From NCBI GenBank assembly GCA_958296025.1, contig OY282430.1, positions 372,001-436,000 of the forward strand: a stretch of 64,000 nt of DNA, in the 5' to 3' direction. Below are positions 1 through 64,000 of the stretch, piece after piece. Made by a program: the position numbers and the translations under genes. The notes beneath the pieces are model-generated. The model had not been told where the DNA came from and did no database searches. It saw only the letters and a list, made by a program, of their open reading frames with translations. Position 1 is the stretch's first letter, and every line of letters begins with the position of its first letter. The DNA is from an uncultured Pseudomonadales bacterium. GTDB taxonomy: Bacteria; Pseudomonadota; Gammaproteobacteria; Pseudomonadales; Azotimanducaceae.

Positions 1-281
1 GCGGCGTGCGCCAAGGCCGTGCGCTGCGCGGCGGGCAAGGCTGCAAAGGCCTGGCCAAAGCTGTCCGGGTCCAGCTTGAGGTCCGCGACCTCGGCGCAAT
101 CCAGACGGTCGAAGCGGGCGCTGTAGTCCAGCAGCGCCGTATCGCCCCGCTGCCGCACGGTGGCGATGATGTCCTTGGTGGCCTGTTCAATATCCTCTGC
201 GCCGCCCATGGCCGCAGCGGACAGGCGATCAAACTCCTCCTGAAACCTCGGGGAACTGGTGTCCAAGCGGCGCATGTTCAT
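1..281 (-). CDS. hisD: Histidinol dehydrogenase, N-terminal part (runs off the left edge)
   Basis: Reading from the ATG at 281-279 leftwards gives about 93 residues beginning MNMRRLDTSSPRFQEEFDRL and continuing with a VRQRGDTALLDYSARFDRLD stretch, which is the conserved HisD N-terminal region (family knowledge). HisD oxidises L-histidinol to histidine with two NAD+ in the cytoplasm. A GGAG ribosome site lies about 8 nt before the ATG. The C-terminal catalytic region lies outside the window. The usual upstream neighbour hisG is present, but 2.2 kb away, because mobile DNA separates the two genes. Whether hisD is still transcribed from the hisG promoter is unclear. Confidence 0.85.
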   Translation of the reverse strand, partial: MNMRRLDTSSPRFQEEFDRLSAAAMGGAEDIEQATKDIIATVRQRGDTALLDYSARFDRLDCAEVADLKLDPDSFGQAFAALPAAQRTALAHA

Positions 282-307
282 GGGCGGTCTCCGTGGATTC
301 CGCCTAA

Positions 308-474
308 CCCGCATATTGCGCCAAGTCGCTTTCCGAATGGATGGAGCGCTTCGACCTTCAATAAGTTGAACGTGGAGATCAAGGACTTTAGTGGGCGCAA
401 AGTGCGCTGGCGGCGCCCTCGCTCGTCTTTTGGTTGTGCCGAGCCCCAGTGCGGCCCTTGATGCAATATGCGGG
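308..474. mobile_element. MITE-like element with 12-bp perfect terminal inverted repeats and CTAA duplication
   Basis: The ends are CCCGCATATTGC (308-319) and GCAATATGCGGG (463-474), exact reverse complements. The similarity continues inwards with a few mismatches to about 20 bp. Both ends are flanked by CTAA (304-307 and 475-478), which looks like a 4-bp target-site duplication. The 167-bp element has no convincing coding sequence, so it would need a transposase in trans. It sits only 26 nt upstream of the hisD start codon, where it could affect hisD expression. The family is not recognised. Confidence 0.6.
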
Positions 475-566
475 CTAAGTCCCACCGGATGCCGACGGGC
501 TGACGCCCAAAATCCTTTACGGATGTTGGTGCGCCCGCATTCAGATCGGCAGTGTTCACGGCTGAC

Positions 567-591
567 CTAGTGTCCTGTCCCGCAAATAACC
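567..591 (+). repeat. Terminal-repeat-like sequence of an unidentified insertion element, copy 1
   Basis: The sequence around the core AGTGTCCTGTCCCG plus CAAATAAC is identical over 25 bp to the copy at 42102-42126, next to a broken TonB-receptor gene. An inverted, slightly diverged copy lies at 2354-2375. The pair 567/2375 faces inwards and brackets the IS110-family transposase gene, yet IS110 elements do not normally have such ends. The pair is therefore probably the terminal repeats of a different, decayed element into which IS110 jumped. No transposase of that element is visible. Confidence 0.6.
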
Positions 592-670
592 ACACATCAT
601 CTATGGGTCTTTTAGACTTGCATGGAACATCCAGCCAACCACCGATTTTCGGCGTGAGAGCGATCCGTTT

Positions 671-1993
671 TCAAGCGGCTTGTTCCGCTGGCACGAGCGC
701 TAGGTCGAAGTGCCGTGCTTGGCGCTGCAGGTGTTTGATCTGGCGGTCGCGACGCTCCGTTTCCATGGCCGCCAAGTCGCGTTCGACGTACTCCTCGCCG
801 CGGGTCAGCATGGCGTACATCAACCGGGCCAGTTGATGGGCGGTTGCCTTGACCGCCTTGGCGGAGTCCATGCGCGAGAGGCGTCGGCGATGCGCTGCGC
901 CGATGGCGGTCTTGCTGTTGCGGGCGGTGCTCGCCGCCATGCGCAACGCCTGACCGACCCGGTTGGTCTGTCTAGCCGGTGGGCCGCCCAGACGCTTGTC
1001 GCCGCTGATGCGGGTCCCGGGCGCCAAGCCCAGCCACGAGCAGAAGTGGGCGGCCGTGGCAAAGCGCGACAAGTCCGCGCCGACCTCCGCGGCGACCGTC
1101 AGGGCCGTCTCCACGCCCACGGTCGGAATCGCGGTCAAGTCGGCCCCCAGCATTTGCCGCAACCGTTCCCGCAGGAGGCGTTCGCGGGCGCTCCGCGCCG
1201 TCGGGGACGGCTGGTTCGCCGCCCTGTTCCGGGCCTGTCCGTCAAGTTCGGCGTTGATGCGCGTCTCGCACGCCTCGATCTGGCCTTGCAGCACGTCGTG
1301 GCGGACCAACGCCTGTTCCAGGGCGAACAGGTGCTCGCCGCGCCAGTTGCCCTGCAGGCTTGCCGCGATGGTCGCCTCGTCGGCCTTGCAGCGCCCATCC
1401 CGGCACCGCGCCAGCGCCGCCCCGTCTCGCTCGCCCGCGACGATGGCGCGCACGATCAACTGGCCGGTCTTGCCCATGATGTCGCTCAGCACATTGTCCA
1501 ACTGCACGTTCATTTGCGTCAGCGCCTTTTGCATGTGTTGCGCCGAGCGGCTGCGGTCGCGGATGAGTTGGCCGCGCTGGCGCACGTAGGAGCGCATCGG
1601 ACACAGTGCGTCCGGCGCCCGGAACGCTCCCCGCAACAGTCCGTAGCTCATGAGTTGCCGGACCCATTGGCAGTCCAGCACGTCGCTCTTGCGCCCGCTC
1701 ACCTGCTTGGTCGCCCTCGGGTTCACCAGGCACACCTCGAAACCCGCCCGGTCGAGCACCTCGAACACCGGGATCCAGTACACCCCCGTGGACTCCATCG
1801 CCACTTGGCGAACCCCGCACGCCCCAAGCCATTCGGCCATTGCCTCCAGATCGCCCGTGAACGTCCCGAAGTTGCGCACCGGATCCTCGAACCGCGAGGG
1901 GTCCACCGCCACGTAGTGCTTGCGCTTGCCCACGTCGATGCCCGCACAGTCCGGATGAACGACCTCCAAAGGCGCCGCTTTCTTGCCAGCCAT
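671..1993 (-). CDS. IS110-family DEDD transposase
   Basis: 440-residue protein with the two-part IS110 layout. The N-terminal RuvC-like DEDD domain shows GIDVGKRKHYVAVD (Asp20), AMESTGVYW and the SDVLDCQW acidic motif in roughly the first 120 residues. A C-terminal Transposase_20 domain shows the LTAIPTVGVETALTVAAEVG helix-hairpin-helix and GLAPGTRISGDKR, which carries the presumed catalytic serine. The start is set at the ATG 1993-1991 because GGAGGG precedes it by 7 nt; an in-frame GTG 15 nt further upstream is less likely. These enzymes integrate circular elements under guidance of an element-encoded bridge RNA. The gene lies between hisG and hisD. No frameshift is visible, so it may be active. 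Confidence 0.93.
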   Translation of the reverse strand: MAGKKAAPLEVVHPDCAGIDVGKRKHYVAVDPSRFEDPVRNFGTFTGDLEAMAEWLGACGVRQVAMESTGVYWIPVFEVLDRAGFEVCLVNPRATKQVSGRKSDVLDCQWVRQLMSYGLLRGAFRAPDALCPMRSYVRQRGQLIRDRSRSAQHMQKALTQMNVQLDNVLSDIMGKTGQLIVRAIVAGERDGAALARCRDGRCKADEATIAASLQGNWRGEHLFALEQALVRHDVLQGQIEACETRINAELDGQARNRAANQPSPTARSARERLLRERLRQMLGADLTAIPTVGVETALTVAAEVGADLSRFATAAHFCSWLGLAPGTRISGDKRLGGPPARQTNRVGQALRMAASTARNSKTAIGAAHRRRLSRMDSAKAVKATAHQLARLMYAMLTRGEEYVERDLAAMETERRDRQIKHLQRQARHFDLALVPAEQAA

Positions 1994-2353
1994 CTCAAAT
2001 CCCTCCACTATTGTCCAACGGTCGCGTTGGGCGAGGCTGCGGCAAAACGTTCACTCTTGCATACGGGGTCGCGGCACAAGGCCGCGCCGCCAGCGTTAAA
2101 ACGCCGATCACAGCCCGGGCCAAACTCCTGGACGGGTGCGCACACACCAGTGCCTGAACGGCCTCGCGCCCAACGCGACCGCCTTTATATCGGATATTGG
2201 AAGCGCGTGACGCACCCTCAGGTTCCCTGCGCGTCAGCGCAGCGAATCCGCTGCGAGAACTCCTGGCTGCGTTGCTCCGCCTTGTGTGGAGCCCGCCAAA
2301 CGGCGTTGTCGCGCCTTGCCAGGAGCCAAAAATCCCTCGCATCCAAAGCGCAC
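1994..2353 (-). other. Non-coding segment upstream of the IS110 transposase; possible bridge-RNA region
   Basis: About 360 bp between the transposase start and the inverted repeat at 2354, without a convincing gene. In IS110-group elements (established knowledge) the bridge RNA is encoded in the non-coding end upstream of the transposase, so this is where it would be. The segment contains short inverted repeats, for example CTCCTGGC (2260-2267) with GCCAGGAG (2318-2325), and two similar arms resembling gttgctccgcc and gttgtcgcgcc. The exact element ends, and hence the RNA limits, cannot be fixed by eye. Confidence 0.35.
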
Positions 2354-2375
2354 TTACTTACGGGACAGGACACTG
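2354..2375 (-). repeat. Inverted partner of the element end at 567-591
   Basis: On the minus strand this reads CCAGTGTCCTGTCCCGTAAG, matching the copy at 567 except for a few substitutions outside the central AGTGTCCTGTCCCG. It points inwards toward the IS110 transposase. I see no obvious target duplication outside the pair, consistent with decay or with separate insertion events. Confidence 0.5.
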
Positions 2376-2468
2376 GTTCCGTCCAACAAACTGCGTCAGG
2401 GGCGCTTGGCGGCGTGGAGGCGGAATCCGGGCTGCAACGTCGGTGCATTGGCCGCCGGTGGCAACTGG

Positions 2469-3149
2469 TCACAAACCGCCGCCGTCAGCTTGCCGCCTCC
2501 GCTCCACCGCCGCCCGCAATTGGCTTATCAGCGCTTCAATCTCGTCAAACTTCGTCCTCATGGACGCCCGGTTGACGATCAGCCGAGAGCTGATGTGGGC
2601 GATGGTCTCATGCTCCCTCAGGCCGTTCGCCTTGAGGGTGTTGCCGGTATCGACAATATCGACGATGCAATCCGCCAAGTTCAGCGTGGGGGCGATTTCC
2701 ATGGTCCCCGCCAAGGGGATGATGCTGACCTGACGGCCCTTCCGAGCAAAAAAGCCGCGGCTAACGCTGACGAACTTGGTGGCCACCCGGAAGGCGCCGT
2801 TGTGCGCCGGTTGGTAGGCGAGGCGCTCCGGCGCTGCATCCCTAGGCAAGGCGGTGACGATGCGGCAGTGGCCGATGTTGAGGTCCAGCCGTTCGTAATA
2901 CCCCGCTGTCGGCGGCGCTTCGAGCAGGGTGTCCTTGCCGACGATGCCAATGTCCGCCGTGCCGTGGGTGACGTAGGTGGGCACGTCCGCGCCGCGCATG
3001 ATGACCAATCTGTGCTCGTCCCGCCGGGAGGGGAAAATGAGCTTGCGGCTGGCGTTGACGTCCTCATCCGGTTCGATGCCCGCTTGCGCCAGCATTGGCA
3101 GGCACTCCGCAAGGATGCGGCCGCGGTTCAGGGCGATGACGAGGGGCAT
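2469..3149 (-). CDS. hisG: ATP phosphoribosyltransferase, catalytic subunit
   Basis: 226 residues. HisG condenses ATP and PRPP, the first and feedback-controlled step of histidine synthesis. Visible are the N-terminal ALNRGRILAECLPML, the ADIGIVGKDTLLE segment (about residues 65-77) and the PRPP-binding loop DIVDTGNTLKANGL (about 163-176). At 226 residues it is near the short-form length, and such enzymes work with the regulatory subunit HisZ, which is not in this window. The C-terminus has a charged tail. It is downstream of murA on the same strand, the usual gammaproteobacterial order ibaG-murA-hisG-hisD, but hisD is now displaced by mobile DNA. Confidence 0.93.
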   Translation of the reverse strand: MPLVIALNRGRILAECLPMLAQAGIEPDEDVNASRKLIFPSRRDEHRLVIMRGADVPTYVTHGTADIGIVGKDTLLEAPPTAGYYERLDLNIGHCRIVTALPRDAAPERLAYQPAHNGAFRVATKFVSVSRGFFARKGRQVSIIPLAGTMEIAPTLNLADCIVDIVDTGNTLKANGLREHETIAHISSRLIVNRASMRTKFDEIEALISQLRAAVERRRQADGGGL

Positions 3150-3235
3150 GGTCCTTTCCGTTTGCGGTTTGCTTGGCAGGGCGTTGCCTTAGGGCGGGTG
3201 CGAAGCGGCGGCGAGGCTGAAATCCTGCCCATCTG

Positions 3236-4998
<1,763 letters not shown>

Positions 4999-5143
4999 GG
5001 GCGGCTGCATCCAAGTTTGTTCACGGGCGGCCTGTGGCTGACCGATTTGCCGACGAAGGGGAATTATCAGGCAAACGCTGCCCGCTAACCAGTTTGGCTG
5101 CCCGGGAAGCCCGAAATGGGCACGGCTTGGTTTGGGCCAACGG

Positions 5144-5845
5144 CTACGTTTTGGCCGCGGCGTAGGGGTCTGCGGCCGCGTCCTCCTCATTTGTGGCCGG
5201 GTTCTCCCCAAAGGATTCCGGGCCTTTGCCCACGAACTTCGCCCAAGCGTCTATGATGCGGTTCAAGTCACCGCCGTAGCGGCTGTCCGCCGCCATGCTG
5301 GCGAACTGGCTGCGATAGGTCAGGCCGATGTTGACCCCGGCGATGCTGATGTTGCCGATGCGCCAGGCGCCGTCCGGGCCCAGGGTGGTGGTGTAGATCA
5401 CCGGATAGATTTCCGTGCCGGTGTGGATCTCGGTTTTCACGCTGCGTCGGCGCGGATGGCGGGGCGGGGCGTTCGGGGGCAGCACCATCACTTCGCCCTC
5501 GGTGAAGTCCGTCAGCGCCAAGGCGTAAGCGCGGATCAGGCTCCACTTGAAGGCTTCGGCGAAGCGCGTGCGCTGCTCCGGGGTGGCCTGCTTATAGTGG
5601 GCGGCCATGACGCCTCTGGCGAAGCCGTTGAAATCCACCACTGGGGAAAGCAGCGCGTCCACGGCGGCGTAGAAGCGCTCTGGGTTCCCCTTGGCATAGC
5701 CTTGGCTATCCCGGATGAGGGCCGCTAAATCCGTGGCGGTTTGCGCCACCAGCCGATGCGGGGCGGAATCGAGGTCGGCCGCCGACGCCGCCATCCCGGC
5801 CAAGCCTAGGATCAAGAGCGCCAGTCCGCCCGTGAACGCGGACAT
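5144..5845 (-). CDS. mlaC: Periplasmic phospholipid-binding protein MlaC/Ttg2D
   Basis: 233 residues starting MSAFTGGLALLILGLAGMAA, a hydrophobic signal peptide with an A-S-A-A cleavage region. The mature part has the MlaC-family features: a tetratricopeptide-like helical start, FNGFARGVMAAHYKQATPEQ, and the TEIYPVIYTTTLGPDGAWRI segment. MlaC shuttles phospholipids between the outer-membrane MlaA complex and the inner-membrane MlaFEDB ABC transporter. The reading frame continues 50 codons upstream, but the signal peptide fixes the start at 5845. The usual upstream mlaF, mlaE and mlaD are absent here, so MlaC is separated from its transporter genes. Confidence 0.88.
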   Translation of the reverse strand: MSAFTGGLALLILGLAGMAASAADLDSAPHRLVAQTATDLAALIRDSQGYAKGNPERFYAAVDALLSPVVDFNGFARGVMAAHYKQATPEQRTRFAEAFKWSLIRAYALALTDFTEGEVMVLPPNAPPRHPRRRSVKTEIHTGTEIYPVIYTTTLGPDGAWRIGNISIAGVNIGLTYRSQFASMAADSRYGGDLNRIIDAWAKFVGKGPESFGENPATNEEDAAADPYAAAKT

Positions 5846-6300
5846 GCTGAACCGTTTAGTCGTTATGGGCTGCGCCGATCTGGTGGTTGGGTTGGCTGCC
5901 CCGCTCCTGCGGGTCGCCCGCCTAGTGGCTGCCCGCACGGAGCTGGCGGCCGCAACAGCCCCTGCACTGATCATCAGTCTGATGCGGTGCCGCATTGGCT
6001 AGATCACCTTTCCGGCCTCGTCACCTTTGCGCCCATTAGGTTCCCTTAAACAAGCAGCAAGATTACACTTTTCGGACCATCTTTGCCGATGTCGCCGCCA
6101 GGCGGTGTCGCGCTTGAACCGTCGAGCGCCCGTTGGCAAGAAGGGGGGCGCTGAATTGCGACGTTGCCCGCCGGCTGGTCCAGCCGTTGCGGGGCGGCGC
6201 GGGGGAAGGTTCGTCCGGCAAGCCCAACGGGTTGCTGACAGTTGGGCGAACACAGACTAAAGTTGAATGCCCTTGGGCCAGCGGCAGGACCAATCGCCCC
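5846..6300. other. Divergent intergenic region between mlaC and yrbG
   Basis: About 455 bp with no recognisable gene. It must hold the promoters for mlaC-ibaG-murA (leftwards) and yrbG onwards (rightwards). It is comparatively AT-rich around 6030-6070. In related genomes mlaF-E-D would occupy this position. Open frames here give Arg/Ala-rich translations without family resemblance. Confidence 0.4.
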
Positions 6301-7269
6301 ATGTGGATTTCGTTGCTCGCGTTGATTGTCGGCCTCGTGGCCTTGGTTTGGAGTGCGGACAAGTTTTTATCCGGCGCGGCGAGAGTGGCCAGCAGTTTGG
6401 GCGTCTCCAAGATGGTCATCGGGCTGACCGTGGTTTCCTTCGGCACCTCGGCGCCGGAAATCCTGGTGGCTTTGGTGGCGGCGTGGGAAGGGGACCCCTT
6501 GCTGGCGGTAGGCAATGTCATCGGCTCCAACATCGCCAACATCGGCCTGGTGCTCGGCGTCACCGCTATCGTCGCGCCTCTGCCTTTCTCGCCGCGGGTG
6601 CTCCGCTTGGAGTTGCCTTGGCTGCTTGGTGCCACCTTTCTGGCGTTGTTCTTGATGTTTGACCTGCAATTGGGCGCCATCGACAGCCTGATGCTGTTGA
6701 CGGTTTTGGGGCTGATTCTCTATTGGTTGATGTTCGGCAAATCCCCCTCTCATCTGGATTTTGCCGAGATCGCCAGCGACGAGCTGGACGAAATTCCGCA
6801 AATGGGGACTTGGCGCGCCGCGCTCTGGCTGCTTGTCGGTTTGGTCCTTTTAGTGGCCAGCGCGGAACTGTTGGTATGGGCAGCCACAGACATAGCCGCT
6901 CGCTTGGGCGTTAGCGACCTGCTGATTGGGCTGACCATCGTGGCCGTGGGCACCAGCCTGCCGGAACTGGCCGCCACTGTGGGTTCGGCCATCAAGGGCT
7001 ACACGGACATCGCCATCGGCAACGTGGTGGGCTCCAACATCCTGAACACTCTGGCCGTGCTGGCGGTGCCCGGCCTGATGACCACGACGGAGATGGAGGC
7101 GGTGGCCCTATGGCGGGACTGCGGCACCATGCTGGCGCTGACCCTTCTGCTGGCGTTGTTCGCCTACGCCATCCACTCCCGCCAAGTCATCACCCGCTTC
7201 GAGGGTGCGGTGATGCTGTTGTTCTGGATCGGCTACAACACGCTCCTGGTTCAGCAGGTGGTGGGCTGA
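6301..7269 (+). CDS. yrbG: Calcium/sodium antiporter, CaCA family (YrbG)
   Basis: 322 residues, about ten transmembrane helices. The two inverted alpha-repeats are clear: GTSAPEILVALVAA with GNVIGSNIANIGLV in the first half, and GTSLPELAATVGSA with GNVVGSNILNTLAV in the second. They line the ion pathway and carry the Glu ligands. The hydrophilic loop between halves is short (SPSHLDFAEIASDELDEIPQ). The start is the ATG at 6301 (MWISLLALIVGLVAL); upstream codons in frame are not membrane-like. In E. coli yrbG heads the kdsD-kdsC-lptC-lptA-lptB operon; here it is followed directly by lptC. Confidence 0.93.
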   Translation: MWISLLALIVGLVALVWSADKFLSGAARVASSLGVSKMVIGLTVVSFGTSAPEILVALVAAWEGDPLLAVGNVIGSNIANIGLVLGVTAIVAPLPFSPRVLRLELPWLLGATFLALFLMFDLQLGAIDSLMLLTVLGLILYWLMFGKSPSHLDFAEIASDELDEIPQMGTWRAALWLLVGLVLLVASAELLVWAATDIAARLGVSDLLIGLTIVAVGTSLPELAATVGSAIKGYTDIAIGNVVGSNILNTLAVLAVPGLMTTTEMEAVALWRDCGTMLALTLLLALFAYAIHSRQVITRFEGAVMLLFWIGYNTLLVQQVVG

Positions 7270-7330
7270 CTTGAACCTTCCCAGTGGCGTTGCGGACTGA
7301 CGCAGCGTACGCGGTGCGGTCGGGCAGAGT

Positions 7331-7933
7331 ATGAAGCAACTAGCGGTCGGCGTTCTTCTGGCGGTGGGGATGCTCTTGCTGGCCTTCTATCTAGCGCCTT
7401 GGCGCGGTGCCGTCCAGCCTCGGCAGCCGCCGCCGGCGCTGTTGGAGGAGCCGGATCTGTATTTGGAGAAAGCGGTCATCGACCAATATCGGGAGGATGG
7501 AACCTTGCACTACCGGTTGGTGGCGCAACGCGCCCTGCACTTCAAGGCGGATCAGCACACGCGCTTGGTGCAGCCCGAACTCAGCTTGTACAACCCACCG
7601 GAACCTCCTTGGCGGCTACACGCCGAACGGGGCTACCTGCTGCGTGGCGAGTTGGAGGGCGGGCAGCCGGAAACCGTCGTCCTGCGCGGCGATGTGGTGC
7701 TGCATCAAACCCGTGGAGAGGCCCAATCCACCACCATCCGCACGGCGGAACTGCGCCTGCATCCCGAACGCCGACAGGCGCAGACGGATCAGGATGTTAT
7801 CATCGAGACCCAAGCCGGACGCACCACCGCCCAAGGGCTGGAAGCGGACTTGGAGAGCGGGTTTATTCAGCTGAAGTCGGACGCAGATGGATTGGTCCAC
7901 ACCTTCATCCCGCCGGAGGCAGTACGCCGTTAA
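7331..7933 (+). CDS. lptC: LPS export protein LptC
   Basis: 200 residues: one N-terminal membrane anchor (MKQLAVGVLLAVGMLLLAFY) followed by a periplasmic beta-jellyroll with the LptC pattern YLEKAVIDQYREDGTLHYRL and a LVQPELSLYNPPEPPW strand pair. LptC receives lipopolysaccharide from the LptB2FG transporter and passes it to LptA. The length fits the family (about 190). lptA, normally the next gene, is absent; lptB follows after 86 nt. Confidence 0.9.
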   Translation: MKQLAVGVLLAVGMLLLAFYLAPWRGAVQPRQPPPALLEEPDLYLEKAVIDQYREDGTLHYRLVAQRALHFKADQHTRLVQPELSLYNPPEPPWRLHAERGYLLRGELEGGQPETVVLRGDVVLHQTRGEAQSTTIRTAELRLHPERRQAQTDQDVIIETQAGRTTAQGLEADLESGFIQLKSDADGLVHTFIPPEAVRR

Positions 7934-8019
7934 GGTGTTCCCTTGGGCGCTTGACCTCGAAGACGGCGCTCGGCCGGGTCGCGTGAGACGGCGCCCGGCG
8001 GCCCCAGGCAGGTAAGCCC

Positions 8020-8745
8020 ATGGCCACCTTGCAAGCCCGCAATCTGCGCAAAGCCTACCGCAGTCGCATCGCCGTGGATGGCGTCAGCCTTGCGGTCTCC
8101 AGCGGCGAGATCGTCGGCCTGCTCGGCCCCAACGGTGCCGGCAAGACCACCTGCTTCTACATGATCGTCGGCTTGCTGCGCACCGAGGGTGGGGAAATCG
8201 CCTTGGATGATCGTGTGCTGACCAAGGTGCCCATGCATGTTCGGGCCCAGGCCGGCATTGGTTATCTGCCCCAAGAGGCCAGCGTGTTCCGCAAGCTTTC
8301 CACGGAGGACAATCTGCGGGCGATCCTGGAGCTGCGCAGCGATTTGGGCAAAGACGCGCAGACCGCCCGGCTGGAGGAGCTGTTGGCCGAATTTCATCTC
8401 GGCGCGGTGCGCAAGTCCTTGAGCGAGCGGCTCTCCGGCGGCGAGCGGCGCCGCTTGGAGATCGCACGGGCGTTGGCCGGCAATCCGCAGTTCCTGCTGT
8501 TGGACGAACCCTTCGCCGGGGTGGACCCGATTTCCGTTGGCGACATCAAGCAGCAGATCCGCGATTTGGCGGCCCGCAGCATCGGCGTGCTGATCACCGA
8601 CCATAACGTCCGTGACACCCTGGACATCTGCGACCGCGCCTACATCGTCAACGAAGGGCACCTGATCGCCGAGGGCGACGCCGCGGCCATCCTGGCCCAT
8701 GAGACCGTGCGCAACGTCTATTTGGGCGAGGGCTTCCACCTATGA
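8020..8745 (+). CDS. lptB: LPS export ABC transporter ATP-binding protein LptB
   Basis: 241-residue ABC ATPase. Walker [10 protein letters not shown] (residues 36-44), Q-loop in [14 protein letters not shown], signature [15 protein letters not shown], Walker [14 protein letters not shown], and switch His in [11 protein letters not shown]. LptB energises extraction of lipopolysaccharide from the inner membrane with LptF and LptG, which are not in the window. Its stop overlaps the rpoN start by 4 nt (ATGA), suggesting translational coupling. Confidence 0.96.
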
Positions 8746-10184
8746 AGCAAGCGTTGGGGCTACATCTCGGCCAGCAGCAAACCATCGGGCCACAAGCGCA
8801 GCAGGCCATGCGCATTCTGCAGCTGTCCGCCCAGGACTTGCAGATGGAGGTGCAGGCCGCCTTGGAGTCCAATCCCATGCTGGACCTCGATGAGGCGGAG
8901 CCGGAAGGGTCCGTAGCCGACAGCGCAACTGAGGCCGAGGAGGATGCCGACGGGGCCGGCCTGGAATTGGAGCAGGTCGATGTGATTCCCGAAGAGCTGC
9001 CCATCGACACCCAGTGGGATGATGTCTATCAGGCGGCGCCGCTGCCGAGCCCGCCGTCATCGGAAGAGGATCGGGAGTTGCCGGAACGGGCTGGAGGGGA
9101 AACCTTGCAGGATTACCTGCGCTGGCAGTTGAACCTAAGCCCGCTGTCGGACCGGGACAGCTTCATCGCCACCGTTATCATCGACGCCATCAACCCGGAC
9201 GGCCTGTTGACGGCCAGCCTTGAGGATCTGGCGGCTAGCTTCGATCCGGCTTTGGGGATCAGTGGCCAAAGCCTGGCTGGGGTGTTGGCCGCGGTGCAGC
9301 AGTTCGACCCACCAGGGGTGGGGGCGCGCAGCTTGGCGGAATGCCTGCGCCTGCAGTTGGAGCAACTGTCGGCGCAAACCCCTAGGCGGGATGCGGCCAT
9401 CCTTCTGGTCAACGACCACCTGCACCTGCTGGCCAGCAAGGACTTCAACGCCTTGGCGCGCAAGACCCACTTCAGCGAGGCGGAGTTGACGGAAATCGCC
9501 GGCCTGATCGAGATGCTGAATCCGCGCCCCGGCGCCGCCCATTCGGCGGAGCCCACCCTCTACGTCGTCCCCGATGTGCTGACGCGCAAACACAGCGGGC
9601 GTTGGCTGGTGGAGTTGAACCCGGAGTCCCTGCCGCGGCTGCGCATCAACGCCAATTACGCCGCCTTAGTGAAGCGGCGCGACCGTGGCCAGGACAATCA
9701 GTTTCTGCGCGACAGCCTAGCCGAGGCGCGCCTGTTTCTAAAATGCCTGCAAAGCCGCCACGAAACCCTGCTGCAGGTGGCCACCAAGATCGTCGAAATC
9801 CAGCAGGGCTTCTTCGAGCGGGGCGAGGCGGCCATGAAGCCGTTGGTGTTGAACGATGTGGCGGAGGCCGTGGACATGCATCCCACCACTATATCCCGGG
9901 CCACCAGCCGCAAGTACATGCACTGCCCGCGGGGGGTGTTCGAGTTGAAGTATTTCTTCTCCAACCGGGTGGGCGCAGTGGCTGGGGGGGAAGTGTCCGG
10001 CACCGCCATCCGGGCGTTCATTAAGCGCCTCACCGAAAAGGAGGACCCTAAAAAGCCGTTGAGCGACAGTCGGATCGCAGCAATACTGGCGAACCACAAC
10101 ATCAAGGTCGCACGGCGCACCGTGGCCAAGTACCGGGAGTCCTTGGTCATCCCGCCATCCAAGCAGCGGCGGCGCCTGGCCTGA
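8742..10184 (+). CDS. rpoN: RNA polymerase sigma-54 factor
   Basis: 480 residues. Region I begins [20 protein letters not shown] and carries the Gln-rich activator-interaction helix. A strongly acidic region II follows (about 45-115). The core-binding region and HTH ([20 protein letters not shown]) come next, and the RpoN box [10 protein letters not shown] near residue 463 recognises the -24 element. RpoN directs transcription from -24/-12 promoters with enhancer-binding activators. It overlaps lptB and is followed by hpf, ptsN, rapZ and ptsO, the standard gammaproteobacterial cluster that links sigma-54, nitrogen PTS and envelope control. Confidence 0.97.
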
Positions 10185-10219
10185 CGGGCGCCGCCGGAAA
10201 TCCACCAGGAGGCAAGACC

Positions 10220-10522
10220 ATGCAGTTGAGCATCTCCGGGCGTCACATCGACGTCACCGACGCGCTTAAGGATTACGTCACCAACAAGTTGACGAAGCTG
10301 GAGCGGCATTATGACCACATCACCAACACCCATGTCGTGCTGAGCGTGGACAAGCTCGATCAGCGGGCTGAGGCCACCGCTCATGTCAGCGGCGCGGAAC
10401 TCTTTGCCGATGCGGTGGCGAAAGACTTGTACGCCGCCATCGACATGCTGGTGGACAAGCTCGACCGGCAGGTCATCAAGCACAAGGAAAAGCTGATCAA
10501 ACGCCATCAGGGCCGGAGTTAG
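10220..10522 (+). CDS. hpf: Ribosome hibernation promoting factor (short HPF)
   Basis: 100 residues: MQLSISGRHIDVTDALKDYV, then KLTKLERHYDHITNTHVVLS and LYAAIDMLVDKLDRQVIKHK, the beta-alpha-beta-beta-beta-alpha fold of short HPF/YfiA proteins. HPF binds the 30S decoding site and promotes inactive 100S ribosome dimers in stationary phase. GGAGG lies about 8 nt before the ATG. It is downstream of rpoN and followed by a degenerate repeat of the ptsN 5' end. Confidence 0.95.
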   Translation: MQLSISGRHIDVTDALKDYVTNKLTKLERHYDHITNTHVVLSVDKLDQRAEATAHVSGAELFADAVAKDLYAAIDMLVDKLDRQVIKHKEKLIKRHQGRS

Positions 10523-10555
10523 CCGGCTGAACCCAGGGATATGCAGGCCTAAACA

Positions 10556-10693
10556 ATGGCGCGAACCGCAGACTCGTTGCCGGCTGACGCCCGGCTGTGC
10601 ATTGTGGCCACTGGCAGCCGCAAGCGGGTTCTAGCCGCCGCAGACGCCAGCATGGGGATGCAAGCGGCTGAACCAGCGGACATGCGGGCCTAG
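10556..10693 (+). pseudogene. Decayed, truncated tandem duplicate of the ptsN 5' end
   Basis: The stretch 10521-10660 resembles 10667-10793, the leader and first 35 codons of ptsN. Both have a ggctgaaccc-like leader and an atgcRggcct motif just before an ATG, and both encode a SRKRVL segment (here ATGSRKRVLAAADASM, in ptsN AASSRKRVLDVAADAFM). The copy runs 45 codons to a TAG and ends right before the true ptsN. It lacks the EIIA active-site region, so any product would be non-functional. It may instead act as a leader peptide or spacer. Confidence 0.6.
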
Positions 10694-10696
10694 GTC

Positions 10697-11161
10697 ATGG
10701 TGGATATGGAACAGCTGCTGCCCGCCGCCTGCGTGCTTTGTCAGGTGGCGGCGAGCAGCCGCAAGCGGGTCTTGGACGTAGCGGCGGACGCCTTCATGCG
10801 GGTGCATTCGGAGATCTCGGCGCGTGCGCTGTTCAGCGCCTTGATGGAGCGGGAGCGCCTCGGCAGCACCGGCCTCGGCGAGGGCGTCGCCATCCCACAT
10901 TGCCGGATGGACTTTCCGCACATGATCGGCGGCCTGCTGACTTTGGCGCAGCCGGTGGACTTCGACGCCCCGGATGGCGAGCCGGTGGACCTGTTGTTCA
11001 TCCTGGTCGCCCCCCAAGACGAAGACACCGCCCATCTCGAAGCCTTGGCGCAGTTGGCGGCCGTCTTCGCGGACGCCGAGGCGCGGGCGCGATTGCGCGG
11101 TGCCGTCACCGCGTCGGAACTGAAGCAACGGTTTCTTGCCGCGATGCACAGGCGGTCATGA
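10697..11161 (+). CDS. ptsN: Nitrogen PTS EIIA component (EIIA-Ntr)
   Basis: 154-residue PTS EIIA type-2 domain with the phosphorylation site GEGVAIPHCRMDF (His68). EIIA-Ntr takes a phosphate from NPr (ptsO product, three genes downstream) and in other bacteria regulates potassium channels/sensors and sigma-54-linked functions. The ATG at 10697 gives MVDMEQLLPAACV. The 3' end overlaps rapZ by 4 nt. The 5' end is preceded by a degenerate duplicate of its own start region. Confidence 0.95.
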   Translation: MVDMEQLLPAACVLCQVAASSRKRVLDVAADAFMRVHSEISARALFSALMERERLGSTGLGEGVAIPHCRMDFPHMIGGLLTLAQPVDFDAPDGEPVDLLFILVAPQDEDTAHLEALAQLAAVFADAEARARLRGAVTASELKQRFLAAMHRRS

Positions 11162-12039
11162 AGCTGGTGATCGTCAGCGGCCATTCCGGCTCCGGCAAGA
11201 GCACCGCCTTGCGGGCGTTGGAGGATCTAGGCTACCACTGCATTGACAACTTCCCCGTCGGGATGCTGCTGACCTTGATTGACAACGCCCCCTTTGCCGA
11301 AAGCGGCCGGCGGAACTTGGCCGTAGGGGTGGATGCGCGCAGCGCCGGCATCAAGCAGTTCGCGGAAATCTGGCGTGCGCTGAACCGTCGGGAAAACTTG
11401 GACTGCGAGATCGTTTACCTCACCGCCGCCAGCCCCACCTTGGTCAAGCGCTTCAGCGAGACCCGCCGCCGCCATCCGCTGACCGATGCCGAAACCGACC
11501 TGCGCACAGCCATCGACAAGGAGCGCCGGCTGATTGACGACATGCCCGCCTTGGCCGATCTGGTCATCGATACCACGCGGCTGCGGGCTGCGGAGTTGGT
11601 GGGCATCATTCGGGAGCACATCGGCACGCAGCCGCATTCCGGCCTGAGCCTGCTGTTTCGGTCCTTCGGCTTCAAGTTCGGCATCCCAGTGGATGCCGAC
11701 ATGGTGTTCGACCTGCGCTGCCTGCCGAACCCCCATTGGCGGGAGGAGCTCCGGCCGCTGACAGGCTTGAATGCGCCAGTGCAGGAATTTCTGGGCGAAA
11801 GCGAAGCCGTGCAACGGATGCGCAGGGACATCATCGCCTTTCTGGACACTTGGTTGCCTAGCTTTGAGGCCAGTCAGCAGGCCTATATGACCCTGGGGCT
11901 TGGCTGCACCGGCGGACGGCACCGTAGCGTGTACATGGCGGAGCAGCTGGGCACCCATTTCCGGCAGCGCCGCGCCAATGTGTTGGTGCGCCACCGGGAA
12001 ATCGAACTGCAGGGCTCCCCTGCCGAGGCCAGCGCATGA
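11158..12039 (+). CDS. rapZ: RNase adapter protein RapZ
   Basis: 293 residues: Walker A GHSGSGKST (from residue 8), then LEDLGYHCIDNFPVGML and the C-terminal domain with LSLLFRSFGFKFGIPVDADM and TLGLGCTGGRHRSVYMAEQL. RapZ binds the small RNA GlmZ and recruits RNase E, so controlling glucosamine-6-phosphate synthase and amino-sugar supply (E. coli knowledge). The frame is open far upstream, but the ATGA overlap with ptsN and the family N-terminus MKLVIVSGHSGSGKS set the start at 11158. It also overlaps ptsO by 4 nt. Confidence 0.96.
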   Translation: MKLVIVSGHSGSGKSTALRALEDLGYHCIDNFPVGMLLTLIDNAPFAESGRRNLAVGVDARSAGIKQFAEIWRALNRRENLDCEIVYLTAASPTLVKRFSETRRRHPLTDAETDLRTAIDKERRLIDDMPALADLVIDTTRLRAAELVGIIREHIGTQPHSGLSLLFRSFGFKFGIPVDADMVFDLRCLPNPHWREELRPLTGLNAPVQEFLGESEAVQRMRRDIIAFLDTWLPSFEASQQAYMTLGLGCTGGRHRSVYMAEQLGTHFRQRRANVLVRHREIELQGSPAEASA

Positions 12040-12305
12040 GAAGTGGGCAGTTGACCTTGGTGAACAAACTGGGCCTGCACGCCCGAGCGGCGGCCAAGCT
12101 GGTGCATTTGGCCAAGACCTTCACCAGCGAGGTGCAGCTGAGCAAGGATGACGCCAGCGTTGACGGCAAGAGCATCATGAGCGTGTTGTTGTTGGCGGCG
12201 CCGGTCGGCTCGGTGCTGGACTTGCGGGTGCAGGGCGAGGACGAAGAGCAGGCGTTCGCCGCGATTCGGCAGTTGGTCGCCGCCCGTTTCGGCGAAGACG
12301 AATAG
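12036..12305 (+). CDS. ptsO: Phosphocarrier protein NPr (HPr-like)
   Basis: 89 residues. HPr fold with the phosphorylated histidine in NKLGLHARAAAK (His15) and Ser46 in GKSIMSVLLLAA, the equivalent of the HPr regulatory serine. NPr carries phosphate from EI-Ntr (PtsP, not in window) to PtsN. A 4-nt overlap with rapZ and close spacing to mgtE place it in one operon. Confidence 0.95.
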   Translation: MRSGQLTLVNKLGLHARAAAKLVHLAKTFTSEVQLSKDDASVDGKSIMSVLLLAAPVGSVLDLRVQGEDEEQAFAAIRQLVAARFGEDE

Positions 12306-12313
12306 GCGTCGCT

Positions 12314-13651
12314 GTGGACTTCGAAGAGCGCTTCGGCCAGGTTCTCCGCTCCTATGGGGCCGGCACCCTAGGGGAGCGGCGCCATCTGCTGCGATCGCTC
12401 AGGGTCTCCGAAGTGGCGGACCTTTTGGAAGCCACGCCGCCCAAGGTGCGCCGCTACATCTGGGATCTGATCGATGAGGACACCTCCGGCCAAGTGCTGC
12501 AGCACCTAGGCGAGGAGGTGCTGAACGAGGTCGTGGAGGGCATGAACACGGCCCAATTGGTGGCCGCCGCCGACGATCTGGAGGTGGACGACCAAGCGGA
12601 CCTGTTGCAGCAGTTGCCCGACGCCATCGCGGCCCAAGTGCTCAACTCCATGGATTCGGCGGACCGGCAGCGGCTGGAGTCCGTGCTTTCCTATCCGGAG
12701 GACAGTGCCGGCGGGCTGATGAGCACGGACGTCGTCACCGTGCGTCCGCGCCATGCCTTGGAGATCGTGTCGCGCTACCTGCGCCTGCGCAAGGAGTTGC
12801 CGAAGAACACCGATGCGCTGCTCGTGGTCAACAGCAGGAACGAATACGTCGGTGCCTTGCCGCTTTCCCGCATCCTGACGGCGGCCTCCAGCGTCACCGT
12901 GCGCGAAGTGATGGAGACCGATGCGCCGGCCATTCCGGTCGATATGCCGGACCGGGAAGTGGCGGCCATCTTCAGCGCCGAGGATCTGGTTTCGGCGCCG
13001 GTGGTGAACCCTGCGGGCAAGCTGCTCGGCCGCATCACCATCGATGATGTGGTGGACGTCATCAAGGAGGACGCCGATGAGGTCGTGCTGGCCAGAGCCG
13101 GCCTGGACCCGGACGAGGACACCTTCGCGCCCGTGCTGCGCTCGGCGCGCCGCCGCGCCCTATGGTTGGGCGTCAACCTCATCACCGCCTTCCTGGCGGC
13201 GGCGGTCATCAACGTCTTCGAAGACACCATCGTCAAGGTGGTGGCCTTGGCGGTGCTGCTGCCCATCGTCGCCAGCATGGGCGGCATCGCGGGCACCCAG
13301 ACCCTGACCTTGGTGATTCGCGGTTTGGCGCTCGGTCACATCAACCGGGCCAACCTGCTTTGGTTGGTGAACCGGGAGTTTGCGGTGGCCATCCTCAACG
13401 GCTTGTTGTGGGCCAGCTTGGTCGCCTTGGCGGCCGCCACCGTCTTTCAGGACCTGCTGCTCGGTGGGGTCATCGCCGTGGCCTTGGTGATCAACCTGCT
13501 GGTTGCGGTGGTGTCCGGCAGCCTGCTGCCGAGCCTGCTGAACCGGCTGTCGATAGATCCGGTTATCGCCGGCGGCGTCATCCTGACCACCATCACCGAT
13601 GTGACGGGATTTTTCGTCTTCCTTGGGCTGGCGGCTTGGGCGTATGCTTGA
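12314..13651 (+). CDS. mgtE: Magnesium transporter MgtE
   Basis: 445 residues with GTG start 9 nt after ptsO. Domains in order: MgtE N-terminal superhelix (about 20-125, ending YPEDSAGGLMSTDVVTV), paired CBS domains (about 135-255), and five transmembrane helices (about 285-445) with the pore motif PIVASMGGIAGTQTLTLVIR. The cytosolic domains sense Mg2+ and gate the channel. mgtE as last gene of the rpoN-ptsO operon is common in gammaproteobacteria. Confidence 0.95.
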   Translation: MDFEERFGQVLRSYGAGTLGERRHLLRSLRVSEVADLLEATPPKVRRYIWDLIDEDTSGQVLQHLGEEVLNEVVEGMNTAQLVAAADDLEVDDQADLLQQLPDAIAAQVLNSMDSADRQRLESVLSYPEDSAGGLMSTDVVTVRPRHALEIVSRYLRLRKELPKNTDALLVVNSRNEYVGALPLSRILTAASSVTVREVMETDAPAIPVDMPDREVAAIFSAEDLVSAPVVNPAGKLLGRITIDDVVDVIKEDADEVVLARAGLDPDEDTFAPVLRSARRRALWLGVNLITAFLAAAVINVFEDTIVKVVALAVLLPIVASMGGIAGTQTLTLVIRGLALGHINRANLLWLVNREFAVAILNGLLWASLVALAAATVFQDLLLGGVIAVALVINLLVAVVSGSLLPSLLNRLSIDPVIAGGVILTTITDVTGFFVFLGLAAWAYA

Positions 13652-13698
13652 ACCATTGCCCAAGGGGTTTGATTTGGGAACGGCTTAGGGAGACAACG

Positions 13699-15171
13699 AT
13701 GCAATTGCGAGATGCCGATTTACTGAGAACCCGGGCATTCATCAACGGCGGCTGGCAGGACGCGGACAGCGGTGCCACGGCCCCGGTGTACAACCCGGCC
13801 AACGGCGAGGTCATCGCCGAAATAGCCCGCTGTGGCCAGGCGGAGACCCGCCGCGCCATTGACGCAGCGCAGCGCGCTCATGTGCAATGGCGGCGGCGTA
13901 CGGCTAAGGAGCGCTCCAACGCGTTGCGCCGTTGGTTCGACCTGATCATGGCCAGTCAGGAGGATTTGGCCACACTCATGACCTTGGAACAGGGCAAGCC
14001 GCTGGCGGAGTCCCGCGGCGAGGTCGCCTATGGCGCCGCCTTCATCGAATGGTTCGCAGAGGAGGCCAAGCGCGTCTATGGGGACACCATTCCCGGCCCG
14101 GGCAACGACCGGCGCATCGTCACCATCAAGCAGCCCGTCGGCGTGGTGGCTTGCATCACGCCTTGGAACTTTCCCATCGCCATGCTGACGCGCAAGGTTG
14201 GCCCGGCCTTGGCGACTGGCTGCACCGTGGTCTGCAAACCGGCCAATGCCACGCCGCTTTGCGCCTTCGCCTTGGCCGAATTGGCGGACCGGGCCGGCAT
14301 CCCGGCCGGTGTGGTCAACGTCTTGGCCGGTGACACCGCGGCCATCGGCGCGGAGCTCACCAGCAACCCCGGAGTGCGCAAGCTGACCTTTACCGGCTCC
14401 ACGGAAGTCGGCAAGCAGCTGATTGAACAATGCGCCGGAACCGTCAAGCGCACTTCCATGGAATTGGGCGGCAACGCCCCGTTCATCGTATTCGACGACG
14501 CGGACTTAGAGCAGGCGGTGCAGGGTGCCTTGATCTGCAAGTACCGCAACGCCGGCCAAACCTGCGTCTGCGCCAACAGATTGCTTGTGCAGTCGGGTAT
14601 TTACGATGCCTTTGCGGAACGCTTTGCGGAGGCGGTGGCGGGCTTGAAAATCGGCGACGGCATGGCCGCCAGCACGATGGTCGGCCCGCTGATCGACCGC
14701 GGCGCCGCCGACGCCGTGTTGGGCATGGTTGAGGATGCGCTGCAAAACGGTGCTGAACTGGTGACCGGCGGCCAGCGGGCCGCCAACGGTGAATGCTATG
14801 TGCAGCCCACCGTCCTGAAGGCTGTGCAGCCTCAGATGCGCGTGTTCCGCGAAGAGATCTTCGGGCCGGTGGCCCCTCTGATCCAGTTTGACACGGAAGA
14901 GGAAGCGGTGGCCTTGGCCAACGACACCGAATACGGCTTAGCGGCCTACTTCTACGCCCGGGACGTCGGCCGCATCTGGCGGGTGTCGGAGGCCTTGGAC
15001 TTCGGCATCGTCGGCATCAACGAGGGCATCATCTCCAACGAGGCCGCCCCCTTCGGCGGCATGAAGGAGTCCGGCAACGGTCGCGAAGGCTCCAAGTATG
15101 GCTTGGACGAGTATTTGGAGATCAAGTACCTGTGCGTCGGGGGCATTGAGCCCGGTTCGAACGTCCATTAG
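13699..15171 (+). CDS. gabD: NAD(P)-dependent succinate-semialdehyde dehydrogenase
   Basis: 490-residue aldehyde dehydrogenase. Rossmann region ITPWNFPIAMLTRKVGPALA, FTGSTEVGKQL loop, general-base Glu in MELGGNAPFIVF (Glu255) and nucleophile Cys in NAGQTCVCANR (Cys289). This active-site context and the C-terminal GREGSKYGLDEYLEIKYLCVGG are typical of GabD, which oxidises succinate semialdehyde to succinate. Other aldehydes cannot be excluded. The ATG at 13699 is preceded by AGGGAG; the much longer in-frame extension is only the mgtE shadow. It converges with pmbA, the stops overlapping by a few bases. Confidence 0.9.
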   Translation: MQLRDADLLRTRAFINGGWQDADSGATAPVYNPANGEVIAEIARCGQAETRRAIDAAQRAHVQWRRRTAKERSNALRRWFDLIMASQEDLATLMTLEQGKPLAESRGEVAYGAAFIEWFAEEAKRVYGDTIPGPGNDRRIVTIKQPVGVVACITPWNFPIAMLTRKVGPALATGCTVVCKPANATPLCAFALAELADRAGIPAGVVNVLAGDTAAIGAELTSNPGVRKLTFTGSTEVGKQLIEQCAGTVKRTSMELGGNAPFIVFDDADLEQAVQGALICKYRNAGQTCVCANRLLVQSGIYDAFAERFAEAVAGLKIGDGMAASTMVGPLIDRGAADAVLGMVEDALQNGAELVTGGQRAANGECYVQPTVLKAVQPQMRVFREEIFGPVAPLIQFDTEEEAVALANDTEYGLAAYFYARDVGRIWRVSEALDFGIVGINEGIISNEAAPFGGMKESGNGREGSKYGLDEYLEIKYLCVGGIEPGSNVH

Positions 15172-16514
15172 GCATTGCCAGCCACCGTCATCCGCTCAAT
15201 GAGGATGCTGGGGGCGATGAGGTTGCCGCGTTGGTCGTGGTCGTCGCCGGTGGCGGCGATGCGGCGCATGATGTCCTTTAGGTTGGCGGCGATGGTGACT
15301 TCGTGGACGGGGTGTTGGATTTCGCCGTGCTCCACCCAGAAGCCGGCGGCGCCTCGAGAGTAGTCGCCGGTGACTTGGTTGACGCCGTAGCCCATCAGGT
15401 CGGTGACGTAGAGACCCCGGGCCATTTCCCTGAATAGCGCCGCTGCCGGCAGGGTTCGGCCTTCCAGGCGCAGGTTGTGAACGCCGCCGGCGTTGCTGGT
15501 GGTGGGCAGGCCTAGGCGCCGGCCGGAATAGGCGGAGAGGGCGTAGCTACGTACCACGCCGGCGTCTATGAACGCCTTCTCGGAAGTACGCACGCCGTCG
15601 CTGTCGAAGGCGGCGCTGCCGAACCGGCCGGGCAGGAGGGGCTGCTCGAACAGACGCAGCTGGGGGGTGGCGATTTCCGTCTCCAAGGAGTCCAGCAGGA
15701 AGGAGGCCTTGCGGTACAACGCCCCGCCGCTCAGGGCGCCTATGATGTGGCCGGCTAGGGAGCGGGCGGTTTGCGGGGCGTAGAGCACCGGACATTCACC
15801 AGTGGCGACCTTGCGCGGTGACAGCTTGGCGACCGTGCGCTGTGCCGCCGTCCTGCCCACTTGCTCCGGTGCCTCCAGGAGCTTGGGATTGCGGTCCGCC
15901 GTGTACCAGTAGTCGCGTTGCATGCCGTTGCCGTCCTCGGCGATCAACACGCAACTGAGGCTTTGGCTGGTGCTGATGGAACTGCCGATGAAGCCGTGGG
16001 AATTGGCATAGATCGTGCAGGCTTGACTATTGGTCGCCTCGCCGCCTTCGGAATTGACGATGCGCTTGTCGTAGGCGAAGCCGGCCGCCTCGCAGGCTTG
16101 GGCCACCGCCGTGGCTGCCTCGGTATCCAAGGGGGTGGGGTGGAACAGGTCCAGGTCCGGCGGCTGCTTGGCCATGAGTTCGGCGTCCGCCAAGCCGTTG
16201 CAGGAGTCCTCTTGGGTGTGGCGGGCGATGTCCGCGGCCCGCGCCACGGTTTCCTTGACGGCGCCGGCGCTGCCGTCCGAGGTGCTTGCCGAGCCGACGC
16301 GCCGGCCCAGGTGAATGCTGATGTCAAAGCCCCGATCGGCGTGGAACTCCACCGTCTCCAGTTCGCCCTTGCGCACCTTGACGGTCAGGCCGAGGTCCTG
16401 GGAGACGGACACTTCGGCAGCGCTGGCGCCGCAGCGCTTGGCTTCGTCCAGGATGGCGGCGGCGAGGGTGCGCAATTCCCCCTCTTGGCGGCGGATATCG
16501 ACTTCCCGGCGCAT
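15168..16514 (-). CDS. pmbA: Metalloprotease subunit TldE (PmbA)
   Basis: 448 residues of the TldE/PmbA family: ELRTLAAAILDEAKRCGASA at the start and DYSRGAAGFWVEHGEIQHPV near the end. With TldD it forms a heterodimeric Zn protease that degrades unstructured peptides; the TldE subunit lacks the HExxxH motif, as here. The ATG directly follows the tldD TAA, so the two are translated as a pair. In many genomes the two genes lie apart; here they are adjacent. Confidence 0.92.
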   Translation of the reverse strand: MRREVDIRRQEGELRTLAAAILDEAKRCGASAAEVSVSQDLGLTVKVRKGELETVEFHADRGFDISIHLGRRVGSASTSDGSAGAVKETVARAADIARHTQEDSCNGLADAELMAKQPPDLDLFHPTPLDTEAATAVAQACEAAGFAYDKRIVNSEGGEATNSQACTIYANSHGFIGSSISTSQSLSCVLIAEDGNGMQRDYWYTADRNPKLLEAPEQVGRTAAQRTVAKLSPRKVATGECPVLYAPQTARSLAGHIIGALSGGALYRKASFLLDSLETEIATPQLRLFEQPLLPGRFGSAAFDSDGVRTSEKAFIDAGVVRSYALSAYSGRRLGLPTTSNAGGVHNLRLEGRTLPAAALFREMARGLYVTDLMGYGVNQVTGDYSRGAAGFWVEHGEIQHPVHEVTIAANLKDIMRRIAATGDDHDQRGNLIAPSILIERMTVAGNA

Positions 16515-17954
16515 TTAGGCCGAGGTGCCGCCGATGGTGATTTCGTCGATCAACAGGGTGGGCTGGCCCACGCCCACGGGCACGGACTGACCTTCCTTGC
16601 CGCACACGCCCACCCCTTGGTCGAGGGCGAGATCGTTGCCCACCATGGACACCTTGGTCATCACGTCGGGGCCGTTGCCGATCAGGGTGGCGCCGCGGAT
16701 GGGGCGGGTCACCTTGCCGCTTTCGATCAGATAGGCTTCGGTGGCGGAGAACACGAAGCGCCCCGAAGTGATATCGACTTGGCCGCCGCCGAAGTTGACC
16801 GCATAGACGCCCTTGGGGCAGGCGGCGATGATCTCCTCCCGCTCGTAGGGCCCCGGTTGCATGAAGGTGTTGGTCATGCGTGGCATGGGTTGGTGGGCGT
16901 AGGACTGACGACGGCCGTTGCCGGTGGCGGCCATCCCCATCAGCTGGGCGTTCAGCTTGTCCTGCATGTAGCCCACGAGGATGCCATTTTCGATCAGCAC
17001 GGTGGCCTCAGTGGGGGTGCCCTCGTCATCCACGGTGAGGGAGCCGCGCCGCCCCGGCAGGGTGCCATCGTCAATGACAGTGCAGGCGGGGGAGGCCACC
17101 TGTTCGCCTAGGCGGTTGGCGAAAGCGGAACTGCCCTTGCGGTTGAAGTCCCCCTCCAAGCCGTGGCCGACGGCCTCGTGCAGCAGCACCCCGGGCCAGC
17201 CGGGGCCGAGCACTACCGGCATGGGGCCGGCGGGCGCATCCACCGCGTCCAGGTTGACTAGAGCGCCCCGCACGGCTTCCTTCGCTAAGTCCTCCGGCCA
17301 TTCGTGGCTGAAGGTGCTTAAGCCCCGCCGTCCGCCGGCTCCGGCGTAGCCGCGCTCCCGCCGCTTGCCCTCCACCACGATTACCGAAACGTCGAGGCGC
17401 GTCATGGGCCGCAGGTCCGCCGCCAACACGCCGTCTGTTGCCATCACCAGCATGGCTTCGAAGCCTAGGGACAGATGCACGTTGACCTCCTGCACCCGGT
17501 TGTCTAGGCGGCGGGCGGCTTTGTCCACCCGGGCGAGCAGGGCGACCTTGTCCTTTTGGGCCAGGCCGTGGATGGGATTGTCCGCTTGGTATAGCGGCGG
17601 GGGCGTTTGCGCCTGCAGCGCCTTGGCCTTTTTTCCACCCCCGCCGCGGGCGATGGCGGCGGCGGCGTCCACGGCTTGGGCAAAGCCCTCCGGACGGATG
17701 TCCTCCACATAGGCGGCACCGGTCTTCTCACCGCTGAGGGCGCGTACGCCCAAACCCCGGTCCAGGTTGAAGCTGCCGTGCTTGACGATGCCGTCCTCCA
17801 GGGTCCAGCTTTCCGAGCGGCGGTTCTGAAAGAAGGCTTCGCCAAGGTCGGATCCGGCGGCGGCTAAGCGGCCCAAGGCCCGGTCCACGTCCTGCCGGCG
17901 GATGGTCGCTGGCTGCAACAGGGCCGCTTCGGCGGCTTCAATGGTCTCCCTCAC
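16515..17954 (-). CDS. tldD: Metalloprotease subunit TldD
   Basis: 479 residues with the metal-binding motif [13 protein letters not shown] (HExxxH) in [18 protein letters not shown], and the C-terminal [20 protein letters not shown]. TldD/TldE cleaves unfolded peptides and matures microcin/antitoxin-type substrates. The start is the GTG at 17954, overlapping the yhdP stop by 3 nt; this gives a length close to E. coli TldD (481), whereas the frame alone extends 23 codons further. The order yhdP-tldD is conserved in gammaproteobacteria. Confidence 0.94.
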
Positions 17955-20900
17955 CGGCCGCCCTCCTGCGCTTGGGCTTGTTCGTTCGGTATTTCGTTGA
18001 AGGTTTGCATGTCGTCGTCCCAAATGCCCACCAGTTTGACCTCCGGGTCATCCCAGGGGCCGTTGACCTCGTACTTGGCGCTGCTGAATTGCTTGATCTG
18101 CCTTTTCAGCACCTGCTGACCGGCCAGCACCGCCAGCCCGGCAGCCGGATTGGCCAGGGAGACGTAAACGGCGTACCAAGGCAGGCTGTCGGTCACCGGC
18201 AGGGTGACGATCAATTCGTTGTGGTTCATCACTCCCGCCACGATGTCGATGTTGCCGCCGATCTTGAAGTCCGAGCCGGAGCCCTTCACCTTCGCCGGCT
18301 CCAGGAAGGTGAGGGTGCCGCTGTCCAGGTGGGCCTTGGCCTCAACGGTGTCAAAGCTGACGCCCTTGCCGACCACGTCTTTGAAGTTCAGGCTCATGCG
18401 CTTGGCGATGGTGTTGAAGTTCAGCAGGCTGAACAGGCGCAGGGCGCCGGCGCCGCTCTCCACCTCGACGAAGCGGCCGTTTTTCGCCTCAAAGACGACG
18501 TTGCCCACTAGGTTCTCGAGGGAGGCGTTCAGCGGCGAGCCCGGCCAATCGCCTTCCACCTTGAGTTCGGCGGATTCGGAATGCAGGCTGGGGGTGAAGC
18601 CCCATTGCGGCAGCACCTCTTCCAGATCCTGCATGGACAGTTCGGCGACAGCGGCGCTGCGGTCGGTGTCTCGATGCCAGAACACGCCGGCCGGCGCACT
18701 GATGGCGGTGCCCTTGAGCACCGCTTCGAGGTCATCCAACAACACCCCGTCTTCCTTGGGGCGCATGGCGAAGGACCAGCGCCCGAAGTCCTCTTCGCCA
18801 ACAAGGATGGAGTCTATGCTGACGTCGGCGGGCGGCAGGCGGTCGATCACTGCGGCGTCCAAGGGGTCCTCCTCGTCCTCCCCATCGTCCGCCAGGACGA
18901 TGGAGTCGAAGTGCAACGCCAAGGGATCATCCCCCGCGTCCCGCAGGCGGCCTTGCAAGCTTGCGGAGGCGAAGGCGAGCTCCATCACGCCGTCCCGGTA
19001 GTTGCCTTGCAACTGAACCTGCGGGAAGCCCAGGGTCTCAATGCTCACCCGCTCCACGACCACGTCCTGCAAGCGCCAAGGAGCGGGAAACTCCCAGTCG
19101 CCAGCGCCTTGGGTCCATTCGTAAACATCCACCTCTGAAACCTGTCCGGCGATGAGGATTTCATCCCCCTCCGCCGCTCCGTCCGGCGGCTGGCGGCGGA
19201 CCCCTAGGGCACCGCGCAAAGGGGCGTCCTGCACATGCACCCAGCCTTGGACATCGCCATGGTTGAAGCTTAAGGCCGTGTGCTCATCTAGAAACGCCAA
19301 ATCCACCTGGGTGGGGCGCGGCCTGTCCGCCGTCTTGCCGAATTGCCCAGGCAGCAGGATTTCCAATCCCTCCAAAGCGGTGGTGGTGGTCAGGCTGGGC
19401 GCCTGTCCATCGACAGGCAGGGACAGCCGTGCAGCGAAGGGGAAGGTGCCGGCGGCTAAGCCGTAATCATCCATGTCGGCCAAGTGGTAAACGTCGGCCG
19501 GCGTCGCCTTGCCGACGATTTGGAAGTCGATGGCGCCCTCGTCGGCGCTGGCCGTCACCGTCGCCGACTGGCCGAACAGGGTGGCGGCGATTGGAGCCGA
19601 GTTCAGAGCGTAAGGGTATGCATAATCGGCCTTGCCGTTCAGCCCGGCCACAGCGAGGCGATAGCCGGGCATATCAAGGCTTAAGCCGGTCAGGGCGAAG
19701 GTCAAGTCTGCCGCCACGGACCTTTCCGCTTCTCCAGCGGTCGTCTGCTCGTTCAGAGGTACGAACAGGTCGCCGACAACGCCAAGGTCGCCGCCGCCGC
19801 GCCAATCGGGTTCGATGAAGTCGAGCCAGTCGGCGAGGGGGGAGGCGCGGATGTAGGCCAGCGCCTCCGCGGCCGGAGCCTCGGCCTGCAACTTCACTTC
19901 GGCGAAGGCCCCGTTTTGCCCCACATGCACGTCGCTGGCCTGGATCCCGACGCCGAGTGAGGATGCCGAAGCCACCTGCACGAACACATCCTCCCCGGAA
20001 ACCTCAATGCGCCCATCGGCGGCGGCGATGAGCGGCCAATCTCGGTGGAACAGGACCTCGCCACCGCGCAGCTGGGCGGCTATGGCCGCCCGCCGGGAGT
20101 AGTCGTCAGGCTGGGTGTGGACCTGCCCTTGGTAAGCGAGCCGAAAGTCCGCAAGGGTTCCGTCCCGGGGCGCCTCGTCCAGCCACTCCTTCAGCTTGGC
20201 GGGAATGGTGAAGGGGACGTAGATGCCGGCCTCCGGCACCCGCAGGCGCCCGGCGGTCAGCAGCAGGGCAAGGCGTTGCCCGAAACGGTCCGGCGTACGC
20301 GCTAGGGCGAGGGATCCAGCCACGGGGCCTTCCGCTAAGTCGGTTCGGAAGTAGGTGGAGCGCAAGCCTAGATAGCCATCCCGAAACCAGCAGTCAATGT
20401 TGCCCTGCAGGTTGCGCAGGCGCCAAGGGTTGGCGAAGCTATCCGCGAATTGGGCGTCCACAGCCTCCGAGTTCAACGCCAAGGACAGGCCCCTTTCGTA
20501 GCCGATTAGGCTGCCGTCGGCGGCGTTGAGCATGGGCAGGCCCCGGTGTGCCGCAAGTTGTACGCCGTCCAAGGTGGCGGCATAAGCGATGCCGGCGCCG
20601 GAGACGCCGAAATGCAGGTTGCGTAGCTGACCGCGGGGCCGGGTTCCGGTCAACCAGCTTGCTGCGGTTCCCCCCTCGCCGAAGGCTTGGATGAGTAGTT
20701 CGCTGAGCGCCTCCAAGGGCAGCGCATCCAGCCACAGGGTGGCTTCGCGTCCGTCCGTTCGAGCCACCATTGGATTCAGGCTTAGGGTCGAGTCGCCGGC
20801 TTGCAGCTGGACATCGTCGATCAGGGCTCGATGCAGGCCCTCTTGGCTGCTGGCCTTGACCCGCACCCTGAACTCCATCGCCGTGCCCTGCGTGTCGTCC

Positions 20901-21679
20901 CCTTGGCTGATGTGCAGAGCGAACTCGCCGCCGCCGCTGGTGCCGCGCTGCGTCCAATCCCCAACCGCGCCGAGCCTGGTGCTGGAGGCCAGACGCAGCC
21001 AAGGCAGGTAGGCCCCCGGCAGGGTCGCCTGGCCGCTGGCTTGGATGCGGCGCTCGGCGGGCAGCAAGGACCAACGGTTGGGCTGCGAGCGCCACTTCAG
21101 CGTTAGGGTGCAACCCTCGCCGCAGCCGGGTTCGGCCAAGCTCAAGTCGAAGCCGTGCAGACCGTCCCGGTTGACCCCCAAAACCTCGACGTCCAGTTCG
21201 CTACTGGTGGCGTCCGCCACCGCCAGCTGTCCCCGAAACCTGATTTCGTCGGTGTGGTTCAGCAAGTCCCGCCAATTGAGGTCCAGCACCTGCGGCCCGG
21301 CTCCAGCCAAGGTCCAGCGGCCATCTACATAGGCCACGTTCAGCGCCCCACGCTCCACGAACAGACGCCGCATGATGAGACGGCTGCGCATTAGCGTCTC
21401 CATCCAGTCCAGTTCCAGCAGCACCTGTTCGGCCCAACCAGCCGTCGCGTCAACACGACGGATGCGAACCACGGGATTGAGGCCGGCCCAACCGCCCTCA
21501 AGGCCCCGCACCTGCGCCTGCTTGCCAAGATAGGCGTTCAGCGCCCCCTCGAAGTCGTCCAGCATCCACATGCCCAGCCGCCCGGCGCCCTGCAGCACAG
21601 CGGCGATCAGGAGTAGTAGCGCCAAATAGCCGACCAACGGGTGGGCCAGCAGACGGCTGAAGGAGGATGGACCTTTCAA
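17951..21679 (-). CDS. yhdP: AsmA-like envelope protein YhdP
   Basis: 1242 residues: one N-terminal transmembrane segment ([19 protein letters not shown]) followed by a very long periplasmic beta-rich domain (DUF3971 then AsmA-like C-terminal part with [20 protein letters not shown]). YhdP forms a periplasm-spanning groove thought to carry phospholipids to the outer membrane together with TamB and YdbH. Length is near the family norm (about 1270). It starts 6 nt after the rng stop and overlaps tldD. Confidence 0.93.
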
Positions 21680-21685
21680 GGAGTG

Positions 21686-23185
21686 TCAGCCTGAGGCACG
21701 GCTGGCGTCATGCAGGTGGACGAGGTCGAATTCGCCAGGGCCGTAGCTCGGCTCCACCTGCAGGCGAACCTCTTGGCCGATGTCGCTACTCAAGCTGGCT
21801 AGTTGAGCGGCGTCCTCGTCCAGCAGACGATCCACCACCGCCTCCGGTGCCCGGATCAGGTAGTGGCCGTTGTTTGTCGAGGAAGTGCGGTGGCCATCCT
21901 GCTGCAGGGCGCGGAAGACCTCGATGCAGGTGGTTTCGCTGGTCTTGGTCAGGCCGACGCCTTGGCAAAGGGGGCAGGGTTCGCACAGCTGCCGAGCCAG
22001 GCTCTCCCGGGTGCGCTTGCGGCTCATCTGCACCAGGCCCAGGGAAGAGAAGCCATCAAACGCCAGCCGTGCCCGGTCTCCTTCGCTAGCCTGCTCCAGG
22101 CTGCGCAGCACCTGCCGCTGATGTTCCGGGTTCTGCATGTCGATGAAGTCGATGACGATGATGCCGCCGAGGTTGCGCAGCCGCAGCTGCCGGGGAATGA
22201 CGCTGGCGGCCTCCAGATTGGTCCGATAGACCGTCTCCTCGAATTGGCTGCCGCCGAGATAGCTGCCGGTGTTGACGTCGATGGTGGTCATCGCTTCGGT
22301 TTGTTCGATGACCAGAAAACCGCCGCTCTTCAACTCCACCCGGGGCCGTAGCGCCCGGGCCACCTCGTCCTCAATGCCGAAGCGTTCAAACAGAGGGCGA
22401 GGCTCTGCGTAGGTTTTGATGGCGGCTGCCAGTTCGGGCAGGAATTCCTCCGCGAAGGCCGTCGCCCGCCGGCAGGTCTCCTCGTCGTCGATTAGAATGC
22501 GCTCCAGGCGCGGACCGCACAGGTCCCGCAACACCCGGATGGGCAAGGGCAGATCTTCGTAGATCAGGGCGGGACTGCGGGCCCCGGACCGCTTGCCCAG
22601 GACTCTCTCCCACATCCGCCGCAGTTGCCGCATGTCGGTTTCGATGGCGTCGGAGGTGGCGTATTGGGCCACGGTGCGGGCGATGAAGCCCATGTCGATG
22701 CCGAGTTGGGATTGGAGTCCGGCAATGAGCTGACGCAGCCGCTCCCGCTCCGCTTCGTCCTCGATGCGCCGGGAGATGCCGATTTGATTGGCCGAGGGCG
22801 TCAGCACGATGTGCCGGGCGGGGAGGGTGACCTCCGTGGTCAGGCGCAGGCCCTTGCCGGCGATGGGGTCCCGGGTGGCCTGCACCAGCACTTCTTGGCC
22901 GTCGTGGACCAGATCGCGGATGTCCGGCCCTTGGTCCTGCCCATCTTGGCTGTTGGCCCGGGAGCCGATGCTGCGGGCGTGCAGAAAGCCGGGCCGATGC
23001 AGCCCCAGATCGACGAAGGCCGCCTGCATGGAGGGAATGGTGCGCTCCACCTTGCCCAAATAGATGTTGCCGGTGTAGCTGTAGCCGCTGACCCGGGCGA
23101 TGTGCAGCTCATGCAGGGCGCCTCGGTCCAGCAGGGCGACCCGAGTCTCAAACTCGTTGACGTTGATCAGCAGCTCTTCGGTCAT
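21686..23185 (-). CDS. rng: Ribonuclease G
   Basis: 499 residues of the RNase E/G family. An S1 RNA-binding domain near residues 35-115 (YTGNIYLGKVERTIPSMQAA, DLGLHRPGFLHA). Catalytic DNase-I-like domain with metal-binding Asp in TIDVNTGSYLGG and IVIDFIDMQNPEHQ, and the Zn-link cysteines in CEPCPLCQG. It matures 16S rRNA 5' ends and degrades some mRNAs. It lacks the RNase E scaffold tail, as expected for Rng. Confidence 0.95.
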   Translation of the reverse strand: MTEELLINVNEFETRVALLDRGALHELHIARVSGYSYTGNIYLGKVERTIPSMQAAFVDLGLHRPGFLHARSIGSRANSQDGQDQGPDIRDLVHDGQEVLVQATRDPIAGKGLRLTTEVTLPARHIVLTPSANQIGISRRIEDEAERERLRQLIAGLQSQLGIDMGFIARTVAQYATSDAIETDMRQLRRMWERVLGKRSGARSPALIYEDLPLPIRVLRDLCGPRLERILIDDEETCRRATAFAEEFLPELAAAIKTYAEPRPLFERFGIEDEVARALRPRVELKSGGFLVIEQTEAMTTIDVNTGSYLGGSQFEETVYRTNLEAASVIPRQLRLRNLGGIIVIDFIDMQNPEHQRQVLRSLEQASEGDRARLAFDGFSSLGLVQMSRKRTRESLARQLCEPCPLCQGVGLTKTSETTCIEVFRALQQDGHRTSSTNNGHYLIRAPEAVVDRLLDEDAAQLASLSSDIGQEVRLQVEPSYGPGEFDLVHLHDASRASG

Positions 23186-23194
23186 CTTATTGGC

Positions 23195-23776
23195 TCAGAG
23201 CATCCGATGCGACCAAGGATCGAACCCAAAGCGGATGAACAGTTCTTCCGTTTCGGCGAGGGGCAGGCCCACCACCGCACTGTAGCTGCCGCGGACGCGC
23301 TTGACTAATATACCCCCAATGCCCTGAATGCCATACCCGCCGGCCTTGTCCGCCGGCTCCCCGGTGCGCCAATAGGCGGCGGCTAGGGCCTCGTCAATTG
23401 GCGCTAGGGTGATTTGGCTGGCGACCACGCGGCTTAGCGTCGAACGCCCATCGGTCAGGCAAACCCCGGTGATGACGCTGTGGCTGCGCCCGCCGAGGGC
23501 CACCAGCATGGCCATGCCGTGCTCTCGGTCCCGGGGCTTGCCGAACGCTCTCCCTTCCAGAACGATCAGGGTGTCGGCAGCTAGGGTCAGGTAGCCGGGA
23601 AGATGCGCCGCCTCGGCCTTTAGCTTCGCCAAGCGCAACACTTGTTGACGGGGCGTCTCGTCCGGCGCCGGGGATTCGTCGACGTCCGCCGGGCGCACCT
23701 CAAAGGACAGGCCCGCCTGCCGCAGCAGTTCCGCCCGCCGGGGCGACGCGGACGCCAGGAGCAGGCGCTTAGACAA
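23195..23776 (-). CDS. maf: Maf-like nucleoside triphosphate pyrophosphatase
   Basis: About 193 residues: LLLASASPRRAELLRQAGL at the N-terminus (substrate loop), then LAADTLIVLEGRAFGKPRD and DKAGGYGIQGIGG, the Maf/YhdE signature. It hydrolyses dTTP/UTP or modified pyrimidine nucleotides and has been linked to septum control. The most likely start is a TTG at 23776-23774 that overlaps the end of mreD, because upstream codons in frame lie inside mreD. The position between mreD and rng is the conserved order. Confidence 0.9.
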   Translation of the reverse strand: MSKRLLLASASPRRAELLRQAGLSFEVRPADVDESPAPDETPRQQVLRLAKLKAEAAHLPGYLTLAADTLIVLEGRAFGKPRDREHGMAMLVALGGRSHSVITGVCLTDGRSTLSRVVASQITLAPIDEALAAAYWRTGEPADKAGGYGIQGIGGILVKRVRGSYSAVVGLPLAETEELFIRFGFDPWSHRML

Positions 23777-24263
23777 CGATGTGCCGCTGCGGCCGCATGC
23801 GTTGGAGAAGCCTGTAGGCCAGTGGCCAAGCCAAGGCGCTGACGACGGCCGGGACCCACAGCATGAGGGAGAAAGGCTGCTCGGCGGCAAGGCTGCGAAC
23901 AACTTGGCAAACCACTTCGGCGCCGAGAACCAGCAGGAAGATGGCCCCCATTTGCTGCGTCAGGGGATACATGCGCACACGGCTGCGAAATCGGCGGGTT
24001 GCAAAGTTCGTCGCGGCGAACAGTGCGCCGTTCAAGCCCAGTGGATCGACGTTCAGCGCATCAATGGTCAGCCCCACTAGCCACGCGCCGACCAAGCCCG
24101 TATGCATCGGAGCGGCCAGGGTCCAAAAGACGATGATGAGCAGCATCCAAGGCGGGCGCAGCCAGCCCAACCACTCCGGCGCACCCAAGGGCAGATGCGC
24201 CACTTGCAGCACCAAGGCCGCCAACACGCTCAGCGCCATGGCGACGCCGATCTTGGCCCTCAC
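23769..24263 (-). CDS. mreD: Rod shape-determining protein MreD
   Basis: 164-residue integral membrane protein with about five hydrophobic helices (for example LVLQVAHLPLG, WMLLIIVFWTLAAP, ALFAATNFATRRF). It is part of the elongasome with MreB, MreC, RodA and PBP2. GTG start overlaps the mreC stop by 4 nt (GTGA). MreD is poorly conserved, so identification relies on topology and position. Confidence 0.9.
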   Translation of the reverse strand: MRAKIGVAMALSVLAALVLQVAHLPLGAPEWLGWLRPPWMLLIIVFWTLAAPMHTGLVGAWLVGLTIDALNVDPLGLNGALFAATNFATRRFRSRVRMYPLTQQMGAIFLLVLGAEVVCQVVRSLAAEQPFSLMLWVPAVVSALAWPLAYRLLQRMRPQRHIVV

Positions 24264-25099
24264 GTCTGTTTCCCCTGGTTGCCGTTCAGAACCACCAGAA
24301 CGTAACGCGAGCGGCCCAATTCCGCGCTGGGGCGGACATCAACAATGGCGAAGACATGGGAGGGATCGGGCCGCACCGATAAGACCTTGCCGACCGGATA
24401 GCCATGTGAAAACCTGCCGCCCAAGGCGGAGGCGATCAGCAGGTCACCGGCGCGGATGTCCGCGGTCACTGGCAGGCCCTCCGCTTCCAGCCGATCCAAC
24501 TCACCGGTGCCGCTGACGATGCCGCGCTGGCCGCTGCGCACCACCTCCACCGGCACCCCGTGGCGGGTGTCGGTAATCATCAACACCCGGGCGTTGAAGG
24601 GAGTGGTCTCCACCACTTGGCCGAACACGCCCTTGGCGCCTAGCACCGCGTGGCCGACCCGGACGCCGTCCGTCGAACCCTTGTCAATCACCACCTGATG
24701 GACGTTGGGTACTTGGGCTAGGCCGATGATCTCGGCGATCAGCACCGGGTCAACGATCCTGGGCTTGCTGCCTAGGAGTTCACGCATTTGGTTGTTTTCG
24801 GCCCGCAACGCCTCGGCCTGCTGCGACAAGCGGGACAGCTCCAGGTTGCTGCGGGCCAGCTGATCGATGCGGGCGAGCAAGGCGTTGCGGCTGGCGGCGG
24901 TTTTGGTCGCCCAATCCGCCGCCCAGTAGGGCGATTCGGCGATGTAGAAAATGGGGCTTACGAGGATGCCGAGGCCGTTGCGCAGGGGCTGCAGGATGCG
25001 GGTGGTTGCGTCCAGGGTGATGAGGACCAAGGAGAGCAGCCCCAGCCCGACCATGAAGGTGTTGGCCTTGGATTTTCTCCTGGCGAATATGGCCTTGAT
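24260..25099 (-). CDS. mreC: Rod shape-determining protein MreC (apparent AUC start)
   Basis: 279 residues if read from 25099. Single membrane segment (VGLGLLSLVLITLDATTR), coiled coil (about 75-115) and periplasmic double beta-barrel with VVIDKGSTDGVRVGHAVLGA and ALGGRFSHGYPVGKVLSV. The first ATG in frame is at 25054, but the codons before it (KAIFARRKSKANTF) match the family N-terminus, E. coli MKPIFSRGPS. The codon at the Met position is ATC, exactly 7 nt after a perfect AGGAGG. The natural start may therefore be a rare AUC, or translation may begin at 25054 with poor ribosome site. Confidence 0.85.
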   Translation of the reverse strand: MKAIFARRKSKANTFMVGLGLLSLVLITLDATTRILQPLRNGLGILVSPIFYIAESPYWAADWATKTAASRNALLARIDQLARSNLELSRLSQQAEALRAENNQMRELLGSKPRIVDPVLIAEIIGLAQVPNVHQVVIDKGSTDGVRVGHAVLGAKGVFGQVVETTPFNARVLMITDTRHGVPVEVVRSGQRGIVSGTGELDRLEAEGLPVTADIRAGDLLIASALGGRFSHGYPVGKVLSVRPDPSHVFAIVDVRPSAELGRSRYVLVVLNGNQGKQT

Positions 25100-25127
25100 G
25101 CTTTAGCCTCCTGAACTTTGGGCGAGG

Positions 25128-26168
25128 TCAATCGGCCCTTAGCAAGTCCCTGCCTCTCTGGTTTTCCATCAAGTCCACGGCCATGCCGCCGCCCCGCGCC
25201 ACGCAGGTCAGCGGGTCTTCGGCGACGATCACAGGCAGGCCGGTCTCCTCCATCAGCAGTTTGTCGATGTCTCGCAGCAGGGCGCCGCCGCCGGTCAGCA
25301 CACAGCCGGTCTCGGCGATGTCCGAGGCTAGTTCCGGGGGGCATTGCTCCAAGGCCCGCTTGACCGCCTCCACGATCTGCGAAAGCGGCTCAGTCAGCGA
25401 CTCCAGGATGTCATGGCTGGTTAGCGTGAAGCCGCGTGGAGCGCCTGCCGCCAAGTTGCGTCCGCGCACGTCGATTTCCCTGACCTCTTTTTGCGGATAA
25501 GCGGCGCCGATCTCCTCCTTCATGCGTTCGGCGGTGGCCTCGCCGATCAGGCTGCCTTGGGTGCGGCGCACATAGGCGACGATGGATTCGTCAAAGCGGT
25601 CCCCGCCGACGCGGATGGTGTCCGCGTAAACGATGCCGTTCAGAGAGATGATGGCGATCTCCGTGGTGCCGCCGCCGATATCGACCACCATGGTGCCCAA
25701 CGCTTCATGCACCGGCAGCCCGGCGCCGATGGCCGCCGCCATGGGCTCCTCCACCAAATGCACTTCCCTGGCACCGGCGGACATGGCGCTCTCGCGGATG
25801 GCGCGCCGCTCCACCTCGGTGGACTTGCAGGGTACGCAGACCAGCACCCGCGGGCTCGGGCGGATGAAGGAGTGTGCATGCACCTTGCCGATGAAATGCT
25901 GCAAGAGCTTTTCGGTGACCAGGAAGTCGGCGATCACCCCGTCCCGCAACGGGCGGACAGTGGTAATGTTGCCCGGCGTGCGGCCCAGCATGCGCTTGGC
26001 GTCCCAGCCGACCGCCACCACCGTCTTTTGGTTGCCTTGGGTGCGGATGGCCACCACTGAAGGCTCATTCAGCACGATGCCTTGGTCGCGCACGTAGATC
26101 AGGGTATTGGCGGTGCCGAGGTCTATGGCGAGGTCGCGGGAGAACATCCCGCGTATGGTTTTGAGCAT
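25128..26168 (-). CDS. mreB: Rod shape-determining actin homologue MreB
   Basis: 346 residues, family length. Actin-fold motifs: phosphate 1 [16 protein letters not shown], phosphate 2 [16 protein letters not shown], adenosine loop [16 protein letters not shown]. MreB filaments position the elongation machinery under the membrane. It starts an operon with mreC, mreD, maf, rng, yhdP, tldD and pmbA, divergent from gatCAB, a common gammaproteobacterial arrangement. Confidence 0.97.
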
Positions 26169-26269
26169 GGCTTGCGCCCGTTGTTGTTAGCTGTGAACCG
26201 CCGCTGGAAGCGCAGGTTTCAGGAATTTCTAATCTAACAGCGAAAGGTGTTTGAAGTAAACTTCGCAAT
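26169..26269. promoter_or_regulatory. Divergent mreB / gatC promoter region
   Basis: 101 bp between two divergent start codons, AT-rich in the middle (26218-26268) compared with its surroundings, which fits back-to-back promoters. Individual -10/-35 boxes could not be assigned with confidence. On the minus strand TTCAAA (26248-26253) followed after 12-14 nt by TTAGAT is one weak candidate for mreB. Confidence 0.4.
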
Positions 26270-26596
26270 ATGGCTGCGGTGGAAATAAAAATCGATCACT
26301 TGGCGCGGTTAGCCGCCATGCAGCTGCGCGAGGATGAGCGGCCCGGCGCACTGCGCGATCTCAAACGCATCATTGAGATGGTGGATCGGATGCGGGCGGT
26401 GGATGTGGAGGGAGTCAGTCCCTTGGCCCACCCCTTGGACGCCGCCGTGCGGCTGCGGCCCGATGAGGTCACCGAGACGGTGGACCGGGAACATTACCAA
26501 GGCTGTGCGCCCGTGGCGGCGGATGGCGCCTCGGCCGGTGCTGGCGGCCGTGCCGTCCGAGACGGCCTCTACATCGTCCCCCGCGCTGTCGAATAA
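26270..26596 (+). CDS. gatC: Asp/Glu-tRNA amidotransferase subunit C
   Basis: 108 residues: KIDHLARLAAMQLREDE, the LKRIIEMVDRMRAVDVEGVSPLAHP segment and the C-terminal DGLYIVPRAVE. GatC is the small linker that stabilises GatA and GatB in the transamidosome. It is slightly longer than usual (about 95) owing to an Ala/Gly-rich loop before the C-terminal strand. GatA begins 4 nt after its stop. Confidence 0.94.
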   Translation: MAAVEIKIDHLARLAAMQLREDERPGALRDLKRIIEMVDRMRAVDVEGVSPLAHPLDAAVRLRPDEVTETVDREHYQGCAPVAADGASAGAGGRAVRDGLYIVPRAVE

Positions 26597-26600
26597 GTCC

Positions 26601-28075
<1,475 letters not shown>

Positions 28076-28079
<4 letters not shown>

Positions 28080-29770
28080 GCGGGCATCCGGGTTGGGAAG
28101 CGGTCATCGGGCTGGAGATCCATGTGCAGCTGGCCACGCGCAGCAAGATCTTCTCCGCTGCCGCCAACCGCTTCGGCGAGCCGCCGAACACCCTAGCCTG
28201 CCCGGTGGACCTCGGGCTGCCCGGTGTACTGCCGGTACCCAACGAAGCGCCAGTGGGCATGGCCGTGCGGTTCGGCTTGGCCATCGACGCGGAAATTCGG
28301 CCCAAGTCCCACTTCGAGCGCAAAAACTACTTCTATCCGGACCTGCCCAAGGGTTATCAAATCAGTCAGTTTGAACGGCCGGTGGTGGGTGCCGGCCGCC
28401 TGCAGGTGCGCTTGGACGATGGGGAGGCCATCGAGGTTGGCATCGTTCGCGCCCACTTGGAGGAGGACGCCGGCAAATCCATCCACGACGCCTACGAAGG
28501 TGCGACGGGCATCGACCTCAACCGCGCCGGCACACCGCTGTTGGAGGTGGTCACCGGGCCGGACATGCACACGCCTGAGCAGGCTTCGGCCTGTTTCCGC
28601 CAACTGCACAGCCTGGTGCGCTATTTGGGCATCTGCGACGGAGACCTTTCGCAAGGCAGCATGCGCTGCGACGTCAACGTCTCCGTGCGTCCTGCCGGGC
28701 AGGAGAAGTTGGGCGAGCGGGCCGAGGTCAAGAACCTCAACTCCTTCCGCTTCGTGGAGAAGGCCGCCCACTTTGAGATCGACCGGCAGATCGACCGGCT
28801 GCAACGCGGCCTACCGGTGGCCCGGGAAACCCGCCTGTACGACTCGGTGAAGGATGAGACGAGGCCCATGCGCGGCAAGGAGCAGTCCAACGACTACCGC
28901 TACTTCCCGGACCCGGATCTGCCGCCCTTGGCGTTGGGGGAGGCCTTCATCGAATCCGTGCGCAGCACCATGCCGGAACTGCCTTGGGACCGCCGCCGCC
29001 GCTTTCTGGAGGAATACGGCCTTGGTGGGATCACGGTGGGCAGCCGTGTGGGATTGATGGACGGCGCTTCGCTTGTTGGGAAAGAGCTTGGCAAAGCCGA
29101 TAGGACTATCAGCATACCGGGGGACGATAGGATTGATAAGACCATCGTCGAATACGACGCTGACAGGTTGACCCGAGACCCAGACATCGCCGCCTACTTT
29201 GAAGAAGTGGTGGACGCCGTCCGCCGCGCTAAGCGAGCTGTCGAGGATGGTGGGGATCAGGACGGGAGGGAGGCGACCGCACGGCAGGCAAAGCTGGCGG
29301 CCAATTGGATTCTGGGCGAACTGACCCGGCATCTCAATCAGGAGGGCTTGGACTTCGCCAAGTGCAAGTTGCCGGCGGCGGCGCTCGGTGCCCTAATCGT
29401 CCGCATCGAGGATCAAACCATCTCCGGCAAAACCGCCAAAATCCTTTTCGACGCGCTTTGGGAGGGGGCCGCAGTCGGTGCCGATGGCCGGCCTGCGGCA
29501 GGTGGATTGGCGGATGCGCTAAAACTGGTTGATGGAATGATTGAAGCCCGCGGCCTGCGTCAGCTAAGCGACAGCGGCGAACTCAAGGCTCTGGTCGCCG
29601 AGGTGGTGGCGGCGCATCCGCAGCAGGCCGAGCAGTTCCGCGCCGGGCGGCACAAGGTGCTCGGCTTCTTTGTCGGTCAAGTGATGCGGGCTTCCGGCGG
29701 CAAGGCCAATCCGCAGCAAATGCAGGCCTTGCTGCGCGATGCGTTAGCCCAAGGCGAGACAGCGGCCTAG
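28076..29770 (+). CDS. gatB: Asp/Glu-tRNA amidotransferase subunit B with insertions
   Basis: 564 residues from a GTG overlapping the gatA stop (GTGA). Conserved GatB features: VIGLEIHVQLATRSKIFS, PVDLGLPGVLPVPNEAPV, MRCDVNVSVRP, DYRYFPDPDLPPL and a C-terminal YqeY domain. Family members have about 475-485 residues. The excess is about 42 residues placed between EEYGL and EYDADRLT, plus about 20 charged residues (around RAVEDGGDQDGREATARQ) before AANWILGEL. The frame stays open, and the cradle and tail domains are otherwise intact, so the protein is probably functional. Confidence 0.94.
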
Positions 29771-29857
29771 GACCTGTTAACCCTGAAACCCTCGCCGGCG
29801 ATGAAAGTGGTGTATGCTTAGCCGCTCGAATAATTCCAATCCAATTAGGGGGGTTAG

Positions 29858-30274
29858 ATGAGCCAGCCATTGCCGGCGGTGGACTACCTGAAGTTGCCAG
29901 AGGGGGGAGAGCCCTATTTGGAGGGTCACAGGTGCCAAACCTGCGGGGCCAGTTTCCTCGGCAAGCGCAACGTGTGCTCCAAGTGTGGGGCGCGGGACCA
30001 AATGCAGGCGGTACACCTGCCCAACAGCGGCTCGCTGTACTCCTACTGCATTGTCCACCGCTCCTTTCCTGGCATTGAAGTGCCCTACATCAGCGCCATC
30101 GTCGATCTGGACGACGGCACCGCCATCAAGGGCAACCTCATCAATATCGAGCCGGACCCGGCCAAAATCGAGTTTGGAATGCCTGTCGAAGTGGTCTATG
30201 GGGATGCCTTGGGCCGTAGGGACAAGGAGGGCAATGCCTACATCGCCTATTTTTTCCAACCCAAATCCGGTTAG
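29858..30274 (+). CDS. DUF35 / OB-fold zinc-ribbon protein, thiolase partner
   Basis: 138 residues. Zn-ribbon with Cys26, Cys29, Cys40 and Cys43 (RCQTCG ... VCSKCG) followed by an OB fold (about 55-130). Such DUF35/ChsH2-like proteins form complexes with SCP2-type thiolases or enoyl-CoA hydratases acting on CoA thioesters. The next gene is a thiolase 38 nt downstream, supporting one complex. A strong AGGGGGG ribosome site precedes the ATG. Confidence 0.88.
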   Translation: MSQPLPAVDYLKLPEGGEPYLEGHRCQTCGASFLGKRNVCSKCGARDQMQAVHLPNSGSLYSYCIVHRSFPGIEVPYISAIVDLDDGTAIKGNLINIEPDPAKIEFGMPVEVVYGDALGRRDKEGNAYIAYFFQPKSG

Positions 30275-30312
30275 CCAATCGGGACAATCAACAGAACGCA
30301 AGGAGGTTTCTC

Positions 30313-31455
30313 ATGACGGACGCTTATGTCGTCGGTGTCGATATGATCAAGTTCGGGAGGTTCCCGGAGAAGTCCGTGCCGCAAATCGGTGCCGAGTCGG
30401 CGTTGCTGGCCTTGGATGATTGCGGCCTCAGCATCCAGGACATGGAGGCGCTCTACTGCGGCAACCTAATGCAGGCCAGCGCCATGGTGGGCCAGCGCAT
30501 CCTGCAGGAGATCGGCCAGACCGGCATTCCGGTGGTCAATGTCTCCAACGCCTGCGCTACCGGCGCTACGGCCTTCCGCGAGGCTTGGGCCTCGGTGAAG
30601 GCCGGCCTTTACGACATCGTGCTTGCCGTGGGCGTGGAACAGATGGGCAGGGGCTTGCTCGGCGGCACGGGAGGCAAGGGCATTCCCAAGGAGGGGCTGT
30701 TCGGCTCCGGCACCATGCCGGCGGTGTTCGCCGAGGCCGGCATGGAGCACGCCCGCAAGCACGGCACCACCTTTGAGCAGTTCGCCAAGGTCTCCGTGAA
30801 GAACCATCACCACTCCACCATGAACCCCAAGGCGATGTATCAGATCGAAACCCCCTTGGAGACGGTGATGAACGCGGAGATGATCTCCTATCCCAACACC
30901 AAGCTGATGTGCTCGGTGAACGTGGATGGCTCCGCCGCCGCAGTGATCGCCACGGAGAAAAAGGCGCGGGAGCTGGGCCTGCTGGGCCGGGCGGTGAAGG
31001 TGTGCGCCTCAGTGCTGACCTCGGACCGCTGGCAGGAGCGGGACTTGGTGATGCCGGACGTCAACACCTGCACCCAGGAGGCGGCGGCCAAGGCGTATGC
31101 CATGGCCGGCCTCGGCCCGGAGGACATCGACTTGGTGGAGCTGCACGACTGCTTCGCCACCGCCGAAATCCTCCACTACGAGAATTTGGGCCTTTGCGGC
31201 GCTGGCGAAGCTGGGCGCATGATCGACGATGGCGAGGTCGCCTTGGGCGGGCGCATTCCCGTCAATGTCTCCGGCGGGCTGCTGTCCAAGGGCCATCCCT
31301 TGGGGGCCACCGGCATCGCCAACATCTATGAGGTTTCCACCCATCTACGCGGCGAAGCCGGCGAACGCCAAGTGCAGGGCGCCCGCATCGGCATGACCCA
31401 TGTGATCGGCCTCGGCAGCGCCTGCGGCATCCACATTTTGGAGAAGGCGGCCTGA
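30313..31455 (+). CDS. SCP2-type thiolase (acetyl-CoA acetyltransferase family)
   Basis: 380 residues. Nucleophilic Cys81 in NVSNACATGATAFREA, the LVELHDCFATAEILHYENLG segment of the SCPx/lipid-transfer thiolases, and the HPLGATG motif plus a C-terminal GLGSACGIHIL. These enzymes cleave 3-oxoacyl-CoA or act as non-classical condensing enzymes, usually with a DUF35 partner, here directly upstream. AGGAGG precedes the ATG by 6-7 nt. The acyl substrate is unknown; with the nearby aryl-CoA genes it may serve ring-cleavage products. Confidence 0.9.
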   Translation: MTDAYVVGVDMIKFGRFPEKSVPQIGAESALLALDDCGLSIQDMEALYCGNLMQASAMVGQRILQEIGQTGIPVVNVSNACATGATAFREAWASVKAGLYDIVLAVGVEQMGRGLLGGTGGKGIPKEGLFGSGTMPAVFAEAGMEHARKHGTTFEQFAKVSVKNHHHSTMNPKAMYQIETPLETVMNAEMISYPNTKLMCSVNVDGSAAAVIATEKKARELGLLGRAVKVCASVLTSDRWQERDLVMPDVNTCTQEAAAKAYAMAGLGPEDIDLVELHDCFATAEILHYENLGLCGAGEAGRMIDDGEVALGGRIPVNVSGGLLSKGHPLGATGIANIYEVSTHLRGEAGERQVQGARIGMTHVIGLGSACGIHILEKAA

Positions 31456-31614
31456 CCGACCCGCAAGGCTGGCGGATCAAGCCCATGCCGACCTGCATCG
31501 ACCATCCGTGCGGCGGGCGGAGAAGGGGTTTAGGGTGGCCTTGGGGCAAGCCGTCAGCGGTTTTGCGAGCTGCTTTCGGCCAGTCTTGGGGCCGAGGTTA
31601 ATTCCTTAAAGCAA

Positions 31615-31650
31615 GCGCCTGCGCACACTTCATTGAAGGTGCGCAGGCGC
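31615..31650. promoter_or_regulatory. Strong hairpin in the leader of the phosphodiesterase gene
   Basis: GCGCCTGCGCAC (31615-31626) pairs perfectly with GTGCGCAGGCGC (31639-31650), and the inner CTTCA/TGAAG pairs as well with only one bulge and a single-base loop. It ends 11 nt before the ATG at 31662 and is not followed by a T-run, so it is not a normal terminator. It could mask the ribosome site or be a protein-binding palindrome. Confidence 0.6.
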
Positions 31651-31661
31651 GGCCCGCTCCC

Positions 31662-32147
31662 ATGCGCATCGGCGTTGTCAGCGACACCCACAACAACCTG
31701 AAGAACGTCGGCCGCATCGTCGATATCTTCAACCAAGCTGGGGTGGAACGCGTCATCCACACCGGCGACATCACCCAAGCCAAAACCCTTGACCTCTTCG
31801 CCAATCTAAGGGTTCCCCTGCACGGGGTGTTCGGCAACAACGATCAAGAGCGTGACAGCCTGGAGCGGGCCATCGCCACCCACGGCTTCAGCTTCGCGGA
31901 CCCGCCCCTAGAATTGGCTTGGCACGGCCAGCGCATCCTCGTCGTGCATGACCCCTTGGAGTTCGAGGGCGTCCTCAACCCCGGCCACGACCTAGCCCTG
32001 CACGGCCATACCCACCTGTATCGCTTGGAACGGCACGACCAACAAACCATCTTCAACCCCGGCGAATGCGCCGGCCACATGGCGGGCCTCAACGCCGTCG
32101 GCATTGTAGATCTGAGCAACATGGCTACGGAGTTGGTGCGGTTTTAG
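31662..32147 (+). CDS. YfcE/MJ0936-family metallophosphoesterase
   Basis: 161 residues of the calcineurin-like phosphoesterase fold. Metal ligands: GVVSDTHNN, HTGDITQA, GVFGNNDQE, VVHDPLE and LHGHTHLYR, the standard D-x-H / GD / GNxD / H / GHTH series. Family members hydrolyse phosphodiesters in vitro; the physiological substrate is unknown. It stands alone, preceded by a strong leader hairpin and followed by the hipBA promoter region. Confidence 0.9.
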   Translation: MRIGVVSDTHNNLKNVGRIVDIFNQAGVERVIHTGDITQAKTLDLFANLRVPLHGVFGNNDQERDSLERAIATHGFSFADPPLELAWHGQRILVVHDPLEFEGVLNPGHDLALHGHTHLYRLERHDQQTIFNPGECAGHMAGLNAVGIVDLSNMATELVRF

Positions 32148-32260
32148 GGTCGCAAGAGCTTGTGTGGCGCCAAGCTGTTCAGCGAGGTCGCCTTTTTGGA
32201 TAGTTGGATCGACTCGGAGCCGTTTCTGGCAACACCTTTCTGAGCCCTTGACGAGGAGGC

Positions 32261-32300
32261 TAAATCGAGAATAGAGTTGTTTTAAAGCAACATAAATCGA
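32261..32300. promoter_or_regulatory. Candidate HipB operator upstream of hipBA
   Basis: An imperfect palindrome GTTGTTTTAAAGCAAC (32276-32291) is flanked by direct repeats TAAATCGA (32261-32268 and 32293-32300), 32 bp apart or about three helical turns. It lies in an AT-rich segment 19-58 nt before the hipB ATG. HipB proteins repress their own operon from such sites, so this is a plausible autoregulatory operator. Confidence 0.5.
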
Positions 32301-32318
32301 ATTAAGGATGGTTTTAAC

Positions 32319-32660
32319 ATGCGTGTTAGCCCAATAGCGGGGTCTCCGCCTCATGCGGTGGAGCAGGCGCTAACGACGCTGGGGCGCAACATCCGAACGG
32401 CGCGACTGCGCCGCCGGCTTTCGCACAAGCAGCTTGCGGAAAAGGTGGGGATGTCCCGCTACCTGATGGCCGACATTGAGGCGGGCAAGCCAACCACCGC
32501 CGTGGCCGCCTACATTGGCACTCTTTGGGCGCTGGGCCTGCTCGATGGCGTGGAGGCTCTGGCGCACCCGGACCAGGACTTGGAGGGCAAGGCTTTGGAG
32601 GCGGCCCGCCGCCCCACCACGGCGCCCAAGCGCGGCAGGGCTTTGGACGATGACTTCTGA
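32319..32660 (+). CDS. hipB: HipB-like antitoxin, XRE-family regulator
   Basis: 113 residues with a helix-turn-helix at about 22-75 (NIRTARLRRRLSHKQLAEKV, SRYLMADIEAGKPT). The C-terminal basic/acidic tail is probably flexible. HipB-type antitoxins neutralise HipA and repress the operon. The gene overlaps hipA by 11 nt. An AT-rich promoter with palindromic repeats lies upstream. Confidence 0.88.
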   Translation: MRVSPIAGSPPHAVEQALTTLGRNIRTARLRRRLSHKQLAEKVGMSRYLMADIEAGKPTTAVAAYIGTLWALGLLDGVEALAHPDQDLEGKALEAARRPTTAPKRGRALDDDF

Positions 32661-33921
32661 GCGGGAATGCTACGTTTACATCGTGCTGCCCGAAGAAACG
32701 GCGTTCGTGACCGCCGGCCGCTTTCGGGTGACGCCAACATCCTTGGGCCTCTCGGTCGGCAAGTTCATCTACGGTCGCTCCTACCTGCAGCGCGAGAACG
32801 CGGTCGAGTTGGACCCCGTTGAACTGCGCCTTAGGACTGGGGAATTTGAAACCGCCTTGATGGGCGGTTTCTTTGGCGCCATACGGGACGCCATGCCCGA
32901 CGCTTGGGGCCGCCGGGTGCTGGAGCGCCACTTGCAGGCCGGCCAGCTTGACGAGTTCGACTATCTGCTATGCGCCCCGGATGACCGAGCCGGCGCACTC
33001 GGATTTGGACCGAATCCAATCCCCCCATCGGCGGAACGCAGGTTCAACCGCACCCTTGATCTCGAACGCCTGCAGCGGGCCGCTGCTGGGATCATCGCCG
33101 AGGTCCCCGACTTGGCCGACGAAAGCGCCGGCCGGCAAGTTCAGGACTTGCTCTTGGCGGGCGCCACGTCGCTGGGCGGTGCCCGCCCGAAAGCCGTTGT
33201 GGAGGACGAGAGCGCCCTATGGATTGCGAAATTCACCAGCGAAGGCGATGGTTGGAGCCATCCTCGGGTTGAACATGGCCTTTTGGAACTCGCCAAGGCC
33301 TGCGGCATCAACGCCGCGCACAGCAAACTGACGACTGTGGCCGGACGCGACGTGCTATTGGTGCGGCGCTTCGACCGCGAAGGCGCACAAGCACGGGGCT
33401 ACTGTCGTCACCGCATGGTTAGCGCCCTGACCTTGGTGCGGGCGGATGATGCGGCCACCAACCGGCGCAATTGGTCCTACCTGATGTTGGCGGACGAGGT
33501 TCGTCGCGTCAGCGCCAGCCCGCAAGCGGATTTGCGCGAACTGTTCGCTAGGATGTGCTTCAACGCCGCGGTCTCGAACTTGGATGACCATCCGCGCAAC
33601 CACGCCGTCTTGGCCAAGGGCCGCAATTGGCGGCTTAGCCCAGCCTACGACCTAACGCCAAGCCCAGTGGTCGCTCAGGAACGCCGCGATCTTGCCATGG
33701 CCTGCGGCCTGCAGGGTCGCCTTGCCAGCAAGGGCAACCTGCTTTCCGGCCATGGTCGCTTTTTGCTCAGCAGGGATGAGGCTGAACGGACATTCGCCGA
33801 CATCATCCAGACCGTCCGCAGCGAATGGCGCACCGTCATGCACCGCACTGGCGCGAGCGAGCGGGACCGCAGTCGCATCGCTAGGGCTTTCCTGTACCCG
33901 GGGTTGTTCCATGAGGCGTAA
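32650..33921 (+). CDS. hipA: HipA-family serine/threonine kinase toxin
   Basis: 423 residues. An N-terminal HipA domain (about 1-110) with the RDAMPDAWGRRVLERHL segment, then the kinase core: AGATSLGGARPKAVVEDE (P-loop-like), WIAKFTS (ATP lysine), the catalytic loop NLDDHPRNHAVL (Asp312/Asp313) and SPAYDLTPS metal-binding Asp. HipA kinases phosphorylate aminoacyl-tRNA synthetases and cause growth arrest. The motifs needed for activity are intact. Translationally coupled to hipB by the 11-nt overlap. Confidence 0.92.
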   Translation: MTSERECYVYIVLPEETAFVTAGRFRVTPTSLGLSVGKFIYGRSYLQRENAVELDPVELRLRTGEFETALMGGFFGAIRDAMPDAWGRRVLERHLQAGQLDEFDYLLCAPDDRAGALGFGPNPIPPSAERRFNRTLDLERLQRAAAGIIAEVPDLADESAGRQVQDLLLAGATSLGGARPKAVVEDESALWIAKFTSEGDGWSHPRVEHGLLELAKACGINAAHSKLTTVAGRDVLLVRRFDREGAQARGYCRHRMVSALTLVRADDAATNRRNWSYLMLADEVRRVSASPQADLRELFARMCFNAAVSNLDDHPRNHAVLAKGRNWRLSPAYDLTPSPVVAQERRDLAMACGLQGRLASKGNLLSGHGRFLLSRDEAERTFADIIQTVRSEWRTVMHRTGASERDRSRIARAFLYPGLFHEA

Positions 33922-34020
33922 CGAGCCTTTGCCCAAGCGCAAAGTCCCTACGGTTGCCCGGCGAATTTGGGCTTGCCCTTCGGCAAACGCTAGGCTGGGG
34001 AAAGCTGGCATACTGTGGCA

Positions 34021-35631
34021 ATGCGCTTTTTCAACACCGCTGGTCCCATTAAGCCGGCCAACCACTACTGCATTCCGCCCTTGCAGCGGCTCGATTTACA
34101 GGCGTTGCTCGTTCTTATTCGGCAAGAAAAGTACTTCGTGCTCCATGCGCCGCGGCAAACCGGCAAGACCTCCACTCTGCTGGCGCTACGGGATGTGTTG
34201 AACAGCGGCGCTGAGGGCAGCTACCGCTGCGTGTACGCCAATGTCGAGGGCGCTCAGGCCATGCGGGAGAACGTGGAGCCGGCCATGCGCACCATTCTGG
34301 GCGAACTGGGCTCCCGGGCGCGCGCCACCCTCAAGGATGATTTTTTGGATGAGGTTTGGCCGGGCATTCTGGCCAAATACGGGGCAGGGGGCGCTTTGGG
34401 CGAAGCCTTGGCGCACTGGGCCGAAGCGGCCGACAAGCCTCTAGTGCTGCTTATTGATGAAATCGACTCCCTTGTGGGGGACAGCCTGCTGGCCGTTCTG
34501 CGGCAACTCAGGGCCGGCTATGACCGCCGCCCAGCGGGGTTTCCGCAAAGCGTCATTCTGTGTGGCGTGCGCGATGTGCGGGACTACCGCATCCACTCCA
34601 CGGCGGAGCAGGCCATCATCGCCGGCGGCAGCGCCTTCAACATCAGGGCCAAATCCCTGCGTTTGGGGGACTTCTCCAAGGACGAAACGCGGGCGCTTTT
34701 GGCGCAGCACACCGAGGAGACGGGCCAGGAGTTCACGCCGGAGGCGCTGCATGCCGTTTGGGCGCAAACCCAAGGCCAGCCTTGGCTGGTGAACGCTCTG
34801 GCGGATGAAGTCTGTTCGTATCGCGCTGTCTCCGGGAACGACCGTCCGATCACCCGGAATGACATCCTTGAGGCGCAGGAGCAACTGATCCTGAGGCGGG
34901 AGACCCACCTGGATCAACTGGCCGACAAGCTTCAGGAGGAGCGGGTGCGCCGGGTGGTGGAGCCGTTGCTCAGCGGCGGGGATGAACGGGAGTTCTCGGC
35001 TAGGGATTTGGAGTACGTCCGGGACTTGGGCCTCATCGCCAGGGACTCGCCTTTGCGCATCGCCAACCCCATTTACGCGGAGGTGGTGCCGCGGGAATTG
35101 ACCTCCGCCACCGAGGAAGGTTTCGTCGAGGATGCGGCTTGGTATGTGGACGCCGACGGCAGCTTGGATATGGTCAAGCTGCTTGCGGCCTTTCAAGCCT
35201 TCTTTCGCGAGCATTCGGAACATTGGGTGGAGCGCTTCTCCTACCGGGAGGCCGGGCCGCAGCTCCTCCTGCAGGCGTTTTTGCAACGCATCGTCAATGA
35301 TGGCGGGCGCATTGAGCGGGAATACGGCTTGGGCCGCGGGCGCACAGACCTCTTGGTTCTATGGCCGCGAGCCGTTGGCGGCGAAGACGCCTCCAGTGCG
35401 GGGGCAGGTGGAACGTACAAAACTGTGGTCGAGTGCAAAATTCTGCACAAGAGTTTGGACAGCGCCATTGAGCAAGGCTTGGAGCAAACCGCCGGCTACA
35501 TGGACCGCAGCGCCGCGGAGTCCGGCCATTTAGTGATCTTTGATCGAGACCCGAACAGGAGTTGGCAGGACAAGATCTTTCATCGAGCGACGGCCGCCGG
35601 CGGTGCCGAAATTCACGTTTGGGGGATGTGA
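34021..35631 (+). CDS. AAA-like ATPase with C-terminal PD-(D/E)XK nuclease-like domain
   Basis: 536 residues. ATPase part: Walker A HAPRQTGKTSTLL (Lys49), Walker B PLVLLIDEIDSL, sensor region VILCGVRDVRDY, and a winged-helix-like segment after it. C-terminal part (about 430-536) has the restriction-fold pattern GRGRTDLLVLW then VVECKILHKS (Asp, Glu, Lys). Such ATP-binding proteins are frequent, poorly understood genes thought to act in DNA conflict or as mobile elements. A GTG 6 nt earlier is an alternative start. It follows hipBA in the same direction. Confidence 0.85.
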   Translation: MRFFNTAGPIKPANHYCIPPLQRLDLQALLVLIRQEKYFVLHAPRQTGKTSTLLALRDVLNSGAEGSYRCVYANVEGAQAMRENVEPAMRTILGELGSRARATLKDDFLDEVWPGILAKYGAGGALGEALAHWAEAADKPLVLLIDEIDSLVGDSLLAVLRQLRAGYDRRPAGFPQSVILCGVRDVRDYRIHSTAEQAIIAGGSAFNIRAKSLRLGDFSKDETRALLAQHTEETGQEFTPEALHAVWAQTQGQPWLVNALADEVCSYRAVSGNDRPITRNDILEAQEQLILRRETHLDQLADKLQEERVRRVVEPLLSGGDEREFSARDLEYVRDLGLIARDSPLRIANPIYAEVVPRELTSATEEGFVEDAAWYVDADGSLDMVKLLAAFQAFFREHSEHWVERFSYREAGPQLLLQAFLQRIVNDGGRIEREYGLGRGRTDLLVLWPRAVGGEDASSAGAGGTYKTVVECKILHKSLDSAIEQGLEQTAGYMDRSAAESGHLVIFDRDPNRSWQDKIFHRATAAGGAEIHVWGM

Positions 35632-35805
35632 GGCCAATTTTGGATGCCGACGTTGATGTCCCCGACATGCCACGATTGCATGCGCATCATCCGGGTCATC
35701 TATCCGTCCCCAAGCCGAGGGGTTCGGCGAAAAGGCAAAATGGTGGCCTGCTCTCGGCGCTTCGGTGGGATAGCTGCGGCAGCGTCAACGCCAAACAGCG
35801 CTTAG

Positions 35806-38154
35806 CTAGGTCGTCCTTCCGCCCACGCCGTGAAAGCCCGGTTTGGCCTTGACTTGCAGGTCCCGGAGTTTCTCCCTCTCCTTTTTCGCCTCCCGGTATA
35901 GTTGATCGCGGCCCGGCAGGTATTGCTTTTGCCAATCCGTAACTTGGGTGCCGTACCAGGCGGCGGCTTGGTGCGTGAAGTAGGGGTTGGTTAGGTGAGG
36001 GCGGGCTAGGGCCACTAGGTCCGCTCGGCGGCAGGCGATGAGGGTGTTGACTTGCTCGGCACTGGTAATGTTGCCGACCGCCATGGTCTTGATGTTGGTC
36101 AGGTTGCGGATGGCCTCGGCGAAGGGGGTTTGGAACATGCGGCCATAGATCGGGGCTTGGTCCGGCACCGTCTGCCCGGCGGAGACGTCGATGAGGTCGC
36201 AGCTGATCTCGGCGAAGGCCTTGGCGATGGCCACCGTGTCCGCCTCGCTGATGCCGCCCTCCTTCCAGTCGCAGGCGGAGATGCGCACGGACATGGGTTT
36301 GTCGTCGGGCCAGACCTCGCGCATGGCGGCGAACACAGCCAGCGGATAGCGCACTCGGTTGTCGATGCAGCCGCCGTATTCGTCGTCGCGCAAGTTGGTC
36401 AAGGGCGACAGGAAGGAGGCCAGCAGGTAGCCGTGGGCGCAATGCAGCTCCAGCATGTCGAAGCCGGCCCGAGCGGCCCTTTCGGTGGAGGCAACGAACT
36501 GATCGCGGATGATGTCCATCTGTGCGCGGGTTAGGGCTTCGGGGCGTTGCGAAATGCCCTCAAAATAAGGGTGGTCGGAGGCGGAGACCAAGGGCCAATT
36601 GCCGGCCTGCATGGGCTTGTCCATCTCCTGCCAGCCAAGTTGAGTGGAGCCCTTGCGCCCGGCGTGACCTAGCTGCAGGCAGATGCGGGTGGTGCTGTTG
36701 CCGTGGACGAAATCGACGATGCGGCGCAAGGCCCTCTCCTGCTCGTCGTTCCACAAGCCGGTGCAGCCGGTGGTGATGCGCGCCTGCGGGGAGGGGCAGG
36801 TCATTTCCACGAACATTAGGGCGGCGCCGCCTAGGGCGCGGCTGCCGTAATGGACGAAGTGCCAATCCGTCGGCACCCCATCCACCGCCGAATACTGTGC
36901 CATGGGCGAGACCACAATCCGGTTGTCCAGCACCATCCCGCGCAGCCGGATGGGCGTGAACATCGGGGTGGGTTTGAGCTTGCGGCAGTCGAAGCCAGTC
37001 TCCTCAAAATGGGTTTGGTAGAACTCCGCATCCACCCGCTCAATGAAGGAAGGGTCGCGCAGCGCCAAGTTGTCATAGGTGATGCTCTTGGCCCGCGCCA
37101 GGACGGTGGCAGCGAACTGCATGGGCTGCATGTCCCAGGAGCGCTCCACATGCTCGAACCAGCGAAAGGAGACATCGGCATTGTGTTGCGTGATCTCCAC
37201 CTGCGTGCGACGGGCCTTGTCGTAGGCGTTGAAGGCGTCATCAAGGCTGGATTCGCCATGCGCAACGACAGCTTCGGAAAGGGCGATGGCGCACTCCATC
37301 GCCAGCTTGGTGCCGGAGCCCACCGAGTAGTGGGCGGACGCCTTGGCGTCGCCGAGCAGGACTAGGTTGCCGAAATGCCAGTTTTCACAGGAAATCCGCG
37401 GAAAGTTGCGCCACAGGGAGCGATTGATGAGCAGGGGATGGCCTTCAAGCTCATCCCGAAACACCTCCTCCATGCGCTTGGCGCTCTCCGCCTCGGAGCA
37501 GGCGTCCAAGCCCAAGCCCCGCCAGCAGACCTCCCCCATTTCAAGCACCCAGGTGCTGCGGCCAGGTTCATACTGATAGGTGTGGGCGGTGATGATGCCC
37601 TGTTCGGTTTCCCGGAAAAAGTAGTGGAAGGCGTCCAATGGCCGGGTTGAACCCATCCAGGAGAACTTGTTGCGGCAATGTGCAATTTGCGGGCGAAACC
37701 GGTCTTTGCAGCGCTCCCGAATGGCGCTGTTTATGCCATCGGCGGCGACGATCAGATCGGCATCACCGAACTCCGTCGCCAAGGCTTTGGGTTCAATGCG
37801 GGCGTTGAAACGCATCTGCACGCCCAAGGCCATGCAGCGCTCCTGCAGCAGGTTCAGCAGGGCGGCCCGGGAGCAGCCGGCGAAGCCGTGGCCGGCGCAA
37901 CGAATTTCCGCTTCCTTGAAGCGGACGACGATGTCATCCCAATAGGCCATGCGATTGCGGATGTTGCGGTAGGAAGGGGGGTCGTGGCTTAGGAATTCGT
38001 CGAGGGTTTCATCGGAGAACACTACGCCGAAGCCGAAGGTGTCCCCGGCGCCGTTTTGTTCAAAGACCTCAATGCGCCAGTCCGGACGGGCCTTTTTCGT
38101 CAGCAGGCTGAAGTACAGGCCGCCGGGGCCGCCACCAATGACCACGATGTGCAT
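35806..38154 (-). CDS. Anthraniloyl-CoA (or salicylyl-CoA) monooxygenase/reductase
   Basis: 782-residue two-domain enzyme. Residues about 1-365 are a flavoprotein monooxygenase (GGGPGGLYFSLLTKK, VAADGINSAIRE, LLGDAKASAHYSVGSGTKLA). Residues about 375-765 are an Old-Yellow-Enzyme-like reductase (MVLDNRIVVSPMAQYSAVDG, LQLGHAGRKGS, LHCAHGYLLASFLSPLTN). This fusion is characteristic of 2-aminobenzoyl-CoA monooxygenase/reductase and the related salicylyl-CoA 5-hydroxylase, which hydroxylate and dearomatise the CoA-bound ring. The start is set at MHIVVIGGGPGG; the longer frame lacks homology. It is divergent from an SDR/MarR pair across a repeat-rich region. Confidence 0.92.
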   Translation of the reverse strand: MHIVVIGGGPGGLYFSLLTKKARPDWRIEVFEQNGAGDTFGFGVVFSDETLDEFLSHDPPSYRNIRNRMAYWDDIVVRFKEAEIRCAGHGFAGCSRAALLNLLQERCMALGVQMRFNARIEPKALATEFGDADLIVAADGINSAIRERCKDRFRPQIAHCRNKFSWMGSTRPLDAFHYFFRETEQGIITAHTYQYEPGRSTWVLEMGEVCWRGLGLDACSEAESAKRMEEVFRDELEGHPLLINRSLWRNFPRISCENWHFGNLVLLGDAKASAHYSVGSGTKLAMECAIALSEAVVAHGESSLDDAFNAYDKARRTQVEITQHNADVSFRWFEHVERSWDMQPMQFAATVLARAKSITYDNLALRDPSFIERVDAEFYQTHFEETGFDCRKLKPTPMFTPIRLRGMVLDNRIVVSPMAQYSAVDGVPTDWHFVHYGSRALGGAALMFVEMTCPSPQARITTGCTGLWNDEQERALRRIVDFVHGNSTTRICLQLGHAGRKGSTQLGWQEMDKPMQAGNWPLVSASDHPYFEGISQRPEALTRAQMDIIRDQFVASTERAARAGFDMLELHCAHGYLLASFLSPLTNLRDDEYGGCIDNRVRYPLAVFAAMREVWPDDKPMSVRISACDWKEGGISEADTVAIAKAFAEISCDLIDVSAGQTVPDQAPIYGRMFQTPFAEAIRNLTNIKTMAVGNITSAEQVNTLIACRRADLVALARPHLTNPYFTHQAAAWYGTQVTDWQKQYLPGRDQLYREAKKEREKLRDLQVKAKPGFHGVGGRTT

Positions 38155-38343
38155 GGGCAATTCCGATTGAAGCCCGCTTGCAATCCAAGCATTATATTTT
38201 AATCTTAAAGTAGTTTTTCGCCGCCAATCCCGATTGATGCCGCGTTTTATTTCCGCAATTTGCTTAGCGAAGCGCACCCCTTCCTTTTTGCGCGCGCCTG
38301 CACCGCGCTCCGGGATTGGGATATCTTCCTCCCGGCTCCCGTC

Positions 38344-38585
38344 GACTGAGGGCCGTTCACCTGTGGGTTTCCCCCGGACCCCCCGGCTGAGGGCCGTTCC
38401 CCTGCGGGTGGGGTTCCCCCGCGCCCCCCGGCTGAGGGCCGTTCATCTGCGTGGGGCTTCCCTCCGCGCCCCCCGGCTGAGGGCCGTTCATCTGCGTGGG
38501 GCTTCCCTCCGCGCCCCCCGGCTGAGGGCCGTTCTCCTGCGGGGGGTTCCCCCCCGCACCCCCCGGCTGAAGGCTCTCCTCCCGC
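38344..38585. repeat. 45-bp tandem repeat (minisatellite) between divergent catabolic genes
   Basis: Units begin at 38344 (41 bp), 38385, 38430, 38475 and 38520 (45 bp each), with a partial unit from 38565. Each starts ggctgagggccgttc and ends in a run of C. Units 3 and 4 are identical over 45 bp. The array ends 13 nt before the SDR start codon, and occupies the only intergenic space between the monooxygenase/reductase and the SDR-MarR pair, so it is likely to contain or displace regulatory sites. The unit length is a multiple of three, and open frames run through it on both strands. Confidence 0.85.
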
Positions 38586-38598
38586 AAGGAGCGGTGGC

Positions 38599-39381
38599 AT
38601 GACCGAATTGAGGGGCAGGCATGCGGTGGTTACGGGTGCGGGGGGCGGCATTGGCGCTGCCATTGTTGCGGAGCTTGCCGGGTTGGGTGCCAACTTGACC
38701 TTAATGGGGCGCAACGTCGCGCCGCTGGAAGGGGTCGCGGGTGATCTCATCCGGCGGAATCCAGACGCCGATGTCGGTTGGGCGACGGTGGACGTAGGGG
38801 ACAGGGCTGCGGTCCAAGCCGCCTTTGACCGAGCCCGTAGCCGTTTCGGCGGCATCGACATCTTGGTCTGCTGCGCCGGGCAGGCGGTGAGTGAGGCCTT
38901 TCGCCGCACCACGGCGGAGCTTTGGGGCGACACGCTGCGCGTCAACTTGGATGGTGCCTTTCATTGCATTCAGGTGGCTCTGCCGGACATGTTGGACCGA
39001 GGCTGGGGACGTGTTGTCAACATTGCCAGCACCGCTGGGTTGAAGGGCTACGCCTATGTAGCCGCCTACTGCGCCTCCAAGCACGGCCTGATTGGGCTGA
39101 CACGGGCCTTGGCCTTGGAGTTGGCGGCCAAGGGCGTTACCGTCAACGCGGTTTGCCCTGGCTACACGGACACCGCGGTCGTGCAGGAGGCGTTGGTCAA
39201 CATCTGCGCCAAGACCGGGCGCAGCGAACGCGAGGCCTTGGCCGAGTTGGTTTCCGTCAATCCCCAAGGCCGCTTGGTGGCGCCGGAGGAGGTAGCCCAA
39301 GCGGTGGCTTGGCTATGCGGCCCGAACAGCGCCAGCGTCAACGGGCAGAGCATCGTCGTCGCCGGCGGGGAGCTGATGTGA
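38599..39381 (+). CDS. Short-chain dehydrogenase/reductase
   Basis: 260-residue classical SDR: TGAGGGIGAA nucleotide motif (about 12-21), NIAS catalytic Ser region, YCASK with Tyr157 and Lys161, and PGYTDT after beta-6. In anthraniloyl-CoA-type clusters an SDR acts as a 3-hydroxyacyl-CoA dehydrogenase after ring dearomatisation; this role is inferred from context. AAGGAG ribosome site 7 nt before the ATG. It overlaps the MarR gene by 4 nt. Confidence 0.9.
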   Translation: MTELRGRHAVVTGAGGGIGAAIVAELAGLGANLTLMGRNVAPLEGVAGDLIRRNPDADVGWATVDVGDRAAVQAAFDRARSRFGGIDILVCCAGQAVSEAFRRTTAELWGDTLRVNLDGAFHCIQVALPDMLDRGWGRVVNIASTAGLKGYAYVAAYCASKHGLIGLTRALALELAAKGVTVNAVCPGYTDTAVVQEALVNICAKTGRSEREALAELVSVNPQGRLVAPEEVAQAVAWLCGPNSASVNGQSIVVAGGELM

Positions 39382-39893
39382 GCCAAGACCGGGCCAAATG
39401 GGTGGTCGCCAGGAAAGCCGATCAGGCGGACATGGAGACCCGCCTGACTGACGGGGATCATCAGGCCCTGCGGCTGTGGCTGCGGATGCTGGCCTGCACC
39501 AACCTGATTGAAGGGGTCGTTCGGGAGCGCCTCAAGGGCGAGTTCGCCATCACCCTGCCGCGCTTCGACCTCATGGCTCAGTTGCAACGCTCATCCGCCG
39601 GACTGTCGATGGGCGAACTCTCACAGCGTTTGATGGTGACCGGCGGCAACATCACCGGCATCGTCGCCGCCTTGGAGTCCGAAGGCTTGATCGACCGGGC
39701 GCCGGACCCCGCCGACCGCCGTATTAACCGGGTGCGCTTGACGGCGGCCGGCGAGGCCAGTTTCGAGCATATGGCCAAGGCCCATGAAAAGTGGATCATC
39801 AACCTATACGCCGGGCTTTCAGCCCAGGAGCAAGCTGACTTAAGCGAACTGCTGGGCCGGCTGAAGGGCCGTGCAGCAAACGCACACGGCTAG
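39378..39893 (+). CDS. MarR-family transcriptional regulator
   Basis: 171 residues with GTG start overlapping the SDR stop (GTGA). MarR winged helix: LPRFDLMAQLQRSSAGLSMG, LSQRLMVTGGNITGIVAALE (recognition helix) and DPADRRINRVRLTAAGE (wing). Such MarR proteins in aryl-CoA clusters are typically ligand-released repressors responding to an aromatic CoA ester. The likely target is the divergent intergenic region with the 45-bp repeats, or the enoyl-CoA hydratase promoter. Confidence 0.9.
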   Translation: MSQDRAKWVVARKADQADMETRLTDGDHQALRLWLRMLACTNLIEGVVRERLKGEFAITLPRFDLMAQLQRSSAGLSMGELSQRLMVTGGNITGIVAALESEGLIDRAPDPADRRINRVRLTAAGEASFEHMAKAHEKWIINLYAGLSAQEQADLSELLGRLKGRAANAHG

Positions 39894-40159
39894 GGCGCCG
39901 TTGCCTAACGCCGAAGAGAGGCTCAGCTTGGGCTTGCCTCTCCACTCGGCGATTGGCAAGGGCGGTGCAGCCATCCCACCCGGCAGATCGGAGGCTTGCC
40001 ACGGCAGTGCCGCTAACCCGACTGTCAAATCGATGGGGTCAACCGGTCGCTTAGCTCAGTTAGGCGTCGATTCGGGGCAGCCTGCCGCCGGCTGGGCGCA
40101 GCCAAATTTGTTTGATTCCTTTACTTTTTCAGCGATCAAGAAAACCGGAGTGAAGCACC

Positions 40160-40978
40160 ATGCAAGCTAAGAACTTTGCGGATTACAAAGCCGAACACTT
40201 CGAATGGAGCGTCGCCGACCGGATTGGGCGCATCACCCTGAACCGTCCACAACGCAAGAACCCTCTCACCTTTGACTCCTACGCCGAGTTGCGCGACCTA
40301 TTCCAGGGCTTGCGCCATGCCCAAGACGTTCGCGCCATCGTCATCACTGGTGCTGGCGGCAACTTCTGCTCCGGCGGCGACGTGCATGCAATCATCGGTC
40401 CCTTGGTGAAGATGCCGATGCCGCAATTGCTGGCCTTCACGCACATGACCGGAAGCTTGGTGAAAGCCATGCGCAACTGCCCCCAACCCATCATCGCCGC
40501 CGTCGATGGCGTCTGCGCCGGGGCCGGCGCCATCCTGGCGTTGGTTGCGGATTTCCGCTACGCCACGCCAGAGGCGAAGACCGCCTTTCTGTTCTGTCGG
40601 GTGGGATTGGCGGGTTGCGACATGGGTGCCTGCTGCTTGCTGCCGCGCCTGATCGGCGAGGGTAGGGCGGCGGAACTGCTGTACACTGGGCGCAGCTTCT
40701 CCGCCGCCGAAGGGGAACGTTGGGGCTTCTTCAATGAGGTCCTCCCGCAGAAAGAACTCTTGCGGCATGTGCTTGAATTGGCCCGTCGAATCGCCACTGG
40801 CCCAACCTTTGCTCACGCCATGACCAAGACCATGCTGAACCAAGAGCGGAGCATGACCTTGGAGCAGGCGGTGGAGGCGGAGGCCCAAGCCCAAGCTATC
40901 TGCATGGCCTCCGAGGACTTCAAGCGGGCCTATCAAGCCTTCGTCAACCGTGAAAAGCCGCAGTTCATTGGCGGCTGA
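40160..40978 (+). CDS. Enoyl-CoA hydratase/isomerase family protein
   Basis: 272-residue crotonase fold. Oxyanion-hole segments [17 protein letters not shown] and [20 protein letters not shown], then [20 protein letters not shown] in the active-site region; the usual catalytic Glu positions appear altered (GLAGCDMG), so it may be a specialised hydratase or ring-opening hydrolase. In anthraniloyl-CoA clusters an enoyl-CoA hydratase homologue follows the MarR gene, as here. Confidence 0.9.
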
Positions 40979-41039
40979 ACCGAGGATTTCACCAAGGACG
41001 GCCATGATCGTGCCGGATGTTCGCCCCTAAGGAGTGCAA

Positions 41040-41438
41040 ATGACTATTGAAGTGCTGGCGCCGCCGCAATTTCCCCGTCCCCAAGGATACGCCGATGGCG
41101 TGGCCGCCACCGGTCGCTTGGTGATGACCGCCGGCCACGTCGGTTGGGACGAACAGGGCCAGTTCGCACAGGGCCTAGTCGCCCAAGTGGAGCAAGCCCT
41201 GCGCAACATCACAGCGGTTCTCCAGGAGGCCAACGCCCTCCCGCAGCACTTGGTGCGGCTAACTTGGTACATAACCAGCCGCGACGCCTATCTGGCCGAA
41301 CGCAAGGCCATCGGTGTCGCCTACCGTCGCGTCATCGGCCGCCATTATCCGGCCATGGCCGTAGTCGAGGTGTCCGCCCTGATTGAATCCGAAGCGTTGG
41401 TGGAGATTGAGGCAACGGCGGTGATTCCTGAAGGCTAA
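41040..41438 (+). CDS. RidA-family (YjgF) imine/enamine deaminase
   Basis: 132 residues of the RidA trimer fold, with GRLVMTAGHVGWDEQGQF, LRNITAVLQEANALPQHLVR and YPAMAVVEVSALIESEALVE (the conserved Arg/Glu ligand region is only partly standard). RidA proteins hydrolyse reactive imines. In anthraniloyl-CoA degradation such an enzyme could remove the amino group from a dearomatised enamine/imine intermediate (inference). ATG at 41040 has AAGGAG 6 nt upstream. Confidence 0.88.
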   Translation: MTIEVLAPPQFPRPQGYADGVAATGRLVMTAGHVGWDEQGQFAQGLVAQVEQALRNITAVLQEANALPQHLVRLTWYITSRDAYLAERKAIGVAYRRVIGRHYPAMAVVEVSALIESEALVEIEATAVIPEG

Positions 41439-41495
41439 CAGCGGAGTTGGGCCAAGCGCCGGCTGCGGACGACGAGCATCAGCCTGAGGATAACC

Positions 41496-41939
41496 TCATG
41501 GAGCCTGATTGCCCTTGGCCGATAGCCTGCGCTTCAGCGCCAGCCGGATGTCTTCCGGGATGGGCAGGGACTTGAGGTTGCCGTCTTGTTGGATTTGCGC
41601 GTGGATGCGCACGGCACGGCCTTCGGCGACCTGGGCGCCGGTGGTTAGGTTCAGGGCGGTGCAGTGCCAGTGCAGGGTGCGTTCGCGTATTTCCTCCAAG
41701 ACCAAGGAGCAGCGCACCTTGTCGCCGTAGGCGGCGGGGCCGACGAAGCGAAAATGCACGTCGCCCATCACGAAGGAGCGGCGCTCCTCTTGGATCATGC
41801 GGTCGATGGGGTAGCCGATTTCACGGAACAGGTCGTGCTCCACATCGTTGAACCAAGCAAGTTCGCGGGGGTAATAGACCAAGCCAAAGGGGTCGGATTC
41901 GCCCCAGTTGACATGAATTTCCTTGGAGTAGTCGGCCAT
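41496..41939 (-). CDS. Acyl-CoA thioesterase of the 4-hydroxybenzoyl-CoA type
   Basis: 147-residue hot-dog fold protein. The N-terminal motif WGESDPFGLVYYPRELAWFN contains the 4HBT-type catalytic Asp followed by the helix Tyr, and FRFVGPAAYGDKVRCSLVLE the conserved strand pair. It would hydrolyse an aromatic or short acyl-CoA, recycling CoA. It is convergent with the RidA gene but belongs functionally to the same cluster; thioesterases are standard members of anthraniloyl-CoA loci. Confidence 0.88.
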   Translation of the reverse strand: MADYSKEIHVNWGESDPFGLVYYPRELAWFNDVEHDLFREIGYPIDRMIQEERRSFVMGDVHFRFVGPAAYGDKVRCSLVLEEIRERTLHWHCTALNLTTGAQVAEGRAVRIHAQIQQDGNLKSLPIPEDIRLALKRRLSAKGNQAP

Positions 41940-41970
41940 AGCTTCGATTCTTACATCAGGATGTTCGTTG

Positions 41971-42101
41971 CTACCAACTATACCGCACGGTTAAGCCCCA
42001 CTGGCGCGACGGTGCGTAAACCTGCCCGATGAACCCGGCGCCGCCGCGGTCCAGATCGTAGAGCAGATACTCCTCGTCGCCGACATTCTTGACCCCACCT
42101 G
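41971..42101 (-). pseudogene. 3' remnant of a TonB-dependent receptor gene
   Basis: The minus strand encodes a C-terminal end GVKNVGDEEYLLYDLDRGGA followed by QVYAPSRQWGLTVRYSW and a stop, the last beta-strands and terminal aromatic residue of TonB-dependent outer-membrane receptors. Homology stops abruptly at 42101, where an element end identical to that at 567 begins. The remaining several hundred codons of the receptor are gone, so this is a deletion remnant. Confidence 0.75.
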
Positions 42102-42126
42102 CTAGTGTCCTGTCCCGCAAATAACC
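42102..42126 (+). repeat. Terminal-repeat-like element end, copy 2
   Basis: Identical over 25 bp to 567-591. It exactly abuts the TonB-receptor remnant on its left. The following 130 bp up to the dehalogenase start contain a short basic-rich open frame (MAVERRQEEQAARLADSGKR from 42152) without a recognised family. No opposite end is visible nearby, so the element is incomplete or the flank was deleted. Confidence 0.6.
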
Positions 42127-42255
42127 GCCGCCAACCGTTGGTTGAGGCAAAATGGCTGTCGAGCGTCGGCAGGAAGAGCAGGCGGCGCGTTTGGCGGATA
42201 GTGGGAAGCGGAAAGGCAGTAAGCGAGCGGGCAAAGGCAAGGAAGGAGGAACGCG

Positions 42256-44427
42256 ATGCTTCTTAGAGACAGCGGCTGTCGGCGGCCGGTGCAGCTGGGC
42301 CCCTATCCCTTGGAGGCCCTGAAGAGGGACTCGAGCCTCATAGAGTTGGAGCGGGCGCGGCCGGCGCCGACGGAGGCCGAAGCGCCGGTAGCGACGCCCT
42401 TGACTGGCGCAGCGCGTCACTATGCAAAACTCTTCTCCGCTTTCGCGGAAGGAGAATGCGCATCCCAAGAGGCGCAGGGCAGCGAAGACTTAGAGCTTCG
42501 GGCCGGGGAGGCCAAGGGTGCCGCCTACTACTTGGATGCCAGCCACGCGGGCATCTGCAAAATCCCGCACTGGGCTTGGCGGAAGGACGGGGTGAACCCC
42601 ACAGGCCACAGCCATGCGGTGGTCATTCTGGTGGCCCATGGGCGCGAGGTGGAGCCGGACAATCCGGCGCATCAATGGCTGCGCGGCAGCGAACAGGAAA
42701 TCGCCAGGCTGCGGGCTTTGGAGATCGCCGCCTGCATCGCCGGGCACATTCGCGCCTTGGGGCATTCTGCCCAGGCCCATTGCAGCGGCCGCAGCTCGGT
42801 GGCGCTGGAGTCCTTGGCCGTCTTGGCCGGAGTGGCCCGGCGCTCGGCGGCGGGAGGGCTGGCCAGCCCCTTTGTCGGAGAGGGCTTTGCCCTGGCGACC
42901 GTCACCACCGGCTACGCCCTGGCCGTGGACTTGCCGTTGGCGGCGAACGCCAAGATCAACTCGTTGCGCTATTGGTGGGGCGCCAACGGCGCCGTCTCTG
43001 GACGGGAGCGCCGCCGTTGCGCCAAGCGCCGTTCCGATCTGAGCCGCTATCCCATGGAATGGGTGCGCCGGGTGGACCGGCCCACCACGCTGATTTTCGA
43101 GGATGAGGTTCCCAAAGTGCCGCAACGGGCCAACTTCTTCGTGCGGGCTAGGCACGGGGATTTGGGGCCGAAGGCGCAGCGGGAGGTCAAGCGCTTCGCC
43201 TACAAGCATCCTCTGACCTACGGGATGATGCCCGTGCTGCGCAGCATGATTCCTCATCAGGACGGCCCCGTGGCGCAGGCTGACAATGGTGCTTTTGCGG
43301 ACGCCGAAGCCAACACTCGCGCCCTCAAGTCCCTCTCCTACCACCTAGGGGCGGACCTGACCGGCGTGTGCGAAGTGCCCGAATATGCTTGGTACTCCCA
43401 TCGGGCCGATGGTGAACCCATCGCCAAGCGCCATCGGTACGCGGTGGTGATGCTCATCGACCAAGGCTACGACACCATGGAGGGCGCTAGTGGCGACGAC
43501 TGGATTTCCGGCTGCCAGTCCATGCGCGGCTATCTGCGCGGCGCGGAAATCGCCGGGGTGATGGCGGAGTTTTTGCGCAGCCAAGGGGTTTCGGCTCGGT
43601 CGCAAACCAATGCGGACAGCGAGGTTCTGCACATTCCCTTGATTCTGCTGGCCGGCCTCGGCGAACTCAGCCGCATCGGAGAGTTGGCCCTCAACCCCTT
43701 CGTCGGCCCCCGCTTCAAGTCCGTGGTGTTGACCACGGACCTGCCCCTTGTCCCGGACAAGCCCATTGACTTCGGCCTCCAGTATTTTTGCAGCCGTTGC
43801 CTGAAGTGCGCTCGGGAATGCCCGGTCAGCGCCATTCCCTTCGGCGGCAAGGTCGTGTTCAACGGCTATGAAATCTGGAAGCCCGACGTGGAGCGTTGCG
43901 CCCGCTACCGCATCACCAACCAAAAGGGCTCTGCCTGCGGCCGTTGCATGAAGACCTGCCCCCTAAACAAGGTGGTTTCCGCCGACGGTGCCTTGGTGCA
44001 TCGGGTCGGCACTTGGCTGGGCGTTCATGCCTTCTGGCTGAAGCCCTTGCTGGTTCCCTTGGCGGTCTATCTCGACGACCTGTTCCGCTTTGGCTGGCGC
44101 AACACGGTCAAGCGCTGGTGGCAGGACTTGGAAATGGTGGATGGCGTAGCGGTCAAGCCCCCGGCCGGCGTCAACGAGCGGGACCTGGACTTCACGGCGG
44201 ACACCACCGGCCGCAAGTCGCCGGTCGGCTACTACCACGCCGCCGACATGCCGGCGCCAAACGCCGTGCAGGCCAAGCCGGTCAACCACCGCGCCGCGGT
44301 GGAACGGGCGAAGCTGATCGAAACCGTTGACGTCGCCGTGGCCCGCCGTGCCCGAGGTGGCGAGAAGCCGGCCCACTATGTCCCGCCGGCGCATACAGCA
44401 CCACAGGAAGCCGTTGCAGCCGACTAG
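42256..44427 (+). CDS. rdhA: Cobalamin-dependent reductive dehalogenase, catabolic NpRdhA type
   Basis: 723 residues without a Tat signal, so cytoplasmic. Two tandem nitroreductase-like B12 modules: about 80-235 (vestigial copy) and 330-505 (AEIAGVMAEFLRSQG, NPFVGPRFKSVVLTTDLPL), then a two-cluster ferredoxin-like domain. [4Fe-4S] ligands are Cys512/515/518/522 (CX2CX2CX3CP) and Cys548/561/564/568 (CX12CX2CX3CP), the reductive-dehalogenase signature. Tyr426, Lys488 and Arg552 fall at the same numbers as the catalytic Tyr/Lys and substrate-binding Arg I recall for NpRdhA, which debrominates 3,5-dibromo-4-hydroxybenzoate. No fused reductase domain. AGGAGG sits 6 nt before the ATG. QueG-type epoxyqueuosine reductase is the alternative but is much shorter. 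Confidence 0.88.
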   Translation: MLLRDSGCRRPVQLGPYPLEALKRDSSLIELERARPAPTEAEAPVATPLTGAARHYAKLFSAFAEGECASQEAQGSEDLELRAGEAKGAAYYLDASHAGICKIPHWAWRKDGVNPTGHSHAVVILVAHGREVEPDNPAHQWLRGSEQEIARLRALEIAACIAGHIRALGHSAQAHCSGRSSVALESLAVLAGVARRSAAGGLASPFVGEGFALATVTTGYALAVDLPLAANAKINSLRYWWGANGAVSGRERRRCAKRRSDLSRYPMEWVRRVDRPTTLIFEDEVPKVPQRANFFVRARHGDLGPKAQREVKRFAYKHPLTYGMMPVLRSMIPHQDGPVAQADNGAFADAEANTRALKSLSYHLGADLTGVCEVPEYAWYSHRADGEPIAKRHRYAVVMLIDQGYDTMEGASGDDWISGCQSMRGYLRGAEIAGVMAEFLRSQGVSARSQTNADSEVLHIPLILLAGLGELSRIGELALNPFVGPRFKSVVLTTDLPLVPDKPIDFGLQYFCSRCLKCARECPVSAIPFGGKVVFNGYEIWKPDVERCARYRITNQKGSACGRCMKTCPLNKVVSADGALVHRVGTWLGVHAFWLKPLLVPLAVYLDDLFRFGWRNTVKRWWQDLEMVDGVAVKPPAGVNERDLDFTADTTGRKSPVGYYHAADMPAPNAVQAKPVNHRAAVERAKLIETVDVAVARRARGGEKPAHYVPPAHTAPQEAVAAD

Positions 44428-44819
44428 ACCCCGCCAATACTATTCAAGGCTGCCGAGTTTTAGCGTGAGGGGCCCCTGCGTACATTCAGGCTTGCCCGCA
44501 TTTTTTTGCGTCATCTAGCCGTCGCTTTGCCGCCGCCACAAGCTCCTCGGAAAATTCATCAGCGTGTTTGAACGCCACCAGATACTCACCGGTGAGCTCT
44601 GGTAGGCCTCAGTTCGCTACGTCCGCGCATCAACCCACACTCCGCACGCGACGGCTCTTCTCACTCGCGCCGGCCTCACGAGTTGCGACCGGGTTGAGGG
44701 CATTCTGTCCGCATTCCCTTGGTTGGGTTGCAAACATCCAGGAAGAATCCTAGGGTGATTACATGGGAATTGAAATCGACATTTGCACCGGTGACATCAC
44801 GCGAGTGCAGGAGGATCCC
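44428..44819. other. Intergenic region after the dehalogenase gene
   Basis: About 390 bp. It contains a palindrome AGGGGCCCCT around 44468-44477 and a T7 run near 44503 that might be a weak terminator. On the minus strand a start-less frame around 44520-44600 translates as PELTGEYLVAFKHADEFSEE and AAAKRRLDDAKKCGQA before a stop, possibly a fragment of a lost gene. No intact gene is recognised. Confidence 0.35.
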
Positions 44820-45632
44820 ATGCAACTCACCGACAAAGACATCCGCGCCTACCGGGAGGATGGCGCGGTGGTGGTGCGTCAGGCCGTCGCCAAGGCGGAG
44901 GTCGCCGACATGCTGGCGATGATCGACCGGCATCTTGAAGGCGGCGAGCATCAATGGCTGGTGCGGCGCCCCAACTCACTCTCCGAGCGCTATCTTTGGC
45001 CCGCCCATGAGTGGATGCGCCGATTTTGCGCCGAGACGGCGCTACCGGAGATTGCCGGGCGCTGCATGGGCAGCGCTTGGGCGCGGCTCTACTTCGACCA
45101 TCTGTTCTATCGAGAGGCAGGCGGCAGCGACGATACGCCCTGGCACCAGGACTGGCCCTATTGGCCGGTTCGAGGCCGGCACATTATCTCCGTTTGGGTG
45201 GCCCTGACCCCCTGCGGTCCCGATTCCAGCGGGCTGCAATTCGTGCGCGGTTCGCACGATTGGGGCAAGATGTACCGCCCGGTGCAGTTCAACGCGGACC
45301 GCAGCACGGACGGGTTCCTCGCCGGCAACGAGGCGGGGGAAGCCCTGCCGGACATAGACGCCGCCTCGGACGAATACGACATCCTGTCTTGGGACATGGA
45401 CGCTGGGGACGCCATCGCCTTCAGCGCCGCGGCCATCCACGGCGCCAAGGACAACGACGGCGGCGGCGGTCGGCGGGTGGCGGTTTCGGTGCGCTATTTG
45501 GGGCAAGACGCCATCTGGGACCCGCGGACTGGCACCGACCCGGCGATCAATCCCGAGGCGGCGACCTGTCGCCCCGGCAAGCCGCCAGCGGACGACAAGA
45601 CCTTTCCCCTCGTCTGGCGGCGGGCCGAGTGA
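44820..45632 (+). CDS. Phytanoyl-CoA dioxygenase (PhyH) family protein
   Basis: 270 residues. Fe(II)/2-oxoglutarate oxygenase facial triad: HxD in PWHQDWPYWP (His109, Asp111) and distal His207 in AIHGAKDN, then the 2OG-binding Arg in GRRVAVSVRY. PhyH members hydroxylate diverse small molecules, including halogenated and natural-product substrates; the substrate here is unknown. The start is the ATG with AGGAGG 6 nt upstream; an ATG 57 nt earlier has no good ribosome site. Confidence 0.88.
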   Translation: MQLTDKDIRAYREDGAVVVRQAVAKAEVADMLAMIDRHLEGGEHQWLVRRPNSLSERYLWPAHEWMRRFCAETALPEIAGRCMGSAWARLYFDHLFYREAGGSDDTPWHQDWPYWPVRGRHIISVWVALTPCGPDSSGLQFVRGSHDWGKMYRPVQFNADRSTDGFLAGNEAGEALPDIDAASDEYDILSWDMDAGDAIAFSAAAIHGAKDNDGGGGRRVAVSVRYLGQDAIWDPRTGTDPAINPEAATCRPGKPPADDKTFPLVWRRAE

Positions 45633-45667
45633 CCCATGGCCGCTGCCAGAGCGCTCCCATGCCGCCC

Positions 45668-45696
45668 TTGACATGCAGCCACCCTGCGAGCATCTT
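45668..45696 (+). promoter_or_regulatory. Candidate sigma-70 promoter for the AlbA/dual-OB/DUF488 operon
   Basis: A consensus TTGACA (45668-45673) is followed after 17 bp by CATCTT, a weak -10 match. A short inverted repeat CCGCAT/ATGCGG (45700-45705 and 45712-45717) lies just downstream and could be an operator in the leader. The position, about 100 nt before the first gene of the operon, is suitable. Confidence 0.35.
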
Positions 45697-45794
45697 GGGC
45701 CGCATGAAATAATGCGGTTGGCCACCTGAATTCCAACGCCACAACCGGCGAGGCTTTCTCCCTCCGGCTTGCGGATGTGGAGCGTTTTGAAGCG

Positions 45795-47042
45795 ATGATC
45801 GATGCAAACCTGATGCGCCGCATTCAGCTTGGCGAGGACTCCGCTTTGGAGTTGAAGAGTGTTCTTCTGTCCGGCGATTCCGTCAAAAGCCCGAAACGAG
45901 ATGATTTCGCCGACGAGCTGGCCGCGCTAGCCAACGGTCGGGGAGGAACTTTGGTCTTGGGGGTGGACGACAAGACCCGAAGGGTCGAGGGCATTCCATT
46001 GGATGGCTTGGATGCCGTTGAGAGCTGGGTCCGGGAGATCTGCAATGATTCCATCAAGCCCGCTCTAGACGCGGACATTCTTAGGGAGGAGGTCGAGCAA
46101 GAAGACGGCAATTCAGTGGCCGTTCTTCGGGTGGATGTGGGGCGCAGCCTGTTCGTACATAAGAGCCCCGGCGGCTACTTCCGCAGAATTGGCAGCTCCA
46201 AGCGCGAGATGGCGCCGGAGGCATTGGCCCGGCTGTTTCAGGAGCGCAGCCAGAGCCGCGTCATTCGTTTTGACGAGTCCATCGTGCCGCGCACCACGCC
46301 GTCTGACTTGCGATATTCACTCACTTGGCGATTTTTCCGAGACGACCCTTCGGCGCCTTCGCCCGAAAGTGCTCCAGAGGATTTCGGCGTTGCGTTGCGC
46401 AAGCTGCGCATTGTCGCCGATGAGGCCGACGGCGCACCGCGGCTGACCCTTGCCGGAGCGCTGCTTTGCACCCAAGACCCGCAAATTTGGCTGCCTCACG
46501 CCCATATCCAAGCCGTCAGCTACGCTGGCGAGCGTACCGACACGGACTACCAAACCGACGCCCGCGACATTGGCGGGCCGCTGGATCAACAGGTTGCCGA
46601 CGCACTGCACTTCGTGCGGCGCAACATGCTGGTGCGGGCGAACAAAGGAACAGCCCGGTCGGAACACCCTCAATACAGCGAACGGGCAGTGTTTGAGGCG
46701 CTTGTGAATGCGGTGGCCCATCGGGACTACTCGATGGCCGGCACCCGGGTGCGCCTCCACCTGTTCGGTGACCGCCTTGAGCTTTACGTTCCCGGCGCTC
46801 TGACGAACACGCTCACTCCGGACAGCCTGCACCTGCGGCAGTCGAACCGCAACGAACTCATTGTGTCCTTGCTGGCGCGATGCGCTGCGCCCACTGGAAT
46901 AGGTCGCACCCGGCTGATGGACCGGCGCGGCGACGGGGTGCCGATCATCCTTCGGGAATGCGCAGATCTGTCCGGCCGGCCGCCGGAGTACCGCCTGATT
47001 GACGACTCGGAATTGCGCCTGCTGATTTGGGCGGCTGCCTAG
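45795..47042 (+). CDS. AlbA-2/Schlafen-like protein with GHKL ATPase-like C-terminus
   Basis: 415 residues. The N-terminal Schlafen AlbA_2 domain (about 5-140) shows LELKSVLLSGD, ELAALANGRGGTLVLGVDD and YFRRIGSSKREM. The C-terminal part (about 285-400) resembles the RecG-like HATPase_c_4 module: FEALVNAVAHRDYSMAGTRV with the N-box-like Asn, and LYVPGALTNTLTPDSL. Such proteins are called putative DNA-binding or transcriptional regulators and recur in defence loci; RNA or nucleotide sensing has been suggested. It leads a run of four genes ending in two DUF488 proteins. ATG at 45795 chosen over an upstream GTG. Confidence 0.8.
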   Translation: MIDANLMRRIQLGEDSALELKSVLLSGDSVKSPKRDDFADELAALANGRGGTLVLGVDDKTRRVEGIPLDGLDAVESWVREICNDSIKPALDADILREEVEQEDGNSVAVLRVDVGRSLFVHKSPGGYFRRIGSSKREMAPEALARLFQERSQSRVIRFDESIVPRTTPSDLRYSLTWRFFRDDPSAPSPESAPEDFGVALRKLRIVADEADGAPRLTLAGALLCTQDPQIWLPHAHIQAVSYAGERTDTDYQTDARDIGGPLDQQVADALHFVRRNMLVRANKGTARSEHPQYSERAVFEALVNAVAHRDYSMAGTRVRLHLFGDRLELYVPGALTNTLTPDSLHLRQSNRNELIVSLLARCAAPTGIGRTRLMDRRGDGVPIILRECADLSGRPPEYRLIDDSELRLLIWAAA

Positions 47043-47051
47043 GGAGAGATC

Positions 47052-47741
47052 GTGTCCGCCGCCAAGCAAATCGTCTGCCTTGCAAACTCCCGGAAACTGG
47101 CCGGCCGCTGCATCGCCGGCCGCGAATGGACGCCGGGTGAGGGAGCGGGAAACTGGATTCGCCCGGTAAGCGTACGCTCCGGTCAGGAAGTATCGGAGTA
47201 CGAGCGCCAATACGAGGATGGCAAGGACCCCAAAGTGCTGGACATCATCAACATCCCGCTCATCGAACCGAAACCGAAAGGCTGGCAAACGGAAAACTGG
47301 TTGCTTGATTCTGAATTTTACTGGCGTAAGGAAGGAGACTATTCCTGGTTCGACCTTCCCGCCCTTGCAGACCCCGTCGAACCGCTTTGGATTGATGGGC
47401 ACAGCACCTACAGTGGCATGAACGACAAGATTCCACTGGCGGCAGCGGAGGTGGTTTCCAGTTCGTTGCGGTTGCTTCACCTAGACCGGTTGGAGCTCCA
47501 AGTGTTCGCGCCAGGCGAGGCGTTCGGCAACTCGAAGCGCCGTGTTCAGGGGTGGTTCTCCCACGCGGGAATCCACTATGCGCTTTGGGTGACCGATCCA
47601 GTGTGCGAGCGGGCATATTTGGAAAAATTGGATGGTTTCTATGAGATCGGCGAATGCTATTTGACCATCAGCTTGGGAGAAGAATACGAGGGTTTCTGCT
47701 ACAAGTTGATCGCGGCCGTAATCGAATGCGACCGGCGCTGA
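47052..47741 (+). CDS. Dual OB-domain-like protein
   Basis: 229 residues with GTG start 9 nt after the AlbA-like gene. The N-terminus KQIVCLANSRKLAGRCIAGR and GNWIRPVS, with a PKVLDIINIPLIEPKPKGWQ segment, resemble proteins annotated as dual OB-domain proteins, a family proposed from comparative genomics to sense nucleic acids or nucleotides in conflict systems (from memory; not verified here). The C-terminal half is beta-rich. Close spacing with flanking genes suggests joint function with the AlbA-like and DUF488 proteins. Confidence 0.6.
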   Translation: MSAAKQIVCLANSRKLAGRCIAGREWTPGEGAGNWIRPVSVRSGQEVSEYERQYEDGKDPKVLDIINIPLIEPKPKGWQTENWLLDSEFYWRKEGDYSWFDLPALADPVEPLWIDGHSTYSGMNDKIPLAAAEVVSSSLRLLHLDRLELQVFAPGEAFGNSKRRVQGWFSHAGIHYALWVTDPVCERAYLEKLDGFYEIGECYLTISLGEEYEGFCYKLIAAVIECDRR

Positions 47742-47757
47742 CGGCGGGGGCGCGGCT

Positions 47758-48384
47758 ATGACGGACGATAGCATTTCCATTTGCACCGTCGGCCACTCCA
47801 ACCACACATTGGAAGGTTTCTTGGCGTTGCTGCGCCGACACCGCATTGCGGCAGTGGCCGATGTGCGTTCGGCGCCCTACAGTCGTTTCAGCCCTCACTT
47901 CAGCCGTGCAGCGCTTGCCGAGGCGCTGCAAACGTCGGGCATCGGCTACCTCTACCTCGGGCGCGAACTTGGCGGGCGCCCAGCCGACCCCGCTTGCTAC
48001 GAGAATGAGCGCATTCGTTACGAGCGCGTTGCCCAAACCGGAGGCTTTCGGGCCGGCATTGCCGGCCTGCTGGACAGTGCGGGAAAACAGCGCCTTGCGG
48101 TCATGTGCGCGGAGAAGGAGCCGCTGGACTGCCACAGGACGCTGCTGGTGGCGCGGGCGCTCGAGGCTTCCGGGGCGCAGGTGGAGCACATTCTTGCCGA
48201 CGGCGAGCTGGAGCCCCATGCGCAGACCATGGACCGATTGTTGGCCAAGTTCGATTTCGATCCGGAGGGCGACCTGCTGCAGCCGCGCCAAGATTGCATT
48301 GCGCAAGCGGTTAGGTTACAAGCGGGGCGCGTCGCCTTCGTCAAGGAACGCTCCGCTGCAGCGCCAGAACGGCAAGCCCAATGA
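47758..48384 (+). CDS. DUF488 family protein
   Basis: 208 residues. DUF488 hallmarks: CTVGHSNHTLEGFLALLRRH at the start, ADVRSAPYSRF (Asp-Val-Arg), YLGRELGGRP, and CAEKEPLDCHRTLLVARAL with the conserved Cys-x8-His element. The biochemical function of DUF488 is not established; it is often found in defence-type loci. It overlaps the next DUF488 gene by 4 nt (ATGA). Confidence 0.88.
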   Translation: MTDDSISICTVGHSNHTLEGFLALLRRHRIAAVADVRSAPYSRFSPHFSRAALAEALQTSGIGYLYLGRELGGRPADPACYENERIRYERVAQTGGFRAGIAGLLDSAGKQRLAVMCAEKEPLDCHRTLLVARALEASGAQVEHILADGELEPHAQTMDRLLAKFDFDPEGDLLQPRQDCIAQAVRLQAGRVAFVKERSAAAPERQAQ

Positions 48385-48833
48385 AAATGCTGACCATTGG
48401 CTTCACCAAGAAGTCCGCCAGCCGGTTCTTTGCGCTGCTGCGCGAATCGGGCGCCAAGCGCGTGGTTGACGTGCGCCTCAACAATGGCTCGCAATTGGCC
48501 GGCTTCGCCAAGAAGGACGATCTGGCTTGGTTTCTCGAGCAGATTTGCGGGATGGAGTATGTGCATCTGCCCAGCCTTGCGCCCACCAAGGAACTGCTCG
48601 GCGACTATCGAAAGCGGCGCATCGACTGGAACGCCTACGCCGGCCGCTTTCTGAGCCTGATGCGGGAACGGTGCATCGAAGAGACGGTGCCTCGGGACGT
48701 GCTGAACGAAGGTTGCCTGCTGTGCAGCGAGGACCAGCCCCACCACTGCCATCGGCGGCTGGTCGCCGAGTATTTGCGCGAGCGTTGGGGCGGCGTCGAG
48801 ATCGAACATTTAGGAATGGGCGGGAGCGATTGA
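48381..48833 (+). CDS. Second DUF488 family protein
   Basis: 150 residues: LTIGFTKKSASRFFALLRES, VVDVRLNNGSQLAGFAKKDD, and CLLCSEDQPHHCHRRLVAEY, a diverged DUF488 protein of the smaller subgroup. It differs from its neighbour in the N-terminal Gly-Phe-Thr-Lys motif (instead of GHSNH). Its TGA is directly followed by the ATG of iorA, so ribosomes may pass on without dissociation. Two paralogues in tandem suggest a heteromeric complex. Confidence 0.88.
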   Translation: MKMLTIGFTKKSASRFFALLRESGAKRVVDVRLNNGSQLAGFAKKDDLAWFLEQICGMEYVHLPSLAPTKELLGDYRKRRIDWNAYAGRFLSLMRERCIEETVPRDVLNEGCLLCSEDQPHHCHRRLVAEYLRERWGGVEIEHLGMGGSD

Positions 48834-51026
48834 ATGGCGGAACGGTCGTTCGCCAAGGAGGTGCAGTCGCTGCGGCTTGCGGACGGGGAGGAGTTCGCCG
48901 GGGAGGCGATTCTGGCCGTGACCAAGGCGCTGCTGCAATCCGGCGTCGCCTACGTTGGCGGCTACCAGGGGGCGCCGGTATCCCATCTGATGGACGTGCT
49001 GGCGGATGCTTCAGGCATTCTCGACGAGCTGGGCGTCCGCTTTGAGACCAGCGCCAGCGAGGCCACGGCGGCGGCCATGCTGTCCGCCTCCATCAACTAT
49101 CCTCTGCGCGGCGCGGTTACTTGGAAGTCCACCGTGGGCACCAACGTGGCCTCGGACGCCCTCTCCAACCTGGCCTCCGCCGGGGTGCTTGGCGGTGCCC
49201 TGATCGTGATCGGGGAGGACTACGGTGAAGGCGCCAGCATCATGCAGGAGCGCAGCCACGCCTTCGCCATGAAGTCGCAAATTTGGCTGCTGGATCCGCG
49301 CCCGCACCTGCCCACCATCGTGCGCATGGTGGAGCGGGGCTTCGAGCTTTCGGAGGCCAGCAACACGCCGGTGATGCTGATGCTGCGCATCCGCGCCTGC
49401 CACATGCACGGCCACTTCCAAACTCGAAGCAACCGTCCGCCCCCCTTCACTTTGGAGGACGCCCTGCAGCGCCCGGCGCACGATCAGGAGCGCATCATCC
49501 TGCCGCCGGCCACCTACCTGCAGGAGCGGCGCAAGGTGGAGGAGCGCTGGCCGGCGGCGGTCGCCTTCATCCGCGAAGCCAAGGTCAACGAGGTTCTGGA
49601 AGGGGAAGCGAGTGAGCTGGGCATCATCGTGCAGGGTGGTCTCTGCAACACCCTGCTGCGGGCGCTGGCGGAACTGGGCCTCGCCGACTTCTACGGTGCC
49701 AGCCGCATTCCCATCTTGGTGCTGAACGTGACCTATCCCTTGGTGCCGGAGGAAGTGGCCGCCTTCGCCGAAGGCAAGAAGGCGCTGCTGGTCGTGGAGG
49801 AAGGCCAGCCGGAGTTCATCGAGCAGGCGGTGCATCACTTGCTGCGCAACGCCGGCAGCGACGCGGCGGTAGTGGGCAAAAATCCCTTGCCCATGGCGGG
49901 CGAGTACACCGGGGCCGTGGTGAAGGCTGGCGTGCGGGAGTTCATGTTGAAATGGCTAAGTGCAGCCGACGCTTCGGTTTCCTTGGGCTCCGCCGAGCAG
50001 GTGCAAAGTCCTTCCGTGGGGGCGTCGGCACACCCCCCTGCCGCCCAGATCCCGGGGAACGATTCCGAGTCAAAACAGATACCCGTGCGGGACTTGGAGT
50101 TGGATGGGCCCCTCCCAACGCGGCCCCCGGGGCTTTGCACCGGCTGTCCGGAGCGCCCGCTGTTCGCCTCCATGAAGCTGGTGCAGGAGGAGTTGGGTTC
50201 GCTGCACGTCAGCGCCGACATCGGCTGCCATTCCTTCGCCACCATGCCGCCCTTTCACTTGGGCGCCAGCATCATGGGCTACGGTTTGGGTGCAGCCAGC
50301 AGCTCGGCGTTCAATACCGGGGCCAACAAGCGGCCCGTGGCCTTGATGGGGGACGGCGGCTTTTGGCACAACGGCCTGACCAGCGGCATCGCCAACGCGG
50401 CGTTCAACCGGCACGATGGGGTCACCGTCATCGTTGACAATGGCTATTCGGCGGCCACTGGCGGTCAGTACATCCCCTCCTCGCGGGACGGGATGACCCA
50501 TCAGCAGCCGAACAACTCCATCGAACAGGCGGTGCGCGGCGTGGGCGTGGATTGGGTGCGCAAGGTCAGCACCTACGACATGGACGGCACCATGCAGGTG
50601 TTCCGGGAGGCCCTAACCACGGATTACGCCGGCCCCAAGGTGATCGTCGCCGAGGGCGAGTGCCAGCTAAACAAACAGCGCCGCATCAGACCTCTACGCC
50701 GTCAGCGCCTTGCCGCCGGCAAGCGGCTGGTCAGACAGCGCTTCGGTGTCGATGCCGAGATCTGCACGGGAGACCATGCCTGCATTCGCTTATCCGGCTG
50801 CCCCTCCCTTACCTTGAAATCCAATCCCGATCCCTTGCGCTCGCGTCCGGTCGCGTTCGTGGACAACAGCTGCGTCGGCTGTGGCGTCTGCGGCAGCGTC
50901 GCCCATGCCGCCACCCTCTGCCCCTCCTTCCACCGCATCGACTTGGTGATCCACCCTAACCTATGGGAGCGCCTGCTAGCCGGGCTGCGGGCGGCGGTTA
51001 TTGGGTGGTTTACCCCAACCGGATAG
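48834..51026 (+). CDS. iorA: Indolepyruvate:ferredoxin oxidoreductase, alpha-type subunit
   Basis: 730 residues. Pyrimidine-binding domain at the N-terminus (VAYVGGYQGAPVSHLMDVLA), TPP-binding domain with MGDGGFWHNGLTSGIANAAF then VIVDNGYSAATGG, and a C-terminal Fe-S part with CVGCGVCGS and additional cysteines (CTGDHACIRLSGCPSL). The enzyme decarboxylates arylpyruvates to aryl-acetyl-CoA while reducing ferredoxin. A Pro/Ser-rich insert (about 378-418) precedes PPGLCTGCPERPLF. It forms a pair with iorB six nt downstream. Confidence 0.9.
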   Translation: MAERSFAKEVQSLRLADGEEFAGEAILAVTKALLQSGVAYVGGYQGAPVSHLMDVLADASGILDELGVRFETSASEATAAAMLSASINYPLRGAVTWKSTVGTNVASDALSNLASAGVLGGALIVIGEDYGEGASIMQERSHAFAMKSQIWLLDPRPHLPTIVRMVERGFELSEASNTPVMLMLRIRACHMHGHFQTRSNRPPPFTLEDALQRPAHDQERIILPPATYLQERRKVEERWPAAVAFIREAKVNEVLEGEASELGIIVQGGLCNTLLRALAELGLADFYGASRIPILVLNVTYPLVPEEVAAFAEGKKALLVVEEGQPEFIEQAVHHLLRNAGSDAAVVGKNPLPMAGEYTGAVVKAGVREFMLKWLSAADASVSLGSAEQVQSPSVGASAHPPAAQIPGNDSESKQIPVRDLELDGPLPTRPPGLCTGCPERPLFASMKLVQEELGSLHVSADIGCHSFATMPPFHLGASIMGYGLGAASSSAFNTGANKRPVALMGDGGFWHNGLTSGIANAAFNRHDGVTVIVDNGYSAATGGQYIPSSRDGMTHQQPNNSIEQAVRGVGVDWVRKVSTYDMDGTMQVFREALTTDYAGPKVIVAEGECQLNKQRRIRPLRRQRLAAGKRLVRQRFGVDAEICTGDHACIRLSGCPSLTLKSNPDPLRSRPVAFVDNSCVGCGVCGSVAHAATLCPSFHRIDLVIHPNLWERLLAGLRAAVIGWFTPTG

Positions 51027-51032
51027 TGGAAC

Positions 51033-52565
51033 ATGTCCATTAACTCCGACCGTCCGCTGACGCTGACCCTCGCCATGCTCGGCGGGCAGGGCGGCGGCGT
51101 GGCCACTTCTTGGCTGGTGGAGGTGGCGGAGCGGGAGAACTTTCATGTGCAGGCGACCTCCGTGCCCGGCGTGGCCCAGCGCACGGGGGCGACTATTTAC
51201 TACCTTGAATTCCATCCCCGCCAAGAGGGGCGGCCAGCCCCAATAATGGGGCTGATGCCGACGCCGGATATTTCCGACATCGTGGTGGCTTCGGAGCTTT
51301 TGGAGGCGGCTCGCATGGTGGAGCGGGGCATCGTCAATCCGCAGCAGACCACCCTGATCGCCTCCACGCACCGGGCCTACGTCATCGGCGAGAAGGCGGT
51401 TGCCGGAGATGGACGTACCTCTTCCAGACAGTTGCTCGAATTGGCTCAAATCAACGCCAAGCGGCTGGTGGCGCTGGACATGGCGCGGATTGCCGAGGTC
51501 CAAGGCGCCGTCATCAGTGCCGCCGTTTTAGGCGCCATCGCCGGCGCCGGCGTTCTGCCCTTCGCGGTTGATGCCTATCGGCAGGCGATCCGCCAAGCCG
51601 GCATTGCGGTTGACGTGAATCTCGCCTGCTTTGAGGCGGCTTTGCAGGTTGCCGCTGCCGGGGAAGCCGGGGAACACTTGCTGGAAACTTGCGCAGAACA
51701 GAGTTCCCAGCCTGAACCCACTGACGAGGAACCCTCGCCTTTGCCGGAGCCTTTACGGGCGGTGGTCGATGGCTTCCCGGCCCCTTTGCGGCCCAATCTG
51801 CGCCACTGCGTTGAGCGCTTGGTCGATTATCAGGATGCCCGCTACGGCACCGAGTTTCTCGAGCGCATTCGCGAAATCCTCCCACTCGACGATGCGGGGC
51901 ATGACTATCGTCTCTCCGAGGCCGTGGCCAAGGGGTTGGCTTTGTGGATGAGCTTCGAGGACACCATTCGCGTGGCGGATTTGAAGACCCGCCGCGCCCG
52001 GCAGGAACGGCTGCGCACGGAGGCCGCCTTGCAGCCCGGCCAAGTGATGCGGGTAACGGAGTTCCTGAAGCCCCGGGTCGAGGAAATCTGCGGCACCCTG
52101 CCGCGGCCCATCGGCGCGGCGCTCATGGCCTCCGCCGCCGCGCGCAAGTTCATCGGCAAATTCACCGGGCCGAAGCAGATCGTCTCCACCAACCTCGGCG
52201 GCTACCTGCTGCTGCGCGGTCTGGCCGGCCTGAAGGCCATGCGCCGGCACAGCTTGCGCTATCATCAGGAGCAGGGCGCCATCCGAGAATGGTTCGATTT
52301 GGTCAAAGCCTGCGCCGGGCAAAATTACGGCCTAGCTTGCGAACTGGCCTTGAGCCAACAACTGTCCTCGGGCTACGGGGACACTATTGCGCGGGGGCAA
52401 GGGAACTTGGGCAAGGTGATGACCTACGCCCGTTCGTCGATCCAAGATCCGCAAGCGGGACAGCGGGTACGGACCATGCGTGAGGAATTGCTGAACGGCG
52501 TCCCGGCAGCAACGACCGCTGCGAACCCGACGGGGGTGGCGGCTGTCGCCGACGCGAGGGGATAG
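51033..52565 (+). CDS. iorB: Indolepyruvate:ferredoxin oxidoreductase, beta-type subunit with C-terminal extension
   Basis: 510 residues. About 1-200 is the pyruvate-ferredoxin oxidoreductase gamma domain (MLGGQGGGVATSWLVEVAER, ATSVPGVAQRTGATIYYLEF), which binds CoA. The remaining roughly 300 residues are a helical extension (DUF6537-like) with RLVDYQDARYGTEFLERIRE, as in fused IorB of proteobacteria. It completes IorA; together they would produce indoleacetyl-CoA or phenylacetyl-CoA from 2-oxo acids. Confidence 0.87.
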   Translation: MSINSDRPLTLTLAMLGGQGGGVATSWLVEVAERENFHVQATSVPGVAQRTGATIYYLEFHPRQEGRPAPIMGLMPTPDISDIVVASELLEAARMVERGIVNPQQTTLIASTHRAYVIGEKAVAGDGRTSSRQLLELAQINAKRLVALDMARIAEVQGAVISAAVLGAIAGAGVLPFAVDAYRQAIRQAGIAVDVNLACFEAALQVAAAGEAGEHLLETCAEQSSQPEPTDEEPSPLPEPLRAVVDGFPAPLRPNLRHCVERLVDYQDARYGTEFLERIREILPLDDAGHDYRLSEAVAKGLALWMSFEDTIRVADLKTRRARQERLRTEAALQPGQVMRVTEFLKPRVEEICGTLPRPIGAALMASAAARKFIGKFTGPKQIVSTNLGGYLLLRGLAGLKAMRRHSLRYHQEQGAIREWFDLVKACAGQNYGLACELALSQQLSSGYGDTIARGQGNLGKVMTYARSSIQDPQAGQRVRTMREELLNGVPAATTAANPTGVAAVADARG

Positions 52566-52808
52566 TCCCTAGGTTTCGCCGAGCTCCCGGTTGCGTGGCA
52601 AGATGCTTCCGATTCCAACGAACATGCGCGCCTGTAAGCTGTCGCTTCAGGAGGGCGACTGGGCATGGCGGTCCTAGACCCCTTGGTTTGGCGGCTCGCA
52701 AAAGCGCAGGATCCAATCCAACTCCGGGTTTTGGGGCCGCCAGTGCGCGAAAGCCAGCTCAGCCCCGGTTGGTTCTCTCGCTGCCCGGTGCGCAAGGAGA
52801 TGAGTTGA

Positions 52809-54140
52809 ATGGGCGAATACATCGATAACCCCGGGGCCGTGCAGTCCTTAGTGCGCCCAGACGCGGTGCATCGAGACCTGTACATCGACGACGAACTGTT
52901 CGCCTTGGAAATGCGCCATCTCTGGCGCAACACCTGGATCTATGTGGGCCACGACAGCCAAGTGCCGAAGGCGGGGGACTACTTCACCACGCAAATCGGC
53001 TTGGAGCCGGTCATCCTGGTGCGGGACCCCGATGGCGGCGTCAACGTCTTGATGAATCGCTGCGCCCACAAGGGCACCCGCCTGCTCAGCGCCCAGAGCG
53101 GCAACTGCGGTTCCGCTATTCGCTGCCCCTACCACGGCTGGACCTACCATCTGAACGGCGCCATCCGCGCCATTCCGGTGCGCCAGGGCTACGAAGGCAC
53201 GGCGGTGATGGAAAGCGATGCCGGACGCGGTGTGGTTCGGCTGCGCCATGTGGAAAATTACCGGGGCTTCGTGTTCGCCCGTCTGGCGGACGAAGGCATG
53301 GGCTTTCGGGACTACTTCGGGGATTCGCTGACCTCCATCGACAACATGGTGGACCGGGCGCCGGCGGGCCGCTTGGAGGTGGCCGGCGGCGTGTTGCGCT
53401 ACCTGCACAACTGCAACTGGAAGATGTTCGTGGAGAACCTGAACGACGCCATGCATCCCATGATCGCCCACGAATCCTCGGCCGGCACGGCCAAGGCGGT
53501 GTGGGAATCCCTGAACATGCCGGAGGATGCGCCCAAGCCCATGGTCGTGGAGCAGCTTCTGCCGTTCGTCTCCAACTACCGCTTCTTTGACAACATGGGG
53601 GTGAAGATCTACGACAACGGCCACAGCTACTCCGGCGTCAACTTCTCAATCCACTCCAAATACTCCAGCATCGGCCCCTACGAGCAGGCCATGATCGACG
53701 CCTACGGCGAGGAAAGGGCGCAGGCCATTTTGGGGGAGGTGCGCCACAACACCGTCTATTACCCCAGCCTGACCATCAAGGGCGCTATTCAGTCCATCCG
53801 CGTGGCCCGCCCCTTGGCGGCGGACAAGACGGTGCTGGAAAGCTGGACCTTCCGCCTGGTCGGGGCACCGGAGGAACTGCTGCAACGCACCCTGACTTAT
53901 TCCCGCCTGATCAACGCCCCCACCTCCATCGTCGGCCACGACGATCTGCACTGCTACCGCTCCATTCAGGAGGGCTTGGCGGCCAGCGGCAACGATTGGG
54001 TGAGCTTGCATCGGGACTATGATTCCGCCGAGGAAGGGGCCATTGCCGGGACATACAACGGCTTGAGCGAGGTCTCCATGCGCGGCCAGTTCCGTGCTTG
54101 GCGGAAGTTCATGGTGCCGGATGCAGGGGCAGGTGGGTGA
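52809..54140 (+). CDS. Rieske aromatic-ring-hydroxylating dioxygenase, large subunit
   Basis: 443 residues. Rieske [2Fe-2S] ligands Cys85, His87, Cys106 and His109 (NRCAHKG and CPYHGWTYH), and the mononuclear iron site NLNDAMHPMIAHES with Asp213, His216 and His221. Resembles benzoate/anthranilate-type alpha subunits, which add O2 to the ring of aromatic acids; the exact substrate is not decided by sequence. The small subunit follows. No ferredoxin or reductase gene is adjacent, so electrons must come from elsewhere. A 243-bp gap precedes it. Confidence 0.92.
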   Translation: MGEYIDNPGAVQSLVRPDAVHRDLYIDDELFALEMRHLWRNTWIYVGHDSQVPKAGDYFTTQIGLEPVILVRDPDGGVNVLMNRCAHKGTRLLSAQSGNCGSAIRCPYHGWTYHLNGAIRAIPVRQGYEGTAVMESDAGRGVVRLRHVENYRGFVFARLADEGMGFRDYFGDSLTSIDNMVDRAPAGRLEVAGGVLRYLHNCNWKMFVENLNDAMHPMIAHESSAGTAKAVWESLNMPEDAPKPMVVEQLLPFVSNYRFFDNMGVKIYDNGHSYSGVNFSIHSKYSSIGPYEQAMIDAYGEERAQAILGEVRHNTVYYPSLTIKGAIQSIRVARPLAADKTVLESWTFRLVGAPEELLQRTLTYSRLINAPTSIVGHDDLHCYRSIQEGLAASGNDWVSLHRDYDSAEEGAIAGTYNGLSEVSMRGQFRAWRKFMVPDAGAGG

Positions 54141-54153
54141 CTGCGCCTGCCCC

Positions 54154-54297
54154 ATGAACCCGCCCAAGCCGATGAACGCACCAGAACCAATGAATTCGCC
54201 CAAGTCGATAAATGCCCCCGACCCGACAAACGCGCCTAGGCTGAGGAACCTACCCGAACCCATGAGTGCGCCCGACCTGATGAACGCTCCCACTCCC
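54154..54297 (+). repeat. 18-bp tandem repeat encoding M-N-x-P-x-P hexapeptides
   Basis: Eight diverged 18-bp units translate as MNPPKP, MNAPEP, MNSPKS, INAPDP, TNAPRL, RNLPEP, MSAPDL, MNAPTP at the very start of the small-subunit gene. The unit is a multiple of three and keeps the frame. Such Asn-Pro repeats are unusual in this enzyme family; they create several alternative in-frame ATG codons. Confidence 0.8.
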
Positions 54298-54762
54298 GAG
54301 GAACTGGTGCAATTCGTCTATAACGAAGCGCGGCTGATCGACGAAAAGCGTCTTGACGATTGGTACGAACTGTTCGCCCCAGACGCCCTCTATTGGATGC
54401 CCCTGACCCGGGGCCAGCCGGAGGGCGAGGGCCACACCTCCCTGTTCTATGAAGACAAGCTGCTGCTCAAAGTGCGCATCGAACGCCTCAAGCGCCCCCA
54501 ATCCTACTCCCAAAACCAGCCAAGCTTCTGCCAGCATGTTTTGCAGCGCCCGGAGGTGCTGTCCTTGGACATCGAGGCCAACGAGTTCATCCTACGCACC
54601 CCCTTCCTGTACGCGGAAAGCCGGCTGGACGATCAGTTGGTGCTGGCCGGCGTGGCCCGCCACCATCTAACCCGCATCGGCGAGCACTTGCGCATCAAGC
54701 TGAAGAAGATCGAACTGCTGAACTGCGACGCCGCCCTGCCTTCCATTCAGCTGTTTCCGTAG
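54154..54762 (+). CDS. Rieske dioxygenase small (beta) subunit
   Basis: The conserved part is about 160 residues: EELVQFVYNEARLIDEKRLD, YELFAPDALYWMPLTRGQ and the C-terminal HLRIKLKKIELLNCDAALPS, the cystatin-like ring-hydroxylating beta-subunit fold. It gives structural support to the alpha3beta3 oxygenase. Upstream of it an M-N-x-P repeat of 48 residues is in frame; none of the ATGs (54154, 54262, 54280) has a convincing ribosome site. If the start is 54280, the length is the family norm of about 160; 54154 gives 202. Confidence 0.85.
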   Translation: MNPPKPMNAPEPMNSPKSINAPDPTNAPRLRNLPEPMSAPDLMNAPTPEELVQFVYNEARLIDEKRLDDWYELFAPDALYWMPLTRGQPEGEGHTSLFYEDKLLLKVRIERLKRPQSYSQNQPSFCQHVLQRPEVLSLDIEANEFILRTPFLYAESRLDDQLVLAGVARHHLTRIGEHLRIKLKKIELLNCDAALPSIQLFP

Positions 54763-54850
54763 GCGGACGGATGAGCTGATGCCGCCCAACATCTCCATTC
54801 TTCCCGCCAACATCCTGGCTGAAAGTGGGTGAAACTATTTGGAGGTTGCG

Positions 54851-55615
54851 ATGCCATGCTTGATTGAGAGGTTTAGGAAGAGCAAAGTTATTCAGCTCGA
54901 TGAATCCGGATGGGTTGCTCTAGCAAAACGTTATGTCCCCGACCTAGTTGCCAAGAGCGCAGATACGGGGTGCGCCGCCTGTTGCCCTGTACGGGTCGTT
55001 CTTCTGCTTGAATCTCCCCACACTGACGAGGTCTGTAGTGGGTATCCCTTGGCAGGTGAAAGTGGAAGCGATGTGGCCGAGAAGTTGGTGGAGTGGGGAC
55101 TTCTGCCTCGAGCTAGTGAAGGGGACCGCGATCCCATTGGGCGAATAATCCGATGTGGAAATTCGCATGTTCAGTGGCTTGGTCTCATGAATGTGAGCAA
55201 CTTACCCCTACAAAAGGTAGCTTACAACCTTTGCAATATCAGTCCATGTCTGAAGTTACTGTTATGCAGGTTCGGCAAAATTCGAACTGGAGTAAAGAGC
55301 GATTTCTTGCCGCATCGCCGGAATCCAATTACGCAAAGAGTACAAGAAGTCATCATTGATGACCTCGCAGATCGTATTCGTCAATTGCTGCGACGCTGTA
55401 CATCAAGCCCGATGTTTGTTCCTTGTGGACGAGTCGCTCAAGCCTTTTTTCGCAAAGCAAGCCAAAGAATAGAGGAAAATATCTTCGAACTTTCGAATAT
55501 TCCCGAGCCCGGTTTCATACCGCACCCTTCCCGACGTCAGTGGATTCGGCAGCGTCGTCCGTGTGTTCTTGAATGCTTGGCGTTAAAGCTTCGAACTCAT
55601 CTTAGATCAAACTAA
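54851..55615 (+). CDS. Uracil-DNA-glycosylase-superfamily-like protein
   Basis: 254 residues. ESPHTDEVCSGYPLAGESG (residues 54-72) fits the family-4 UDG motif E-x-P-x3-E-x3-G-x-P-x-x-G-x-x-G, and HPS in PHPSRRQW (His225-Ser227) fits the second UDG motif, so a DNA-base-excision or base-sensing role is inferred. Overall similarity beyond the motifs is not recognised. Base composition is clearly lower in GC than the neighbours, pointing to transfer. GGAGG lies 5-6 nt before the ATG; the longer TTG-started frame is less likely. It converges with an EndoIII-like gene. Confidence 0.6.
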   Translation: MPCLIERFRKSKVIQLDESGWVALAKRYVPDLVAKSADTGCAACCPVRVVLLLESPHTDEVCSGYPLAGESGSDVAEKLVEWGLLPRASEGDRDPIGRIIRCGNSHVQWLGLMNVSNLPLQKVAYNLCNISPCLKLLLCRFGKIRTGVKSDFLPHRRNPITQRVQEVIIDDLADRIRQLLRRCTSSPMFVPCGRVAQAFFRKASQRIEENIFELSNIPEPGFIPHPSRRQWIRQRRPCVLECLALKLRTHLRSN

Positions 55616-55767
55616 GAACTCGGCGATCTTCATCCGCAAGATTGGATAATTCGGCGAATTCAACCTTCCAAGGTTTTTTTCTCTGACGCCTTAGCCGGTT
55701 TGGCCATAGGTGGTTTTTCATGTACGACGGTTTCGATGGTTGAGAAAGAGCAAGCCGACCTTGCAGA

Positions 55768-56532
55768 TTAACTTCTTTGAGCATAGGTACAGACTTCAAT
55801 CAAGTCGCACTCATGGCACAGCGGACTATTCTTTTTGCAATTTTTCTTGCCGATCCAGTATAGCGGATCGTCAAGTTCCCAACTATTGTTAGGCACCATC
55901 CTGTTGGCGATTTCGTGGGCCTCTTTGGCAATAGTTTGTTCTCCACTGAAGATTCGGCCCAGTACTCGCCTGACGTGCGTATCTGCCTTTAGGTCGCCTT
56001 GGCCCTCTATTTGCTTTGTGTCGATCAAAGCCCCGACAATCATTCGGGAAATTTCTGGCCCCACTCGCATTTGGAGCAGCCGTTTCAACACAGTTGGGGG
56101 TGTTTGACTACGCCAGATTCGCCGTGCGTCCCCACTGTAGCAATCGACAATATCTTTTCCGATGCGCCATACCCGACGGTGTGCGGCGGGATAGCGGTGT
56201 AAACCATAATGGTCAAAGGCTTCCCTAGAGTCCCAATACTCCTTTTCGATACCGGTTATGGCAACCCACAAATGCTTCGGCTCGCCAAGTACGTCCTCAG
56301 AAAGCCTTCGGGCATTTTCCCACGCTGTATCGCTTGATATTTGATAGTCCAAAATGGCCCCGAGCATGAACTTGTTTGCCTGGATTTTGTCCACGAGCCT
56401 ATTTTGGTTGTGACATTCTGTCAACCACGGCCAAGAGGCATTCTCTTGGCCTCTTCTGGACAGCAAAATTCGCTTGACGGTGTGGTATTGCGGCACATTA
56501 CTATCCCTAAGTGATTTCTCGTAGCCAACCAT
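55768..56532 (-). CDS. HhH-GPD / endonuclease III-like DNA glycosylase with Fe-S cluster
   Basis: 254 residues. HhH-type region around LLQMRVGPEISRMIVGALID (153-172), catalytic Asp184 in KADTHVRRVLGRI, and the C-terminal [4Fe-4S] loop Cys232-x6-Cys239-x2-Cys242-x5-Cys248, exactly the EndoIII spacing. The EndoIII lyase Lys (in GVGRKT) is not present at the equivalent place (MRVGPEISR), so it may be monofunctional. Low-GC composition like its convergent neighbour. Start at 56532 supported by AAGAAGG 7 nt upstream. Confidence 0.75.
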   Translation of the reverse strand: MVGYEKSLRDSNVPQYHTVKRILLSRRGQENASWPWLTECHNQNRLVDKIQANKFMLGAILDYQISSDTAWENARRLSEDVLGEPKHLWVAITGIEKEYWDSREAFDHYGLHRYPAAHRRVWRIGKDIVDCYSGDARRIWRSQTPPTVLKRLLQMRVGPEISRMIVGALIDTKQIEGQGDLKADTHVRRVLGRIFSGEQTIAKEAHEIANRMVPNNSWELDDPLYWIGKKNCKKNSPLCHECDLIEVCTYAQRS

Positions 56533-56702
56533 AACACAACCTTCTTCCGGTTGCTCAAGCCGGCACCGAGACAAGGGCTTTAGAGCTTGGCGGAAGAGCG
56601 GTTCCCCTTGATGTTCCCGTTGGTGACGGGGAAGCCGAAGATGCCATTAGAAGACTTTGCTTCATCCTCGGCGTTCGGAAGAGTTGAAAGGGAGGCTGGT
56701 CT

Positions 56703-57014
56703 CTATGTTGCTGGCAGGCGGCCCACTGCGGGGACGAATCCGCCGACGCGGTGGGCGTAGTTTCGGTAGGTTGGCCCATGTGTTTTGCCTAGGTGGGGTT
56801 CTTCGACCATACGCCCTTGAAATTCAACCCCAGTAATGGCTGCCGCCGCAAGGCCGATGACCAGCGCAAGCGCCGCAGTCAGCTCCCATCTGCTCATCGA
56901 ACTGGAGAATACCTTGAATCCTGTGACGCCGGTTCTGCGCCATTGGAGTGCCGCACGGAGCATAAACACCACAAGAAAAAAGGCGGCGCCGAGGAGCAGG
57001 GCAAGACGCGGCAT
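56703..57014 (-). pseudogene. Internally deleted isoprenylcysteine-methyltransferase-like gene
   Basis: 103 residues: an N-terminal membrane helix (LALLLGAAFFLVVFMLRAA, RRTGVTGFK) then a second hydrophobic stretch and the end motif MVEEPHLGKTHGPTYRNYA, RVGGFVPAVGRL. The start and end match ICMT-type methyltransferases of about 190 residues. The SAM-binding middle is missing, so the gene probably suffered an internal in-frame deletion and is inactive. Confidence 0.55.
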
Positions 57015-57026
57015 TTGGTCGCTCGC

Positions 57027-58040
57027 TTAGGCCCGCTCCACCTCGAAGGCGGCGATGTTGCGCTCCGCCTTGCTGAACTCCACCCCGATCAGGTGGATGG
57101 GCTGGCCGAGGTGGCGGTATTTTTCGGCATAGCCCTTGTCCTTGATTTGGGCCAGCGCCTTGCCTTCCGGGGTGTCCTTCAGCAGCTTGAACTCGAATAG
57201 GTAGATGCCGTCGTTGCAGCGCACCACCATGTCCGACCGGCCGGCGCTGGAACTGTCCTCCGGGATCAGGTCGAAGCCGTGGGCGGCGAAGCAGGAGTAG
57301 ATGACGCTGGCGTAGTAGCCCTCGTAGTCCTGAATGTTGTTGTTGACGTGCCATTGGTGGGGGACGCCGGCGAAGAGGGAGCGGAAGAACGCCTCCAACC
57401 CCTCGAAGTCGTTTGCGGCCAGCAGTTCGCGGAGCGGGGCGTCGTCGGCGCGCCGCCTGGCGGCGTCCGGCAGCAGGGCCATCAGCAGGCGCTCGTTCAG
57501 GCTTTGGCGCACCTCTTGGTTGGGGTAGCCCAGCCGGTAGCGGATGCGCCCGCCGCGGTCCTCCTCATCCACGATGGTCAGGTAGCCGGTCTGGAACAGC
57601 AGCGCCTCGACGGACATCTCGTCGACGTCAAAGGCGGACAGCAGCGCCTCCGTGCCAACCATGCCCTCTAAGTCCAAGGTGGGGACGCCGCGCCGCAGCA
57701 GGGTGTCGATGAGGAACTTCGGCGAACCGGTCTCGAACCAGTGCGCCTTGAACCTGCGGCTGTCGAACAGCAGGATGTCGAAGGGGTTGTACACCTTCTC
57801 TTCGCCAAGCCAGCCGTAGCCGTTGTACCAGCGGCGTATTTCATCCCGATCCAAGCCGGGAAGCTCTGGCGCGAACACGTCGTCCAAGTCCTGCTGTCGC
57901 TTCGTAAACGCGAAGCAGCGATACTTCCCTTTTTGTTTGTCGCCAAGAGGATGCCTTCGGGCTGCCGATTTCGGCGCCGAGAGTGGATTGGAAGGGTGCG
58001 TTGGCTGAGGCGGGCTAAGGTGTCCGTGCCACTTGGCCAT
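57027..58040 (-). pseudogene. 5'-truncated AAA-ATPase-like / PD-(D/E)XK nuclease gene
   Basis: The open frame of 337 residues has family resemblance only from about residue 40: the end of an AAA-ATPase_like domain (DEIRRWYNGYGW, VYNPFDILLF, FLIDTLLRRG) and a C-terminal nuclease domain with RSDMVVRCNDGIYLFEFKLL (Asp, Glu, Lys). Full-length members have an N-terminal Walker A/B ATPase that is absent here, and the first 40 residues are Pro/Ser-rich and unlike the family. The gene is therefore probably a remnant. It lies between a deleted methyltransferase and a cyclase gene. Confidence 0.65.
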
Positions 58041-58056
58041 GTCGAGAGTTGCCGAA

Positions 58057-58860
58057 CTACCCCGGCAGCAGCGCGACGATGCGCAGTGGGCCGCCGCTGC
58101 CCCCCTTGATCTTCATTGGCAAGGCGATCACGCGGGCGCCAGTGGGAGGCAGGCGCTCTAGATTCGCCAAGTTCTCGAATGCGGGAATCGCGGCCTCGAA
58201 CAGGATGCGGTGCGACTCGAAGAAACGCGATTGGCCGTAGTCGATGCTTGGGGTGTCGATGCCGATGGCGTCCACCTCGCGTTCCTCCGCGAGCATGCGC
58301 GCGGCGTCGGGATGCAAGCCCGGAAAATGCAACTCGGCGACGGCCTCCGGGCCGCTTTGGGTGGTGCCGAGGTAGTGTGCGGGGTCGGGCCAGAAGCGGC
58401 CATAGCCGGTGCGCAGGAGCACGATGGCGCTGGTCGGCAGCCGACCGTGGGTGCTCTCCCAAGCCTCGAAGTCTGCTGGCGTTGCCAGATAGTCCGGGTT
58501 GGCGAGGGCAGCTTCGGATACGTCAATGACGAACGCCGGCCCGATCAGCCGACTAAGCGGGATGGCGTCCACGCTTGGCTGGCCTTCGGCGAAATGCGAT
58601 GGCGCGTCGATGTGCGTGCCGCCGTGCTCGGCGGTGCGGAAGCTGTATGCCTCATACCAATAGCCGTCATCGGTTTTGCCGCGGCTGTCCACCGTAAGCT
58701 CAAAGGGGTCGGCTGTTGGCCAATACAGCGTGTCCGTTCCGAAATCGTGCGTTAAGTCCACCCACTCGCCGGCCCAAGGGTCCGGCTGATCGTGCGGGGC
58801 GCATGCCGTGAATGCGGCCAACAGCGCAAAGAGTGCAAGCATCCTGAACATGCGCGGCAT
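58057..58860 (-). CDS. Cyclase-family (KynB-like) lipoprotein
   Basis: 267 residues. Lipoprotein signal: MPRMFRMLALFALLAAF, then Cys20 after T-A. The mature part has the cyclase-family metal motif EHGGTHIDAPSHFAEG and the DAIGIDTPSIDYGQSRFFES segment. The family includes kynurenine formamidase (KynB), which makes kynurenine from N-formylkynurenine, and isatin hydrolase, so both tryptophan and isatin routes are possible. Location at the envelope is unusual for KynB. The start is the ATG at 58860. Confidence 0.85.
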   Translation of the reverse strand: MPRMFRMLALFALLAAFTACAPHDQPDPWAGEWVDLTHDFGTDTLYWPTADPFELTVDSRGKTDDGYWYEAYSFRTAEHGGTHIDAPSHFAEGQPSVDAIPLSRLIGPAFVIDVSEAALANPDYLATPADFEAWESTHGRLPTSAIVLLRTGYGRFWPDPAHYLGTTQSGPEAVAELHFPGLHPDAARMLAEEREVDAIGIDTPSIDYGQSRFFESHRILFEAAIPAFENLANLERLPPTGARVIALPMKIKGGSGGPLRIVALLPG

Positions 58861-59163
58861 CTTAACCTCCGGCGCTCGCCCGGTGCCACTGCGTGTCTGC
58901 GGCCCATGGAACGGGAAATCGTCGGCAGCTCAGGCAGCCGACCCGAATGCCGCGGAATGCTCGCCTGCGGATGCCTTCGGCGCACTTGGCGGCCGGCGAC
59001 GGCACGCACGGAACCTCAGTGCGCCCGGCACCGCCAACCGGTCTTGCGGGCCACGCCAGACACCGGTTTGCGGCAGTTAGACTGGCCTATACTACTCCTA
59101 TGGATCACTTTGATCCTGATCTGGTACGCAAACACAACATAAAGTTTTCGGGAGCCCTCTGAA
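58861..59163. other. Divergent intergenic region, cyclase / acyl-CoA ligase
   Basis: 303 bp with no recognised gene. It must contain the promoter of the acyl-CoA ligase (rightwards) and that of the cyclase lipoprotein (leftwards). An AT-rich segment near 59105-59150 directly precedes the ligase GTG. Confidence 0.4.
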
Positions 59164-60960
59164 GTGTCTTGGGAGAAGTTCGGCACCGTTTACGAGGCGT
59201 TTCGGGCCAGCGCCCAGGCCTCGCCGGAGGCGCCGTTTCTGCGCATTGTGGCGGATGCGGCGCGGCGCTACGGCATCGAACCGGGAACCCTGAGCTACGC
59301 TGCCGCCCTGCGGGAGGTGGGGCACTTGGCTTCCATGTATCGCTCGGCCAACCTTGGCCCGGGCTGCCGCGTTGCCCTGCTGCTGGGCAACCGCCCGGAT
59401 TTCTTCCTGCACTGGCTGGCGCTGAATGCCGTCGGCGTCTCCGTGGTGCCCTTGAACCCGGATTGGGGCGCCGCCGAGGCGCAATACGTTCTTGGGCACA
59501 GCGGTGCGCTGCTAGCGGTGGCCGAAGCCAAGCGGCGCAAGGATCTCGAGGACGCCGCCGCGCATCTGCCCCAGCCGCCGGCGGTTGTCGATTTGACGAT
59601 GGCTCGGGTTGGCGACTTTGCGAACCGCTCGGGCAGCAAGTCCTCCCGCCGAATCGACCAGCCGGCTGAGGGGCCGCTGCCCCAAACCCATGCGAAAGCA
59701 CCGCATGGCCAAGAAAAAGTCAACTTGCCCAAGGGCGGGAGCGGGCCATCCGGTGGAGGAAGGCTTGCACTCGGCGCCATCCATCCCGAAAACCCAGCTC
59801 ATCCCCCCGCTGCCGTGGAAACGGAGTGCGCCCTGCTCTACACCTCCGGCACCACCGGCAAGCCCAAGGGCTGTGTGCTGACGAACCAGTATTTTCTTTG
59901 GAGCGGGGAGTGGTATCGGCGCTTGGGTGGGCTGTGCGAACTGCATCCGGGCCGGGATTGCCTGATAACGCCCCTGCCCATGCACCACATGAACGCCATG
60001 GCCTGCTCCAGCATGGTGATGCTGATGACCGGCGGCTGCATCGCCCCCTTGGACCGTTTCCATCCCTCCACCTGGTGGGCCAGCGTGCGCGAGGCGGAGG
60101 CGACCATCATCCATTATTTGGGCGTCATGCCGGCCATGCTGCTGGAGCGGGACCCTGATCCTTTGGACGCCCGCCACAAGGTGCGCTTCGGCTTCGGTGC
60201 CGGGGTGAGCGCCGCCCACCACACCGCCTTCGAGCAGCGCTTCGGCTTCCCCTTGGTGGAGGCTTGGGCAATGACGGAGACCGGCTGCGCCGCGGCGATC
60301 ATCGCCAATGCGAAACCACGCAAGGTGGGCACGGCTTGCTTCGGTCGGCCGCCGCCGGAAGTCGATTGGCGCATCGTCAACGACGAAGGCGAGGATTGCG
60401 CCCCGGGCGCAACCGGCGAACTGTTGGTGCGCCGCACCGGGGAGCAGCCGCGCTTCGGCTTCTTCCGGGAATATCTGCACGACCCGCAGGCCACCAAGGC
60501 CGCTTGGGAGGGCGGCTATTTCCATACCGGGGACTTGGTGCGCCAAGACGAGGACGGCCTGCTGCACTTTGTCGATCGCAAGAAGAACCTCATCCGCCGC
60601 AGCGGCGAGAACATCGCCGCCGTGGAAGTGGAGGCCGTCATCGCCGAACATCCGCAAGTGACCGCCGTGGGCGTGGCGGCGGTGCCCGACGCCATCCGGG
60701 GGGACGAGGTGATGGCGTTGGTGGTGCTCAAGCCAGCGCCCAATTCGGATGCGGATGACGAAACGAATTTGGCGCGGGCCATCGTCGCCCACTGCCGTCA
60801 GCGCTTGGCCTACTACAAGGCGCCCGGCTACGTCGCCTTCTGCGCACGCCTGCCGCTGACCGCCACGGAAAAGGTGCAGCGCACCGAGCTGAAAGCCTTG
60901 GCCCAAGCCAGGCTGGCTGCCGGAACTTGCGTGGACACTCGGGATTTGAAGCGGCGGTAA
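59164..60960 (+). CDS. AMP-forming acyl-CoA synthetase/ligase
   Basis: 598 residues with GTG start. ANL family motifs: P-loop LLYTSGTTGKPKGCVLT, EAWAMTETGC (A5), GYFHTGDLVRQDEDG (A7) and the C-terminal ENIAAVEVEAVIAEHP hinge; the catalytic Lys is in TEKVQRTELK. It would activate a carboxylic acid (for example anthranilate, an aryl acid or a fatty acid) with ATP and CoA. A long low-complexity insert of about 65 residues occurs before the P-loop (around residues 148-217). It is the only CoA ligase in the window and so a candidate for starting the aryl-CoA route. Confidence 0.9.
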   Translation: MSWEKFGTVYEAFRASAQASPEAPFLRIVADAARRYGIEPGTLSYAAALREVGHLASMYRSANLGPGCRVALLLGNRPDFFLHWLALNAVGVSVVPLNPDWGAAEAQYVLGHSGALLAVAEAKRRKDLEDAAAHLPQPPAVVDLTMARVGDFANRSGSKSSRRIDQPAEGPLPQTHAKAPHGQEKVNLPKGGSGPSGGGRLALGAIHPENPAHPPAAVETECALLYTSGTTGKPKGCVLTNQYFLWSGEWYRRLGGLCELHPGRDCLITPLPMHHMNAMACSSMVMLMTGGCIAPLDRFHPSTWWASVREAEATIIHYLGVMPAMLLERDPDPLDARHKVRFGFGAGVSAAHHTAFEQRFGFPLVEAWAMTETGCAAAIIANAKPRKVGTACFGRPPPEVDWRIVNDEGEDCAPGATGELLVRRTGEQPRFGFFREYLHDPQATKAAWEGGYFHTGDLVRQDEDGLLHFVDRKKNLIRRSGENIAAVEVEAVIAEHPQVTAVGVAAVPDAIRGDEVMALVVLKPAPNSDADDETNLARAIVAHCRQRLAYYKAPGYVAFCARLPLTATEKVQRTELKALAQARLAAGTCVDTRDLKRR

Positions 60961-61043
60961 GCCGCATTGCAAGGCAAGATGCTTGCGTCCTGAGTTGGGC
61001 CAGTCGCCAATTGCAGGGAAGTTTTCGGGAATTCGCCCAATTT

Positions 61044-61091
61044 GTGGCTGTAAATCGTCCACATAGTGGTTGATTTCCAGCCACATAGCGG
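61044..61091. promoter_or_regulatory. Candidate operator repeats before the AAA_14 gene
   Basis: Direct repeats CCACATAGTGG (61059-61069) and CCACATAGCGG (61081-61091), 22 bp apart, are each nearly palindromic, and an outer inverted pair GTGGCTG (61044-61050) and CAGCCAC (61078-61084) overlaps them. They lie in the 60 bp before the ATG at 61106, a typical place for repressor binding. Confidence 0.4.
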
Positions 61092-61105
61092 TACGATTCC
61101 GGCGC

Positions 61106-62407
61106 ATGATTCCCCGCCATGCAACAGAGCGCATCCTAGAAGGGTTGGAGGACACGCCCGTCGTTTACGTTCAGGGTGCCCGCCAAGCCGGTAAAAGTGC
61201 GCTGGTGCAAAGCATCGCTGAGCACAACATAGCTAAGCAGCAGCACCCCAAGCCATACCTCACTCTAGAGACTACCACGGAGAGGGTGACTTTTACGCGC
61301 CGCGTCCCGTACCTAACACTAGACACTGCGGCCGTTCTTGCTGCCGCCAGCAGCGACGCCGAGGGATTTGTCGCTGGGCTGGAACGGCCAGTGGTGCTTG
61401 ACGAGGCGCAACGAGCCCCGGCCTTGGCGTTGGCGGTCAAGGCCGCGGTCGATGCCAACCGCCGCCCCGGCCAATTCCTGTTGACGGGGTCGGCAAGTGT
61501 GCTCTCCCTGCCGAAACTGGCTGAATCTCTCGCCGGGCGCATGGAGTTGCACACCCTCTGGCCCTTCTCCCAAGGGGAGATAGTCGGCGTTCGGGAGACC
61601 TTCATTGACCGCATGTTCGCTGCGAACCTTGTCCCGCCCGAAACCGCTGCGGAGACCGAAAATACCCTCATAGAGCGGATTTGCACCGGCGGCTACCCGG
61701 AAGTTCACGCCCGCAAAAGCACCTCTCGCCGCCAGGCTTGGTTCGACGCCTACATTGACGCCATCCTGCAGCGCGACGTGCGGGACTTGGCGAACATTGA
61801 GCGGCTGACCGACATGCCAAGGCTGCTCGCCCTCTTGGCGTCCAGGGTTGGCCAATTGATCAACTATGCGGATTTGTCCCGCACCCTCGCAGTTCCGCAG
61901 ACCACCCTGAAACGCTACATGACGCTGTTGGAGATGACATTCTTGGTGTGGCCTTTGCCGGCTTGGTTCGCCAACGTCGGCAAGCGGCTGACCAAGGCAC
62001 CGAAGCTGATGCTTGCCGACACTGGGCTGCTTGCCCACCTGATGGAAGCCGACGCCGCACGGCTGCGGCGGGACCGGACATTGCTGGGCCACATGCTGGA
62101 GAACTTCGTGGCAATGGAACTGACCAAACAACTCGGTTGGTCAGAGCGACGCTGCAAGTTGTTCCACTTTCGCACCGATGCCGGCGCGGAGGTGGACCTC
62201 GTGCTGGAAGACCGGATGGGCCATCTGGTGGGTGTTGAAGTGAAATGCACCCATGCCTTGCAGAAGCGGGATTTTCGTGGCCTTGAAACGCTGGCGGAGT
62301 TGACCGGCCAGCGGTTTGTCCGGGGCGTAGTCCTCTATATGGGTGCAACGGTGGTGCCGTTTGGGAAGGGGCTTTATGCGCTGCCTGTTTCCCAACTTTG
62401 GGCGTGA
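61106..62407 (+). CDS. AAA_14 / DUF4143 ATP-binding protein
   Basis: 433 residues. Walker A VQGARQAGKSALV (Lys30), Walker B-like ERPVVLDEAQRAP, LTGSAS sensor, and the DUF4143 C-terminal region with FRTDAGAEVDLVLEDRMG and VEVKCTHA, a PD-(D/E)XK-like pattern (Asp, Glu-x-Lys). A large family of selfish or conflict-related ATPases of unknown function. Start at MIPRHATERI; the longer frame has no support. Candidate operator repeats lie just upstream. Confidence 0.88.
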   Translation: MIPRHATERILEGLEDTPVVYVQGARQAGKSALVQSIAEHNIAKQQHPKPYLTLETTTERVTFTRRVPYLTLDTAAVLAAASSDAEGFVAGLERPVVLDEAQRAPALALAVKAAVDANRRPGQFLLTGSASVLSLPKLAESLAGRMELHTLWPFSQGEIVGVRETFIDRMFAANLVPPETAAETENTLIERICTGGYPEVHARKSTSRRQAWFDAYIDAILQRDVRDLANIERLTDMPRLLALLASRVGQLINYADLSRTLAVPQTTLKRYMTLLEMTFLVWPLPAWFANVGKRLTKAPKLMLADTGLLAHLMEADAARLRRDRTLLGHMLENFVAMELTKQLGWSERRCKLFHFRTDAGAEVDLVLEDRMGHLVGVEVKCTHALQKRDFRGLETLAELTGQRFVRGVVLYMGATVVPFGKGLYALPVSQLWA

Positions 62408-62449
62408 GCTCAAAAGGCGGCGTCCAGTCTGTGATTACCCAACCTGAGT

Positions 62450-63388
62450 TCAACGCCGCGGCCCAAGAAACCGATCTCCATTGTAGTGGATCATGTGGTC
62501 TGGCCTATCGGCGATCCAAACCTCGGTCTCCCAAGCGATGGCGTCGATATGCCTGCGGAACTCCGCCAAATCGGGGAAGGCGGTGACAAAGACTAGTCCA
62601 ACTTCGGCGCCCTCCGCCATTTCCGTCAACTCAATCAGGCGCTTGGGCGTGACTGGCCCGTGCGATGTCACGGCCTCAACAAAAAGGAGCCACCCGCGTT
62701 CTTCGTCGTGCAGGATCACGTCGGGCAGCTTGTCATGCGCAGTGACGCCAACTCCCATTCGGGCCAAGGCATCTTGGTCCAGCCAGAGGGTCTTCTTTTC
62801 CGTATCGCCCAAGTAGAGCAAATGCGCACCCGGAGCGAAACGGGGCGCGAACTCTTCAACCACGGCTTTCTGAACCTCGTTGTGCTTCCCCGGTGAAAGC
62901 AGAAGTTCGCGCCCTTCCGGAATCCGCACCGGGATTCGGCGTCGCCTTCTCTTTCGGCTGCGCAATTCCGCAAGTGCTGTTCGGTTTTGCCGGAAGAGCT
63001 CCATTGCACTTCGCCATCCATCGCTACCGAAGGCCCTGACTGCACTTAGGGCCGCAGTCGTCACTGCGTAATGAGCGCGGGGGCTGTTGGTGGGCAGTCC
63101 CGGCTCAAAAGGGTTGAACTCCGCGACTCCCTCCAGCACGAATTGATGCAGCACTTGCCGGCGAAATGTCTCCCGGGTGTTCGGGGCGTAGTCAGTTCCG
63201 TAGTGCTCCCGAAGGAAATCCATGACGCCCTTGGTTACCGTGCAGCGCGTTCGGGCTGCCTTCGACCAAGGTGAATCAGGCTTGAGTTGGCACAGGGCGA
63301 GCAACGTCAGCCCAGCCATGCGGTTGTGCTGGGGTAGCGGCATACCCAGGGCTTTGAGTATCTCCTGCGCCTCTTCAACGCTAGCCAA
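62450..63388 (-). CDS. BsuBI/PstI-family type II restriction endonuclease
   Basis: 312 residues of the BsuBI/PstI restriction family: N-terminal helical part (LALCQLKPDSPWSKAA, GVMDFLREHYGTDYAPNTRE) and a catalytic domain with LPDVILHDEERGWLLFVEAV and HGPVTPKRLIELT (PD-(D/E)XK-like variant). The prototypes cut CTGCAG; this specificity is expected but not shown. The start overlaps the end of the upstream methyltransferase by 8 nt, the usual R-M arrangement. Confidence 0.88.
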   Translation of the reverse strand: MASVEEAQEILKALGMPLPQHNRMAGLTLLALCQLKPDSPWSKAARTRCTVTKGVMDFLREHYGTDYAPNTRETFRRQVLHQFVLEGVAEFNPFEPGLPTNSPRAHYAVTTAALSAVRAFGSDGWRSAMELFRQNRTALAELRSRKRRRRRIPVRIPEGRELLLSPGKHNEVQKAVVEEFAPRFAPGAHLLYLGDTEKKTLWLDQDALARMGVGVTAHDKLPDVILHDEERGWLLFVEAVTSHGPVTPKRLIELTEMAEGAEVGLVFVTAFPDLAEFRRHIDAIAWETEVWIADRPDHMIHYNGDRFLGPRR

Positions 63389-64000
63389 GAAGCGCCTCCC
63401 GTCGGTCCGGCGGTGCCGCCATCCCCATAACCAGATCGTCCAACGCCGATAGCGGATCGGCCATGCGCCTCACCCGGCTGCCCAAGGCGGTGACGACGCT
63501 GGCGGGGGGTAGGGGCATGGCGCGCAGTTCGGTGGCGCTGACCTGGGTGTTGCCGTTGATGCAGCGGAAGTAGCGGTCGAGCAGGCGGCTGCTGTACAGC
63601 GCCGCCAAGCCCCAGGATTCATCCTCGGACAATGTGCCGTTGGGTCTGTGAACGTAGTTTAGATGGTTCTCCAAGCCCAAGTCCGCAACGCCGAAGCGCT
63701 TGGCGACATAGGGCGCCGCCGTCAGCCGCCGCATCTCCTCCTTGGCGCTGAACCGGCGGACCAGCACATAGTTGCGGTTGGGCACCAGCAGCCGCTCCGC
63801 GCCATCCCGAAGAAGGTACTCCTTTTTGTGCCGCCGCAACGGCCAAGTGGCCTGCATGGGGCGAACGTGGTTCATCCACAATAGGGGGGCATGGGTTACG
63901 GGCACATCCCCGGTGGCGCAAACTGCGGAGGCGGCTCGAAACGGAACAACGGGGCCGGTGGAGATGTTCAGCCCCAGATCGCGCAAGGTGCAGGGCCAGC
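63381..64000 (-). CDS. Type II adenine-specific DNA methyltransferase, C-terminal part (runs off the right edge)
   Basis: The frame is open from the right edge (WPCTLRDLGLNISTGPVVPF) for about 206 residues to a stop at 63381. STGPVVPFR and the LLVPNRNYVLVRRFSAKEE and NHLNYVHRP stretches are typical of the target-recognition/C-terminal half of PstI/Eco57I-type N6-adenine methyltransferases. The SAM and catalytic motifs lie outside the window. It overlaps the cognate endonuclease gene, so the two form a restriction-modification operon. Confidence 0.85.
   Translation of the reverse strand, partial: WPCTLRDLGLNISTGPVVPFRAASAVCATGDVPVTHAPLLWMNHVRPMQATWPLRRHKKEYLLRDGAERLLVPNRNYVLVRRFSAKEEMRRLTAAPYVAKRFGVADLGLENHLNYVHRPNGTLSEDESWGLAALYSSRLLDRYFRCINGNTQVSATELRAMPLPPASVVTALGSRVRRMADPLSALDDLVMGMAAPPDRREALLG

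Follow-up and report, generated by a model that had tools for sequence, protein, structure and literature searches.

The window, that is the whole stretch of 64,000 nucleotides analysed here, carries a non-fused catabolic reductive dehalogenase gene (rdhA) flanked by an anthraniloyl-CoA-type module on one side and an indole-acid module on the other (Table 1). The catabolic gene set itself is already known as the iad type of indole-3-acetate (IAA) degradation locus, and the rdhA inside it is the unusual part. We tentatively favour, at slightly under even chances, a reading in which the systems are nested, with RdhA as an accessory enzyme that would debrominate ortho-bromophenolic aryl acids and so widen the substrate range, rather than catalyse a step of the iad pathway.

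Gene content of the island

The initial annotation, made from the letters alone, had already named the genes of Table 1 other than the AlbA/Schlafen, dual-OB and DUF488-like ones, and its identifications are backed by Pfam and NCBIfam profiles. It was also right to place RdhA between the two modules and to see an indole theme, the iad route leading from IAA to anthranilate.

Table 1. Features of the island, with positions in the window and the evidence for each assignment.
Feature	Position	Strand	Evidence
ACMR: anthraniloyl-CoA/salicylyl-CoA-type monooxygenase fused to OYE-type reductase	35806–38277	−	PRK08255; FAD_binding_3 + Oxidored_FMN (Pfam)
Short-chain dehydrogenase (SDR)	38599–39381	+	Pfam adh_short; beside ACMR in relatives
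MarR-family regulator	39402–39893	+	Pfam MarR; top solved match 3boq, E 7.7e-23
Enoyl-CoA hydratase	40160–40978	+	Pfam ECH_1; beside SDR/ACMR in relatives
RidA-family protein	41034–41438	+	Pfam Ribonuc_L-PSP; in relatives' island
4HBT-type thioesterase	41496–41939	−	Pfam 4HBT_2; in island of L166, L167, L170, L173
RdhA, catabolic reductive dehalogenase (723 aa)	42256–44427	+	4ras match, TIGR02486, residues, tree
PhyH-family Fe(II)/2-oxoglutarate dioxygenase	44763–45632	+	Pfam PhyH; top solved match MysH, E 5.2e-24
AlbA/Schlafen, dual-OB and two DUF488-like genes	45777–48833	+	Pfam SLFN_AlbA_2, DuOB; DUF488 labelled by eye
IorA (iadA-type), indolepyruvate oxidoreductase alpha	48834–51026	+	IOR_alpha; TPP_enzyme_C
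IorB (iadB-type), 510 aa	51033–52565	+	PRK08312, 537.5 bits (cut-off 348)
Rieske oxygenase large subunit, IadD-like	52809–54140	+	9o71, E 8.9e-188; 7yls, E 1.7e-185
Rieske oxygenase small subunit, IadE-like by position	54241–54762	+	Pfam Ring_hydroxyl_B
Metal-dependent cyclase, isatin-hydrolase-like (IadI-type by annotation)	58057–58860	−	isatin hydrolase A, E 2.9e-38
AMP-forming acyl-CoA ligase (IadF-type by annotation)	59164–60960	+	Pfam AMP-binding

IorA, IorB and both Rieske subunits are contiguous, which is the arrangement that marks an iad locus, i.e., iorA/iadA and iorB/iadB beside iacCD-type oxygenase genes (available text of PMC9613470). IorA scores 277 bits against IOR_alpha, below its cut-off of 650.9. 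The Rieske dioxygenase of the initial annotation is present as a pair and can be refined to an IadD/E-like enzyme, the top solved match of its large subunit being IadDE of V. paradoxus (9o71), with the next family at E 1.8e-45. Likewise, the supposed KynB-like protein is indeed a cyclase, but closer to isatin hydrolase than to kynurenine formamidase (E 1.3e-15); in the available descriptions of the iad locus, IadI is annotated as kynurenine formamidase and IadF is an acyl-CoA ligase. We considered a cleavage of IAA to N-formyl-aminobenzoylacetyl-CoA with a KynB formamidase and rejected it in view of this isatin hydrolase match and of the isatin and isatinic acid given for the iad route in the same descriptions. 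Judged by homology, IorA/IorB and the Rieske pair, together with cyclase and CoA ligase, agree with an iad-type IAA degradation locus, so that the catabolic combination, which the initial annotation did not know as described, belongs to a published type. The ligase adjoins the Rieske pair in one related locus (L166, 53% identity) and IorB in two others (L175, L176). An IadC-like reductase was not recognised in the genome by searches with PF00175 and PF00111, which a divergent copy could escape; besides a PaaE-like protein, the six PF00111 matches comprise frames of 167, 772, 195, 113 and 979 aa, two of which were inspected. An IadG-type thiolase is at best a candidate, as the thiolase at position 30313 is 27% identical to the thiolase in the island of a genome of the same genus (G057).

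Since the iad route yields anthranilate, the ACMR module follows on from the iad locus. The PRK08255 match of ACMR spans 762 of 768 positions and, at 1045.8 bits, falls slightly short of the curated cut-off (1078). ACMR more likely starts near 38154, and it is 92% identical to its counterpart in the sister genome G109. The MarR regulator adjoins ACMR in four related loci (L167, L168, L169, L183). An Rfam scan of the window gave no match at gathering score.

The dehalogenase and its clade

NpRdhA (4ras) is the top solved match of the window RdhA (620 bits, E 3.9e-185), and the alignment is nearly full length (residues 9–697 to 8–692 of 4ras). The NCBIfam profile TIGR02486 matches above its cut-off (169.8 vs. 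160.35 bits); Pfam PF13486 finds nothing in RdhA or in the rest of its genome, and matched no control either. The NpRdhA-type assignment, with both Fe-S motifs and Tyr426, Lys488 and Arg552 at NpRdhA numbers, is borne out by the 4ras alignment, in which S422 is also present, and by an alignment of 104 rows, the window row counted, where Y426 and K488 are invariant (104/104) and R552 is kept in 103, L122 having a gap there. All eight cysteines of the two 4Fe-4S motifs are found in the window RdhA, and across the 104 rows these positions depart only by gaps and one Y. Moreover, rdhA is under purifying selection (dN/dS of 0.21 vs. the nearest relative).

Twelve active-site residues are named in the available text of PMC7565698, and their states were read from the 4ras alignment: F290, F291, F310, S422, M423, Y426, N452, K488 and R552 are kept, while A419, P311 and K307 are changed to G, A and V, respectively. 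Of the 90 non-fused rows that do not belong to the NpRdhA group, 89 have G419 and 68 have R at position 307. In NpRdhA, A419 forms part of the wall around the second bromine (PMC7565698). K307 meets the carboxylate at the pocket entrance there (PMC7565698), and with V at this position the acid may bind differently here. The conserved active-site residues of NpRdhA contact the phenolic hydroxyl (PMC7565698), and published iad intermediates, on our own reading of their structures, lack a hydroxyl ortho to the ring halogen, two points that speak against RdhA as a dedicated step on brominated indole intermediates (see below).

The reading frame stops at 723 aa and neither Pfam nor NCBIfam profiles find a fused C-terminal reductase domain. 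Of the marks of a respiratory RdhA, neither was seen: by eye, there is a single RR (residues 9–10) with no leader-like hydrophobic stretch after it, and the NpRdhA alignment already begins at residue 9, hence no sign of a twin-arginine leader, and no RdhB anchor gene is among the assigned neighbours. In our tree (midpoint root, quick search, some contigs present twice, e.g., L027/L047), the window RdhA groups outside the NpRdhA group, in a neighbouring clade of 87 rows with an SH-aLRT of 99. It thus stays among the non-fused catabolic dehalogenases, compatible with the NpRdhA-like place that the initial annotation expected, albeit in a large clade that this tree sets as sister to NpRdhA. No assayed member or reported substrate of this clade was found in the literature searched.

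Regarding other dehalogenases, a phylum sample has 12 further genomes with a match; in 11 of them the frames are 1061–1110 aa long, and these 11 show V or C at position 419. A plasmid collection holds eight records matching RdhA at 36.6–38.9% identity, among which one from Comamonas sp. 7D-2 (38%) presumably corresponds to BhbA. For the fused JtRdhA, the best conversions in the table of PMC10463259 are those of 3-bromo-4-hydroxyphenylacetate and dibromo-hydroxybenzoate. In the available text of that paper, the only brominated non-phenol in the inactive set is 5-bromo-2-furoic acid, the remaining inactive compounds being chlorinated or fluorinated, phenols among them, which means that the requirement for a phenol is weakly tested there. 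Finally, G135 and G152 have short RdhA-like proteins adjoining homogentisate-type genes (by eye); these were rejected as island dehalogenases because they belong to a distant family (partial matches of 32% and 27% identity).

Linkage and co-occurrence in relatives

Related RdhA stretches amount to 572, of which the best 80 were taken for a comparison of loci. The expected synteny in relatives is found in part: the full linkage of island and rdhA is seen in this window only among the loci compared, but three others keep pieces of it. In G109, rdhA, PhyH and IorA lie within one stretch, PhyH remaining beside RdhA as it is in the window, and the other parts of the island are scattered; in two alphaproteobacteria, IorAB directly precedes RdhA (L104) or the ACMR module stands beside RdhA with no IorA matched (L108). 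In G057, most of the island set occurs in about 17 kb, without rdhA. Among listed neighbour clusters (at least 38% identity, 95 loci, 10 of them without RdhA assigned to a cluster), none is a constant partner of RdhA, each occurring within 4 kb in at most 5 of the 95 loci.

Such varying neighbourhoods would suit a rather unlikely alternative, in which RdhA, PhyH and the AlbA/DuOB/DUF488 genes are cargo in a recombination-prone spot and RdhA debrominates unrelated natural products with no tie to the island. The AlbA/DuOB/DUF488 genes are apparently an unrelated insert between RdhA-PhyH and IorA; the first three are present in G109, and DUF488b has no match there. Synonymous divergence agrees with such a spot, dS being 0.07–0.19 from about codon 381 of RdhA through DUF488a, vs. 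0.56 for RdhA codons 1–380 and 0.30–0.65 for IorA, and so does the scattering of the island in G109. However, RdhA, PhyH and IorA hold together in that genome despite the dispersal of other parts, and the partial linkages in the two alphaproteobacteria also argue against cargo.

At the genome level, NpRdhA-type calls in the family sample were matches of at least 42% identity, a line set here, which kept 23 of 35 matching genomes (some on fragments: G152, G156, G181, G107, G130) and left out 12 with short or QueG-like matches only. The predicted co-occurrence of RdhA with IorA and with the monooxygenase/reductase is found: RdhA is present in 12 of 17 IorA genomes. Without the genome of the window, which was selected for having the two genes, the count is 11 of 16 (p 6e-9), and by genus it is 4 of 5 (p 0.005) with the window's genus left out. 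The control hmgA gives 3/12 genomes (p 0.13) and 3/6 genera (p 0.11). This co-occurrence, together with the partial linkages of L104 and L108, hints at a tighter link than an accessory one.

It would also be expected if RdhA were dedicated to the dehalogenation of bromoindole acids, bromo-isatinate or bromoanthranilate (or their CoA esters) for an iad/anthraniloyl-CoA route on brominated tryptophan or IAA, close to what was initially proposed. The placement of rdhA inside the island points the same way, as do the two partial linkages among 79 loci (best of 572 relatives), vs. 0.06–0.22 expected from rough prevalences, and a strain with an iad locus that, according to a paper's title, catabolises 4- and 5-chloro-IAA. 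Nevertheless, we consider this reading unlikely: besides the phenol contacts, five of the 17 IorA genomes (G024, G049, G057, G120, G168) have no NpRdhA-type RdhA, and 11 of the 23 RdhA genomes are without IorA or ACMR, many assemblies being incomplete. Where both occur, RdhA lies on a different contig from IorA and ACMR in 10 of 12 genomes, many contigs being short. Moreover, IorA also co-occurs with hmgA (6/17, p 1e-4), which indicates that catabolic genes go together in general, and none of these statistics is corrected for descent or habitat.

A non-fused RdhA depends on an external electron donor, and no dedicated reductase was found beside RdhA; in the genome, NAD_binding_1 (PF00175, E ≤ 0.001) has a single match, a 366-aa protein, PaaE-like by eye, 1.45 Mb away. 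Given so few candidate reductases, and since IorA lies close to RdhA in the window as in G109 and immediately precedes it in L104, IorAB might oxidise aryl 2-oxo acids and reduce RdhA through ferredoxin, the linkage then reflecting electron supply rather than a shared substrate. We regard this as very improbable, because among the best 80 of the 572 loci a nearby IorA of the window type occurs only in L045 (i.e., G109) and L104, that of L085, L089 and L091 being a distant long form (25–26% identity) and none being matched in L108. As for the cofactor, a cobalamin riboswitch in the genome precedes a receptor gene, BtuB-like by eye.

Proposed role and comparison with known systems

By homology and layout, the island combines an iad-type indole-acid degradation locus with a dearomatisation module of the anthraniloyl-CoA type. 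IAA would pass through the Rieske oxygenase and CoA ligase, thiolase and dehydrogenase steps to isatin, which the cyclase would open to isatinate; anthranilate or its CoA ester would then enter the monooxygenase/reductase and beta-oxidation-like steps, with RidA clearing enamines and an aryl 2-oxo acid (indolepyruvate or isatinate) as the putative substrate of IorAB. Between the two halves stands a putative B12- and 2×[4Fe-4S]-dependent catabolic dehalogenase. If RdhA works like NpRdhA, the halogen, placed ortho to an ionisable group on the ring, would ligate cob(II)alamin, S422, K488 and R552 would contact the phenolic oxygen and Y426 would donate the proton; a separate donor would supply electrons by way of the two clusters. 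Candidate substrates are of the 3-bromo-4-hydroxy-benzoate or -phenylacetate type, or hydroxylated bromoindole acids, and the debrominated acids would join the aromatic-acid catabolism of the strain.

As the characterised relatives debrominate ortho-bromophenols, a bromoindole route, although possible, is not the reading we favour. Bromo-IAA can derive from bromotryptophan and bromoindole natural products, of which 5-hydroxy-6-bromo forms present an ortho-bromophenol. That brominated IAA is debrominated by the B12 enzyme and then degraded aerobically through iad to anthraniloyl-CoA, the G419 pocket admitting bulkier acids across the sister clade, is a speculation that we deem improbable. Among the literature matches listed, from a search that mostly left subscription journals outside, nothing connects RdhA with iad or bromoindole. 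If coupled, the island would join catabolic reductive debromination and auxin-type indole degradation, both aerobic and known, and would offer a direct test of the bacterial recycling of brominated indoles. Even without coupling, the 572 related stretches indicate that uncultured Proteobacteria commonly carry non-fused catabolic dehalogenases whose active sites are intact, and a large clade of them shares the changed pocket residue at position 419.

The first half of the island resembles by description what we take to be its counterpart, the anthraniloyl-CoA monooxygenase/reductase operon of Azoarcus/Aromatoleum evansii, with a monooxygenase-OYE fusion accompanied by SDR, hydratase, thioesterase and MarR; it differs by RidA, the linkage to iad and a PRK08255 score just below cut-off. 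The dehalogenase is like NpRdhA of Nitratireductor pacificus pht-3B (4ras, 6zxu) in length, Fe-S motifs, S422/Y426/K488/R552 and the lack of a fused reductase, but belongs to the sister clade and carries A419G, P311A and K307V. With the self-sufficient JtRdhA/BhbA type, it shares a catabolic nature and, as judged through other fused relatives in our alignment, the catalytic residues, whereas JtRdhA and BhbA carry a C-terminal reductase. Finally, the second half matches the iad locus of Variovorax/Bradyrhizobium, in the available texts of PMC9613470, PMC10374108 and PMC12633357, by IorA/IorB, an IadD-like and a small Rieske subunit, cyclase and ligase, but unlike the locus described there, it is joined to ACMR and interrupted by RdhA, PhyH and defence-like genes.

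A dehalogenase of the NpRdhA kind

The 723-aa RdhA has NpRdhA (4ras) as its nearest solved relative (620 bits, vs. 85 bits for the respiratory PceA and 22 for QueG) and passes the NCBIfam profile TIGR02486 (169.8 bits, cut-off 160.35); a Pfam profile search gave no match to PF13486. Aligned to 4ras, it retains S422, M423, Y426, N452, K488 and R552 (NpRdhA numbering), as well as the pocket residues F290, F291 and F310, and carries the substitutions A419 to G, P311 to A and K307 to V. In NpRdhA, S422, K488 and R552 lie at hydrogen-bond distance to the phenolic OH, Y426 is positioned as proton giver and A419 lines the second-bromine pocket (PMC7565698). In an alignment of 104 rows that includes the window's own, Y426 and K488 never vary, and R552 is missing once, through a gap. 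At position 419, G is found in 89 of the 90 rows that are neither fused nor part of the NpRdhA group, and the 11 fused dehalogenases have V or C. Overall, RdhA is under purifying selection (dN/dS 0.21 vs. the sister genome G109).

In a quick maximum-likelihood tree (105 rows, midpoint-rooted), the fused dehalogenases make up a single clade of 11, next to which L044 branches; NpRdhA clusters with L190 (genome G413) and, with lower certainty, L116 and L121; and RdhA falls in a separate 87-row clade (SH-aLRT 99), its twin being the G109 sequence. The NpRdhA-like placement of the initial annotation is upheld as to kind, but, because of this separate clade, the predicted enzyme is assigned to a sister clade rather than to NpRdhA's own group. 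No characterised member of the 87-row clade was found in this comparison, from which the Roseobacter marine debrominase (PMC13101508) was left out.

Gene content and conservation of the island

The genes named in the initial annotation were all found, spanning 35806 to 60960 in a genome that is a 3.9-Mb single contig. Judged by its genes, the island combines an auxin (IAA) degradation locus of the iad type with a module of the anthraniloyl-CoA type. The best solved matches of the Rieske large subunit are 9o71 (E 8.9e-188) and 7yls (E 1.7e-185), the next solved oxygenase following at E 1.8e-45; 9O71 is IadDE of V. paradoxus (PMC12633357), and 7yls would be IadD too, given their near identity. 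IorB passes PRK08312 (NCBIfam profile), iorB/iadB and iorA/iadA being exclusive markers of iad-like operons, which convert IAA to isatin and then anthranilic acid (PMC9613470). IadF has been proposed to be an acyl-CoA synthetase and IadI an amidase, annotated as kynurenine formamidase (PMC12633357); among named enzymes, the window cyclase is nearest to isatin hydrolase. The monooxygenase-reductase fusion (ACMR), which scores 1045.8 bits against PRK08255 (cut-off 1078), would take over from iad at anthranilate. Counting against a full iad locus, profile searches of the genome found no IadC-type reductase, and the thiolase at 30313 shares only 27% identity with that of the G057 island.

Coordinates of features (window positions unless a genome or locus is named; L045 is the G109 stretch)
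Feature	Coordinates	Remark
HipA-like (by eye) and AAA-type genes	32476-35631	Before ACMR
RdhA	42256-44427	NpRdhA-type dehalogenase
PhyH-family protein	44763-45632	Best solved match MysH, E 5.2e-24
AlbA/Schlafen-HATPase, dual-OB (DuOB) and two DUF488-like genes	45777-48833	Between RdhA-PhyH and IorA
PDDEXK_9 protein	57027-58040	
MttB-like and MtrH-like corrinoid methyltransferase genes (by eye)	L045:764-2317 and 4234-5133	Near RdhA in G109
Integrase-core transposase-like gene (by eye)	L045:7937-8959	Adjoins 4HBT in G109, at the island break
G109 IorA	G109:C1:1721896-1723983	Also in L022
G109 IorB	2031861-2035509	
Short RdhA-like proteins	L168:565-1890, L169:1811-2980	389-441 aa

The HipA-like/AAA and AlbA-to-DUF488 groups look like defence or toxin cargo inside the island. 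The PDDEXK_9 gene matches eight places in G109 at the DNA level, as an expanded repeat family.

In G057, of the same genus, a ~17-kb island runs IorA-IorB-RieskeA-RieskeB-ligase-thiolase-SDR-cyclase-ACMR-SDR-hydratase-OYE-RidA-4HBT; MarR had no match within it, nor RdhA anywhere in that genome. Among 200 family genomes, IorA occurs in 17 and ACMR in 20 (16 shared); 7 of the 17 have both genes on the same contig with under 13 kb between them. In the phylum sample (299 genomes), the figures are 22 and 41, with 12 of the 19 genomes having both showing this spacing (coordinates; window's genome included throughout). Together, these observations indicate that the gene set, rdhA apart, is nothing unusual in this group of bacteria.

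Linkage and co-occurrence of the dehalogenase

Twelve family genomes have both IorA and RdhA; RdhA lies inside the island only in the window and on a different contig in 10, many contigs being short. The single contig of G109 holds the island in at least four pieces: 4HBT-RdhA-PhyH-AlbA-DuOB-DUF488a-IorA at 1.72–1.73 Mb, ACMR-RidA at 0.59 Mb, the ligase at 0.54 Mb and IorB-Rieske at 2.03 Mb, with no DNA match seen for the window cyclase. This leaves the two subunits of a single enzyme, IorA and IorB, 0.3 Mb apart. Corrinoid methyltransferase-like genes and a transposase-like gene also occur on this stretch (see table); in the window's own genome (L243), a corrinoid-activator-like protein adjoins an MtrH-like gene (by eye).

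Window 43400–48600 is a mosaic tract, 94–99% identical to G109 in 400-base steps (dS 0.07–0.19), comprising the RdhA 3' half (codons 381–723, dS 0.145), PhyH (0.12), AlbA (0.10), DuOB (0.07) and DUF488a (0.07). Since dS is high in the RdhA 5' half (codons 1–380, 0.56) and IorA (0.30–0.65), this ~5-kb block was probably exchanged recently by recombination.

In the GTDB survey of the best 80 of 572 RdhA relatives, PhyH adjoining RdhA was matched only in the window and G109, and two further loci have some of the island's genes: in L104, IorA, IorB and RdhA follow one another, and L108 reads RdhA-OYE-ACMR-MarR-...-RidA. Their RdhAs do not fall close to that of the window in the tree, so that these linkages probably arose separately. 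The rough expectation is 0.06–0.22 of 79 loci, vs. these two; because gene clusters for aromatic compounds are often neighbours, this is a hint of a tie to the island, not proof. Two genomes from a single genus carry a second, short RdhA-like family (27–34% partial identity) next to homogentisate-type genes, with ACMR following several kb later.

By a cut-off of our own, 23 of the 200 genomes in the family sample have NpRdhA-type enzymes (35 at E 1e-3). RdhA is present in 12/17 IorA genomes (p 1e-9) and 12/20 ACMR genomes (p 2e-8), vs. 3/12 for the control hmgA (p 0.15). As the window's genome was chosen for having both, we recomputed without it: 11/16 (p 6e-9), 11/19 (p 9e-8) and 3/12 (p 0.13), respectively. 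Per genus, excluding the window's, RdhA accompanies IorA in 4/5 (p 0.005), ACMR in 4/6 (p 0.014) and hmgA in 3/6 (p 0.11). In the phylum sample without the window's genome, IorA occurs in 3 of 12 RdhA genomes (p 0.04) and ACMR in 5 (p 0.013), RdhA being near them in none. All these p values ignore descent and habitat. Moreover, part of the RdhA-IorA signal is general catabolic gene content, since hmgA also accompanies IorA (6/17 family genomes, p 1e-4). The co-occurrence expected by the initial annotation thus stands at genome level, but RdhA is mostly on another contig. A true bromoindole route, in which RdhA debrominates for indole degradation, appears unlikely.

Substrate and role

A B12 supply for RdhA is plausible, as one cobalamin riboswitch precedes a BtuB-like receptor (by eye) in the window's genome. 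Less probable still than a general bromoindole route would be its novel form, in which brominated indole-3-acetate is debrominated by the B12 enzyme and then passes through iad to anthraniloyl-CoA. Chlorinated IAA has reportedly been studied in Bradyrhizobium, going by a study's title.

The reading to which we tentatively give nearly even chances is that RdhA may act on ortho-bromophenolic aryl acids, in an accessory role beside the island. A strict need for a phenol is not proven, because the only brominated non-phenol among the compounds that JtRdhA, a fused self-sufficient relative produced in E. coli together with btuCEDFB, did not convert is 5-bromo-2-furoic acid (PMC10463259). The characterised relatives of RdhA have ortho-halophenols as substrates, and JtRdhA turns over 3-bromo-4-hydroxyphenylacetate as fast as dibromo-hydroxybenzoate (PMC10463259).
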